Of a DNA stretch of 64,000 nt, positions 1 to 64,000 are shown piece by piece. The DNA is taken from NCBI GenBank assembly GCA_916048095.2, contig OU696585.1, positions 2,030,371 through 2,094,370 on the forward strand. The letters are read 5' to 3'. Every line of letters starts with the position of its first letter. Position 1 is the first letter of the stretch. The position numbers were made by a program, and so were the translations under genes. The notes under the pieces were generated by a model. That model saw only the letters and a program-made list of their open reading frames with translations, had not been told where the DNA came from and ran no database searches. This DNA is from Sacculina carcini. Lineage: Eukaryota; Arthropoda; Thecostraca; Sacculinidae.

Positions 1-1070
1 GCAATTTCAGCACCCCGGTGAGCTGTTAGCACGAACAAGTAGGACACAGGACCAGACCCCATAGCCAATAAAACACCGGGAAAAGCCTGAGCGGTGTGAC
101 TGTAGTACACCTTATACATACACACACACACACATTGCTGGGGATTTTAGAAGTTATATAACCAAGCCACTGCCTTCAGCGAATGCCTCAACAGCATACA
201 GATATAATGGAAAGTTATTTTTCTTTTGAAATACTTACTTTTCTCAAATAGTGTGTCAAATTCTAACACCGACTTTTCATCAGATGACCACTGAATCATA
301 AATTAATGTGAAATAACGTGAATACCGACACACGCAACTCTTACAGGAATTAATTGATTCACACGCATTTCACACGCAACACGAAATGCATTAGCCCGGT
401 GACTTCAGCTCCGCACAACAACATAACACCACTCTTTCAGTGTATACCAGAAAAAATGAAAGAAAAAGAGAAATTAAAATTAAGAAAAATTATATTTTAA
501 ACCAAATACTATTGTTGTTCATACATACAAATTGTACTCTTAAAGGAAATTCAAGTTGTGTGAATGATTTTTTAAATAAAAAAAGCTTTGTTATTACGTC
601 GTTTGTACATTTATCCTTTTCATAAAGAAATCAAGAATTCAGGCAGTGCAAGAACTGCCGAAGAACACTGAAGAAGGTTAAGAACTTCAGGAAGAAGGTA
701 GTGACTTCAGGAAGAAGGTAGTGACTTCAACTATACATAAGAGCATAACACCACTAACAGTATACACGTATATACACTTGTATATACACGGGTGACTTAA
801 ACTCCGCCCAAGAACATATGTCTTCCTTTAACAGGAAAACAACTGAAATACCAAAAAAACATTACCAAAAACCATCGAAAAAATACCAAAAGAAACCAGG
901 CCCATCTGATATGTGCTTTCCAAAGTCCAATTAATCTGCTGTGTGTACGCTATGCAATGACAGTGTTGTGCAGTGTTGCAGGGCGTGTCATGCAACAGGT
1001 TGTGTGACGCACGAGCATTGATTGATGCAAGGCTGCACGTGGCTCATGACACAAATCACGCGCCACACTA
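1..1070. other. Intergenic, no gene seen
   Basis: This AT-rich stretch has only short ORFs and a short CA run near 119-134. A 20-bp direct duplication (a GAAGAAGGTAGTGACTTCAG-like unit) lies near 690-730. I see no exon, RNA gene or transposon end in it. Confidence 0.5.
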
Positions 1071-1074
1071 GGCA

Positions 1075-1102
1075 AACACACACACATACAGACACATACA
1101 CA

Positions 1103-1177
<75 letters not shown>

Positions 1178-1640
1178 CGACACACACATAGCTTCACACA
1201 AACATACACACAGAAAGCTAATCACACACATACACACATACATATACACATACAGACAAACACAGACCTACTCACACATGCGTTACATACACACACACAC
1301 ACACATGCAGATACTCAATGTGTACGGATACACACGAATACGCACACGGAAAGGTATATAGGCAGTATGCCCTTGTACCTATCCGCACCGTATACAGCAT
1401 CAACACCAGCACCAGTCTCAACAAACAGCAGGTGGCTAACTTTACATACACACACACACACACACACATACACACACACACACATACACACACACACACA
1501 CATACACACACACACACATACATACAAACGATAGTATTTGTTCCCATGCACACACACACACACATACATACATAAATTGTGCATGCAAACTCCATGAATG
1601 TGAATGTTTCTGGGTTTATGTGTGTGTGTGTGTGTGTGTA

Positions 1641-1697
<57 letters not shown>

Positions 1698-1970
1698 GTC
1701 AAGGATACAAACTGCAGTCAACTATATACACAGACCAACATCAGGTCATTGCCGCGTAAATAATGTAGCATGGAAGCTATGTGTGTGTCTATGTGTGTAT
1801 ATGCGTGTGTGTGTGTGTGTGCTTGTATGTGTATGTGTGTGTATTTTTTTACAACATACCAATACAAGTGCGTACACGTATTAATGTGTGCGTGTTTGTG
1901 TGTGTGTGTGTTAGTGTGTATGTCTGTACGGCGAGTACCATCAACCGTCCATTTTTTCTATTAGCTCGCA
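1075..1970. repeat. CA/TG microsatellite cluster
   Basis: The stretch holds dense (CA)n at about 1075-1310 and 1440-1575, then switches to (TG)n at about 1617-1695 and 1770-1930. The switch from CA to TG on one strand makes the cluster an imperfect inverted repeat. Long ORFs here on both strands encode only His-Thr or Cys-Val runs and are artefacts of the dinucleotide repeat. Confidence 0.95.
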
Positions 1971-2190
1971 AATATCACCCACTAACAACTACTAGTTGAA
2001 TACACACACAAATTAATCATACACACATATACACAAGAATACACACACGCACACAAATACACAAATACACATCATACACACACATGCATATGTATGCAGC
2101 CAATACATTTTAAATTATCACATTAACACCGTGAAAGACCATTGCATGCCTAATAACAACAAATTTTGCTTAATGTAAAGCCGCACGCAG

Positions 2191-3070
2191 CATTACACAT
2201 TAATGTGTAACATTGTACATTAATATGCAACATTGTACATTAATATGCAACATTGTACATTAATATGCAACATTGTACATTAATATGCAACATTGTACAT
2301 TAATATGCAACGTTGTACATTAATATGCAACATTGTACATTAATATGCAACATTGTACATTGACATGCAACATTGTACATTAATATACAACATTGTACAT
2401 TGATATGCAACATTGTACATTAATATACAACATTGTACATTAATATGCAACATTGTACATTAATATGCAACATTGTACATTAATATGCAACATTGTACAT
2501 TAATATACAACAGTGTACATTAATATACAACATTGTACATTAATATGCAACATTGTACATTAATATACAACAGTGTACATTAATATACAACATTGTACAT
2601 TAATATGCAACATTGTACATTAATATGCAACATTGTACATTAATATGCAACGTTGTACATTAATATGCAACATTGTACATTAATATGCAACATTGTACAT
2701 TAATATGCAACATTGTACATTAATATGCAACGTTGTACATTAATATGCAACATTGTACATTAACATGCAACATTGTACATTAATATGCAACATTGTACAT
2801 TAATATGCAACATTGTACATTGATATGCAACATTGTACATTAATATACAACATTGTACATTAATATGCAACATTGTACATTAATATGCAACATTGTACGT
2901 TAATATGCAACATTGTACATTAATATGCAACATTGTACATGAATATACAACAGTGTACATTAATATACAACATTGTACATTAATATGCAACATTGTACAT
3001 TAATATGCAACATTGTACATTAATATGCAACATTGTACATTAATATGCAGCATTGTACATTAATGTGCGG
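2191..3070. repeat. 20-bp minisatellite, about 44 copies
   Basis: The unit CATTGTACATTAATATGCAA is repeated in strict 20-bp register for about 880 bp, with scattered single-base variants (GCAA/ACAA, CATTG/CAGTG/CGTTG). Each unit holds an imperfect palindrome (TTGTACATTAATATGCAA), so the array can fold into many small hairpins. Every unit contains TAA and the array is non-coding. There are no unique spacers, so it is not a CRISPR. Confidence 0.97.
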
Positions 3071-4261
3071 AAACAGTGAATATTTGCTTGAGAGCTATGT
3101 GAGTGCTATTCTGGTATCGCCAAAACGCAGGCCAAACTTCAGGACAAACAGCTGATTTTGGCGTGCTAAATCGTGTCACCAGACAAAACCTCTACTAAAA
3201 GAAAACCTTGTAGTACTTTATATGTGGTTTATAAGAGCACTTGGGTATAATATTTCTCACAGTAAGATAAACTAATGGACAATCATTGACATTTTTCATT
3301 TTATTAATAATTTCCATAAAAATTAAACAACAAAATAAAAAATTTACTGCGTACAACTGAAATTTGTCAGTAGTTGCATGATATCATCATATTGCATGTT
3401 GTTTGTCATCATTCAACTCTTACCGTGCACTCTTGCAGAGATGACGACTAGAAAAACAGCACAGATGTTGACCAGGCGAATATATCTTTTCCTGCACATC
3501 AGCATGGCTATACGGCGCATTTTAAAAAAACACGTTTCACATATCACGATAATATCAAACCCGCCGCCGTTCAAACACACAGAGATTCAACCACACGGAT
3601 GCACGATTAATGGAACACATTCAAGCATACATACACCCACACACATACACACGCACACTAACACCACACACGTATTACTGATCCGCAGACCACTGTGTAT
3701 TTCAAAAGGCTGCACGATTTCCAGTAGTTTCTGCGTGTGGCCACCAGAGGCGCTAGTATCGCCAAGCGTGTGACGTCACATCACACCGCGCGACAAGTTT
3801 CCAGGTCACAAAGATGGTGCGCCAGATATGACGCAGAACGGCACACACACGCACACACACACACAGACATACACCAACACGCAGACAGGTAAATTGCAGG
3901 TGTGACTATGTAGAAGAAGAAGAGATGATATCTCAGACGAACCAGTTCAATTTCGAGGCCGACCGACCAATCAGAACACAGATCGCAGGCAAAACATCTG
4001 GTAGCCGATCAGTGTTGCCTGTACAAGAATAGCCTGTACTAGCCGCCTGTCTTGGAGAAAATCTAGCGGAAACAGGTCCGCTCTGACCAGCTGGTCTGAT
4101 GCAAGACGGACAATTGTACATTTGTATCGTCTAGTATTTGTAACGGACATTTATATCGTCTAGTCAAAAATATTTAATAATGTGTTTTTATTAGTGTATG
4201 TATTGTATTTATTACCCGTCATGTCTTTCGTTATATTATTGTTGCAACAACGTGCTCATCA
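3071..4261. other. Intergenic, no gene supported
   Basis: The region is mixed: AT-rich at 3200-3400, short CA runs at 3630-3670 and 3842-3890, and a GC-richer block at 3930-4110 without recognisable coding content. A TGACGTCA octamer lies at 3771-3778 next to a CCACCAGAGG-CGC sequence. A 131-aa ORF at 3378-3773 has no recognisable domain and I did not accept it. Confidence 0.4.
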
Positions 4262-4592
4262 TCGGCGTAGATTTATGTCGATGCTCGGGGGGATGACAGC
4301 CATCATGAATTATTGTCCAAAGTTAACTCAGTTGGTCAATTACAATGGGATCCTAAACCATTGTATGCCTATTTAATTACAACACACATACCTCAATGAA
4401 AAGTATACTGCATATAAATGCACACACACATTTGTCGTGTATTGTCACTTTTTTGCTATGCTGATTTTGATGATCATATACACAATGAACTGAACTCAGC
4501 AGAATTATCGGGGGTATACTTGCATATTCATACCCCCAGCCAATTTGTCGGGGAGCATATATATCCCCGATACCCACCAAGATCTACATCTA
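4262..4592 (+). mobile_element. MITE family 'GGCGTA', copy 1
   Basis: About 330 bp are alignable by eye to the copies at 20673-21013, 23355-23687 and 26993-27335. The shared blocks are GGCGTAGATTT near the left end, CTCAATGAAAAGT in the middle, GCTGATTTTGATGAT, GAACTGAACTCAGCAGAATTATC, and CCCCCAGCCAATTTGTCGGGG near the right end. No transposase is encoded, so this is a non-autonomous element. Its ends are degraded and I saw no clear target duplication. Confidence 0.75.
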
Positions 4593-4999
4593 TGCTATAA
4601 ATCATTACGTTAACGAATTACTCCAGATCCACTAATTTAACAAATACTGAACGAGATAATTTTTGGCAAATAGTTTAAAAAAGCTGATACACATTGGCGG
4701 AGACTTATTGGTATTGCGATATATTCATATATTAATTATAGGTTTACTCTCTATCCATGTCTATTGTAATTAATTAATTATATCATTTTCCACATTATTC
4801 CTTGACCGGCATAAATTCAGCATTACATTAACATTTATATTCCGTGCCATTGCCAAAGCTCTTTGACAATACTCCGACAGCTAGACGTAAAAATTCCACA
4901 ATCCATATACCTGTTTGGAGCGGAAAAAAACCTCAAACCTCCGTCTTGTTTCGGGTCTAAATTAAGCGCAATTAACGACAGATTAAACAAGTGTATGTT

Positions 5000-5207
5000 C
5001 AGAGCCGTAGCAACCGTCCCCCGTACCCCCCGGCCGGGGGCCCGAATTTTGAGGGGCCCCGTTGCTTCACGTATTATGTGATTGTCTAATAAATACATTC
5101 ATTATTTCGTAATTTATTTGGGGGGTTATAATGGGGTATATTTATAATGGGGGCCCCAAGTGTTGCCTTCGGGGGGGGGGGGGGCCCAAAATTCCTCGCA
5201 ACGGCTG
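5000..5207. mobile_element. hAT-type MITE with 8-bp target duplication
   Basis: This 208-bp GC-rich insertion starts CAGAGCCGTAGC and ends GCAACGGCTG, giving imperfect terminal inverted repeats. It is flanked by a perfect 8-bp duplication TGTATGTT (4992-4999 and 5208-5215). CAG...CTG ends plus 8-bp duplications are the signature of hAT transposons. The inside holds a palindromic GGCCGGGGGCCC tract and a run of 14 G near 5171-5184, and has no ORF. Confidence 0.85.
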
Positions 5208-5516
5208 TGTATGTTATAGTATGTAATATATGTTATGTTTACGTATTTTTTCATCCATTTATCATCAATGATCATTATAATTTCTCGTGTAATATCTATA
5301 TATACTATATTGTCTATAATTCCTTTTTATTTGTTTGTATAAATTGTAGAAAATGATAAAAAAATGTTGTTCTAATCAGTACGTCTGAAATTTGTAAAAA
5401 AAATATAAGATTATCATATGGTAAATTATCGAAAATAGACACAATAATAAATAACAAAATGATGGAAAATACGGATTTGCTGGCTGCAAAGCAACCAATT
5501 ATCGAATAACCTATAT

Positions 5517-5640
5517 CAGAGCCGTTGCAATGTATATTTCCCCCTCCCCGAGGGTGATAATTGGGGCCCTATTATAAATACAACACCATTATAATAGAGG
5601 GTTGACTTTGAGGGGCTGCTCGTAACTGCATTTTCCCAGT
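5517..5640. mobile_element. Fragment related to the 5000-5207 hAT MITE
   Basis: The sequence starts CAGAGCCGTTGCAATG and carries a GGGGCCC block, like the left end of the element at 5000. I could not find a matching right end, so it is either a truncated copy or one whose end is too diverged to see. Confidence 0.35.
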
Positions 5641-5769
5641 CTCCTGGGGACCATATATTATATATAATAATAAAATACAATAATACAATGTATGCACAAG
5701 ACCGAATGTATATAGGCTGGTACTGTCAAAGTACGCTTTATTTGAGCCAATGCAACCAAAACACAGCCC

Positions 5770-5945
5770 AAACACACGCACACACACACACACACACAAT
5801 CACACAAACACACAATTATATGACGCACGCGAAGTCATGGCATTCACTGTGACATACGGACACACACACACACACCTATGAAGTTATGGTTGAGGGGGTT
5901 GTGACCTACGAAGGTGTGGGGACGTTCATGTGAACTAGCACGTGT

Positions 5946-6006
<61 letters not shown>

Positions 6007-6524
6007 TCACAGACGAGAAGATGTGGCGAGCCTCAAGTTGAATACGAGTTGAAGAAAGTGACCTGACCTGGTGACCTTGACCTCAGCCAATGCGTCGACC
6101 GCACTCGCAGTATGTATGTATCTGTGTGTGTGTGTGTGTGTGTGTGTTTGCAGATGTAGCAAGATGGAAGATGTCTGGCATAGAGGGCACGCGAACAGGA
6201 AGACATAAATACACTCAATTTCTGGCAGTGCATACACAATTACACACACACGAACACACACACACACAGGCACAAGGGCGGGCGCACTGACACAGGTGCA
6301 TATAAAGCGCAGATAATGACACGGCAAAGACAATGTGGCACGAATCTCAATTTCACAAATACATGTCGGCTGGATGTCATCGAGCATGCACAGGCAAACA
6401 CCGGCGCAAACACACACACACACACACACACTGAACAACGTGTATACTAACAGATTATGGTGTGCTTTATACTGTTGCCAGTAATTGGTTCCAATTGAAT
6501 TAGTTTTGAGAAAACGCGTCTGTG

Positions 6525-6565
<41 letters not shown>

Positions 6566-6839
6566 GTGTGTGTGTGTGTGTGTGTTAGTGTGTGTGTGTT
6601 AGTGTGTGTGTGTGTGTTAGTGTGTGTGTGTGTATGCTTTTCCTGAGTTTGTATTCTGATAGTGAGTCTGGTTTCGTGTGTCAACACAATAAACTGTTGT
6701 TACTGTTCGTTTGGTTACCATATTTCACATGTATTCGCACACACACACATACGCTAGCTGTGTTAAATTTCCTTGACGCAACGATCCATCACCCACATCC
6801 CAATCCCTAAGCTCAAACAGGTACGTATACGCACACTTG

Positions 6840-6876
<37 letters not shown>

Positions 6877-7127
6877 ACACACACATACACACACACACAC
6901 ACTAACATACACACTAACATACACACACACACACACACACACTAACACACTAACACACACACACACACGCACACTAACACATACACAGACACTAACACAT
7001 ACACACACTCTAACATACACTAACACACACACGCTAACACAAATGTACGCATACACTAACACACACACTAACACACATGCATACACTAACACACACACAC
7101 ACAAACACTAACACACACACACCCACA
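5770..7127. repeat. AC/TG microsatellite tracts
   Basis: There are AC tracts at about 5772-5815, 5945-6003 and 6840-7127, and TG tracts at about 6124-6147 and 6527-6640. The last block is enriched in an ACACTA variant. All long ORFs in it are repeat artefacts. The block at 6840-7127 is the immediate upstream flank of the retrotransposon fragment at 7128. Confidence 0.9.
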
Positions 7128-7400
7128 CAGTGCCAGCGGTACGATTTCGTGCCGCTGGCCATCGAGACCAACGGCGTGATGGGGGCATCCCTGGACGACG
7201 TCGTGAAGCTCCTGGGCGGCAGAATGAGTGAGCGTTCAGGGGAGCCGCGAGAGACGGCCTGGCTACGGCAGCGAATAAGCCTGGCCGTCATTCGTGGCAA
7301 CGTCGCCTCCATTGTTTTATAGTAGTATTGTAAATATGTGTACACGTTTGTAAATATATTTGTTTGTGTCTAAAAAAAAAAAAAAAACAAAAAAAACACA
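7128..7400 (+). mobile_element. 5'-truncated 3' end of RLE-type non-LTR retrotransposon
   Basis: Reading + from 7128, the translation QRYDFVPLAIE...GASLDDVVKLLGG matches the C-terminal part of the elements at 48.4-50.4 kb and 57.4-59.5 kb. The matching 3' UTR follows and ends in a poly(A) run (about 7371-7400), as expected of target-primed reverse transcription. The insertion sits between AC repeats on both sides. Unlike the two larger copies, the frame here continues about 14 codons past GEPRE to a TAG at 7319-7321. The larger copies carry a deletion there and end in a different tail, so this fragment probably shows the original C-terminus. Confidence 0.85.
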
Positions 7401-9200
7401 CACACACACACACAAATTCAAACAAGCAAGCCCACACACACACGCATAGTCGCGTAAGCGTACTCCTGCTAATGCAAACACATACACACAGACACAAAAC
7501 TAGTAATATACATGCATTGAAAAACAATTGAACTGCGTGTTATAGTACAAAACGCAGGTTAGCACAACTTTCCCAGACTCCCAGCCGAACTGGCGAAACG
7601 CACAAGCAAGAATGACCACATTTTTTCTACACATTAGGATGTGCTGAATTCGGTGTTTTGGAGCTCGATAATGACCGGATAAAAATGTACAATTACCGAT
7701 GAACAAATGAATAAATGGATGAAAGGATACTATGATATTATAATCGAAAATGAGCGACAGTTATTCTAGCATAAATGTCAGAACACAATAAAAACAAGCA
7801 GTTAACGTCAGAGATTATTTGGAAGGTTGCCCGTTATGAGGCGGAATTCATCAGCTACTCCAAACTTTCACCTACTCTTGTTGAGTTTGAAGACATATTT
7901 TCTACCTCCAATCACTCACGCAGGGACCTAAAAATTGGGTTATAAGCATAGATTTGCCCTAAGAACCGCTACACTCCAATGCGTCATCGAGAAGTTTTGA
8001 TTGACTTCTTCGAATTTCAAACAATCTTGTATATTTCGCTTACAAACAAACATATCCCTCCAGTTCTGACGATTTATTATCCAACATGAAAAGCGTTCTT
8101 AATTAGAAACCTCAATTAAGCGCCATTTTTGTCACACTGAATTTGAAACACTCGTTGATGTTAATGTGGTCGTTGTTAGGCATTTTCAGGTCGTATAAAT
8201 AACTTTGTGGCTGCTGATTTTGTGAATAAGCATGATGTACATATCGTTTCTTGTCCGGTTTTACTATCGTTTATCAACAATTGTGTGAACTGCATTTCTT
8301 TCGGTGCATTTGGTGGTGTGAGTTTTTACTCCCGGCTGGTTTGTACAGGTAATTCGATGCTTACTACTTGCTCTTCATGGTTTTTAAGAACTCTGGCGCC
8401 AAATTTTATTGTTTCGTCTATCCAATTTCATCAGGTGGAGATATTCAAGTGCTTCTCCAAACGTTTCGATTGATGTCTTCCGCTCTGGTAGCTTTAGCGT
8501 TCGCCACATCACCTTATTTAATTGTCGATATCGTCCATCTTCCTGTAAATTGTTGTTTTTTTATGATTCTGTTTTCCTCTCATGTAGTGCTTGATGAACT
8601 ACCTCACACGTGAACATTGTTTTTTGCCTCGAGTTCATTGATTGCCCCAGCTGTTATTGTCAATGTAGTTAGACTAAACATGTCAGCTGTATTTACAGTT
8701 CTCACTATGAGCTGGCATGTATATGAAGCCTGTTTGTATTTACCTCGTATCAAATGTGGTTACTTGAGCCCACTGAGCGTTCATTGATGTTAATTTTCAG
8801 ACTTGTGCGTATTGTTTTTCTCACCGGAAGTGTGTGTTGCTATTTCGTTCACCGGATGTTGTCTTGATTAGCATGTGTGTGTGTGTTAGACAATAGTGGG
8901 ATATTGTAGCTGACCAAATGTGTGTTTTATTTTGAAACTCGGGCGGCGAGAACTGTACCAGTTCAGTTTATTTTTTTAGCTTTAATGTAGGAACTTTACT
9001 GCGGTGAATTGTCGGGTTTGTATGACTGTTTTTGCCCATTCACTCATGTCTAGTCTGTGACATATAGTCTGTGTCTAGTCATGTCTATAGTCTGTGACAT
9101 AACTTTATTTGAGCTATTTTTCTGTGGCTCGCTTCAGTGTTGCTGGTTGCTACCTGAATCCTTGCCACTTTATGGTATCCCTATCCTTATCAGTGTAGAC
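7401..9200. other. Intergenic, no gene seen
   Basis: This is unique-looking AT-rich sequence with short ORFs only (an 88-aa frame at 8207-8473 lacks recognisable features). I see no splice-bounded exon, RNA gene or repeat end apart from an AC tract at 7397-7445. Confidence 0.4.
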
Positions 9201-9506
9201 CAGTGGTTGCCAACCGGCGTGTCGCGGCACCAAGGGGTGCCGTGAGATTTTTTGAGGATGCCGCCAAAATTAATTGGAAAAATTGCATATTTATATTATA
9301 ATACTATTTTTTGTAATGGCAGGATCAGTGTAAAGAAATTGTCATATCCATGTATAAGATGTTGTTACATCGATGCAAAATGTCGAAATGAAAAAATACA
9401 ATATAAACAACGACTATTTTAAATATGCATGTATTTATAAGGATGCCGGGAACTTTTGAAAGGCTTGTCAAGGGTGGCGCAAACTAGACAGGGTTAGGAA
9501 CCACTG
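9201..9506. mobile_element. hAT-type MITE
   Basis: This 306-bp element begins CAGTGGTTGCCAACC and ends GGTTAGGAACCACTG, giving matching terminal inverted repeats typical of hAT elements. The flanks GTGTAGAC (9193-9200) and GTCTAGAA (9507-9514) agree at 6 of 8 positions, consistent with an aged 8-bp target duplication. It contains no transposase. Confidence 0.85.
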
Positions 9507-10246
9507 GTCTAGAACATAGTGGGCTACCTGCCTCACTGCGGCTCAGCGTCCAACCTGCGGGAATAATCGGCCTCCATTTAACTGCACATAACAAAAATAG
9601 GAAAAAGACTGACTTTCCACACTAGTAGAAATAAACGTGGGTTGAAGCTAAATGTGTACGGATTCAAAAACATTAGATTGATAAAATTTGATTTAACGAA
9701 TTTCTTCCAGTCCCTCGCCTCCTGCAAAGGCAGCACATTACATTAGAACGCTAAACCTAACCTAACCTAAAATCAATGAATAATATAGAAACGTTTTTGT
9801 GCGTTATTCATAAATTAGCGTTTTTAATGTTCTTGAATCCTTACACATTTAGCCTAGACCATAAACGTACACGTGCATTATTTAATCAGGCATGAGTTTT
9901 AGTGCGGGCTCGATCAGATGGAAGTCAGTGTGCTTTCTCGCTTTATTTACACCACGGCGGCTGACTGGGTAGCGGTCGTGGCTTTTACGAGCTCAAACTG
10001 ATATATCACTCATAAATTGAAACATGAGTGAGTGTTGTTTGAACATCACATCAAATAGACTTCTTTCTTCATTAGCTGTCATATTCCTGACTAAAACCTC
10101 TACTTTTCCAACTCTTTCTTTCTACATTTTTTGGTTAGATTCCGCTACAATGGGGCCACCGCAGTGTGGTAATATAGTATTCACGATCTTCCCCCATGCT
10201 ACTGGATTTGCCTGTAATTAAAAAGGCTGGAAAATACATTAATGAA
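9507..10246. other. Intergenic, no gene seen
   Basis: The spacer lies between two hAT-type elements. A short (CCTAA)n run lies at about 9755-9770. A 65-aa ORF at 10024-10221 has no recognisable domain. Confidence 0.4.
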
Positions 10247-11454
10247 TAGGGCTGTCAAAAAAGTAACCTAAAAATCAGAAAAAAGTAACTTTATTTTCGA
10301 GAAAAAGTAACCTAAAAAAGTAACCTAAAAATAACCTGAGTTTTACAGTTATTATCATTTTTGTATCGTTTTATCACATGTTTATCACGCCTTTGCTGAT
10401 TAGTGCGCCATGTGAAATACACAGTTTGTTTGTGAACATATAAAGTAACCTAATAACCAATAAAAAGGTAACCTAAAAATAACCTTCAAAAAAGGTCAAT
10501 TTCTGTTTGCAGTTCTGAAGGAAGAGAATACACCAGTCCTTCCTTTTTATCATCTTTCCGAGTTGGTACTACTTTTCCACTCTCTCCGATCTGGTACCAT
10601 TTTTACAACAAACAACCAAGAGTGACTTAACATAATTTAGCTAACATCTAAAAAGGGAGCATAACCATCAGAATATAATTTTAAGTGGAAAGCTCATACA
10701 AATGCGAAATACACTAATTGCAAATGTAAATATTTTTAGTAATGGTCGCAATAATGTTCTTTATATTTTTTCAATGTAACTTTTTATCAAATAGCACGTA
10801 CTACAGTAGCGTAAAAATTGCATGTGTGAATGCCCCCCGTCCTCCCATATGTCAAACGTGGGATAATGGCGCTATCTCACGCCCTGAAAACCACGTGGAA
10901 TTTCCTGTTAAAGTAAATACGTACTGTCAAGTGCTACAGTGCAGTATCTGGTATAGAGAGCTCACATATCGTACTATACCACGCTCCAAACATCTCACGA
11001 CACCCTCCGGTTCGTGGACATTTCCTAAAATGGAATTACACTATCCTGCGTACCCAAAAACGTATAATATCGAGTAGCACGGATATTAAGATGAATATCA
11101 ATTGCTAAATCCTAACAGCAGAAATGTTGACATTTCTTGATCTTCAGACCTAATATTCCATCTCTTTTCCTATTTTATCCTCATATATACCGTTTTAGTG
11201 CCTCTTATCTGCAAAAAGTCACCAAACTTCGTGGTAAACTTACCTAATAACAAGAAAAATAACAAAAGGTAACCTGACGATAAAAAAGTAACCTTAAAAG
11301 CAAAAAAGTAACCTAACGATGAAAAAGTAACTTTTGGTAACCTAATAACATTTTTAATAATTATCGTACACAACTTTTTCATGCAGTTTTAGGTAGCTTA
11401 TGAAAAAGTGACCTTTAGGTGAAAAAGTAACTTTATTAACTTTTGACAGCCCTA
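10247..11454. mobile_element. Non-autonomous hAT element, 1.2 kb
   Basis: The element starts TAGGGCTGTCAAAA and ends TTTTGACAGCCCTA, a 14-bp terminal inverted repeat. It is bounded by a perfect 8-bp duplication TTAATGAA (10239-10246 and 11455-11462). Subterminal regions carry many copies of an AAAAGTAACCTAA motif in both orientations, which are likely transposase-binding repeats. The internal 111-aa ORF (10742-11077) does not resemble a hAT transposase. Its right end lies 228 bp upstream of the EMSY start codon, so it sits in that gene's promoter or 5' UTR region. Confidence 0.9.
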
Positions 11455-11514
11455 TTAATGAATGAATGAATAATAGTAATAACAATGATAATACGCAAGC
11501 CAGTGCGATTGGCG

Positions 11515-11640
11515 TGTGTTTTATATGTGTGTGTGTGTCTGTGTTTTATGTATGTGTGTTTTTTGTGTGTGTGTATGTGTGTGTTTTATGTGTGTGTGTG
11601 TGTGTGTGTGTATGTGTGTGTGTGTGTATGTGTGTGTGTT
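11515..11640. repeat. TG repeat just upstream of EMSY exon 1
   Basis: This impure (TG)n tract is about 125 bp long and ends in a TTGCAG that could serve as a splice acceptor. It has the same arrangement as the coding-exon acceptors in this window. Confidence 0.85.
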
Positions 11641-11682
11641 GCAGTGTGAGGTGTTTGCCTGTGGTGCGTGTGTATTGGTGTC

Positions 11683-11944
11683 ATGTACTGGCCCACACTA
11701 CTGGATATGAGCGAGGTGGAATGTCGGTCGGCTCTCAGAAGCATGGGTATGTTGTTTGATCAATAAGATGGGATCGGCTCTGCGGTGTCCGTCTCTATCC
11801 GAGTGTGTGTGTGCTATTATCACTACTATTATTATTATTATAAATTACAGACAAGTCCAGACAGACGAGTTTAGTCGCAAAGATGAGAGCTGTTGAAGAA
11901 ATGAACAAAAATCCAACGAAAGTGCTAAATCAAAACGCTAAACG

Positions 11945-12034
<90 letters not shown>

Positions 12035-13065
12035 AACGTGTAACCGACTAAGTAAGATCAAATATTGATGTTATGTATCATTACACATAATAATTACGGG
12101 TAGAATAATATAATATATCAAAAAATTAAACTATGAAAAGTCGGCCTATATGTAGACATCAGCATTTAGATGTTATGTGAGCTCGTGTACAACTCAAATG
12201 AAACACAAAATTATATGAGAACGATTTTATGTGTCTATGTGATGTAAATCTGATTGTGCTTTATACCGATTTGACTGTGTATTTTTTTACCTTCGTGGTA
12301 CGCGAGGATAATTCAGAATTTGCGTGTTTCGTGGTGAAATAAAGACAATTAAATAACACTATTTACACCAATGATATTGTACATTTTCATTTATAATTTT
12401 ATTTTTATATATTTATATGGATACCTGGAAAAATTGGGGTTACAAGACTCTATCGCGCTCAGTTGATTATCACGCTTCATCGATGCGCTTATGTCGAAGT
12501 TTGACTTTATTAACGTCTGACTTTCGTGACTGCGTATGAATTGCGCTCTATATATATGTTTTGCTATATCAAATGACAATGTAAGTAAGTAAGTGTATTG
12601 CCACAAACAGCATATTAACAAGATAACAACACAGAAAACAAACAGCTAAATAATGCGGCGATAGTTGGGTTAAGCTAAACAGCTCCTGGACGAACAGATT
12701 GACATAAACATTTCAAATTTACATGCAATTGTATCAATACAGTTTAATTAACTCTGATATGATGATATAACAATTGAATCAGTTCACTCAATGAAAGTTT
12801 ATACTGTGAATGAACATGATCGACAATTGTGAGTAGATTCGGGCAAACATCACAATATTAATAAGTACGAACGGGCATTAAAATACGCATGCTCAGCGGT
12901 GTTCACTTTTGAACGAGTGTGTGTGTGTGAGTGTGTGTGTGTGTGTGTGTATCAGTGTGTGTGTGTGTTTGTGTGTCAGTGTGTGTGTGTGTGTTTGTGT
13001 GTCAGTGTGTGTGTTTGTGTGTGTTTGTATGTGTGTGTGTGTGTCAGTGTGTGTGTGTGTGTGTT

Positions 13066-13104
<39 letters not shown>

Positions 13105-14483
13105 CCAGCTTTTTCTGTCGCATTATCATCGTATTGTGTTGTGTTGTTGATTTTTCGCGTTTCATTTTCAAGCAATATTCGCCCTTTGGCTTGAATCATG
13201 CCCTTCTATCAATATACTAGACTTATATAAACATTTTCAACGTGTTATGCAATTGTATCAATTATAGATAATTATAATACACTAGAAAATGTAGAATGTG
13301 ATTGATAATAGACACGTGGAAACATCACACACACACTCTGACACACATCAATGCTTGTGTGTGTGTGTGTGTGTGTGTGTGTTGGTGCGCCAGAATTGTC
13401 TACGTTCGCCGCCGTCGTGTCGACACTGCGAGCCGGCGGCGTCTATACGCAACAGTGTGCGCGACTGTTGACAGAACTGGCGCAGTTGTGGCATATTCCG
13501 GCGCAGCGGCGGCGTGCCGAACTACGCCGCGCCGCTCACGATGAACAACTCAACACCATAGCGCACGTGTGCGTGCATCAAACACTCTTGTGCCCTCTCG
13601 CTATGTGTATGCGCGAGTGTGTTTATGTGTGTGTACGTGTGTATGCGAGAGTGTGTGTGTGTGTTTATGTGGATGTGTGTGTGTGTGTTTGTGTGGATGT
13701 GTGTGTGTGTGTGTGTGTGTTTGTACGTGTGGGTGTGTTTATTTGTACGTGTTTGTGGGTGTGTTTGTTTGTACGTGTGCATGTGTATATATGTGTGTGT
13801 GTGCGTGTGTATGTGAGTGTGTGTGTGTGTATTTTTTATGTGTGCTTATTTGTTGTATGTATGTGTATATTTTTGTATATATATATATGTGTGTGTTAGT
13901 ATGTCAGTGTTTGTGTGTGTATTTTTGTATATATATGTGTGTATTTTTGTATATATGTGTGTGTGTGTATGTATTTGTTCAGTGTTTGTGTGTGTGCATT
14001 TTTGTATATGTGTGTGTGTGTGTATACATTTCTATGCGCGTGTGTGTGTGTATTTTTCTATGTGTGTACGCTTATTTTTGTGTATGTGTGTTTGTATGTC
14101 AGTGTTTGTATGTGTATTTTTATATATATATGTGTGTGTGTGTATACATTTATATGTGTGTGTGTATATATTTTTCTATGTGTGTGTGCTTATTTGTTGT
14201 ATGTATGTGTGAATTTGTATGTGTGTTTGTATATCAGTATGCACGGTGGTGACACTGGTGACGGGTGGCTAACGGCTGGCAGACACATTGTTCCTCCACT
14301 GTCACGCACGACAGGCGGCCGCCGATCCGACATTCAGTCTCAACACGTGCGACTGGCGGACGCTGTGTGTCGTCGGCACGCCCAGCTGGCATCTCGCCTG
14401 CTTCCTCCGCGTCTCACGCGCTCCTACTCGCCAGGTTTGTGTGTGTGTGTCAGTGTGTGTGTGTGTGTGTCAGTGTGTGCTAG

Positions 14484-14517
<34 letters not shown>

Positions 14518-17500
14518 ACACAGTGTGCCAGTGTGTGTGTGTGTGTGTCAGTGTGTGTGTGTGTGTGTGTGTGTACGAATTTATGTGTGTGTGTGCTGGT
14601 TTGTGCGTGTATATTTGTATATGTTTGTGTATTTGTATGCATTTGTGTGTGTGTGTGTGTATGTAGGTGTGGATTTGTGTGTGTATCAGTTTGTGTGTGT
14701 TTGTGTGTATGTATTTGTATGCATCAGTGTGTGTATATGTATCAGTGTGTGTGTGTGTTTTTGTATGTATTTGTGTGTGTATATGTATCAGTGTGTGCCT
14801 GTGTATGTGTATCAGTATGTACGTGCGTGTGTGTGTGTGTGTGTTTGTGTGTGTGCGTGTGTGTGTGTGAATCAGTGTGGATGCCCTATTGTCTCCCATA
14901 AATATAGAACAACAACTTATTGAATACAACAACTTTATTGTTTTTGAGCTTGTATATCAATTAATTTAAACCAAAATTTCCGAAATTATCGCGTTGATAT
15001 CATAGAGACGTTCCTAGTAAATATTTCCTAATAATTAAATATGTGTTAATCTATGATAAAAATAAACTACTGAATATTGTCATTTCAAGTGATCTCATAT
15101 GAGATGAATGCTTTATTCTGGATATATCAGCGTTAAAACATCATGTAATGTTTCACGTGCTAAACGTGTGACAGATACCGGGGGTCGAACGGCTCCTGGC
15201 ATTCCCTCGTGCGTCACTGAGGTGTTGAGCGACAATATCACGGCCACATCACGTCCTGACGATCGTCTGCCAGTCGCGCCTCACGTCTCGCCTGACGTGA
15301 ACGGTCCATCAAGTGTTCGGCGGCGAGAAACACAACAGACTGCTCAGCTCAACGATCTGCCGGCCTCAAAGGTATATCGTGGTGTAGTGCTGGCACATCC
15401 GCCTCACAAGCGGGACAGGTCCGTGGTTCGAAACCCGGCGGAGCAGGATTTTTCTATGGGTGGATTCTATAATCCAACAGCCCCTGTCCACCCAGCAGTA
15501 AATGATGGTACCAGATATCAGTCATGTGTTGTGTCATGTATTATGTGGAGGTGGCCCTCTCTAATACGTATTCCGTCCTTGTGGCGTCATAGCGTGGAGA
15601 GGGTTGGTTCTGCGGTGGCAGCGAGCTGCACGGGACACACCTGTGTGTGTTCATAAGCTTCGGCTTCTTCCCGTGTAGCAGCTGTCACTTGAGACTGTTA
15701 GCCTTTTACCATCACAGTCAGTGTGTGTACATCGACAAGTTACAAGCAGGCATATGAGTCAGTTTGCAAGCGAAATATTGCCAACTTGTATTCTGTAATA
15801 AACCTCAATGAGTGAACCTAGCTGGAGGAAACTCCAGGCTAATATATTGAGTTGAATCCATAGACATATTAAATTGAAACTAAGTCATTTTGTTAGTTTA
15901 ACATTATGCAAATGAACAATTTGCTGAATTACGACTTTTGTGATGTATGTGAGTGTACGATGTCTGTGTCTTGTGCTAGGTGATGTGTGCGGAAAAGATC
16001 GTTAGCAAGCAGAGACAAACATCGGGCGAGTCACGTGCCTCGTGTATAGAGCCGCCACGTGTTTCGTGTATTGTGACAAGCGTCACTTCATGCTGTACTC
16101 AGTCTACTGCCGTATTTGCATCGTCAGTCAGGATTGTATCAGCCGGCGGCGGCGGCGGCGGTGGCGTAGCTAACTGCGTGTCATCGCATCAAAACCACGG
16201 CGGACTCCTACAGCAAAAGGTCGGCTCTAGCACTAGCTCACATTACTCATGACTTGCCTCCAATTATCATTATTATTTATTACAGGAAAATTCAGTAGTA
16301 TGGGGGAAGAGTGCAAGAAAGCGCTATTAACACCCTGCGGTGCTCCCTCATGTACTGGAAAAGCCCAAAAAGTTGCAGATAGTTTGAGAAAAACGAGCTT
16401 AGTTAGTATTTGTGGTCACACATGCACAATCCAAGCGACATCCAAAAACTCAACCAGAAAACAATATAGCAGGGAAACCACACAATGGCACAAGTTTAAT
16501 CATTCACAAAGGATTTAACACACACACACACACATACACACCAGCGAGCTACATATAATGCGCAAAACGTCAGATAACATACATAAAACACATACACTAT
16601 CCACACCACACACATTACAAAAAGTGCTATAGAAAAAACGTACGCACAATTTGCTCATTGTATTTCCGTAGCTACACTTTGTTCAGAAGTGACCGTGTAT
16701 CATTTGGCGCTTGGTCTATCTGTTTTGCTCGGTCATTTTCGCTGCTGTATTATTGCCTCTTGTGAGGTAACAATAAACCAGTCAAATCCCGGCGGAGGAG
16801 AATTTCTTGGGGCGAATTCTATAATCCAACAGTCCCTGTCCACCCTGCAGTAAATGATGGTACCAGATATCAGTCATGTGTTGTGTCATGTATTCTGGGG
16901 ATGCATACGCCTTCTCTAATACGTCTTCCGTTCTTGTGGCGTCATAGCGTGGAGAGGGTCGGTTCTGCGGTGGCAGCGAGCTGCACGGGACACACCTGTG
17001 TGTGTTCATAAGCTTCGACTTCTTCCCGTGTAGCAGCTGTCACTTGAGGTTTTCAACCTTTAACCTTATTCAATGTGGTAGTGTTTTAACACGGTGTGTG
17101 TGTGTGTGTGTGTGGTCGTTAATGTGTAGGTTGTGTTTGTGTCGGCGGCCGGCACGTCCTCACCTACTCTCTCTGTCGCCTCCTCCTCCTCTTTATCAGC
17201 GGCGAAAACAACACGCACCGACAACGTACTGGCGAGCCGCGCTGCTAAGCGTGCTAGGTGTGTGACGTCATCAGTGACATCATCGCTGGCGCCGGGTGGC
17301 AGCATTGCGAGCTCAGTCGAACCCGCCGTTCAACCAGTCGGTACGTTGCTTATGTGTCTCCACACACGCACACACACACATACAACTTGCTTCCTCGTAA
17401 CGCAGTGACAGTGTAGTTGTATGAACAGGCATTTCGCTGTTCTGCGCCAGACGTAGTTTAGTTTAGTTTAGTGTTTGTCTGTGTGTGTTTTTTGTCTGTG

Positions 17501-20403
17501 TTTGGTTGTGTGAGCGCTGTGCAGACTTTCGGAGAGAAAACGTGATATAAATGACTTAATCTAATGTGTAGCATGTCTCTCTCTCGGCGAAAAAAATGGA
17601 CTGGGAAAAAATTATTGATATATGCTGGTGCGTGTGTGTTTGTGTATGTGTACGTGTGTTTGTGTATGTGTATGTGTGTGAGCGCTCTTGAGACCTTCGG
17701 AGAAAAGCGCGATACAAATGTCTTAATGTAATGTGTGTCTGTGTGTGTGTCTGTATATATTTGTGTGTCTGTATATATTTGTGTGTCTGTATATATTTGT
17801 GTGTCTGTATATATTTGTGTGTCTGTATATATTTGTGTGTCTGTATATATTTGTGTATATGTATGTGTGTGTTTGTGTGTGTGTGTGTCTCTATATATTT
17901 GTGTGTCTGTATATATTTGTGTGTCTGTATATATTTGTGTGTCTGTATATATTTGTGTGTCTGTATATATTTGTGTGGTTGTATATATTTGTGTGTCTGT
18001 ATATATTTGTGTGTCTGTATATATTTGTGTGTCTGTATATATTTGTGTGTCTGTATACATTTGTGTGGTTGTATATATTTGTGTGGTTGTATATATTTGT
18101 GCGTCTGTATATATTTGTGTGTCTGTATATATTTGTGTGTCTGTATATATTTGTGTGTCTGTATATATTTGTGTGTCTGTATATATTTGTGTGTCTGTAT
18201 ATATTTGTGTGGTTGTATATATTTGTGTGTCTGTATATATTTGTGTGTCTGTATATATTTGTGTGTCTGTATATATTTGTGTGTCTGTATATATTTGTGC
18301 GTCTGTATATATTTGTGTGTCTGTATATATTTGTGTGTCTGTATATATTTGTGTGTCTGTATATATTTGTGTGTCTGTATATATTTGTGTGTCTGTATAT
18401 ATTTGTGTGGTTGTATATATTTGTGTGGTTGTATATATTTGTGTGTCTGTATATATTTGTGTGTCTGTATGTGTGTGTTTGTGTGTGTGTGTGTCTCTAT
18501 ATATTTGTGTGTCTGTATATATTTGTGTGTCTGTATATATTTGTGTATATGTATGTGTGTGTTTGTGTGTGTGTCTGTATATGTATGTGTGTGTGTGTGT
18601 TTGTGTTTGGTCAGGGACTGGCAGGGTGACAGTGCGTCCTGTCACGGCCTCGGCTGTTGCTGCCTGTTCTGTGAGACGGCCGGCGGGCAGCGCCATTGTT
18701 CGTCACTGGTCGCGAACACATGACAGTACAGTGCCGACTTCGGCGACTCCGTCGGTGATTGTGGTGCAACGACCTCCTCCGCGCCTTCCGCCGCCGTCCA
18801 CCACCAACACCGTGACCACAGTGCGACCTCGTGCACTGGTCGGGTCAGAGCGTCGACCTGGTTCTGTTCGAGGGCCGTTCTTATCGCGGCCGCTGGCCAA
18901 CTCCACTCCCGGCTCGGCCGTCGGCGCCGCGCTAAACTCAGTGAGTGCCGTTATGTGCAGGAAGTCTGGACAACCTATTATTTTTATTTTTATTATAAAT
19001 ATACTCTGCTTTTGTTTGTTTTTGTTTGTGTGTGTGTGTGTTGTCCTACGATTGTAGGTTTTCCATGTTTTTTCTGTATGTTTATATCTATATTATCTCG
19101 TTGATGTATTAATTGCAGGCAAATCCAGTAGCATGGGGGAAGAGTGCAAGTGCACTATTACCACCCTGCGGTGGCTCCATGTGTACTGGAAGCGCCCAAA
19201 AAGATGTACAGAGAGAATTTAAGAACTACTATTGTGGAGGAAAAGGAGAGATTTGATTGCGTTGAACAAATACTTGAAAGACATTGTGAGAACGGTTAGG
19301 AAGGGGTGGATTTTTTCACACAGTCATGATTGTGCGGGAAAGGACTCCAAGTTTAAAAGAACAAGATTTAGGAGAGAAATAGGAAATAATAATTTCCTAT
19401 ACATACTGGACCAGGGGCCGGGAACTTTTTCACCGAGGGCCGGATAACTGGAAAATAACACGAGCGCGGGCTGCATAATAATGATTTTCAAAACTTACAT
19501 GCCAGAACCAAAACTTTGGAAATTAAGGCAAACAAAACTGAGCTTGACATTTCATATTAATCCTGGGTGAGCTTCGAGCTTCATGAACATTTTTACTTTC
19601 TTTAAATTATATTAGAAACTGCGTCGATACATTTTATCAAGCAAACTCTCAAATGCCGTCGATGGGCGGGACGAATCGACATCACGGCCCGCAGTTTACC
19701 GACAACCACATGTGTGTGTACGTGTATATATATATGTAATGTAATGTAATAGTGTTTATTGCACGCCACAAATGGCTTTTCAGTACAATATCCACACACA
19801 CACACACATGTTCCTAAACAATCAATTGACACGCGAGACAACAGAACAACAATCTTCATAAAGGAACGATGTGTGTGTGTTTGTGTGTGTGTATGTGTGT
19901 GTGTTTAGCGGGGTGGTGTGGTGCGTCGTCCAGGGGCGCTGTCAGATAACATATTAACTCGCTCCACACAACAGCACGCCGTCACCGCTATTGCACTCTC
20001 CAACACTGGCAAAAGTGGGTCCTATCTCTCTCTCTCTTTCTCTCTTTCTCTCTCTCTCTCATTATAATTTCAGTGTATTAAACATTTGTTGTTGTGCTCT
20101 TTACATAATGATTCTAAAGCGCCAGTGCGCACACACACTCACACACACACACACACATACATAAACACACATACAAACACACTGACACACACACACACAC
20201 ATACAGATACAATATGTATACAATACAATATACAATACATACATAAACAATACAATACACACACACACACACACACACATACAATACAAGAAGTTCGCTC
20301 AATAGCAATATCACGTATTTTGTTTCGCATAAATAATATTAAATTAGACTGATATATGAACAATTTAAAAAAGTGTGTGTTTGTGTATGAATGTATTTGT
20401 GAA

Positions 20404-20434
<31 letters not shown>

Positions 20435-21522
20435 ATGTGTTTGTGTGTGGCATTGTGTTTGTCAGTCTGTTTATGTGCATCAGTGTGTTTGTATGTGTGT
20501 GTGTATGTGTATGTTAATGTTGGTATAGCCAGGTAGAATTTTCTTACGCACGCACATACGTGATTGAACAAGTTGCAATAACAACTTGCAATAATAAATC
20601 GTTGAATTAGTGTGAAACAACAATACAAGTCCATCCAATGTGCATACGTGAAAATATTTGTATGTGTGTATGCGAGGGCGTATATTCTGGGAGTATGGGG
20701 GTTATATAGACCTCCGACAAATTGGCTGGGGGTATGAATATGCAATTATACCCCTCGATAATTATGCTGAGTTCAATGCGTTGTGTATTTTGTCATCAAA
20801 ATCAGCATTGTAAAAGTAACAATACACGACAAATGTGTGTGTGTGTATGCATTTGTATGCGATGTACTTTTCATTGAGGTATGTGTGTGTTGTAATTGAT
20901 TAGGCCGAAAATAGTTGATGGTCTCATGTAATTGACCAACTGAGTCAACTTTGAACACTAATGCATGATGGCTGTCATCCCCCCGAGCCTCGACACAAAT
21001 CTACACGCCCTTGTGTAGATTTGTATTTATTGTCATACACAAACAATTAATTCAATGATAACAAAAGGAGATAAATAAATCAAATGTCCATCGAGCATGG
21101 GCTCCTTAATGGACATGAGAAATATTACAATCAGAACATCATTTCGCTAAACAACAAGAACATCGCAAAACTAGAAGAACATCGCAGAACAACAAGAAAA
21201 CCGCAAAATAGCAGCCACAACATCTCAAAAACAACAAGGACTATGTGTGTGTGTGTGTGTGTGTTTGTGTGTATGTTTACGACATGAGCAGAGGTGGATG
21301 TATTGAGAGAGGCGATGCTCAGTTCGCTAGGCATGGCGGGCGGAGGTGCTAGCTGCACTGAAGCTCGTTCTGGCACCGCCTCTGCCATCACCTGCATCAC
21401 CACGTCCGCCCCTGTCTCAGCCGCTCACTGTCTGCGTCACAATATGACGTCATACCCGGCGATGTCATCCACCAGCGTCAACAATCATCAGGCACAGGTG
21501 GCCAATCTCTGGTGTCAACTGA

Positions 21523-21560
<38 letters not shown>

Positions 21561-22035
21561 TTCTATCCACTTATACACTTCTACGGAAGAACGCGAACTT
21601 ATAAATTGCAAAACTAAAATCCACTTGTAATCACAGGTGTATTTGCTCCGTGTCTGTGTCTGTGTGTGTGTATGTTAGTGTGTGTGTGTCAGCGTGCCTG
21701 TATGTGTCTGTGTGTGTGTGTGTCAGTGTGTGCTATGTACCGAAAGTGCCCAAATGATGTAGAGAGAGAGAGAGAGTTCGAAAATATAGATTCTAGTCAT
21801 GAAGATGGAAGAATCAGTAACAAATATATATACGATGATTCTTGAATGAAATTATCCTAATATAGTAATTCTTACCTGTTTGTATGTGTGTGTTCAGTGT
21901 ACGGACGTTGAGACGGGCTGTGTGACGTCATCACGCGTTGTCGATGACGTCACGACTACGTCACGATCCTGTTTGGTTGTTTCTGCTTGCCATAACAACA
22001 ATGAAAGAGGCAGTGTAGATAAACACCCCCTGTGA
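11683..22035 (+). CDS. EMSY-like transcriptional regulator (ENT domain), nine exons
   Basis: EMSY is a nuclear chromatin-associated repressor that binds BRCA2 in vertebrates and carries an N-terminal ENT domain. My exons are 11683-11746, 13394-13568, 14238-14434, 15175-15371, 15980-16219, 17130-17340, 18615-18940, 21294-21497 and 21898-22035. All junctions keep phase and give 583 aa; vertebrate EMSY has about 1,300. Exon 1 starts [10 protein letters not shown] followed by EC and a split Glu codon. Exon 2 has TLRAGG, AELRRA and ending NTIAH, which match the ENT domain well. Exon 3 has [10 protein letters not shown] after a Trp, the conserved block just behind ENT. Exon 6 has a KRAR nuclear-signal-like stretch and exon 7 a VIVVQ block. 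Exons 1-3 are secure. Exons 4, 5, 8 and 9 rest on ORF, splice sites and phase only. A TTGCAG at 11638-11643 may be the acceptor of a 5' UTR exon. Introns are packed with TG repeats and SINEs. Confidence 0.85.
11947..12029. repeat. (TA)n microsatellite in EMSY intron 1
   Basis: This is an uninterrupted run of about 41 TA dinucleotides, able to extrude as a cruciform. The 61-aa ORF across it is an artefact. Confidence 0.97.
12575..12640 (-). mobile_element. Possible 3' tip of a CR1-like retrotransposon
   Basis: Read on the minus strand, the sequence ends TTTGTGGCAATACACT followed by short TTAC repeats. This resembles the 3' end of the CR1-like element at 52.7-54.2 kb (GTGGCAATACATTTCTGA repeats). 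Only the tip is recognisable. Confidence 0.35.
12915..13100. repeat. TG microsatellite, EMSY intron 1
   Basis: TG repeats are interrupted by TCAG and TTTG units. ORFs on both strands are artefacts. It lies about 300 bp upstream of the ENT-domain exon. Confidence 0.95.
13595..14230. repeat. Long TG/TATTT-rich simple repeat, EMSY intron 2
   Basis: TG repeats with GTATTTTTGTATATAT interruptions fill almost the whole intron between EMSY exons 2 and 3. No second feature is visible in it. Confidence 0.95.
14436..14872. repeat. TG repeat, start of EMSY intron 3
   Basis: The tract begins directly at the donor of exon 3 (CCAG then GTTTGTGTG) and runs about 430 bp with CAG and TATTTG interruptions. 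Confidence 0.95.
15371..15705 (+). mobile_element. tRNA-derived SINE, copy 1
   Basis: The head has a Pol III A box (GTGGTGTAGTG) and B box (GGTTCGAAACCC), with an anticodon-like loop CTCACAA between complementary CCGC and GCGG. A body of about 250 bp is shared with copies at 16781-17050 and 32914-33227, ending near CAGCTGTCACTTGAG. The body includes GTAAATGATGGTACCAG and CACACCTGTGTGTGTTCATA. It starts at the last base of EMSY exon 4, so the exon's donor lies in or against the SINE. It is not a functional tRNA gene because the acceptor stem does not pair. Confidence 0.88.
16284..16390. repeat. Short dispersed repeat, copy 1
   Basis: The block begins after TTACAG and contains AGTATGGGGGAAGAGTGCAAG and ACCCTGCGGT, then ACTGGAAAAGCCCAAAAAG. 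It is clearly similar to 19116-19225, and its last part to about 21730-21772. All three copies lie in EMSY introns. The element type is unknown. Confidence 0.6.
16781..17050 (+). mobile_element. tRNA-derived SINE, copy 2 (5'-truncated)
   Basis: The copy begins inside the B box (GTCAAATCCCGGCGGAGGAG) and then follows the same body as the copy at 15371, to GTCACTTGAGG. The Pol III A box is missing, so it cannot be transcribed from its own promoter. It lies in EMSY intron 5, in sense orientation. Confidence 0.85.
17740..18600. repeat. 18-bp minisatellite, EMSY intron 6
   Basis: About 45 units of TGTGTGTCTGTATATATT run at 18-bp period, with variants (GGTTG, GCGTC). Because 18 is a multiple of three and the unit lacks stops in most frames, ORFs of roughly 300-440 codons open on both strands. 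They encode only CVCIYL-type or TDTQIY-type hexapeptides and I treat them as non-coding. Confidence 0.95.
19116..19225. repeat. Short dispersed repeat, copy 2
   Basis: The copy begins after TTGCAG and is similar to 16284-16390 (GCATGGGGGAAGAGTGCAAG, ACCCTGCGGT). It ends TGTACTGGAAGCGCCCAAA. It lies in EMSY intron 7. Confidence 0.6.
19412..19711. mobile_element. Degraded hAT-type element
   Basis: The left end CAGGGGCCGGGAACTTTTTC followed by GGGCCGGAT is a well-known hAT terminal type. A possible right end is GGCCCGCAGTTTACCGACAACCACATG-like, near 19685-19711. I found no target duplication, so the right boundary is uncertain. It has no transposase. Confidence 0.6.
19735..19800 (-). mobile_element. 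3' tip of a CR1-like retrotransposon
   Basis: On the minus strand the sequence reads GCCATTTGTGGCGTGCAATA, then AACACTA and three TTACA-type units. This is a typical CR1/L2-like 3' end with a short tandem tail. Only the tip is present. Confidence 0.45.
20110..20470. repeat. AC then TG microsatellites, EMSY intron 7
   Basis: AC tracts lie at about 20130-20280 and a TG tract at 20370-20470. They are preceded by a (TC)n run at about 20025-20060. They are non-coding. Confidence 0.9.
20673..21013 (-). mobile_element. MITE family 'GGCGTA', copy 2
   Basis: This reverse-orientation copy of the element at 26993-27335 carries the shared blocks GGCGTATATTCTGGGAG, CCAATTTGTCGG (as its complement), AACTGAGTCAACTTTGAACAC and CTCGACACAAATCTACACGCC. 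The outermost bases have decayed. It lies in EMSY intron 7. Confidence 0.78.
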
Positions 22036-22225
22036 CCCCCCCTCCCCTCTCACTGGGGTCAATCCTCGCTATATATGTCCCCCCTGCCCCCCCACTCATC
22101 CCCGTCACTCAACTGGTGGATGATATGACTGTGCGTGTTGTCAATCGTGCTATTTATTTGTTGCCCTGTTGTGTTTTGCTGGTAATATATCCAATACACT
22201 GGTGTCCAGTGTATTCAATTCAATT

Positions 22226-22750
22226 GTATTGTAGATTATTTTAATTAATTCTTGAATTGATGCAGCATTATTTTAATTAATTCTTGAATTGATGCAGCAT
22301 TATTTTAATTAATTTTAAAAAACAAGCATTATTATTAAAATAGCATTATTAATTAGCATTTAATTAATTTAAAAAATCATTATTTTGAAATAGCATTGTT
22401 CAAAAAATGCTTTGGCTTCTGTCGACTCCTTGTCACTATTTATGTTATGTAAATAATGACAGAATTGAAATCAATGAAATGAAATTCACATATAAGCATA
22501 CGCTTTTCGTGTGCATCAAGAGAAATATATAAAGAAATCCGCAAACAAAATCAAATAACACTGAAATAACAATATACAATTTGAAGGAAATATGAATTCA
22601 ACACATTGACATGGTTATCGGGTATTTGTGACGGAAATTCAGTGAAAATCCATTCGCTCGCCGAAAATGGTTGGGTTCACTCGGATGTTTAATACGTGAT
22701 CAATCGTGTAGAATGCTGCATCAATTCAAGAATTAATGAAAATAATTTGG
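22226..22750. repeat. AT-rich inverted repeat downstream of EMSY
   Basis: A roughly 34-bp unit (ATTATTTTAATTAATTCTTG then AATTGATGCAGC) occurs twice in tandem, with the start of a third, at 22235-22320. It recurs inverted at about 22713-22745. The arms bound about 450 bp without coding content. It may be a small foldback or MITE-like element. Confidence 0.55.
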
Positions 22751-23354
22751 CTAAAGAATATTGTTGGTTTTAAATGATCGGTTTATTTCTGATTAATTAA
22801 TTTCTAATAATCTCAAATTAAAAATTATTTCAATGCATATATTGAAAATATTATTTATCAGAAAATGGTTCAACAATAAGAGAAATATTATAGGGTTTGC
22901 TGGCATAGGAAGGATAAAGAACCGAAACTGATATAAATACTGAAAAAATCTGAATTCCTGGTATGATCCACTCGTATACCCCGAATACAAATATCTGATT
23001 AATTCTAGATATATTATTTATCAGAAGTGTAAAAAGTATTACACTGTGAGAAACAAATATTTCAGCGTAACCTATAGAAAAAGAACAATTCGTTTTGTAA
23101 ACATATACATATTTAATATACGTGAGACATTTAGAGAAAAACAAAAGTTCTTGCCAATATCGAGGCAATATTAACTTGAAACATTTGCTAGCTTATTGTA
23201 ACAGATGCAGAATTATGTGCGGGACATCAAAAATGAATTTTTATCTGGCAGACAATTTCTAACATAAAACAAAATCAATCACTGGCCTGTTTATTGAATG
23301 AATCAGCACAGATTACATTGATGGATTAGTCTCTGATACATCCATGCTGTTTGA

Positions 23355-23687
23355 CATGGGCGTATATTCTGGGGGTATGGGGGTTATATATTCGTCCGAT
23401 AAATTAACTGGGCAGTATTTATATACAATTATAACCCCGATAATTATGCTGAGTTCAGTTCATTGTGCATATTGTCATCAAAATCAGCATTTTAAAAAGT
23501 AACAATACACGACAAATGTGTGTTGTTATGCATTTGCATGCGATATACTTTTCATTGAGGTTTGTGTTGTAATTGATTAGGCATAAAATGGTTGAGGGCT
23601 CCATACAATTGACCAACTGAGTCAACTTTGAACACGAATACATGATGGCTGTCATCCCCCGAGTCTCGACATAAATCTACGCCCTTG
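23355..23687 (-). mobile_element. MITE family 'GGCGTA', copy 3
   Basis: The left end CATGGGCGTATATTCTGG and right end ATAAATCTACGCCCTTG are reversed relative to the copy at 26993. No flanking duplication is recognisable. Its inner edge is only 193 bp from the prominin start codon, so the promoter must be short or overlap the element. Confidence 0.8.
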
Positions 23688-23720
23688 CACTTGGCTTTGG
23701 TTGATTAGCATTTAGCTTTG

Positions 23721-23726
23721 TATAAA
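23721..23726 (+). promoter_or_regulatory. TATA-like box upstream of prominin ORF
   Basis: TATAAA lies 160 bp before the ATG, within the 193 bp between the MITE and the start codon. Position is the only evidence. Confidence 0.3.
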
Positions 23727-23880
23727 CTGTTCTGCCTGTGTAAAGCGTCACAGTCACAGTTTCGAGATGAAGTTTGTTTGAGATACTCCACGTGAGATCG
23801 TGGCCATAGAAGCAGACGGATAGTGCTGGTCAGAGTAGTCTGTTGTGTTTTGAGCAGGCGGACACTTCCCTCGCTCATAA

Positions 23881-26661
23881 ATGTCGACGATTTTCGCCGC
23901 CTTTCTCTGCTGCTCTTCGTCATGGATTTTTTTCATTTCGTCAACTGTTTGCCCTGCTGCCAATGCTGCTGAAATTAATGTGTCTTCACAAGTGGAAGAC
24001 ACGCCTGTACGAGCGGATATGCTTGTGGACCGGGCAAAATCACGACCACTGAGCTCTGTTGATACATCATCACCGTTTCAATCACCTCTACTGGAACGTA
24101 TTTGCGATGTGTCCGATTATTTGGCCGACTGGATCATCGAGAACGAAGCACCGGCTGTGTCTGGCGTGGCCGAAATCATCACTGGCAACAGCACTGCTTC
24201 TGGAGTCGTTCATCGTGGCGCAATGGAAAAACTGAAGCGGGCATTGGATGCAGGCGATTACATTGAGCTGGTCACCACAGTGCTGTTCAACAGAACCCGG
24301 GCGAGCTACATCGCTCTTCTAGTACTCCTTCTGTCCGCTCTGCTAATGATTATGTTTGTCGTTCGTCTGGCGTTCAGCTATTGTCGAAGACACAGCCGCA
24401 AGTCCGGCAAAAGCGAAGACATCTACAAGGAATTTCGGCTCGACAGACAAGCACCCACGACACGCTGTGTCAGCTTCATGTTAGTCGTGTTGATCATGTT
24501 GCTGCTGTTTCCAATCATTCTCACAATTGCCATAGATTTCGACGTTCGCGACGGCTTTCCCAACTATGTTGGGCATCTTGCACGCACTCTGGACAATTTA
24601 GACTCTTCGTCCAAACACTCCGAGACCATGAGTCGACAGTCCGCCGAGCGCGACTTGAATCGACTGGCGAAAACTGTGCTGCATCTTCTCGACCAATACG
24701 ACCAGGCAACGAGCCAACTGGTTTCCAACACCACTGAACAGTGGTTGGGTGACGGCTCATCGTTACCGAGTGCCTACAAACAACTGCAAAAGGCTGCAAT
24801 AGACGCAGAGATGCTGGCATACACGACACAAGACATACTAATAACAGCCGTTCAGTTGAGAAGGATATGTCTGTCTTGCATTCGAGCTATCAACGAATTA
24901 TATCCCAATTGTTCCGATCGTACCTGCAATGCCGTTTCGCTTGAGCTGACTAACTCGGTGCAAACTATCGAAGGTTATGAAGATAGCGTATTGGCTCTTG
25001 AAGAGCACAGTAGACACGTGATAACATTAATCCATAAACTGGCTCAAAACATGAGCCGAATCACCGTTGCACTGCAAAGATTCAACTCAGCTGTTGATGC
25101 AGAAAAAACAATCATAAGACGCCAATTTGACGAGAGGATATCGACAATGACAATTCGCTTGAAATCCAGGTACATTGGTGCAATAAATAACACCCACCTG
25201 CTGAATGTCGGCACGCTACGTGCCAAAGCTGATACTCTGAACGCTGACTTTGGAAAGCACATACGACGTAGCTGCATTGTCCGAGTATGTTTCACGATGA
25301 CAATGGCCGCTTGCGTTCTGTTGCTGGCCTGCGGTGTATCGCTTGAGGCCACCAATCACTGCAGTGAAGGCTGCCTTAACGTCAGATCTTGCCAACAGCA
25401 TGTTGCGGCCAATTGTTTGTCAACGGGAGTTGCAGTGTTCCTGGGATGCGGCAGTGTCTTCCTGTTGGTGTCACTGGCTGCTTTCAGCGCGGGATTAATC
25501 GGGCGCTTCTATTTGTGTACCCCAGACGAAGCTGGCTATCATCGCTCAATTGAGGTGCTACGACCGCTAAGTCCCGTGCCCGCGATGTCGTCGACTGATA
25601 ACGCAAATTTTACCTTGGATTATGTTTTAAGTCATTGCCAATCGAACTCAATGCTACCACGTTCTTCTATCGAGAAGATCACAGAATCAGTTTCGCATAT
25701 TTTGCGTCAACAACTCAACGCTGATTTTGTATGGTTGAACAAAAATGTACCACATTTATCGCAACCATTTCTCGCTGTTGAGGACAGACAAATTTTGACG
25801 AAATTCCTTGGTCTGTACCAACAGGGAGTAGTGTTTGCGAAAAGATCTAATCAATATTTTTGGCAGCACATTGGTGGGATGAATATGACGTCAATTATTT
25901 CGAGATTGAAAAACAAAATCCAAACAAATTCAACTGCATCTCACGCGACCCTGTCAAAATTGACCGACGCTCTTTTGTCTGGAGATGAACATACGTCCTG
26001 GCTGAGGTACAAGAACAGGGATCTCCATCAATTCACCGATGTCGTACTTGTTCCGGCCCAAAACTCCACCGGCGGCATCATCCACACGATTGCCTCTGTT
26101 TTGCGGCGGTTCAATCCCTCGCTGGACCAGGACAGCGTCCAATTCCACTTGGAGCTGATTGGTCGACATTGGCGCGACCGCATCCTGCTTGCCATCAACA
26201 ACAGCGTCACGTCCACTGTCGACCGATTGTCAGACGTCTCTCAGCAGTGTACAATGCTCTCCTCGGCGCTCAATTCGACCACCACTTCTCTGTGCCACTC
26301 AGTGGTCTCTCCGCTCAACGCCATGTGGCTGACTTCGGCCGTTCTATTCTTGCTGCTTATCCCTACCGTTGTCATGGCGCAGCTTCTGGTGGCGCTGCTG
26401 CGGAGGCGTGTGGTGGCGCCACCACTGGAGACCACGGACGAGTCGCTTCCTCTGCCGCCACCTCCTTCGCCGCCGCACTGGTCCATTTTCTGCGATCACA
26501 GAGACGAGATGAGAGAGGTGTCTTGCTCATGTGACAACTCACCCGTAGACCGCCAACGCTGCGCAAGAATTCTGCAATCGGAACATACGCGCAACAGTTG
26601 TGGAAACACTGCTGGCGAATGGGCTTCGACGTCGCTGGGTTTGACGTCAACAACATTTTGA
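23881..26661 (+). CDS. Prominin-like five-span membrane glycoprotein, intronless
   Basis: Prominins (CD133 family) are pentaspan glycoproteins that bind cholesterol and shape plasma-membrane protrusions and photoreceptor membranes. The 926-aa ORF has a signal-peptide-like start (1-30) and transmembrane segments at about 142-163, 198-218, 466-488, 513-541 and 816-840. Two large extracellular loops span 220-465 and 545-815, and the cytoplasmic tail is short and proline-rich. The loops hold about a dozen N-glycosylation sequons, and Cys-rich stretches surround TM3-TM4 (NHCSEGCLNVRSC). This topology and length match the family (vertebrate CD133 is about 865 aa). An in-frame TAA directly precedes the ATG (23878-23880), which fixes the start unless an upstream exon splices in. 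The lack of introns is unusual for an animal prominin. I identify the family from topology rather than long sequence identity. Confidence 0.8.
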   Translation: MSTIFAAFLCCSSSWIFFISSTVCPAANAAEINVSSQVEDTPVRADMLVDRAKSRPLSSVDTSSPFQSPLLERICDVSDYLADWIIENEAPAVSGVAEIITGNSTASGVVHRGAMEKLKRALDAGDYIELVTTVLFNRTRASYIALLVLLLSALLMIMFVVRLAFSYCRRHSRKSGKSEDIYKEFRLDRQAPTTRCVSFMLVVLIMLLLFPIILTIAIDFDVRDGFPNYVGHLARTLDNLDSSSKHSETMSRQSAERDLNRLAKTVLHLLDQYDQATSQLVSNTTEQWLGDGSSLPSAYKQLQKAAIDAEMLAYTTQDILITAVQLRRICLSCIRAINELYPNCSDRTCNAVSLELTNSVQTIEGYEDSVLALEEHSRHVITLIHKLAQNMSRITVALQRFNSAVDAEKTIIRRQFDERISTMTIRLKSRYIGAINNTHLLNVGTLRAKADTLNADFGKHIRRSCIVRVCFTMTMAACVLLLACGVSLEATNHCSEGCLNVRSCQQHVAANCLSTGVAVFLGCGSVFLLVSLAAFSAGLIGRFYLCTPDEAGYHRSIEVLRPLSPVPAMSSTDNANFTLDYVLSHCQSNSMLPRSSIEKITESVSHILRQQLNADFVWLNKNVPHLSQPFLAVEDRQILTKFLGLYQQGVVFAKRSNQYFWQHIGGMNMTSIISRLKNKIQTNSTASHATLSKLTDALLSGDEHTSWLRYKNRDLHQFTDVVLVPAQNSTGGIIHTIASVLRRFNPSLDQDSVQFHLELIGRHWRDRILLAINNSVTSTVDRLSDVSQQCTMLSSALNSTTTSLCHSVVSPLNAMWLTSAVLFLLLIPTVVMAQLLVALLRRRVVAPPLETTDESLPLPPPPSPPHWSIFCDHRDEMREVSCSCDNSPVDRQRCARILQSEHTRNSCGNTAGEWASTSLGLTSTTF

Positions 26662-26992
26662 CATCGCTGGCTTTGACGTCAACACTTCGGACTTTTCGGC
26701 TAATCACAATAGTATGACCACGTTTACGGCAAGCCTCTGATCTGGAAAACGACTCATGAAAACTTTCACGTTCTACAGAACTGGCAGTTCAGCGTTTGTC
26801 GCTTGTCGCAGTCTGCATATGTGATAACTACACTTGCTGACACGTTTACTGATTCGATGAGGATTTGATCTTGATTAGTGTTGCTTGTGCAATTCTTGTG
26901 CGGCTATGTGAAGGAAAATACACAGGTATTTTTATTCGCGGATATGTTGCGTTGTGTGTTAGTATCTGACATCAAAACCTTATAGCGATTGA

Positions 26993-27335
26993 CATGGGCG
27001 TAGATTTGTGTCGAGGCTCGGGGGGAAGACATCCATCATGCATAAGTGTTCAAAGTTCGGCTAATTGCGTGATACCCTCAACTATTTTCAGCCTATTCAA
27101 TTACAACACACCTACCTCAATGAAAAGTGTATTGCGTAATATAATTATTCACATATTTATAATTTCTTGCATTTTTGGTCTATTGTCATTTGCCTTCTAT
27201 GCTGATTTTGATGATAATATACCCAATGAACTGAACTCAGCAGAATTATCGGGGGGTATAATTGTATATTCACACCCTCCAGCCAATTTGTCGGGGGTAT
27301 GTATACCCTCCATACCCCCAGGATTTACTCCCATG
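26993..27335 (+). mobile_element. MITE family 'GGCGTA', best-preserved copy
   Basis: This 343-bp element has ends CATGGGCGTAGAT and ATTTACTCCCATG (11 of 13 paired). It is flanked by a perfect 8-bp duplication GCGATTGA (26985-26992 and 27336-27343). The 8-bp duplication points to a hAT-type transposase supplied elsewhere. It has no own coding capacity; the 171-aa ORF across it is chance. Confidence 0.88.
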
Positions 27336-28538
27336 GCGATTGACGATTTTCATCAAACAATTGGGTACTTTTTGGCTACGATACAGCGCTACAACAATCT
27401 AAAAAATAGATTAAAATGTGACTATATTCCAACGAAATATTACCATATTTCTGAATGCAAACAGATATTTCACCACAGCTATATTCAATTAAACAACTGT
27501 GTGGAATGAGGTGACTCTTTAGCTCGGTTTCTGAGTTGAATATTCGCTTTCAAGTGAGAACATTGTGTCAGTGTCAAAATAGCAACATGATATGGTCAAG
27601 CATCGGTGCCACTTTTGAACGGGGTGTTGCCATAGTGCGTTTTTGGGCAGAAAATATTGAGGCAATAATGGGCTTAACGAAGTAAAAGCTTAGCAAAATG
27701 TTCTCTAACTTGAGTAATTATTGTTTCCGTTTCAATCGGACGTGCTTTATATATTCAAGTCTTACACCAACATTGTTCATGGTACAGTGTTGTTTATGCA
27801 AAGTACTTTTTGTTAAGGAAAATTATATATACAATAAACTATTATTATTATAAAATATATGGCAAGTTTACTATTACTATTGAGTATTCCATCTGTAAAA
27901 ATATAATTTATGCTTGAATTCAATTTGCTTTATTTTGAAAAACAAAAAATTAATATAATTGACGTGTTAGCGTTGAACTATAAAATATTTGGTACAATCT
28001 AATGACAATACACACACAGTTCTGGCGTACTTATTTCAAAAGTTTGTTGACGTGTTGTTGAGCATGATTATCATTTGTTTTCTTCAAAAAGTTATTTGCT
28101 TTCAATTTACCCTGATTTTTCGTCGAGGTCTTGCAGTCCTTATTATCTATAATATTACCAATTTTGTCGGAGAACTCGCTTGTTGTGACATATTCTAGGA
28201 TATACGTCTCAATATGGTCTTATTTTATATTTATTCTTTTTTGATGTATTAGTGGAGATATATGGTTATACAACTTTCATGAGTCTAAAAAGTGCCCAAT
28301 TTTCTTGCTTTTCGGGCTCCTTAGTCCCGCAGATTTCGGCTTCTGGTGAATATTTTGGATTTAGGGTTTGCTGAGGTCTGGATTCAGACCATTTTCTGCT
28401 TGACTGTATTCGGTTTATACTTTAGGTTGCCACTGTCTCGGCTTAGTGGCACTGTTTTGTCATTCAGCTAACAAGTGACTGAATGTTTTGTAGGGACGTT
28501 GAGCCAACATCTAGTCAGAGACAGATATAGGGACTGCC
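27336..28538. other. Intergenic, no gene seen
   Basis: This AT-rich spacer lies between the prominin and SLC33A1 genes. AATAAA occurs at 27833-27838, too far from the prominin stop to assign. No recognisable exon or repeat was found. Confidence 0.45.
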
Positions 28539-31500
28539 ATGAGTGTGCGCGAGCGCAGTCGTCAGCGAGTGTCGGCTGGCGCCGGCTCGTCTTCCTCCGA
28601 TGAAGCCGCAGTTTTGACCACCGACTGTGAAGATACATCGTTCGCCGCGGATCACAGTCACCTCGTTGGCGCCGATGGTGTCGGCTTGAAGGGAGACTAT
28701 GGCAACGTGGCTCTGCTGTTACTGCTCTACATGCTGCAGGCGAGTGTGTGTCTGCTCTGTGTGCTTGTGCATATCTGAATATATGTGTGTATGAACATTT
28801 ATGCGCGTGTGTGTGACGTTGGTCACCTTTTGTTCCTCATCCTTTGCTGCTACGTCGTCGTAATTGGTATTGGTATGTGTGTATGGGATGGCAGGGAGTT
28901 CCGCTGGGACTGGGGGCCGCTGTGCCTTTGTTATTGCAGAACCGCGGCGCCAGCTACAGCGAACAGGCCGGCTTCAGCTTGGCCTATTGGCCGTTCAGTC
29001 TCAAGCTGTTGTGGGCACCGATAGTTGACGCGCTCTACATCCGCCGCTGCGGCCGTCGCAAAACCTGGCTTGTGCCTGTGCAGTACGCTATCGGAGTGTT
29101 TCTTTTAGTGCTAGCCGGTCATTCGGACTGGCTATTGGGCAATAGCGATGCCAGCGGAGTGGATGGCGTAAACTCTGCGACCACAACTCCTACCGCTCTT
29201 GATAATTCGTCTCTGCCGTCGTTGGCGCCCAATTCAACTCATGAGACCCAGTCGCAGTCTCAACAGGACAGGCCCAACGTGCCGCTGTTGACGGTCGTGT
29301 TTTTTGCGCTCAACTTTCTGGCGGCCACACAGGACATTGCCGTGGACGGCTGGGCGTTGACAATTCTGCACCGGCGCAACGTCGGTCACGCTAGCACGTG
29401 CAACAGTGTGGGACAGAGTGGCGGGTATTTTCTGGGTTTTGTTGTGTTTGTGGCACTGGAGTCGGCCGATTTTTGCAACAATTATCTGCGAAGTCATCCC
29501 CAACCCACTGGTCTTGTGACCTTCTCAGGTGTGTGTGTGTGTGTGTGTATTTATATGTATCTATGTGTGTGTGTGTGTGTGTGTATGTTGTGATTGTCCA
29601 CTAGGCCACATACAGTAATGGCTCTGCACACAGAACATATTAAAACTGTGAGCTGTTACATTATTTACCATAGGATGTTCAAGTGTACACATTTACACAA
29701 ATTGAAATGCGCTATTTGAGCGTATTCTCTTTCTAGCGCTTCGGAATTAGCTACTACCTGACTGAATAATCTTTTAATTAACGTATTGTCTGGGGCGCCG
29801 CTTAAACACCAACAATCATCATTAAATTTGCATTGATGAGTGTATTTTGGTGTGTTTATATACCGTATATTTCGGCGTATAAGACGACCCTTAAAGTAAA
29901 AAGATCACCCTTAAAAATTGTGGGTCGTCTTATACAACCGATATAAAAGTCAGACCTTGAATTCTGCGTACAGAATTTCTCATTTTACATAAAAAAATCA
30001 GTATCATTTTGGTTGTAAATAAAAATGGTTGATTACAAACACCTTTATTTCTCAATAAGAGTAGGTATTACAGTACAACATCATCAATATCAAAAATCAA
30101 ACCTGCTCCATATGTATATATAAAATCCATCAAATTCATCTCCATCATCACTGTCTGTTTCGAAAAGTTGTTCGAATAAATCACGAGATTCATCACAGAT
30201 GCCATCATCGTAGCGATTCCATTCTGGTTCTGGCAAGTCGACTTCAGCTTCATCTTCGCTTTCATACAATAAATCATCCTCACTACCATCCATGGCATTA
30301 GATATTCCACATTTTTTAAGCCAGCCAAACATGTTTTCGTCATTTAGCAGTCGTCTTATACAACCGATATATGATAAATGCATAAAAATTTCCTCTAATT
30401 TTGTACCTCGTCTTATCTGACGGTCGCCTTATACGCCGAAATATACGGTATGTGTGTGTTTGTGTGTTTGTGGATGAAGGCTACATGATATTCTGGGCGG
30501 TGATGTTCATGATCACAACCACACTGGTGATGTTGTTCAAGCGCGAGACGTGCAGGTCCACGGAGCAACACAAGTCACACACCACAAGCTCTGCCGTCAA
30601 CACAGAGTCCAGTGATACGGCCGGAATTCGACAGACATATCGACAATTGTGGTGCATCACCCGACTGCCTCCAGTGCGCTCTCTCATTGCTGTTATCCTT
30701 ACAGCCAAGGTGCGACAGCGTTAATCTCTATGAAAGAAAGAAAGAAAGAAAGAAATGTGTATTTTGCTCAGACTCAATAAGAGTATGGACCACAGCTCCG
30801 CATCAAATAACAGCGGTGTAAAAACAACAACAACAAAGCACAACATCAAAACAACAAACAATTCAATGTGACATTATATATGAATCCAAATATGCAAATT
30901 CCCAATCATAATGCAACAAATCACGTATATATCTTGAATGCTTGTTTAAGAAATCTAGCCAGATTACGCTGCTCTTGTACATTCTTTGTTTGCATCAAGT
31001 TAATAAAACCATATGTATTTGCACAATTATAAAACTTCCGTGAGATATATATTTGTCTGAGGTATTCTATTTGCTTATTTGTACACACAAATAGTAAATG
31101 GTACTCATCCCCCAACTTATTTGTGTCACATATTTCGCATAAACGTTCGGCTCTGGGTATACGCTTGTATTTTCCCTCGTTAATTGGCAAATGGTTGTTG
31201 CAGCTGCGGATTCTACATATGTGTGTGTGTGTTTGTCACTGGCGGAGACAGGGGGGCTCAGGGGGCTGAATCCCCCCCTAAATGTTTGCATCAACTCCTC
31301 ATAACCATGAGAGTCACTAAAAGAGGTCAAGGAAAAATATATTTCAGTATAATTTGTTTATACACAAGCATTATCGCAAAGACGTTGCATAGTGGTAAAT
31401 GTACATGACTGATCGTCCCAAGATTCAGCCTCCACCCAATAATAATTCAGCGCCTCCCAAAATTGCATCCTAGATCCGCCACTGGTGTGTGTGTACGCTA

Positions 31501-34500
31501 TTTTTACCTGATGTGACTTTGTCCGTTCTTGATTGTGTTCTTTGTTTTGTAGATTTTTCTCCAAGGCGAATAGGAGAGTATTTCTTAGATAAAACGTGCG
31601 GTCTATTTTTCTGTGACTTCGCGCTTTATTGCCATGGATATTTTGTTTAATATTCTCGGTCTTGCTTGTCTGTTTGCTTTGTTCGGTGCAGTTGCGAGTG
31701 TTCTGACATTTATCGGCAGCTGTTAAGGGCAGTGTCTGTTTGTGTGTGTATGTCTATATCATAGCCAGCTTTACAGATAACAATGCTAACACCCATGCTA
31801 TTGCTGATATGGAATATTCGTAGTGACCTGCGCAAACACAATGCTTGTTTATTTCTTGTCTACTCAGTCGTGTGCCTGTGTATCTGGTTATTTAACAGGT
31901 CGGGCGGCGAATTCTTCCGCTTCTGTCCTGTCTTGCGCGTTTCCGTTTCCTTGTAATTCCAGACATTGCCACTGACTCCATGTTAGTCCCTGTGGTCAGG
32001 GGATAAGAATACTGCCGCCGTACCCGCTGCGTGTCGTAAGAGGCGACTAAAAGCGGACCCTCTGCTTCTTCTATTCGATATACTACTGTCAGGACCGGTG
32101 GGGGCGCGATAATTTAGCAGAGTTGGTGCCCCCACTGTAACGACAGCTGTCTTCTGTCCTATCCTTCTCCCCGAACTAAAAGTTAGGTTCCAAGAAATCC
32201 AGGTAGAAAGGTGGGCATTTTTCTCTCCAGTTCACTCCTCCCTCCATACACACGCACACACACACACACGCACGTATTTGTTCTTCGGGGAGGAAGACAA
32301 TGCCTGAAATGCATGTCGCTCAACGTTTTTCCTTATTTCTGCTTCGTGTACTCGCTTCTCACTTGCTGTCTTCGACTGCAACCGAAATTGACTTATAAAC
32401 AATCACGGACGCCGCGATAATGAAAGTATATATATAAATATATATATGTGTGAGTGTGTATAAGTGGCAACTATAATAAGTACATGAACTATCTTTAATG
32501 ATTCTGACGGAAATTTAGCGTAGTATCTTTTCCGGATGATTGTATAATGTGTATGTCGCTGTCAACTGCATATATTGTTTTGTAAAATACTTCTGAAAAA
32601 CCAAAATGCTGTAAGGCATTCCAATTATATATGATTTGATGTGTGTGTGTGTGTGTATGTGAGAAGGTGGGGTTTGCGGCCGCCGACGCTGTCACTGGAC
32701 TGAAGCTGCTGGAAGCTGGCGTGCCCCGGCAACAGCTGGCTCTTCTTGCCGTGCCCATGACGCCGCTGCAGCTGCTACTGCCGCTCATCATAAGCCGCCA
32801 CACGACCGGGCCGCGTCCCATGTCTCTGTTTCTAGCGGCAATGCCGTGGCGGTGAGTTTCCGCTGCCGGCAAGAAGCTAGCATGTCTGTTCATACAGGCT
32901 TTAAACATTAAATGTCTCAAGTGACAGCTGCTACACGGGAAGAGGCCGAAGCTTATGAACACACACAGGTGTGTCCCGTGAAGTTCGCTGCCACCGCAGA
33001 ACCGACCCTCTCCATACTATGACACCACAAGGATGTAAGACGTATTAGAGATTCCCCAGAATGCATGACACAACACATGACTGATATCTGGTACCATCAT
33101 TTACTGCTGGGTGGACAGGGGCTGTTGTATTATATAATTAGCCCAAAGAAATTATCCTTCGCCGGGATTCGAACCACGGACCTTCGGCTTGTGAGACGGG
33201 TGTGCTACCACTACACCACGGGCCTCCCGTTTCTACCGTACAAAAATGTATTACACAGAACGGTATGTATACAATAAATCGTCCAATCAGCTACACCACA
33301 CATGCACATACACGAACGAACAACATATTTCTGCATTCACATAATTGGATGTTTCACGGAAACATTTACAATCGAAAACCTAGTAAAATCACAGTGTTAA
33401 AATTTCATGCAAGTTAGAAAAATAATTCAACCTAATTATTCCAGTTTTTCATAAATGTTTCATATTGTCAGAAAATATAATTTTTTCGAGATTAAAATAA
33501 GATTATTGTAGTTAGCAAAGGAAATATATAGGTTTTTGCAGCTCTTGTGCTGAAAAGCGATGAAGTGTTATATAACATCTCACACCATAACACCCCTTCG
33601 TCTATAATTTCCCCCGTTTGGCAGCGGCGAATTAGCGAGAAAAATCAACCACAAGAGTTTTAGTAATTAATAATAGGGAAACGCGAGTGTTAAAGGTTGA
33701 GATCCAGTGTATGTATTTATATTTATGTTTATGAACCAATATAAACTTATATATGCTTGTGTGTTGTGTGTAGGTTGTTGATGGGCGTTTTTATGGCCGT
33801 GTTTGTCTACTACACGCCGACATTTCGAGTAGCGGCGGCAGCTGGTAGCGACGCCAGCGCCATCTACCCGTCCTCCTACTACTGGCTACTGCTAGTTTTG
33901 CTGTGTCTACACCAGGTGGCGCTCTACTCGATGTTTGTCGCTGTGATGGCGTTTTTTGCGCGCATATCCGACCCGAGTGTGGGCGGAACGTACATGACCC
34001 TGTTGAACACGGTCGCCAATCTAGGCAAGTGGTGGTTGGCGGATTTTTATTTTGGCGAAGTCATAGCCCGTGGCTGTCACTAACCAATAGATGTGTGTGT
34101 GTGCGTTTTATGTGCGTGTGTGTGCCTATTCACCTGGAATATATCTACTTTGGGAAATGTAAAATAAATAATTGTTGTTCCAAATTATTATTGTTATTGA
34201 ATCAAGACGCTATTGTTTATACATTAATTTTTGTGTGGATATGATCACAAATTCACACCTGGGAATAGATTGAAGATATAGAGAAGGATTAGAAGAGGGT
34301 ATAGTGAAGGATTAGGAGAAGGTATATAGAAGGATTAGAAGAATTCGTTGACGTATAATTCGTAGAGGAGGATTCATAAACGAGTTGTGTTTGAGTTTTG
34401 TGTACGTTTGTGCTTTTATGTTGTGTGTGTGTGTGTGTGTGTGTGTTTGTGTGTGTGTATGTGTATGTGTGTATGTGTGTCAGGAGGTAATTGGCCCACG

Positions 34501-35041
34501 GTGGTGGTGCTTTGGCTCATGGACAGACTGACGTGGTCTCATTGCAGTAACAATACAAGTCTCTCATGTCACTCCAAGTCGCTCAAACAAGTGCGTTCTC
34601 ATTTGTCTCCTCGTTTCTGCTTGACTCTTCAAGAATCTTTTAAAATCTTTTTGCGAAATTGGTTATCTTTATGATAACATTGATGCAAAAGTTGAATTTT
34701 CATTCTCAACCTTTAAAATGTATGAATTCTTATTTTTTAAACCTACTTTTTGAGAATTGTTATCACATGTTTTAATTTTAATTAATTCATCATTTTTATT
34801 TTTTATTTTTACAAAATTATGTATTTGTCTATCGAAATTGATGTTAGTTTGTTGTGTCTGTGTGTAGTCTTGTGAGGCGGGCGGAGGTTCATGTATTATT
34901 GACTTGGACGGTTATTATGTGGAGTCGGCATGCTGTTGTGTGCTGGGTATTTTATGGCTTTTTTTGGGGGGCCGACGGCGACTGCAACAACTTCAGCTGC
35001 TGGACGTATCGGCGTGGCGGTGTCGCTTGCCTCGTGACTAG
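28539..35041 (+). CDS. Acetyl-CoA transporter SLC33A1 (AT-1), seven exons
   Basis: SLC33A1 is a multi-pass endoplasmic reticulum protein that moves acetyl-CoA into the ER lumen for acetylation of gangliosides and proteins. Exons are 28539-28739, 28895-29528, 30480-30709, 32667-32851, 33774-34024, 34484-34590 and 34868-35041. They give 593 aa in consistent phase, against about 550 in vertebrates; the extra length is the N-terminus and a Ser/Thr-rich loop in exon 2. Family blocks appear in order: YMLQ|GVPLGL, FLAATQDIAVDGWAL, STCNSVGQSGGYFLG, ALESADFCN, ILTAK|VGFAAADAVTGLKL, LALLAVPM, GGTYMTLLNTVANL, GGNWP, GGSCIIDLDGYYVES and WLFFLG near the C-terminus. Introns 1 and 5 begin with GC (AG|GCGAGT and AG|GCAAGT). 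Introns carry a pogo-like element, non-LTR 3' ends, a hAT MITE and a SINE. I am near certain of the identity. Confidence 0.97.
28740..28894 (+). other. GC-AG intron 1 of SLC33A1
   Basis: The donor is CAG|GCGAGT and the acceptor GGCAG|GGAGTT. No GT donor keeps the conserved LQ|GVPLGL junction in frame. The intron is 155 nt and TG-rich. Confidence 0.85.
29863..30448 (-). mobile_element. pogo/Tigger-like element remnant in SLC33A1 intron 2
   Basis: Terminal inverted repeats are perfect over about 24 bp (left CCGTATATTTCGGCGTAT...). They are flanked by TA, the duplication of the Tc1/mariner superfamily. On the minus strand, 30090-30383 encodes 97 aa with KKCGISNAMDGSEDD followed by an acidic tail, the C-terminal signature of pogo-like (DDE_1) transposases. 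The DNA-binding and catalytic parts are deleted. A 22-bp direct repeat (CGTCTTATACAACCGATATA core) lies near both ends, and recombination between such repeats could explain the deletion. Confidence 0.82.
30735..31195 (-). mobile_element. 3' end of a CR1/L2-like non-LTR retrotransposon
   Basis: On the minus strand, 30921-31190 encodes a Cys/His-containing C-terminal block (RIPRAERLCEIC, LGDEYHLLFVC) typical of the region after the reverse transcriptase in many invertebrate non-LTR elements. A 3' UTR follows and ends in a (TTTC)n tail at about 30735. The reverse transcriptase itself is absent. It sits in SLC33A1 intron 3, antisense to the gene. Confidence 0.75.
31237..31484. mobile_element. hAT-type MITE in SLC33A1 intron 3
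   Basis: The left end CACTGGCGGAGACAGG and right end CCTAGATCCGCCACTG form the classic CAGTGGCGGA-type hAT inverted repeat. The flanking octamers GTGTTTGT and GTGTGTGT agree at 7 of 8 positions. It carries no transposase. Confidence 0.82.
31980..32290. repeat. Probable dispersed repeat with GTAAGAGGCGACTAAAAG core
   Basis: The core TGCGTGTCGTAAGAGGCGAC followed by TAAAAG is flanked by a CCCCCACTGTAACGACAGC block. The style resembles conserved central domains of invertebrate SINEs, which I recall but cannot check. Only one copy is in the window, so boundaries are approximate. Confidence 0.4.
32914..33227 (-). mobile_element. tRNA-derived SINE, copy 3
   Basis: On the minus strand there is an A box (GTGGTGTAGTGGTAGCAC), the anticodon-like loop CTCACAA, a B box (GGTTCGAATCCC), and then the same body as at 15371 ending CAGCTGTCACTTGAGA. 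It lies in SLC33A1 intron 4, antisense to the gene. It is the most tRNA-like head of the three copies. Confidence 0.9.
34025..34483 (+). other. GC-AG intron 5 of SLC33A1
   Basis: The donor CTAG|GCAAGT is the textbook GC-AG consensus. The acceptor GTGTCAG|GAGGT follows a TG tract. Splicing here restores the family block NLGGNWP across the junction (phase 1). Confidence 0.92.
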
Positions 35042-35045
35042 CTAG

Positions 35046-35335
35046 TCATGACTACACCTTTTACAATTTGATTCGTCCCAACTGAAATCAGATCTGTCCC
35101 AACTGAAATCAAAATTGTCCCAACTGAAGTCAGATTTGTCCCAACTAGAACCACAATGTATGATATTGATTTTATATTTAATATCAAACATTATTACTAT
35201 CAATACATTGTTTTTTATTTCACGTGACAAATTTTACACAGTGCAAATTCAGTTGGGACAAATCTGATTTCGGTTGGGAGAATTTTGATTTCAGACGGGA
35301 CAAATCAAATTGTAAGAGGTATAGTTATCATGACT
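35046..35335. mobile_element. Palindromic MITE right after the SLC33A1 stop codon
   Basis: The left arm (TACACCTTTTACAATTTGATT) is matched by an inverted right arm (AATCAAATTGTAAGAGGTATA). Both arms hold tandem GTCCCAACTGAAATCA-type units, spaced about 24 bp. The element begins 5 bp after the TAG, so most of the 3' UTR start is a long hairpin in the RNA. No transposase is present. Confidence 0.75.
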
Positions 35336-35414
35336 AACTGCTATTCACGCGCTGTACAGGCAGTTTCCACGCGATACGTCTGGTGTAGAATTTTCTCCCG
35401 ATGTCTGCTGATAG

Positions 35415-35420
35415 AATAAA
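35415..35420 (+). promoter_or_regulatory. Possible polyadenylation signal of SLC33A1
   Basis: AATAAA lies 374 bp after the stop codon, downstream of the palindromic element. It is the first AATAAA after the gene. Confidence 0.4.
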
Positions 35421-35739
35421 TGCCACAGTATAAGTGTGTACAATTTTGAATACACAAGTAGAATGCATGTGAGGCTGTACGAAACACAAAAGAACAAAAC
35501 CTAAGCGGTTTTATATCCAGCTATCTCCCGTGTGTCGATGTGTTATTTTTTATAAGTGTCTTATAAAAAGTGTCATATATAAAGTGGTCGGGTGTGTTTG
35601 TGTGCGTGTGTCTTTGTGTTTGCCTAGTTCTGGTGAGTTTTTGATCTGTTCTGGGGGCATCTTACATAAATTCCATAGTTTCTCCTGAACTTCAAACAGG
35701 CGAACCTATTTTTCTAACTTTCCACTGTGCTATTGCAGC

Positions 35740-35835
35740 GTTAGTTTAGACTGGAAAACCCGGGGGGATTCGATCCTGCGACCTTTGTGTTGCTAGGCCG
35801 ACACACTACCACTATTCTGCTGGACTCTGTTGTTG
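35740..35835 (-). repeat. tRNA-like SINE fragment, second family
   Basis: On the minus strand there is a B-box-like GGATCGAATCC and an A-box-like TAGTGGTAGTG about 35 bp upstream of it. The body differs from the 15371 family, and a real tRNA clover leaf does not form. It is probably a degraded SINE. Confidence 0.5.
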
Positions 35836-36274
35836 GTTTAGTGGTCTTATTGTACTTCACACTAAATCTGGACTGCAGCTAGGGACAACATGTGGAATGT
35901 GTCTTTTTTTTGTTTTAGTCATAATACGAATATGCTCTGTTGTATGTGCCTGTCTGCCACTTGTTGAATTTAGAAAATATAACGTTTTTGTTTTTATCGT
36001 CAGTTTTGTTCATGATTTCTGAAACGTAGGTTGTTATACGGCGTAACAATTTATATTTATTTATTGAAACCAATTTTACATTGCACTATTTATCTATACA
36101 ATGAATATATTTAATGTTTTTATAATCAATGATCAGTGTTGAATATTTTGTTCATTAATTTCGTATTCAATAAGTCATATTTAGTATGGAGCGATAACGG
36201 AATGCACACAAAATTATAAAAAATTAACAATTATAAGAGTTAATATTTCCAGTTATATCGACATATGGGCTTAT

Positions 36275-36490
36275 GGATCATACTACCGTTTCGGCCAACG
36301 AACCATTTTGGCCAAACGCTCAGCGGACGAAAGACGATGCGATGAATGTCGACATTGGCCAAAATGGTACATGTTGTGAGTGCATCTGACAGTGGCGTAT
36401 CTAGTGACTGAAAGTTAAGCGAGTGACCATCTTGGCCAATCTTTCCTCAGCTGTATGTAGTTCAGTGGTTTTCAAACTTTGATCGTCTGA
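36275..36490 (+). mobile_element. Inverted-repeat joint element, single (right) arm
   Basis: The sequence GCCAACGAACCATTTTGGCC ... CAGTGGTTTTCAAACTTT also contains the hAT-like CAGTGGCGTATCTAGTGAC. The same arm appears at 55865-56070 and, inverted, at 47097-47285, 55706-55855 and 63760-63960. It marks the left edge of unit 1. Confidence 0.65.
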
Positions 36491-37734
36491 ACGTAACCAG
36501 AACGTAACCATCGCACAATGCACTGTAACATAATTGTAACGAGACTTAAATCAATTGAATTTCCCACTTTTGTTTGGGATTATTGACCTCCATCTCTATC
36601 AAAGTATATATTGGAATACATGTTTGATGTTATATTCACATACACTTTTGATTTCCACAACTTTTGATGTTTTATTTACATGTTTAAGTTTATTTTCATA
36701 TAAAATGTCATAGCAAGATGTGCTTATATATGTGCTCTCCTGTTATAAGTGGAAAGGACGTAAAACTAAATATGGATTTTCCGATCAAAAACTGCAATTC
36801 GTCCTGCATTAAATCCAACTTAATTGAACCGAGTCATACGCACCATGAGTGGAAACACTTACACTACACTCAATATGCGCTGTATCAAAATATATTGTCA
36901 ACAATTCATATGACAGTGACAAAAACAACTGGCACGTGATCCGCATGTTTCAATAATATACGATTTGCCAAGTTTCATTCAATATATGACCAAATCCCAT
37001 CCTATAAACAATTTGCTAACATGTTTGTCATTCAATATTCACAATTAATAAAACAGGTGAGGCACGCGATAATTTTATTTTCAAAATAAAAATCAACAAT
37101 GGTAATACAGTCATCAGTTCTGGGACATGGAAACAAATTACACATCTAAAAAAATCAAATACAAATCCTCATTGATACATAATACGTAGAGTTCACATAT
37201 GATATTGATAACGGCTCATAGAGCGCGGAACTTCTATCTTCATGCTCGCATTATGCTTGAAATGGTTGACCGCATCAAATCCAGTATGATGGCTTGCACC
37301 ACAGGCGGTAGATCTGTGCACACAAACTGATTTAGCTAGTTCATATGTATGTTCATAGTTCACACACACATGCCAACTAGCATGTGAGACTTTGGACGAA
37401 TCATCTCTGTGTGTGTCCAGGACGTGGCACGAGGACTCACTCTCACAGCGTCCGATCAGTCAATACATGCACTGAATCCCTAGCACTATGCTACTTTAGT
37501 ACATTCTGTTCAGAAGATGGGTTCAGAATGTATGAAATCCACCATTGACCATATCCACGATGGCTACAGGTCCCCCTTTCACTATGGAAAGTATTATCCG
37601 CTCAGAGGCGGGGGTATCATAGCTGCCACGCTATTCGCTGTGGCCTGCTTTTGATGGAAGAAATTGAAAAACACACATAATGAATGAAAAACTAGCACTT
37701 GAACAAAAACTAACATAACAACCAACATATACAC

Positions 37735-38510
37735 ACACGCAACAGCACATACACACACACACACAAGCACACATATACACACAAAACAGCACATACACAC
37801 ACACAAGCACACATATACACACACACACACACAAGCACACATATAAACACGCAATAGCACATACATACGCACGCACAAGCACACACACACAAGCACAGAA
37901 ACAAGCACGTGTTTTACCATATGAGCACGCAAAACACACACAGACAAAGCAAAAACAACACGGTTCATGCACAAAATTAGTATCAAACAAACAAAATATT
38001 GCAGCAACAAAATATTTTTATATGTTTTCTTTTCTTTTTTTTGGTTATTTTATTCATGCACATTCCTGTACATCTACATCCACAGACGCAACCAAGCAAA
38101 TAAACAGAGACACAATATACGTACAAACACACAGACACCCGCACAGAGAGAGGCACGCACACACACACAGCGGCATTCAAACAGAGAGGTACACACACAC
38201 ACACACTCAGAGAGGAACACACAGCCACCCACACAGAGACTTACACAGAGGTACACACAGAGATTACAAACGCACACACACACACAAACCCACACACACA
38301 CACGCGCAGAGAGGTACACACACACAGACACACATAAACCCACACAGAGAGAGGTACACACACACACCCACACATAGACCCACATACAGAGGTACACACA
38401 CACACCTATACAGATAGGTAAGCATACACCCATACAGAGAGGTACACCCACTACACACTGATAGGTACACACACAATACACACAGCGAGGTACACACACA
38501 ACTCAAGCGC
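37735..38510. repeat. AC-rich repeat with GAGAGGTAC interruptions, unit 1
   Basis: Simple AC repeats alternate with ACAGAGAGGTACACACAC units. The homologous but shorter tracts in units 2 and 3 lie at about 48000-48130 and 57040-57150. The long Cys-rich ORFs on the minus strand are artefacts. Confidence 0.85.
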
Positions 38511-38525
38511 GGATTAGCAGCGTAT

Positions 38526-38804
38526 ATGCTGTTTACTGATGGTTTATCATTCACCGGCAGCACCAAAGATGGGATGAGGGCAAGCATCCTGAAGCAAACA
38601 AAAGCAAAGGATGATTTTCGTCTCGTTCCTATTGGTACCATTCTCACGGTAGGCCAAACAGACCAGGCGGTATCTATTTCTGATTTGCTAGATGGTCATT
38701 GGGTACTAGCTGAGTATCTCAGCTTAGCTAGTAGCTCATACGCCCTTGAAACAGGTTTTGTTTTTAATCCTGTAGGGTGTCTAGCCACCCTCCTCACTGC
38801 TTAG
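38526..38804 (+). CDS. Unrecognised 92-aa ORF in unit 1
   Basis: The ORF starts just after the AC-rich tract with MLFTDGLSFTG and ends at TAG 38802-38804. Composition is ordinary (not repeat-like) and includes LVPIGTILTVGQTDQAV. I do not recognise the family. It has no counterpart in units 2 and 3, where a retrotransposon occupies this position. It could be a captured exon, a remnant of an element, or chance. Confidence 0.3.
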   Translation: MLFTDGLSFTGSTKDGMRASILKQTKAKDDFRLVPIGTILTVGQTDQAVSISDLLDGHWVLAEYLSLASSSYALETGFVFNPVGCLATLLTA

Positions 38805-39248
38805 CAGTGGGGGCGCCGGTTTAGTCGCCGACGATTCGACCAAAGTTCACTGAGTAATAGATTTGATGAATCATGATTGTTCGTAGGAGGACTATCGAAA
38901 CAGACGGATTACGGCCAGTGCGGCATGCGCACAGGCAAATCTATCACAGGGAAACCAGTGAAACCCAATCACACACACACACACACAGAGTCACATACGC
39001 ACACAAATACACAGAAGACACACATACACAAATAAGAAGAGACAGATACACACCCAGAGACACACTCTCACAAACCCCGGGAAACACACACACACAGAGA
39101 GAGAGAGAGAACGAGACACACAGAGACACAGGCACGCACACACACACCTACATGAACACACAGACAGACACAAAGAAGCAAAAACATATACACACACAGA
39201 GGAGCACATACATACACACATAGAAACAGAATTACACACATAAACATC

Positions 39249-40316
39249 TCACATACAAAGTCGATCAGTAACGGCAGGAGTTGTCGAGCTCTCCATTCTC
39301 TCTATCTCATATTTGCGTTCGCGATTTCTCTTCATGACTCTGTATTTCCGATAGGCGGCCCTCGTGCTCATTCCTCGATCAATTAGATCGCGTATACTTG
39401 GCAAAGCGTCATTCGGGGCACGATCAGTAACGGCAGGAGTTGCCTCTATATCTGGTTGTCCTACGCTTCTCTCACTACTCACCTCTGCATCTACCCTGCA
39501 CTCTCTCTCAGTAACGACAGGAGTTGCCTCTACCTCTGGTTGTCCTACACTTCTCTCACTACTCACCTCTGTATCTACCCTGCACTCTCTCTCAGTAACG
39601 GCGGGAGTTGCCTCTACCACTGGTTGTCCTGCGTCTCTTTCACCGCTGACCGTTGCGCCTACTCTGAAAAGCACACTCGTATCAAACAAAACATCCACAG
39701 AACCTTCGATTGTATACAAGACATTGCTTGACTCATCCATAGTCTCTGAAGGAGCGAATACTTCGCCGTCATGCTGCATGACATCCACATTGCTTGGAGA
39801 CAAACCATTTGTGGCGATCCCATCATCCACGCTTGAAGGCGAGGCCACATCAACACTCCTATTCCGGGAAAAGGGTGAAAGCGATCTGTGTATAGGCAAC
39901 CCATCTTCCACACCACTCGGTGATGGAGACAACACGACATTACGACTCGACGGTGAAGATGTGTACCGCGCAACGGCCATTCGCCGCCTAGTGCTTCGAT
40001 ACGCCAGGTTTGAGTGCGGATGACGGCGCTTGGCAATGTTGAACAATTGCACAAGGCGCTGAGGCTCGCTGCGCGCCAACGCGTAGCACTCTGCACGACA
40101 GCGAATGTCAGCCAGAGTTTGGTCGCAGGGCAGGTGATTGTGCTCCTGTCCGATGCGGAAAGAATCACCGCTGCGAATCGCCGAGCCATTGCAGCCGCTC
40201 TCCTTGCAGCGGAAATACTGCCGACCACGCCTGGTCCATCTGTGGCGATAGATGAAGCCGTCCAGCTGATAGAACGTCTTGACACGCCTTCCACTTGAAA
40301 TCTCGATGCACTCCAT
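39249..40316 (-). CDS. FLYWCH zinc-finger protein, probably transposon-encoded
   Basis: FLYWCH fingers bind DNA or protein and are common in Mutator-type transposons and in some host regulators. I take Met at 40314-40316 as start (MECIEISSGRR); the frame is open further upstream to 40523. The finger follows at once: FYQLDGFIY ... YFRCKESGCNGSA ... EHNH gives the C-x4-C and H-x-H ligands. The middle is low-complexity Ser-rich. A 33-aa unit (ERSVGQPEVEATPVVTEREC-type) is then repeated about three times (about 39420-39640). The end is a basic, helix-like IRDLIDRGMSTRAAYRKYRV. There is no transposase catalytic domain. Units 2 and 3 keep only the part around MDESNNVLYTIEGSVDVLF. Confidence 0.65.
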   Translation of the reverse strand: MECIEISSGRRVKTFYQLDGFIYRHRWTRRGRQYFRCKESGCNGSAIRSGDSFRIGQEHNHLPCDQTLADIRCRAECYALARSEPQRLVQLFNIAKRRHPHSNLAYRSTRRRMAVARYTSSPSSRNVVLSPSPSGVEDGLPIHRSLSPFSRNRSVDVASPSSVDDGIATNGLSPSNVDVMQHDGEVFAPSETMDESSNVLYTIEGSVDVLFDTSVLFRVGATVSGERDAGQPVVEATPAVTERECRVDTEVSSERSVGQPEVEATPVVTERECRVDAEVSSERSVGQPDIEATPAVTDRAPNDALPSIRDLIDRGMSTRAAYRKYRVMKRNRERKYEIERMESSTTPAVTDRLCM

Positions 40317-40564
40317 GACTTGCACGATAATCGCAATCAATGTCTGCAATGTACGGTGCAATGTATATTGCATTGCACCACCGGGGGTGCCAAATCCTCC
40401 CCTGAGCGGCCTCATAGAAATAACGAGATGAGGTAAATAATAAATTGAAAGATAAATGCTCATGTTATCCCACAACCCTCCGCATTGTGGTTTTGTATAT
40501 CCTGACGATGCATTTACTAACAATTACACTCGCACGTGGTTGAACACTAAAATATTGCACAGTT

Positions 40565-40790
40565 TACAATTAAAAATCAGCTTTACTTAATTAACTTGTT
40601 GATTTATCAAATCATCTCCGTTAGACACTAAAACATTGCACAAATTTACAATGTATTATCACCTTTTCTTGTTTTAATTGGTGTGTTGTTGTTTAGAAGC
40701 TGGTTGATATATCATTTATAATCAGATTTGCAGAATATATTTTATCAGATTAAAGACATTATCGTATAGTTTACGTTGTTAATTTTAGGT
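40565..40790. repeat. Direct repeat pair within unit 1
   Basis: About 225 bp (AAAATCAGCTTTACTTAATT ... GTTGTTAATTTTAGGTT) recurs at about 43215-43448 in the same orientation. It flanks the satellite remnant and CR1-like insertion. Units 2 and 3 have one related copy each (about 50890-51060 and 60045-60220). Confidence 0.75.
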
Positions 40791-40931
40791 TAAGGACAAA
40801 GACAATAAGAATGGCAAATTTTAGCTTAAATGTATTATTTCAAAATTTTCAGAATATGGACAAAGACACTGAAATCGACTAATTTTAGCTAGAATTTAAT
40901 ATTTTAAAGTTATTTACTCTTAAATCTTACC

Positions 40932-43076
40932 CTCTCCAAAACCGCTCTGGTCAACCCTGAATTCCCTTCTAGGTCGCAAACCAACTGCTCCAGAGACCAC
41001 CATCTCCTGCTCCGATTTTGCCAAATATTTCACTGATAAACTCATTTCCTTACGCTCTGAACTTCCTACACCATCAAACCATGCACGACTACAACTTTTC
41101 CTTTTTCTTCTACCACATGTTTCTTAACTTCTTTTAATCAGATCTCAATAACTACCACCCATCGCCTCATCACACACACCAAAAAATCATTTTGTCCATC
41201 TAATCCAATAAACTTTTCTGCTATATCGTCCTCTCTTCATCTACTCGCTCCTTTTCTGACCCATCTCATCAATGCCTCGTTTCTTCATGGAACCTTCATC
41301 ACCAGCAAACATGCCATTCTCACTCCTATCCTTAAAAAACCCTCTCTTGATCCGACAATTCTTAAAAACTACCGACCTATTTCCCTCCTTCCATTCTCCT
41401 CCAAAATCCTTGAATCTGCCATCTGATCAGCCTATCTTCATCATAATCATCTCCTTGACGATCTTCAATCAGGCTTCGTTCCACGACATTCAACCGAATC
41501 TGCCCTTGTTCGCCTTCAGCACGATATACTCCCTCATTTTTCACAAAAAACATCTGTATTACTTATTCTCTTGGATATGTCATCTGCTTTTGACCTCGTC
41601 GATCATAAAATTTTAATTCAAGACCTCTCTTCCATTGGAATATCCCATTCAGCTCTTTCTCTCTTAACATCCTTCCTCACTTATCGCTCCTACTCTGTTC
41701 TTTTCGACTCCTGTCATTCACAAACTCTTCCTCTTTTATCAGGGGTTCCCAAGGGTTCATCACTGGGGCCTATTCTTTTTAACATTTACATGTCATCTCT
41801 CTGTCCCATATTGCGCAAATTATCCCTTTCTTTTCATATATATGCAGATGACGTCCAGATTTTCCTTCCCTTATCCTATCAAAAGTCTGTTCCTCATATC
41901 ATGGACACTATCTCACCTTGGGCCTCCTCACGATCACTGATCATCAATCCTTCTAAAACTGAATATATTGTTCAATATATTCACCCGCCTATGATCCACC
42001 CTGCTCTGTCTGACTTGCCTCTTTCATCCCATGTACGTGACCTCGGTATTATACTAGATCCGCACCTATCCTATCAAAAACACTTCACTTCTACCGCTCA
42101 TATCTGTCGGTTAATTATCCGAAATCTATATTTGATCCGTCCTTACATTGACTCTCCTCTCGCACACTCCCTGGTATCTGCTCTCAAACTCCCCCGCATT
42201 GACTACTGCAATTCACTATTTCTACACCTTCCACAGAAAACCTATAACATACTGCAGTCTGTCCTTAATCAAGCCTGTCGTTTCATCCTTCGCCTTCCTT
42301 CACATCACCCCACATCATCCCATCTACGTGACTTGGGTATCCTACCCATACCCTACCGCATTCATCATAAAATCTGTTTACTGACATACAAGCTCTTACA
42401 TCTTTCTGATTCACCGCAGTATCTTCTAGAACTCCTATCGCCACATGTTGGTCCTCGTGATACACGACAGTTCAAAGTACTCCTTGAACCTCGTTCTCTT
42501 TGTGAATCTTTCTGGTCGACACGCTCTCTTCAGTTTACTGCACCACGTATGTACAACAACCTTCCATATGAACTGCTCTCCTCCACATCTGTTAAATCAT
42601 TCTCGAAGCTACTACATTCTCACCTTCTCTCGCTATTAGATTAAATGACCTGCTCATAATGCTAAAAGCATAAAAGCTGAAAACATGCTCATAATTGCAT
42701 TATTTGTTCTTGTTTTGTATGTGTGCATGCTAGACCTTTTCTTGATATTAGATTAAATTACTTGCTCATAACTGCATTCTCTATACTTGTTTGTATGTGT
42801 GCTTGTATATGTTTGCATGTCTGCCTGATTCGCATGTTATATTTGTAGTGGCATCTTTATTTACTTACGTGCTGCCTTTTGTAATTACACCTATATTCTG
42901 TTTCTTGTCACGACCTCTATAATTTGTCATGTATGTTCGCATGTTTTTCTCTGCAGTTTCTGCATTTGCATGTTACATGTTTTCTGGCTTATTTATTTTA
43001 TTTAGTTTTATTATTGCATGTCTACTTTATTCTTTATGCTAATTGTGCCTGTGGTAGGCTGAAGTACAAATACAAA
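40932..43076 (+). mobile_element. CR1-like non-LTR retrotransposon, degenerate, unit 1
   Basis: The insertion lies inside a 151-bp satellite unit, with TACC on both sides (40928-40931 and 43077-43080) and a 3' tail of ATACAAA-type repeats. Reverse transcriptase blocks are readable: NYRPISLLPFSSKILESAI then a TGA stop, SSAFDLVDH, SGVPKGSSLGP and YADDVQIF. From about 41571 the frame is open to the stop at 42642-42644 (357 aa). Upstream there are a stop and frameshifts, so the copy is inactive. The endonuclease domain is missing (5' truncation). Confidence 0.88.
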
Positions 43077-44959
43077 TACCATTTTTCCCAAGTCAATGCC
43101 ATTTTCAATATCACAACGATGTTAGTGAATAACACGATGGGAATATATAAATCTGGACAAACACAGTGCAATTGACTAATTCTAGCTAGAATTTAAGATT
43201 TCAAAGTTTTTAAAGTATTTATTTAAAATTAAAAATCAGCTATACTTAATAAACTTGTTGATTTAACAAATCATATCCGTTAGACACTAAAACATTGCAC
43301 AAATTTACAATGTATTATCACCTATACTTGTTTTAATTGGTGTGTTGTTGTTGAGAAAATTGTTGATTTATATTTTATAATCAGATTTGCAGAATATATT
43401 TTATCAGATTAAATACATTATCGCATAGTTTACGCTGTTAATTTTAGGTTCACAAAGCTCATTTTAGGGCAATTATTTATGTCAAGGAATAATTTAAGAA
43501 TTGACATTTACCATTAAAATTGATATTCAACATTATGCTTAACATTAAAAATTGTCTCAAAAAGCATACAAAAAAGCTGAAAATTTCACAAAAATCTATC
43601 AATATATCCTTAATGTATCTAGATATGATGGATCATATGACGCATTATGGATGCGCCTACCTTATACAACCCTTCAATACAGACTTCTAATAAAATACAA
43701 CCAAAATAGCCCATATTACACGTTTACAGGTTTTATGGCTTTGGGCGTTATATTAGGCATCATTAAATCTCGTTTCTACCTAGGAACACACTTACACCCG
43801 ATAACAGTCCCAATAGGCCAATAGCAATCCAAATGAAAAACATACAACTGACCGAATAATTAAAGCCCACAAACTACCAAAAATAAAAGTTTACAATCCC
43901 TGTAGCACTAACTATGCAATGGGCATAGTTAAAACCTCTATTAACAGTAGAAATATCATAAAAAACCTCATTATTAACCCGAATCACATGGACCGATTTG
44001 CTAAAATATGAATAACAACCCTTTGGCTCAAATAAGACAATCAATGAAATATGAACCTTAAACATCAAAACATTTGTTTGCTAAAATAAATCAACTATCA
44101 TACAAATACAATAAAAACTGTCTTCCCGCACAACAAACAAACACTCAACAAACCATACAGGAAATAACCAATGTTCGAATGTTCAACAACACCGCCTTAA
44201 CCCATCAAAGGGTTTAAAAATAATTTCGTATTCACTAAGAATGATGAGATCTAAAAACACACCAAAAATTCAAATTTATTGACAAATAGATAATATTCCT
44301 AAGATTGTTTTAGCATATATATTTAGATTAAAGCCGAGCCACTAGCGTCACGCGTTGCAACATGTTTCGCAGTTTCTGAGATAGTGCTAAATTCAATTTT
44401 ATGTTGGCTGAATTTAAGAAACAAATCAATACTAAGGAACGTTTTCAATGAGCTGAAAAAATATCTAATTAAAAATTAATGCTTGATATATTGTATATGT
44501 GAAAGCCTTGACAAACATCAAATGCGCCAAATTTGAAAGCAACGTTTTGCTTTTGATTTGTTTTGTTTAGCGATAATTCAATATATTTCCAAGCAATACA
44601 AATTGAACAGACATAGGCAGAGATAAATAAACATTCTCTATTGAGCTTAGTGAGGATAATGTCAGTCGCGTCACGCGTGCAACACATGTCCAGTGTAAAG
44701 AAAGAGGACATTTCATTTACATACCTATTTGTATTTAATATTCTACAATTCACTACACTTACCAACTTTGTTCTATTAGACGAGTATTGCTGATAAATTA
44801 TCAAAACACACACCAAACATATATATCTGTCAGCTAGTCAGCTAACATCACAAAACTTAAATTGCAGCTCTCATTGATTTAGCTCTGTTGATTTAGCAGT
44901 TGACATAACGTGTTGCAACACTGATGATAGACAAGCTCACACTGCTACCATTGATCTTG

Positions 44960-45000
44960 CCAATCAGGACCAATTTTCTGCAACATTGTGTCTATTTAAA
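44960..45000 (+). promoter_or_regulatory. CCAAT/CCAAT/TATTTAAA block, unit 1
   Basis: Two CCAAT boxes (44960-44964 and 44970-44974) precede TATTTAAA (44993-45000). A GC-richer GCGAGCAGAAGAGACGG follows, where transcription could start. The same arrangement is kept at 55034-55074 and 63083-63124. Confidence 0.45.
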
Positions 45001-45354
45001 GCTCAGGCGAGCAGAAGAGACGGTCAGACACAATCACACAAACATGCACACCCACACCAACACACAACCACCGGCATGCAAATATCAGCGCAAAAATTAT
45101 TACGCAATGTCTTATCAGTGCAGCAACAACTGATATTGGATAAAAACACATAACTGAAGTTGTCTGCATTAAATCTCTTACCGTCTTGTGAACCATTTGT
45201 GTTGTGCAGAAACAGTTTGAATTCGCGTCTTTCACTGGTGTACAGAAACATGTTGATTATGTTAGCATAAAGTGTAAATGTGCTGAAATGCATATAGTAT
45301 TCATAAAGGATACCACACTGTTATTAAGAAAGTGTACTTACCTTATGTTCTTGA

Positions 45355-46763
45355 CACTCCTATTATCTTTGGGGTCAATTTGACCCCAAGCGATTTTCAA
45401 TTCAATATAACTTGATAACAATAATTCGAACTTGACTGATTTTTTGTGACTTTGTTCAAAATTGTCTACCAATTCGTTTATGTCCCAATTTCCTATTATG
45501 AATTAACAAATTTAATGTAAATTTTTATTTCTCACTACTTTGTTCCTTGGGGTCAAATTGACCCCATACAACTGGAACTCATACTGATAATTGGCATGAA
45601 TTTAAGCACATTTCAGTGGGTCTATTCATTTTCGTGGTTGGAACAGTGAGGAAAAACAAGCCTGAGCTTCCTCACGAGCTGCTGTGCATGAAAAATAGGC
45701 GAGTAAACTCTTCAATATTCGCCTATACAGATCGCACTACTGTGGCATCGTATTGCTCGAAAAGAAAGAAAAATGTGCTACTGATGAACACTATGCACAA
45801 GGATGGCGCCTTGAGCGCTCGAGAAGACAGAAAGACCCAAATGATTCTTGATTACAATGCTACAAAAGGAGGTGTTGATAATTTGGATAAAGTAACAGCT
45901 ACTTACAGCTGTCGGCGCATGACAGCGCGCTGGCCACTGGTTGTTTTCTTCCACGTTATTGATGTTAGCGCCCACAAAGCGTTTGTTCTCTGGCGCGAAA
46001 TCAACCAAGACTGGTGCAAAGGAAATCCTAGCAAAAAAAAGAAAATTTCTGGAGCAACTTCGAGAGAAGGGAATATCTGCCCAGAACATCAACAGCTGCA
46101 GCGGACGTGGTCAAACACATTCAGTCACAAGTATCGCCATTGTGCTGCGCCACGTGCAGCAGCGTCACGCACCACTTCGGGGAACCTGCCAGAAGCACAC
46201 GCGCAGTGTCCTCTGCCCTTGCAGCGTTTTGTGTGCGGCATCATATTACAATTCTATACATCTGCATGTGCGTTGCAGCCTTGTACATGTGTGTCATGTG
46301 TCGCAATAAACAGTCGGTCCAGAACACTCGCTCTGTGTGCTAGTGCAGCTCCGTGGTATGTAGCTTCGCCACACCATCAGCACATGCTGCGGTGCCTGTT
46401 AGAGGCAAAAAACGCGGTAGATGCCAAATGTGCCCTCACAGGAACGACTCAAAAACCAGCAGTGTCTGTTACAAATGCAGAAAGTACATTTGTAAGCAGC
46501 ATACGTGTACACTGTGCATTTCTTGTGTTCAATAATATCGAATATAGATGGAAAATGTGACTGCATTACGCGTTTTGCCGTTTATTTTATGTTGATGTTG
46601 TTCATATTTGGATAATTATGTAATTATAGTGTGAAAATATGCTAAACCTCTTAAATACATATTAAATGCATAATCTTAAATATGTTAAACCTCGTAAATA
46701 CAGCTGGGTCAAATTGACCCCAAAGGATAAAAAGTGTTAGTTTATTTGAAGGTAATACGAGGG
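45355..46763 (+). mobile_element. piggyBac element with broken transposase, unit 1
   Basis: Ends CACTCCTATTATC and GGTAATACGAGGG form inverted repeats. The flanks are TTGA (45351-45354, a mutated TTAA) and TTAA (46764-46767). Units 2 and 3 have the empty TTAA site. From 45616 the + frame encodes the C-terminal half of a piggyBac transposase: GTVRKNKPELP, then YNATKGGVDNLDKV, which holds the third catalytic Asp, then TARWPLVVFFHVIDVSAHKAFVLW. A frameshift follows. The Cys-rich zinc-binding tail is readable in another frame at 46400-46535 (CQMCPHR, CYKCRKYICKQHTC). The N-terminal half with the first two Asp is deleted. Internal GGGGTCAATTTGACCCC palindromes occur near both ends. Confidence 0.9.
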
Positions 46764-47096
46764 TTAAACAAAACTCACCATTTCAGCTCAATAACAACCG
46801 GATAACACAATTTTTCTTCGGCCAAAAAATGAAATACTATATATGTAAATACACACTCATACACACAGTCGAATTATTAAAGTCGTGGAAATGTACGTAT
46901 CCGCACTGACTGTGCATAACCTTACAATGAAATACCACTGAAAATTAAATAAAATAATGATCCAGTTCAGAAAGTTTTCTCAAAAGTAGCGTTTGAAAAA
47001 TCTGTTTTATTTCAGTGCATTATGCAATGATCAGTGGAACCACACAAAAAAATAGGCGAAAATTGTCTAGGTTATAGACCGATTGGGCAATATGTC

Positions 47097-47285
47097 TTTG
47101 AATGTTACAGCTGAGGAAAGATTGGCCAAGATGGTCACTCGCTTAACTATCAGTCACTAGATACGCCACTTTTAGATGCACTCACAATATGTACCATTTT
47201 AGCCAACGTCGATATTAATCGCATCGTATTTCGTCCGCTGATCGTTGGCCAAAATGGTTCGTTGGCCGAAACGGTAGTAGATCCA
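47097..47285 (-). mobile_element. Inverted-repeat joint element, left arm only
   Basis: This is the inverted counterpart of 36275-36490 (CAGCTGAGGAAAGATTGGCC ... CGTTGGCCGAAACGG). The right arm is missing here. It lies at the junction of units 1 and 2. Confidence 0.65.
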
Positions 47286-48128
47286 AACTAAATATGGATT
47301 TTCCGTTCAAAAACTGCAATCCGTCCTGAATTGAATCTTAATTTATCCGAGTCATACGCACCATGAATAGAAACACTTACACCCAATATGCGCTGTATCA
47401 AAATATATTGTCAACACTTCATATGACAGTGACAGAGACAACTGACCACGTGATCTGCATGTTTCAATAATAGACGATTTGCCAAGTTTCATTCAATATA
47501 TGATCAAGTCTCATCCTATAAACAATTTGCTAACATGTTTGTCATTCAATATTCACAATGAATAATAACAGACGAGGAACGCGATAATTTGATGTTTAAA
47601 AACAAAAATCAACAATGGTAATACAGTGATATCAGTTCTGGGACACGCACATCAAAAATCCTGCACAGTTCTGGGACATAAAACACAACATCTAAAAAAA
47701 TAAAACACACATCCTCATTGATACAGAATTCGTAGAGTTCACATTTGATATTGATAACGGCTCATAGAACGCACATGTGCGCGGTACTATCTTCATGCTC
47801 GCATTATGCTTGAAATTGTTGACCGCGTCAGATCCAGTATGATGGGCTGCATCAGCCGCAGTGCTGTCATCACCATCACCACAGGCGGTAGATCTGTGCA
47901 CACAACAAGATTTGGCTAGGTCATACGTATGTTCATAGTTCACACACATGCCAACTAGCATGTGAGACTTTGGACGAATCATCTCTGCGTGTCCATGGCG
48001 AGACACAATAGACATACAAACACACAGACACCCACACACATACACAGAGAGGTACACACACACACACACAAACAGAACCACACAGAGTACAAACACACCC
48101 ACACGCACAGACAACCACACAGAGGGAG

Positions 48129-48315
48129 GTGCCAGGTTTCGTCCAAGAGTCCAATGTGTCCAAGCTCTCACGCTGTTTCTCGCTCGTCCACTGTGAGGTT
48201 AGGTTAGGTTAGGTTAGGTAGAGCGTTAGTTTGTTTACCTTGGCACATTGGACTCTTGGATAAATGGGGAGTCGGTCCTACCTCTGTGTGGGACCGACTC
48301 CCCATTAGTCCACAG
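48129..48315. repeat. Nested inverted repeats with (GGTTA)n, unit 2
   Basis: An outer pair CCAAGAGTCCAATGTG and CACATTGGACTCTTGG encloses four GGTTA units (about 48196-48219). An inner hairpin follows: GGGGAGTCGGTCC, an 11-nt loop, and GGACCGACTCCCC (about 48268-48304). The block directly precedes the AC repeat in which the retrotransposon starts. Confidence 0.8.
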
Positions 48316-48317
48316 AG

Positions 48318-50440
<2,123 letters not shown>

Positions 50441-50445
50441 AGAGG

Positions 50446-50700
50446 TACACACACAATACTACTCACCTCTGCATCTACGCTCCACTCTATCTCGGTAACC
50501 ACTGGAATCGGCTCAACGTCTGGTTGTCCTGCGTCTCTTTCACCGCTGACTGCTGCGCCTACTCTGAATAGCACCTTCGTCTCAAACAAAACATCCACAG
50601 AACCTTCGATTGTATACAAGACATTGTTTGACTCATCCATAGAGTCTTGCCAGATCCTCTCCTAAGCGGCCTCATAGAAATGATGACACGAGGTAAAACA
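50446..50700 (-). pseudogene. FLYWCH ORF remnant, unit 2
   Basis: It reads MDESNNVLYTIEGSVDVLF ... VSGERDAGQP on the minus strand, like the middle of the unit 1 protein. The finger-coding part (39745-40390 in unit 1) is deleted. The C-terminal repeats are replaced by AC repeat and the retrotransposon end. Confidence 0.75.
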
Positions 50701-51179
50701 TAACAAGAGTATTGCCCATGTTAACCCACAACCCTCCGAATTGTGTGTTTGTATATCCTTACGATGCATTTACACTCGCACGTGGTTGTAAAATTTACGT
50801 TTATTTACGTTGAATGTTTGTTTTACGCTTATACGTTAACATAATAAACGTATATTTACGTTTACGTGGTTATACATTGCCCAATTTTACAATGTATTAT
50901 CAGCTTTACTTGCTTTATTTGTAGTTGTCGAGAAACTTGTTGATTTCTCATTTATAATCAGATTTACAGAATATATTTTATCAGATTAAATACATTATCA
51001 TATAGTTTACGTAGTTTATTTTACGATCACATAGCTTATTTTAAGGGCAATTATTTATGTCAAAGAATAATTCATGGCTTTACAGATTTTACTAATTACT
51101 AATTACAGATTTTATGGCTTTTGGCGTTATATTTGGCATACTTAAATCTCGTTTCTATTAATTAAATATTTTTCGTTAC

Positions 51180-51960
51180 TATTAAACCTGACTATTTTCC
51201 CCGAGTCAATGCCATTTTCAATACGACAACGATGTTAGTGAATAACACACGTTGACAGTATATGAATCTGGACAGAGACACTTAAATTGATAAATTTCAG
51301 CTTAAAATTAAGATTTCCAAGTTTTTTCACTCTTAAACCTGACTATTTTCCCCGAGTCAATGCCATTTTCAATACGACAACGATGTTAGTGAATAACACA
51401 CGTTGACAGTATATGAATCTGGACAGAGACACTTAAATTGATAAATTTCAGCTTAAAATTAAGATTTCCAAGTTTTTTCACTCTTAAACCTGACCATTTT
51501 CCCCGAGTCAATGCCATTTTCAATACGACAACGATGTTAGTGAATAACACACGTTGACAGTATATGAATCTGGACAGAGACACTTAAATTGATAAATTTC
51601 AGCTTAAAATTAAGATTTCCAAGTTTTTTCACTCATAAACCTGACTATTTTCCCCGAGTCAATGTCATTTTCAATACGACAACGATGTTAGTGAATAACA
51701 CACGTTGACAGTATATGAATCTGGACAGAGACACTTAAATTGATAAATTTCAGCTTAAAATTAAGATTTCCAAGTTTTTTCACTCTTAAACCTGACCATT
51801 TTCCCCGAGTCAATGCCATTTTCAATACGACAACGATGTTAGTGAATAACACACGTTGACAGTATATGAATCTGGACAGAGACACTTAAATTGATAAATT
51901 TCAGCTTAAAATTAAGATTTCCAAGTTTTTTTACTCTTAAACCTGACCATTTTCCCTAGT
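51180..51960. repeat. 151-bp satellite, about 5 copies (unit 2)
   Basis: Starts at 51186, 51337, 51488, 51639 and 51790 share CCTGAC(T/C)ATTTTCCCCGAG. Copies are nearly identical, with alternating T/C variants. The 65-aa ORFs at 51386 and 51688 are identical because they lie in repeat copies two periods (302 bp) apart, and are not genes. Confidence 0.95.
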
Positions 51961-52718
51961 TCTCCCTTGAGGGGCAATTATTTCTGTCAAGAAATAATGT
52001 AAGGTTTAAAATTTACCATTAACATTGATATACATTAGGCTTAACATTAAAATTGTTCTCAAAAAGCACTAAAAACCCTGAAAATATCTAAACAAATGTT
52101 TCTTGAATATATCTTTAATTTATCTAGACATTATTGATCATCATATGACGCATTATGGATGCGCCTACCTCCTTTAACCCTTCAATACAGACTTATACTG
52201 AAATACAACCAAAATGGCCGTCTTACACGTTTACAGGTATAATGGCTTTGTGCGTTATATTTGGCGTCCTTAAATCTCGTTTCTACCTAGGAATCTAGGA
52301 TCTAGGATACCTAGGATCGTTTCTCCCTTACACCTAATAACACACTCCACATAGGCCAATATCAATCCTAATGAAAAACATACAGCTGACCGAATAATTA
52401 AAGCCCACAAACTACCAAAAATACAAGTTTACGATCCCTCTAGCTCTAACTATGCAGTAGGGAGAGTTAAAACCTCTACAAACAGTATAAATATCATACA
52501 CAACCTCATTATTAACCCGAATCACATGGACCGATTTGCTAAAATCAGAATAACAACCCTTTGGCTCAAATAAGACAATCAATGAAATATTAACCTAAGA
52601 CATCAAAGCATTTTATTGCTAAAATAAATCACCTATCATACAAATACAATAAAAACACCCGAGTTACCGAACCACAAAGCAACACTCGACGAACCACACA
52701 CAGGATATGATCAATGTT

Positions 52719-54248
52719 TAATGTCAATGTCAATTTAGACACGTTTTCTACAGCAAATTATCGCCCCATTTCCCTTCTAACATTCTCAGCCAAAATTATT
52801 GAAGCTGCAATTTACAAACAATTATCGCATTATATCATGGATAACAATTTTGTCGATCAATTTCAATCTGGTTTTATCAAACATAGATCCACCGAAACCG
52901 CTCTTCTCAAAATTCAAAATGACGTTCTCCATCAGTTTTCATCTAAAACTCCAATTATCCTTATTTTAATCGACCTTTCCTCAGCTTTTGATTTAGTTGA
53001 TCATTCTGTCCTCATCCAGGATCTTCGTTCATTTGGTATATCTGATTCTGCTCTTTCACTGTTCATTTCTTACCTATCTGACCGTAGCTTTTCTGTCCAA
53101 ATTGATTCCGATGAGTCCCCTTCACATCCAATCACTTCTGGTGTCCCTCAAGGATCTATCCTCGGTCCCATTTTGTTCAACATTTTCATGTACTCCATTT
53201 GTCCTCTCCTCCGATCCATGTCTCTATCTTATCACCTTTTTGCCGACGATATACAAATATATTTACCTGCTTTTCGCGAGAACGATATTCCTAACATATT
53301 CAACGCTATCAATTCCTGGGCTTCCTCTAGATCACTTGTTATTAACCACTCTAAAACCCAATTCCTACTATTGCAAACCCCTTGTATGGATTTCCAAGTG
53401 AACCAACTGAAAATACTGCCTCACGTTAAAAGTCTTGGTGTATATATTGATGCCTCACTCAGCTTCTCTCACCACATTAAAATCACTTTACGAAAGTGTC
53501 GCTATATACTACGTAACCTCTATATGTCGCGTAAATACCTAGATCAACGTTCCTCCATTGCTCTAATTAATGCCTTTATTTTCCCCCATCTAAATTATTG
53601 TTCCTCTTTGTTTTATTCTCTACCAAAAAAAGACATTTCTTCCTTCCAATCTATTCTCAACCAATCGTGCCGTTTTGTTTTCAGACTTCCTTCCCGTCAT
53701 CCTACCTCTCGACACCTAAAAACATTGAGATGGCTTCCTTTTAAATATATGACCCAACACAAAATATGCTGTCTCACTTTCAAATTGATCAACTCCCCCT
53801 ATCCTCCACCCTATCTGAAGGAGCTGGTAGTGCCAGTCTCACACAACACTAACACTCGATCATCTAGTGCCCTTCTAGAACCCCGAGCAGTTTCCGAATC
53901 ATCATGGTCTTCCAAATCCTTCCAATACATTGCCCCCCGTCTGTACAATAAACTTCCCCGTTCAATTATATCTTCCAGTTCCTATAAATCTTTCAGCAGA
54001 AAATTATATAAACATCTTTTGGATGTGTACATAGATTCATGAGCCAACACCGATATTATTCGTTTTTCTGTTGTATACGTGTTTTTGTGTAACTCTTGTG
54101 TGTCTTATCCCGCTGTGAGCCCAAGATTTTATTTTTCTTATGATGCATTTTCATTTGTGTGTACATTGTGTGATTTGTATGTATATTTTCATCCATGCCA
54201 ATACTTTGTTGTATAAAGTGGCAATACATTTCTGATTTCTGATTTCTG
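52719..54248 (+). mobile_element. CR1-like retrotransposon, 5'-truncated with open RT, unit 2
   Basis: The insertion is bounded by AATGTT (52713-52718 and 54249-54254). Unit 3 has the empty site at about 62290-62310. The frame is open to 54042 with all core reverse transcriptase blocks: NYRPISLLTFSAKIIEA, FQSGFIKHRSTETAL, LIDLSSAFDLVDH, SGVPQGSILGPILF, FADDIQIY and the C-terminal LPSRHPTSRHLKTLRWLP region. The 3' UTR ends in about three TTTCTGA units, a CR1-group hallmark. The endonuclease and ORF1 are missing. The intact frame suggests a recent insertion. Confidence 0.92.
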
Positions 54249-54997
54249 AATGTTCGAATTCAACAACACCGCTTTAACCCATCAAAGGGTTTAAAAATAA
54301 TTTATATTTCAATAAAAATGATGAGATTTAAAAACTCACCAAAAACTCAAATTTAGTGACAAATAGACAATATTCCTAAAAAATATTGAGCATATATATA
54401 TAGAATATAGCGGAGCCACTAGCGTCACACGTTGCAACATGTTTCGCAGTTTCTGAGATAGTGCTAAATTCAATTTAATGTTACCTGAATTCAAGAAATT
54501 GATGAAAATAAATTAACATTTTCGATGGGCTGAAACAATATTTAATTCAAATTGAATGCTTTAATTTATTCTATATGTGAAAGCCTGGACAAACGTCAAA
54601 TGCCCCAAATTTGAAAGCAACTTGGTTTTGCTTTCGATTTCTTTTGTTCAGCGATAATTAAATATATTTCTAGGCATTAAAATTGAACAGACATAAGCAG
54701 AGATAAATAAACATTCTCTATTGAGCTTAGTGGGAATAATGTCATTCGCGTCACGCGTGCAACACATGTCCAGTGTAACCATACAGAAACAGCACATCTC
54801 ATTTACATACCTGTTTGTATTTAACATTTTACAATTCACGACACTTACCAACTTTGATCCATTACACGAGTATTGCTGATAGATTATCAAAACACGCACC
54901 AAACATATAAATCTGTCAGCTAGTCAGCTAGCATCACACAACTGAAATTGAAGCTATCATTGATATATCACTGTTGACATAACGTGTTGCAACACTG

Positions 54998-55207
54998 ATG
55001 CTAAACAAGCTCAAACTGCTACCATTGATCTTGCCAATCAGGACCAATTTTCTGCAACATTGTGTCTATTTAAAGCTTAGGCGAGCAGAAGAGACGGGCA
55101 GACACAATCACACAAACATGCACACCCACACCAACACACAACCACCGGCATGCAAATATCAGCGCAAATATTATTACGCAATGTCTTATCAGTGCAGCAA
55201 GAACTGA
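54998..55207 (+). other. Conserved 69-aa frame after the TATA-like block
   Basis: MLNKLKLLPLILPIRTNFL ... recurs nearly unchanged at 44924-45133 and 63048-63257. Since the units are recent duplicates, conservation alone does not prove coding. The block CCAAT/CCAAT/TATTTAAA lies inside this frame (55034-55074), which argues that it is regulatory rather than coding. Confidence 0.3.
55034..55074 (+). promoter_or_regulatory. CCAAT/CCAAT/TATTTAAA block, unit 2
   Basis: The two CCAAT boxes and TATTTAAA have the same spacing as in unit 1. Confidence 0.45.
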
Positions 55208-55705
55208 TATTGATGAAAACACATAACTGAAGTTGTCTGCATTAAATATCTTGCCGTCTTAAGTGTAAAAGTCCTGAAATGCATATAATATTCATAAAGG
55301 ATACCACACTGTAATTAACAAAGTGTACTTACCTTATACTCTTAAACGAAACTCACCATTTCAGCTCAATAACAAGCGGATACCACAACTTTTCTTCGGC
55401 AAAAAAATTAAATACTATATATGTGAATACACACATACAGTCGAGTTATTAAGTCGTGGAAATGTACGTGTCCGCACTGAAACTTACTGTGCATAACCTT
55501 ACAAGGAAACACCACTGAAAATTAAAGAAAAATAATGATCCAGTTCAGAAAGGTTCTCAAAAATAGCATTTGAAAAATTGGTTTTATTTCAGTGCATTAT
55601 GTAATGGTCAGTGGAACCACACAAAAAAGGGCGAAAATTGTCAAGGTTAAATTGTACGTCAAATTGTCAAATTGTACGTCTTTAAATGTCACGTTCACAC
55701 GATAA

Positions 55706-56070
55706 AAAGTTTGAAAGCCACTGAAGCTACATACAGCTGAGGAAAAATTGGCCAAGCTGGTCACTCGCTTAAGTTTCAGTCACTAGATACGCCACTGTCA
55801 GATGCGCTCACAACATATACCATTTTAGCCAACGTCGATATTCATCGATATTCAGGGGTTACGACCGTTTTAGCCAACGAACCATTTTGGCCAACCGCTC
55901 AGCGGACGAAGTACGATGCGATGAATATCGATGAATATCGACGTTGGCTAAAATGGTACATCTTGTGAGCGCATCTGACAGTGGCGTATCTAGTGACTGA
56001 AACTTAAGCGAGTGACCAGCTTGGCCAAGTTTTCCTCAGCTGTATGTAGCTCAGTGGCTTTCAAACTTTT
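55706..56070. mobile_element. Inverted-repeat joint element, both arms
   Basis: The left arm AGTTTGAAAGCCACTG ... TTTAGCCAACGTCGATATTC and right arm CGACGTTGGCTAAAATGG ... CAGTGGCTTTCAAACTTTT are inverted copies. The centre is near 55860, and the centre-proximal part of the left arm is deleted. CAGTGG...CCACTG ends resemble hAT elements, but I saw no clear 8-bp duplication. It sits at the junction of units 2 and 3. Confidence 0.75.
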
Positions 56071-57167
56071 GAGCGATTAAAAACGTAATCACAACGTAAT
56101 CATCGCACAATGCACTGTAACATAATCTCTATCAAAGTATATATCTGAATAAATTTTCGATGTTTTATTGACATACTCTTTTGATTTCCAATTTTTTTAA
56201 AGTCTTATTGACATGTTTAAGTTTCTTTTCATATAAAGTGTCATAGCAAGATGTGTTATATGTGTTATGTGTTATATGTGCTCTTCTGTTATAAGAGGTA
56301 AGAACGTAAAACTAAATACGGATTTTCCGATCAAAAACTGCAATCCGTCCTGAATTAAAACTTGATTTATCCGAGTCTTACGCACCATGAATAGAAACAC
56401 TTACACCCAATATGCGCTGTATCAAAATATATTGTCAACACTTCATATGACAGTGACAGAGACAACTGGCCACGTGATCTGCATGTTTCAATAATAGACG
56501 ATTTGCCAAGTTTCATTCAATATATGATCAAGTCTCATCCTATAAACAATTTTCTAACATGTTTGTCATTCAATATTCACAATGAATAATAACAGACGAG
56601 GAACGCGATAATTTGATGTTTAAAAACAAAAATCAACAATGGTAATACAGTCATATCAGTTCTGGGACACGCACATAAAAAATTCTTCACAGTTCTGGGA
56701 CATAAAAAAACAACATCGTAAAAAATAAAACACACATCCTCATTCATACAGAATTCGTAGACTTCACATATGATATTGATAACGGCTCATAGAACGCACA
56801 TGTGCGCGGTACTATCTTCATGCTCGCATTATGCTTGAAATTGTTGACCGCGTCAGATCCAGTATGATGGGCTGCATCAGCCGCAGTGCTGTCATCACCA
56901 TCACCACAGGCGGTAGATCTGTGCACACAACAAGATTTGGCTAGGTCATACGTATGTTCATAGTTCACACACATGCCAACTAGCATGTGAGACTTTGGAC
57001 GAATCATCTCTGCGTGTCCAGGACGAGGCACAATATACATACAAACACACAGACACCCACACACATACACAGAGAGGTACACACACACCCACACACAAAC
57101 AGAACCACACAGAGTACATACACAACCACACGCACAGACAACCACACAGAGGGAGGTGCCAGGTTTC

Positions 57168-57335
57168 GTCCAAGAGTCCAATGTGTCCAAGCTCTCACGC
57201 TCTTTCTCGCTCGTCCACTGTGAGGTTAGGTTAGGTTAGGTAGAGCGTTTGTTTGTTTACCTTGGCACATTGGACTCTTGGACAAATGGGGAGTCGGTCC
57301 TACCTCTGTGTGGGACCGACTCCCCATTTGTCCAC
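57168..57335. repeat. Nested inverted repeats with (GGTTA)n, unit 3
   Basis: This is the same structure as 48129-48315. The outer pair is CCAAGAGTCCAATGTG and its complement, with three GGTTA units (about 57222-57240) inside. The inner hairpin stem, about 19 bp (ACAAATGGGGAGTCGGTCC), is perfect. Confidence 0.8.
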
Positions 57336-57382
57336 AGAGGTACACACACACACACACATACACACACACACACACACACACA

Positions 57383-59460
57383 GAGAGAAGCGGGACACAC
57401 AAAACCGAGTGCGATCACAGCACGACGAAGACGAGGCCAGATCCCGCGGCGTCAGAGCCAAGTGCGTCGACGGAGACATTGGCGCAGCTCTCCGCCAGCT
57501 GACATCCAGCGACTGCTTGGCCGAGCACGACGAGGCAGTGACCGCTGAGCTCGAGCGCAAGCACCCGCCTGCATTGCCGGACGAGCAGCTGCAGATGCAT
57601 GACGCCGGAACACTGCCGATTTTTGAGGAGCACGAACTCCGCTCCGTCGTGCACTCGATGCCCAAAGGTTCATCGGGAGGACTGGACGCTATACGGCCGC
57701 TACATCTCCGCCAGCTCATCGCGCCACAGACGACTGGAGCGGGCGCCCAGCTGCTGAAGGCACTGACGCAGCTGTGCAACTGTTGTGCACAGGGTCGCAT
57801 CCCGGACCTCGTGCTCGACGCATTCTACAGCGCGCGACTAATCGCATTGCGCAAGAAGTCCGGCGTGCTGCGCCCAGTAGCCGTCGGCAGTGTTTTACGG
57901 CGCCTCGCCAGCAAACTGATCGCTGGCAAAATGACGAGAGCAGTCGCACAGCAGTTGCGCCCCGTTCAGCTCGGAGTGGGGTGCAAGCTGGGCTGCGAAG
58001 CGGCCGTGCACGCCACGCGCACCTTCGTCAATGAGGCTGACGGTCGGCATGGTCACATTCTGCTGAAGCTGGATGTGACCAACGCCTTCAACACCGTCAG
58101 TCGGCGCGCGCTGCTCGACGAAGTCGCCCGTCGTTTCCCCACTGTACCACGGCACCACGCGAATCTGGTTATGTCGCGGTGTACAGCAGGGAGACCCGCT
58201 AGGGCCCGTGCTGATCGCCCTCGCCGTCGACCCGGTGGCCCAGTCTCTCCAGTCGCCTCTGAACGTGTGGTACCTGGACGACGCCACACTGGTAGGCCCA
58301 GAGATGTCGTGCTTGCGGACGTAAACCGCCTGGTACCGGCCCTCGGCAGCATTGGCCTCGAGCTCAACGCTGGTAAATGCGAGCTCGTGAGCTTGGGTCC
58401 AGCCACTGGCACACGACCAGCAGAGACCGAGCACCCGCCGCCACATCACTGCATCACTCCTGCCGCCACATCACTGCTCGCTTCAGCCACGATCTCGCCG
58501 CTATCCGACCTGCATCTGCTCGGCGCACCAGTGCAGACTGGCGGAATTGCAGAGACGCTGAAAGAAATCAAGGCCAAGACGTCCCTGCTGATTCAGCGCT
58601 CATCCAACATCGGCTCGCACCCGGCGCTGTTCTTTCTCAGAATATATGCGTCGGTTCCGCGGGCAATGTATCTGCTAAGAGCAGCGCCGGTGTACCAGGC
58701 CCGCGCACAAATGGGTGACATCGACGAGCAGCTGAGATCGGCCATCAGTGATTGCTGCAATGTCGCCATGTCGGACGACATGCTCCTCACAGCGGCGCTC
58801 GGCTCTCAGCGCTGCCTGTCGCCAACCTCGGTTTGCTGCTGCCAGACGAAGCCGTGCGAGTCGGCGTGGCGTTGCGACTTGGTGCCGCAGTGCAGGAACC
58901 GCACATATGTCACTGCGGTGCCACAACTGACAGGTGGGGCCACCATAGCCTCTCCTGCAGTCGCAATGCCGGCCGCCTGCCACGCCACACGGCGCTGAAC
59001 AACATCATTCGCCGCAGTCTGGCGTCGGCAAGAATCGCCGCGGTGCTGGAGCCACGAGGCCTGGACCGCGGCGACGGCCGCCGACCGGACGGGATTACCG
59101 CGTTCCCAGTGAGGCACGGTAAGTCGCTGCTCTGGGATGTGACCTGCGTCAACACGTTCTGCAGCACACATCTGCTGAACGGCGCAGTCACTTCCGGGGC
59201 AGCAGCGCAGGCGGTAGAAGATCGAAAGCGGCGGCGCTACGCAGAACTGTGTCAGCGGTACGATTTCGTGCCGATGGCTATCGAGACCACCGGCGTGATG
59301 GGGGCATCCCTGGACGACTTCTTCAAGCTCCTGGGCGGAAGAATGAGCGAGTGTTCAGGGGAGCCGCGAGAGCCTGGCGCCTGGCCGTCATTCGTGGCAA
59401 CGCCGCCTCCTTTGTAATGTAGTATTGTGAATATGTGTACGCGTTTGTAAATCTACTTGT
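57383..59460 (+). mobile_element. R2-superfamily (RLE) non-LTR retrotransposon, unit 3 copy
   Basis: This copy is longer than that in unit 2 because it keeps the stretch around ALRQLTSSDC ... SSGGLDAIRPLHLRQL before the RT. RT core: LRPVAVGSVLRRLASK, ILLKLDVTNAFNTVSRRALL, RGVQQGDPLGPVL and VWYLDDATL (the last two out of frame with the rest). The CCHC (CHC ... HHSLSC) and endonuclease (RRPDG, LLWDVTC, EDRKRRRY) follow in a third frame to the stop near 59417. The frameshifts before QQGDPLGP and near 58800 are shared with unit 2. AC-type repeats flank both ends. It is inactive. Confidence 0.88.
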
Positions 59461-59611
59461 TTGTTACACACAAAGACACCCACACAGAGAGGTACACACA
59501 CAAAGACACCCACACAGAGGTACATACACACGCAAAAAGACACCCACACGCAAAAAGACACCCACACAGAGTTAAACGCACAAACACACCCACACAGAGA
59601 GGTACACGCAC

Positions 59612-59850
59612 AATACTACTCACCTCTGCATCTACGCTCCACTCTATCTCGGTAACCACTGGAATCGGCTCAACGTCTGGTTGTCCTGCGTCTCTTTCAC
59701 CGCTGACCGCTGCGCCTACTCTGAATAGCACCTTCGTCTCAAACAAAACATCCACAGAACCTTCGATTGTATACAAGACATTGTTTGACTCATCCATAGA
59801 GTCTTGCCAGATCCTCTCCTAAGCGGCCTCATAGAAATGATGACACGAGG
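59612..59850 (-). pseudogene. FLYWCH ORF remnant, unit 3
   Basis: It is the same truncated form as at 50446-50700, with the same internal deletion joining an ISMRPLRRGSGK-like stretch to MDESNNVLY... (in another frame). It follows the retrotransposon end and an AC-rich stretch. Confidence 0.75.
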
Positions 59851-60240
59851 TAGAACATAACAAGAGTTTTGCCATGTTAACACACCACCCTCCGAATTGT
59901 GTGTTTGTATATCCTTACGATGCATTTATACTCGCACGTGGTTGTAAAATTTACGTTTATTTACGTTGAACGTTTGTTTTACGCTTATACGTTAACATAA
60001 TAAACGTATATTTACGTTTACGTGGTTATACATTGCCCAATTTTACAATGTATCATCAGCTTTACTTGCTTTATTTGTAGTTGTCGAGAAGCTTGTTGAT
60101 TTCTCATTTATAATCAGATTTGCAGAATATATTTTATCAGATTAAATACATTATCATATACTTTACGTAGTTTATTTTACGATCACATAGCTTATTTTAA
60201 GGGCAATTATTTATGTCAAAGAATAATTTAATGTTTAACA

Positions 60241-61570
60241 TTTACCGGACAAAGACACTGAAATTGACTAATTTTAGCTAGAATTTAAGAGTTCAAGGTT
60301 GTTTGTACTCATAAATTTTACCATTTTCCCACGTCAATGCCATTTTCAATATCTCAAGGACGTTAGTAAATAACACACAATGAGAATATATGAATCCGGA
60401 CAAAGACACTGAAATTGACTAATTTTAGCTAGAATTTAAGAGTTCAAGGTTGTTTTTACTCATAAATTTTACCATTTTCCCACGTCAATGCCATTTTCAA
60501 TATCTCAAGGACGTTAGTAAATAACACACAATGAGAATATATGAATCCGGACAAAGACACTGAAATTAACTAATTTTAGCTAGAATTTAAGAGTTCAAGT
60601 TTGTTTTTACTCATAAATTTTACAATTTTCCCACGTCAATGCCATTTTCAATATCTCAAGGACGTTAGTAAATAACACACAATGAGAATATATGAATCCG
60701 GACAAAGACACTGAAATTAACTAATTTTAGCTGGAATTTAAGAGTTCAAGGTTGTTTTTACTCATAAATTTTACCATTTTCCCATTTCAATGCCATTTTC
60801 AATATCTCAAGGACGTTAGTAAATAACACACAATGAGAATATATGAATCCGGACAAAGACACTGAAATTGACTAATTTTAGCTAGAATTTAAGAGTTCAA
60901 GGTTGTTTTTACTCATAAATTTTACAATTTTCCCACGTCAATGCCATTTTCAATATCTCAAGGACGTTAGTAAATAACACACAATGAGAATATATGAATC
61001 CGGACAAAGACACTGAAATTAACTAATTTTAGCTAGAATTTAAGAGTTCAAGTTTGTTTTTACTCATAAATTTTACAATTTTCCCACGTCAATGCCATTT
61101 TCAATATCTCAAGGACGTTAGTAAATAACACACAATGAGAATATATGAATCCGGACAAAGACACTGAAATTGACTAATTTTAGCTGGAATTTAAGAGTTC
61201 AAGGTTGTTTTTACTCATAAATTTTACCATTTTCCCATTTCAATGCCATTTTCAATATCTCAAGGACGTTAGTAAATAACACACAATGAGAATATATGAA
61301 TCCGGACAAAGACACTGAAATTGACTAATTTTAGCTAGAATTTAAGAGTTCAAGGTTGTTTTTACTCATAAATTTTACAATTTTCCCACGTCAATGCCAT
61401 TTTCAATATCTCAAGGACGTTAGTAAATAACACACAATGAGAATATATGAATCCGGACAAAGACACTGAAATTAACTAATTTTAGCTAGAATTTAAGAGT
61501 TCAAGGTTGTTTTTACTCATAAATTTTACCATTTTCCCACGTCAATGCCATTTTAAATATCTCAAGGACA
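60241..61570. repeat. 151-bp satellite, about 9 copies (unit 3)
   Basis: GGACAAAGACACTGAAATT recurs at 60247, 60398, 60549, 60700 and onward at 151-bp steps. It is a second subfamily of the satellite at 51180-51960 (GACAAAGACACTGAAATTGAC against GACAGAGACACTTAAATTGAT). Unit 1 holds only about 1.5 copies (40850-40931 and 43077-43200), split by a retrotransposon. Confidence 0.95.
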
Positions 61571-63082
61571 ATATTTTTATATTTTCAATATCTCAAGTTT
61601 CAATATTTCATTGATTACATTAGGCTTAACATTAAAATTGTTCTCAAAATTCACTCAAAAAACCCTGAAAATTTCCCACAAATGTTTCATCAATATATCT
61701 TTAATGTATCAAGACATTATTGATCATATGACGCATTATGGATGCGCCTACCTTCTATAACCCTTCAATACAGACTTCTACTAAAATACAACCAAAATAG
61801 CCCATATTACACGTTTACAGATTTTATGGCTTTCGGCGTTATATTTGGCATCCTTAAATCTCGTTTCTACCTAGGAATTTAGGATCTAGGATACCTAGGA
61901 TCGTTTCTCCCTTACACCCAATAACACACTCCACATAGGCCAACAGCAATCCAAATGAAAAACATACAGCTGACCGAAAAATTAATGCCCACAAACTACC
62001 AAAAAAATAAGTTTACAATCCCTGTAGCACTAACTATGCAGTAGGCAGAGTTAAAACCTCTACAAACAGTAGAAATATCATACACAACCTCATTATTAAC
62101 CCCAATCACATGGACCGATTTGCTAAAATCAGAATAACAACCCTTTAGCTCAAATAAGACAATCAATGAAATATTAACCTAAGACATCAAAGCATTTTAT
62201 TGCTAAAATAAATCACCTATCATACAAATACAATAAAAACACCCGAGTTACCGCACCACAAAGCAACAATCAACGAACCACACACACAGGATATGATCAA
62301 TGTTCGAATTCAACAACACCGCTTTAACCCATCAAAGGGTTTAAAAATAATTTATAATTCACTAAAAATGATGAGATTTAAAAACTCACCAAAAAATCAA
62401 ATTTAGTGACAAATAGACAATATTCCTAAAAAATATTGAGCATATTTATATAGAATATAGCGGAGCCACTAGCGTCACACGTTGCAACATGTTTCGCAGT
62501 TTCTGAGATAGTGCTAAATTCAATTTTATGTTACCTGAATTTAAGAAATTGATGAAAATAAATCAAAATTTTCAATGGGCTGAAACAATATTTAATTCAA
62601 ATTGAATGCTTTAATTTATTCTATATGTGAAAGCCTGGACAAACATCAAATGCCCCAAATTTGAAAGCAACTTTGTTTTGCTTTTGATTTCTTTTGTTCA
62701 GCGATAATTGAATATATTTCTAAGCATTAAAATTGAACAGACATAAGCAGAGATAAATTAACATTCTCTATTGAGCTTAGTGATAATAATGTTATTCGCG
62801 TCACGCGTGCAACACATGTCCAGTGTAACCATACAGAAACAGCACATTTCATTTACATACCTGTTTGTATTTAACATTTTACAATTCACGACACTTACCA
62901 ACTTTGATCCATTACACGAGTATTGCTGATAGATTATCAAAACACGCACCAAACATATAAATCTGTCAGCTAGTCAGCTAGCATCACATAACTGAAATTG
63001 AAGCTCTCATTGATATAGCACTGTTGACATAACGTGTTGCAACACTGATGCTAAACAAGCTCAAACTGCTACCATTGATCTT

Positions 63083-63124
63083 GCCAATCAGGACCAATTT
63101 TCTGCAGCATTGTGTCTATTTAAA
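63083..63124 (+). promoter_or_regulatory. CCAAT/CCAAT/TATTTAAA block, unit 3
   Basis: This is the third copy of the block, unchanged in motif and spacing. Confidence 0.45.
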
Positions 63125-63759
63125 GCTTAGGCGAGCAGAAGAGACGGGCAGACACAATCACACAAACATGCACACCCACACCAACACACAACCACCGGCA
63201 TGCAAATATCAGCGCAAAAATTATTACGCAATGTCTTCTCAGTGCAGCAAGAACTGATATTGATGAAAACATAACTGAAGTTGTCTGCATTGATTATCTT
63301 GCCGTCTTAAGTGTAAAAGTGCTGAAATGCATATAATATTCATAAAGGATACCACACTGTAATTAACAAAGTGTACTTACCTTATACTCTTAAACGAAAC
63401 TCACCATTTCAGCTCAATAACAAGCGGATACCACAACTTTTCTTCGGCAAAAAAATTAAATACTATATATGTAAATACACACATACAGTCGAGTTATTAA
63501 GTCGTGGAAATGTACATGTCCGCAGTGAAACTTACTGTGCATAACCTTACAAGGAAACACCACTGAAAATTTATGTAATATAATGATCCAGTTCAGAAAG
63601 GTTCTCAAAAATAGCATTTGAAAAATTGGTTTTATTTCAGTGCATTATGTAATGGTCAGTGGAACCACACAAAAAAGGGCGAAAATTGTCAAGGTCAAAT
63701 TGTACGTCAAATTGTCAAATTGTACGTCTTTGAATGGCACGTTCACACGATCAAAAGTT

Positions 63760-64000
63760 TGAAAGCCACTGAGCTACATACAGCTGAGGAAAAATTGGCC
63801 AAGCTGGTCACTAGCTTAAGTTTCAGTCACTAGATACGCCACTGTCAGGTGCGCTCACAAGATGTACCATTTTAGCCAACGTCGATATTCATCGATATTC
63901 ATCGCATCGTACTTCGTCCGCTGAGCGGTTGGCCAAAATGGTTCGTTGGCTAATACGGCAGTAGCTCCGATATTCATCGCATCGTACATCGTCCGCTGAG
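63760..64000. mobile_element. Inverted-repeat joint element, end of unit 3
   Basis: The left arm is complete, including GCATCGTACTTCGTCCGCTG and GGCCAAAATGGTTCGTTGGC. It is followed by a second partial copy in the same orientation (CGATATTCATCGCATCGTAC) that is cut by the window end. The array therefore continues beyond the window. Confidence 0.65.

Follow-up and report, generated by a model that had tools for sequence, protein, structure and literature searches.

An apparent macrosatellite of Sacculina carcini is very probably a cluster of three FLYWCH-MULE transposon copies, one nested in the end of another

Introduction

The window analysed here, a stretch of 64,000 nucleotides of the Sacculina carcini genome (contig OU696585.1), contains large blocks of DNA that follow one another in the same order and orientation. 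A sequence-only reading had left two explanations side by side, a host macrosatellite or copies of a large non-autonomous transposon, and the question is which of them accounts for the locus. Our analysis upholds the transposon and not the macrosatellite. The region from position 36275 to the end of the window at 64000, continuing to 64043-64045 outside it, very probably consists of three clustered copies of a single FLYWCH-MULE (Phantom-like Mutator) DNA transposon, all of them non-autonomous. The cluster is essentially ordinary, comprising decayed copies of a known Mutator type, one of which has jumped into the end of another. Its unusual component is the fossil of an odd retrotransposon inside two of the three copies (units 2 and 3).

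Organization of the cluster

Self-alignment of the window yielded collinear blocks in the same orientation, in agreement with the repeated order proposed earlier, and inverted repeats were found at the joints between units, where an inverted-repeat element had been described. The units and their boundaries, all on the + strand, are as follows.

36275..47284, +, unit 1, a MULE copy with both terminal inverted repeats (TIRs; 36275-~36497 and 47106-47284), from self-alignment, reading of the termini and comparison with the full C23 element
47285..55854, +, main part of unit 2, without the left TIR and the rest of its initial ~450 bp and ending within the right TIR (55688-55854), from self-alignment and the termini
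55847..55854, +, left copy of the target site duplication (TSD) of unit 3, GATATTCA, 8 bp, read from the flanks
55855..63968, +, unit 3, an 8,114-bp MULE copy with both TIRs, within the right TIR of unit 2, from self-alignment, the termini and related dispersed copies
63969..63976, +, right copy of the unit 3 TSD, GATATTCA, 8 bp, read from the flanks
63977..64000, +, remainder of the right TIR of unit 2, cut off by unit 3, with 43 bases more outside the window (locus L009), from the match listing and the termini

The TIRs are long, about 200 bp (182 bp at 93.4% in unit 1, 211 bp at 97.6% in unit 3). Units 2 and 3 share five blocks of at least 600 bp outside the satellite, with 94.6-97.7% identity, and a sixth, which spans the satellite, with 83.8%; unit 1 is 83-89% identical to units 2 and 3 in blocks of at least 600 bp and 79-95% in shorter ones. 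The composite unit of about 8 kb, supposed to hold throughout, does not do so: unit 1 measures 11.0 kb and contains LINE-like and piggyBac-like sequences, and unit 2 carries a LINE insert.

41571..42644, +, LINE-type reverse transcriptase fragment in unit 1 (RVT_1, E 4.8e-20)
45347..46763, +, piggyBac-like insert in unit 1 (DDE_Tnp_1_7, E 7.7e-14), its edges read by eye as TTGA on the left and TTAA on the right
52719..54248, +, LINE insert in unit 2 with AATGTT at both sides (RVT_1, E 4.9e-37)

Three copies are thus present, as had been counted, but what had been read as the start of a fourth is the cut-off end of unit 2. In the 29,330 bp past the window, matches longer than 60 bp revealed no further unit and only two kinds of unit DNA: a 78-bp TIR piece reaching 64045, which completes unit 2's inverted repeat on the right, and a 118-bp piece matching unit 1 (38726-38842, 83%), inverted, in two places. 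A fourth unit was therefore rejected.

Nesting of unit 3 and arrival of unit 1

Unit 3 inserted within the right TIR of unit 2 and shares its orientation. It is bordered by the exact 8-bp duplication listed above, and the chance of such a match at a fixed place is ~1.5e-5. With unit 3 taken out, the two pieces of the unit 2 TIR join into a sequence that agrees with the right TIR of unit 3 itself in 104 of 110 aligned columns. With both copies oriented alike, the nesting brings the end of one element up against the start of another and so resembles a tandem joint.

Unit 1 terminates on its right directly against an internal site of unit 2, whose first preserved bases are AAACTAAA. The left flank of unit 1, GGGCTTAT, differs both from this sequence and from the eight bases after unit 2, GAGTCCAG, so that no TSD was found for unit 1 in a comparison of both its flanks and the 3' flank of unit 2, and one clean insertion does not explain its arrival. 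Unit 1 may also have inserted into unit 2, and the left side may have been lost later through deletion or recombination between copies. A left TIR formed as a recombination hybrid of two left TIRs fits less well, since it predicts GAGTCCAG on the left, where GGGCTTAT stands.

The same junction, at which unique DNA meets repeat without a TSD, would suit an assembly artefact in which dispersed copies were misjoined, and the right side of the cluster, being itself a dispersed repeat, leaves room for a misjoin there as well. The exact TSD at the joint of units 2 and 3 speaks against it, and we consider an artefact unlikely.

Dispersed copies and coding relatives

Single copies are dispersed across the 264-Mb genome: at least 800 of the 1,001 bases of a unit 2 block are present at 20 places outside the window (38 candidates, all scored). 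Dispersed single units with target duplications, which the sequence-only reading had suggested looking for, do occur. As judged from printed flanks, all nine dispersed long copies with both ends read have perfect 8-bp TSDs (C23, CATCAACA; C11, AACACACA; C16, ACATACAC; C8, TCTTGTTG; C7, ATATCTGG; C12, ACACATAA; C1, CTAGATAC; C4, GAATCTTA; C18, GGTGTGGT). Among 11 short copies with two ends, the duplication is exact in four (L014, L019, L025, L030), agrees at 7 of 8 bases in three (L020, L027, L034) and was not found in four (L026, L028, L038, L041). For the C6 copy, no second end was found within the 701 bp examined. The length of 8 bp lies within the 8-11 bp of the MULE superfamily. The hAT and P superfamilies also produce 8-bp TSDs; both were dropped because a coding relative contains a MULE domain.

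This full relative (C23:6176648-6185474) is 8,827 bp long, with TIRs and a 569-aa open frame that combines a FLYWCH-like motif with a Pfam MULE domain (2.1e-10, above the cut-off); the C6 copy has a 626-aa frame with the same domain (9.8e-10, above the cut-off). The FLYWCH-like motif lies N-terminal of the MULE domain, the position expected for the Phantom group, and falls under the Pfam cut-off in all three proteins tested (E 0.035-0.039). Searching the six-frame translation of the genome for FLYWCH listed a single match, which lies on C22 and not in this MULE family.

39249..40523, -, remnant transposase ORF of unit 1 with the FLYWCH-like motif at residues 78-130 and without a MULE domain (Pfam FLYWCH, E 0.038, under the cut-off)

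Compared with the C23 element, unit 1 lacks the catalytic part of the transposase through a deletion near 39941-39951 (C23-element positions 3361-4383 are missing), and a Pfam search of its ORF found no MULE domain. Units 2 and 3 have lost the FLYWCH part as well; the FLYWCH ORF attributed to every unit is hence confined to unit 1, and the matching DNA is missing from the other two. The putative transposase of intact relatives may have moved these copies in trans.

Tandem growth or transposition

Three blocks that adjoin each other in the same orientation are what would be expected of a host macrosatellite in which an 8-kb unit multiplies by unequal crossing-over. Against it stand the dispersed single copies with TSDs and the nested position of unit 3, and the identities point the same way: over one block of 1,001 bp, unit 3 shares 99% identity with the C12, C8 and C7 copies, on other contigs, and 92-94% with unit 2, whereas units of a true tandem array in the same genome (C2, 2,840 bp), used as a control, are 99.9% identical. 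In the tree of the retroelement block, unit 3 is grouped with the C4, C1, C12, C8 and C7 copies (100/99) and unit 2 falls outside; in that of the downstream block, 3' of the retroelement, both units belong to one five-row group (85/95, drawn open), in which the C1 copy is nearest to unit 3 (86/86). Unit 3 was left out of the upstream-block tree. Head-to-tail tandem units with neighbours most alike, as in a macrosatellite, were not found here, and we regard tandem growth as very improbable. The claimed new macrosatellite is thereby removed, and the locus illustrates that tandem repetition can be mimicked when a long-TIR transposon nests, in the same orientation, inside the TIR of a sister copy.

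An R2-like retroelement next to the AC repeat

Units 2 and 3 carry the same retroelement insertion.

48423..50454, +, 5'-truncated R2-like retroelement in unit 2, adjoining the AC repeat, edges approximate, from self-alignment and protein-domain matches
57386..59464, +, the same retroelement insertion in unit 3, from domain matches and dispersed loci

The junction of the unit 3 retroelement with the AC repeat also occurs at 13 dispersed loci (L043-L055), and the insertion is therefore older than the cluster. A segmental duplication of a single MULE copy whose products then diverged, the unit 3 TSD being coincidental, would account for the insertion common to units 2 and 3 and for their shared small group in the downstream-block tree, but it is extremely improbable given those 13 dispersed loci, the exact 8-bp match at a fixed place and the fact that the two units are not sisters in either tree holding both. 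In the transposon reading, the retroelement may have entered an ancestral AC repeat a single time, after which the transposon would have spread it.

Most of the longer relatives of the retroelement terminate in AC microsatellites. These relatives code for a PHD finger together with a nuclear-receptor-type C4 DNA-binding domain (zf-C4) and a reverse transcriptase like that of R2 (PDB 9nl3 R2 protein, E 1.1e-12; Pfam RVT_1, 4.5e-17). Both zf-C4 and PHD exceed the Pfam cut-offs in all nine copies scanned; in a tenth (L060), the open stretch that was sought was not found. Toward the C-terminus, a PD...WDVT...K-like motif was seen by eye, which may belong to a putative restriction-like endonuclease (RLE-type). 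A Pfam scan of two C-terminal pieces gave no match, and a structure model of the putative endonuclease (window piece) was unusable (mean pLDDT 33.4).

We tentatively propose, at somewhat less than even confidence, that an R2-like retrotransposon of an undescribed kind, which targets AC microsatellites and whose single protein starts with zf-C4 and PHD, landed in the AC-repeat block of units 2 and 3; the AC tracts would have given it a landing pad within the MULE, by which the resulting chimera would then have been spread. A literature search by title and abstract start yielded, among the matches listed, nothing relevant on a nuclear-receptor DNA-binding domain combined with a retrotransposon, which is weak evidence of novelty because most subscription papers lay outside the search. 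If confirmed, this would be an instance of a retrotransposon that has taken up a nuclear-receptor DNA-binding domain, perhaps to choose its targets.

Comparison with known Mutator-like elements

The locus belongs to a MULE family now documented by exact TSDs and by a coding relative. No described family of this composition had been known to the sequence-only reading; the features listed for the Phantom group of MULEs (group 20) in the available part of PMC6446971 nevertheless resemble it, namely FLYWCH, a TSD of 8-10 bp, TIRs of 18-613 bp and, in aphids, a minisatellite after the transposase ORF. The S. carcini element joins a FLYWCH-like motif, under the Pfam cut-off, and a MULE transposase in one frame, has TIRs and an 8-bp TSD within the listed ranges and contains a minisatellite. 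Unlike the Phantom elements as listed there, many of its copies carry the retroelement insertion and its minisatellite has a period of 132 or 151 bp; the likeness is one of features. With Tm1, a Mutator/Foldback element of root-knot nematodes, it shares, as far as the excerpt of PMC3169594 goes, a Phantom-type transposase and the coexistence of MITE-like and larger relatives with a common TIR, but Tm1 has a 9-bp TSD, compared with 8 bp here, and composite foldback TIRs. Muta1 of Aedes aegypti is, according to the portion of PMC5225508 consulted, an active animal MULE with a TSD of 8 or 9 bp; mosquito families described there have TIRs longer than 100 bp in 12 of 14 cases and non-autonomous derivatives in all but one. 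The activity of Muta1 was demonstrated in yeast, whereas the S. carcini elements are described here from sequence.

CCAAT words and the internal minisatellite

The CCAAT/TATA-like block ascribed to the units dissolves, on word positions alone, into CCAAT words scattered over the + strand (10, 13 and 8 in units 1, 2 and 3) with no distinct block. The 151-bp satellite assigned to each unit is present as an array in units 2 and 3; unit 1 has about one repeat and no array.

51178..51956, +, internal 151-bp minisatellite of unit 2, 5.2 copies by tandem-repeat count
60245..61569, +, internal 151-bp minisatellite of unit 3, 8.8 copies by tandem-repeat count

The copy number, which reaches 24.8 in a C7 element, was probably altered by slippage or unequal exchange.

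Unit structure of the region

The assembly searched comprised 264,436,087 bases in 43 contigs (C numbers denote contigs), the window corresponding to C20:2030371-2094370. Self-comparison of the window confirmed the collinear repeat blocks in a single orientation at about 36.3-64 kb, as well as the inverted repeats at the unit joints, which the sequence-only reading had described as a macrosatellite with a unit of about 8 kb. The features concerned are:

36275-47284, unit 1
47285-55854, unit 2, with a tip from 63977 onwards
55855-63968, unit 3
48423-50454, truncated retroelement copy in unit 2
57386-59464, truncated retroelement copy in unit 3

Units 2 and 3 share 94.6-97.7% identity (five blocks of at least 600 bp, satellite avoided), and unit 1 shares 83-89% identity with units 2 and 3 (blocks of at least 600 bp). 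In the 29,330 bp past the window end, no further unit was found when matches over 60 bp were considered, the only unit DNA being a terminal inverted repeat (TIR) tip at 63968-64045 and a 118-bp piece of unit 1. The latter (window 38726-38842) recurs inverted, with 83% identity, at two places 8-20 kb past the window end, and is probably another small repeat.

The units as dispersed transposon copies

We read the units as non-autonomous copies of one Mutator-like (MULE) transposon. Both termini of units 1 and 3 consist of an approximately 200-bp sequence in inverted copies, with the family tips reading GGGGTTACGACCG, GGAGCTACTGCCG, or GGATCTACTACCG. Genome-wide, at least 52 matches to the termini were found (a lower bound, 40 of 535 candidates having been scored), borne by short elements (~0.4-1.2 kb) and by long ones. 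Outside the window, a unit 2 block of 1,001 bases has matches of 800 bases or longer at 20 sites. Dispersed single units with target site duplications (TSDs), for which the sequence-only reading had proposed a search, do occur: perfect 8-bp direct repeats lie outside the termini of all nine dispersed long copies with both ends read. The second end of a tenth long copy, on C6, was not found within the 701 bp fetched. Among 11 two-ended short copies, four carry exact 8-bp repeats, three have repeats matching at 7 of 8 positions, and four have none.

The copy number of the internal 151-bp array is 5.2 for unit 2, 8.8 for unit 3, and 24.8 for the C7 copy, and the array of the C23 element is 132 bp x 5.9. 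This array varies inside a dispersed transposon and does not represent the unit of a host satellite.

Local duplication was rejected as the origin of the units, because unit 3 is closer to copies on other contigs: over 1,001 bases it is 99% identical to the C12, C8, and C7 copies, compared with 92-94% to unit 2, and in a tree of the retroelement block (650 bp, 32 rows, unit 3 entered twice, as locus L042 and as unit 3) it groups with the C4, C1, C12, C8, and C7 copies (100/99), with unit 2 outside the group. In the downstream-block tree (13 rows), the copy nearest to unit 3 is one on C1 (86/86), but unit 2 joins unit 3 in one five-member group (85/95, drawn open); unit 3 was absent from the tree of the upstream block (11 rows). 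Several forks in the block trees are weak.

A true tandem array with a 2,840-bp unit is present at C2:11428579-11448810 (G000; loci L005-L008), with eight matches spaced 2,840 or 2,838 bp apart. In contrast to the units in the window, four units fetched from this array show 99.9% identity between the first and the others. Its unit includes fragments of FLYWCH-region and integrase-like type, and the ~50-kb flanks of the array contain several MULE domain matches.

Nesting of unit 3 and probable insertion of unit 1

Unit 3 is flanked on either side by GATATTCA. On the left, this sequence is part of the right TIR of unit 2, and on the right it runs on as the rest of that TIR, to 64043; the two pieces joined end to end match unit 3's own right TIR in 104 of 110 aligned columns. 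Insertion of unit 3 into the right TIR of unit 2 produced both the apparent tandem joint and the supposed start of a fourth unit, which is instead the severed tip of unit 2's right TIR. Unit 1 probably entered unit 2 as well, since AAACTAAA, which adjoins its right terminus (47284), corresponds to a site in the interior of units 1 and 3. Its left flank, GGGCTTAT, stands at the edge of 500 bp unique in the assembly; we would guess at deletion or recombination between copies, and the position of the flank at this edge is also consistent with an assembly misjoin, a less likely cause. Nested insertions have been reported in 36% of candidate coding-MULEs in maize and 41% in rice (PMC3903597).

Coding relatives and placement

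Across the genome, 52 MULE domain matches were found, of which two located in long copies of the unit family (C23 and C6) were examined. The C23 copy (C23:6176648-6185474; 8,827 bp; TSD CATCAACA) has a 569-aa open frame with a MULE domain (Pfam, 2.1e-10) and a FLYWCH-like motif scoring 0.035, under the cut-off; the open frame of the C6 copy is 626 aa. The FLYWCH label rests on below-cut-off scores and inspection, since a six-frame FLYWCH search of the genome gave one match, on C22, and none in copies of the unit family. Unit 1 lacks the 1-kb piece encoding the MULE domain (element positions 3361-4383). Units 2 and 3 lack ~3.5 kb of the element (1305-4817), including the FLYWCH part, so that the FLYWCH ORF previously assigned to every unit is absent from these two; in place of the missing part are an AC repeat, the retroelement, and a short stretch left over from the tail of the ORF. 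With the MULE-coding part missing from all three units, we infer that their transposase was made elsewhere.

Phantom MULEs are described with TSDs of 8-10 bp or not indicated, TIRs of 18-613 bp or none, and a FLYWCH finger, a SWIM finger, or no finger, and those of aphids with a minisatellite after the transposase ORF (PMC6446971). Tm1 is a Phantom-type element with MITE-like relatives (PMC3169594), and an active mosquito MULE has TSDs of 8 or 9 bp (PMC5225508). The unit family belongs to a known kind of transposon, with Phantom as the candidate placement.

Nested retroelement

The RT-coding block found in units 2 and 3 adjoins an AC repeat through the same kind of junction at another 13 loci, all outside the window (L043-L055; unit 3 itself is L042 and is not counted here). 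In at least 16 further loci (L056-L071, drawn from 40 scored of 247 candidates), its flanks are unlike the unit transposon block; the identity of the other 15 (L057-L071) to L056 is 96.9-99.0%. Copies at 10 of the 16 loci extend as far as the ORF start, and L062, one of the six falling short, borders masked DNA. The N-terminus is open in nine of these ten, and all nine carry zf-C4 and PHD domains over the Pfam cut-offs. The first 101 residues match solved nuclear receptor DNA-binding domains (E 3.5e-5), and the RT matches R2 proteins (E 1.1e-12). The layout is a single ORF with a nuclear-receptor-type zf-C4, a PHD finger, an RT, and a putative endonuclease.

At the 16 loci, A-rich and AC-repeat DNA mostly follows the 3' end. 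In the 150 bp past the 3' end, AC runs account for 5% or more at 14/16 loci vs 232/1,864 control windows taken from the extended window, and for 20% or more at 11/16 vs 74/1,864; L061 stays under the 5% mark, and at L062 the repeat is of the complementary GT/TG type. Since (TG)n-specific non-LTR retrotransposons, the NeSL-related Togen, are described in fish (PMC4640811), the AC/TG repeat target is not new; a nuclear-receptor-like domain in such a retroelement may be. Outside the cluster, window 6842-7443 contains a 3' piece of the R2-like retroelement adjoining a CACACA repeat.

Other repeats around the cluster

Just past the window end, to the right of the cluster, L009:463-937 is a copy of a dispersed repeat of ~450 bp, whose many copies mostly show 78-92% identity. 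Blocks at window 34474-35420, outside the unit transposon, have copies of 83-86% identity ~12.5 and 24.4 kb past the window end, at ~76564-77349 and ~88337-89125 of the extended window. Short-period tandem arrays occur at window 2197-3068 (20 bp x 43.6) and 17744-18554 (18 bp x 45.7).
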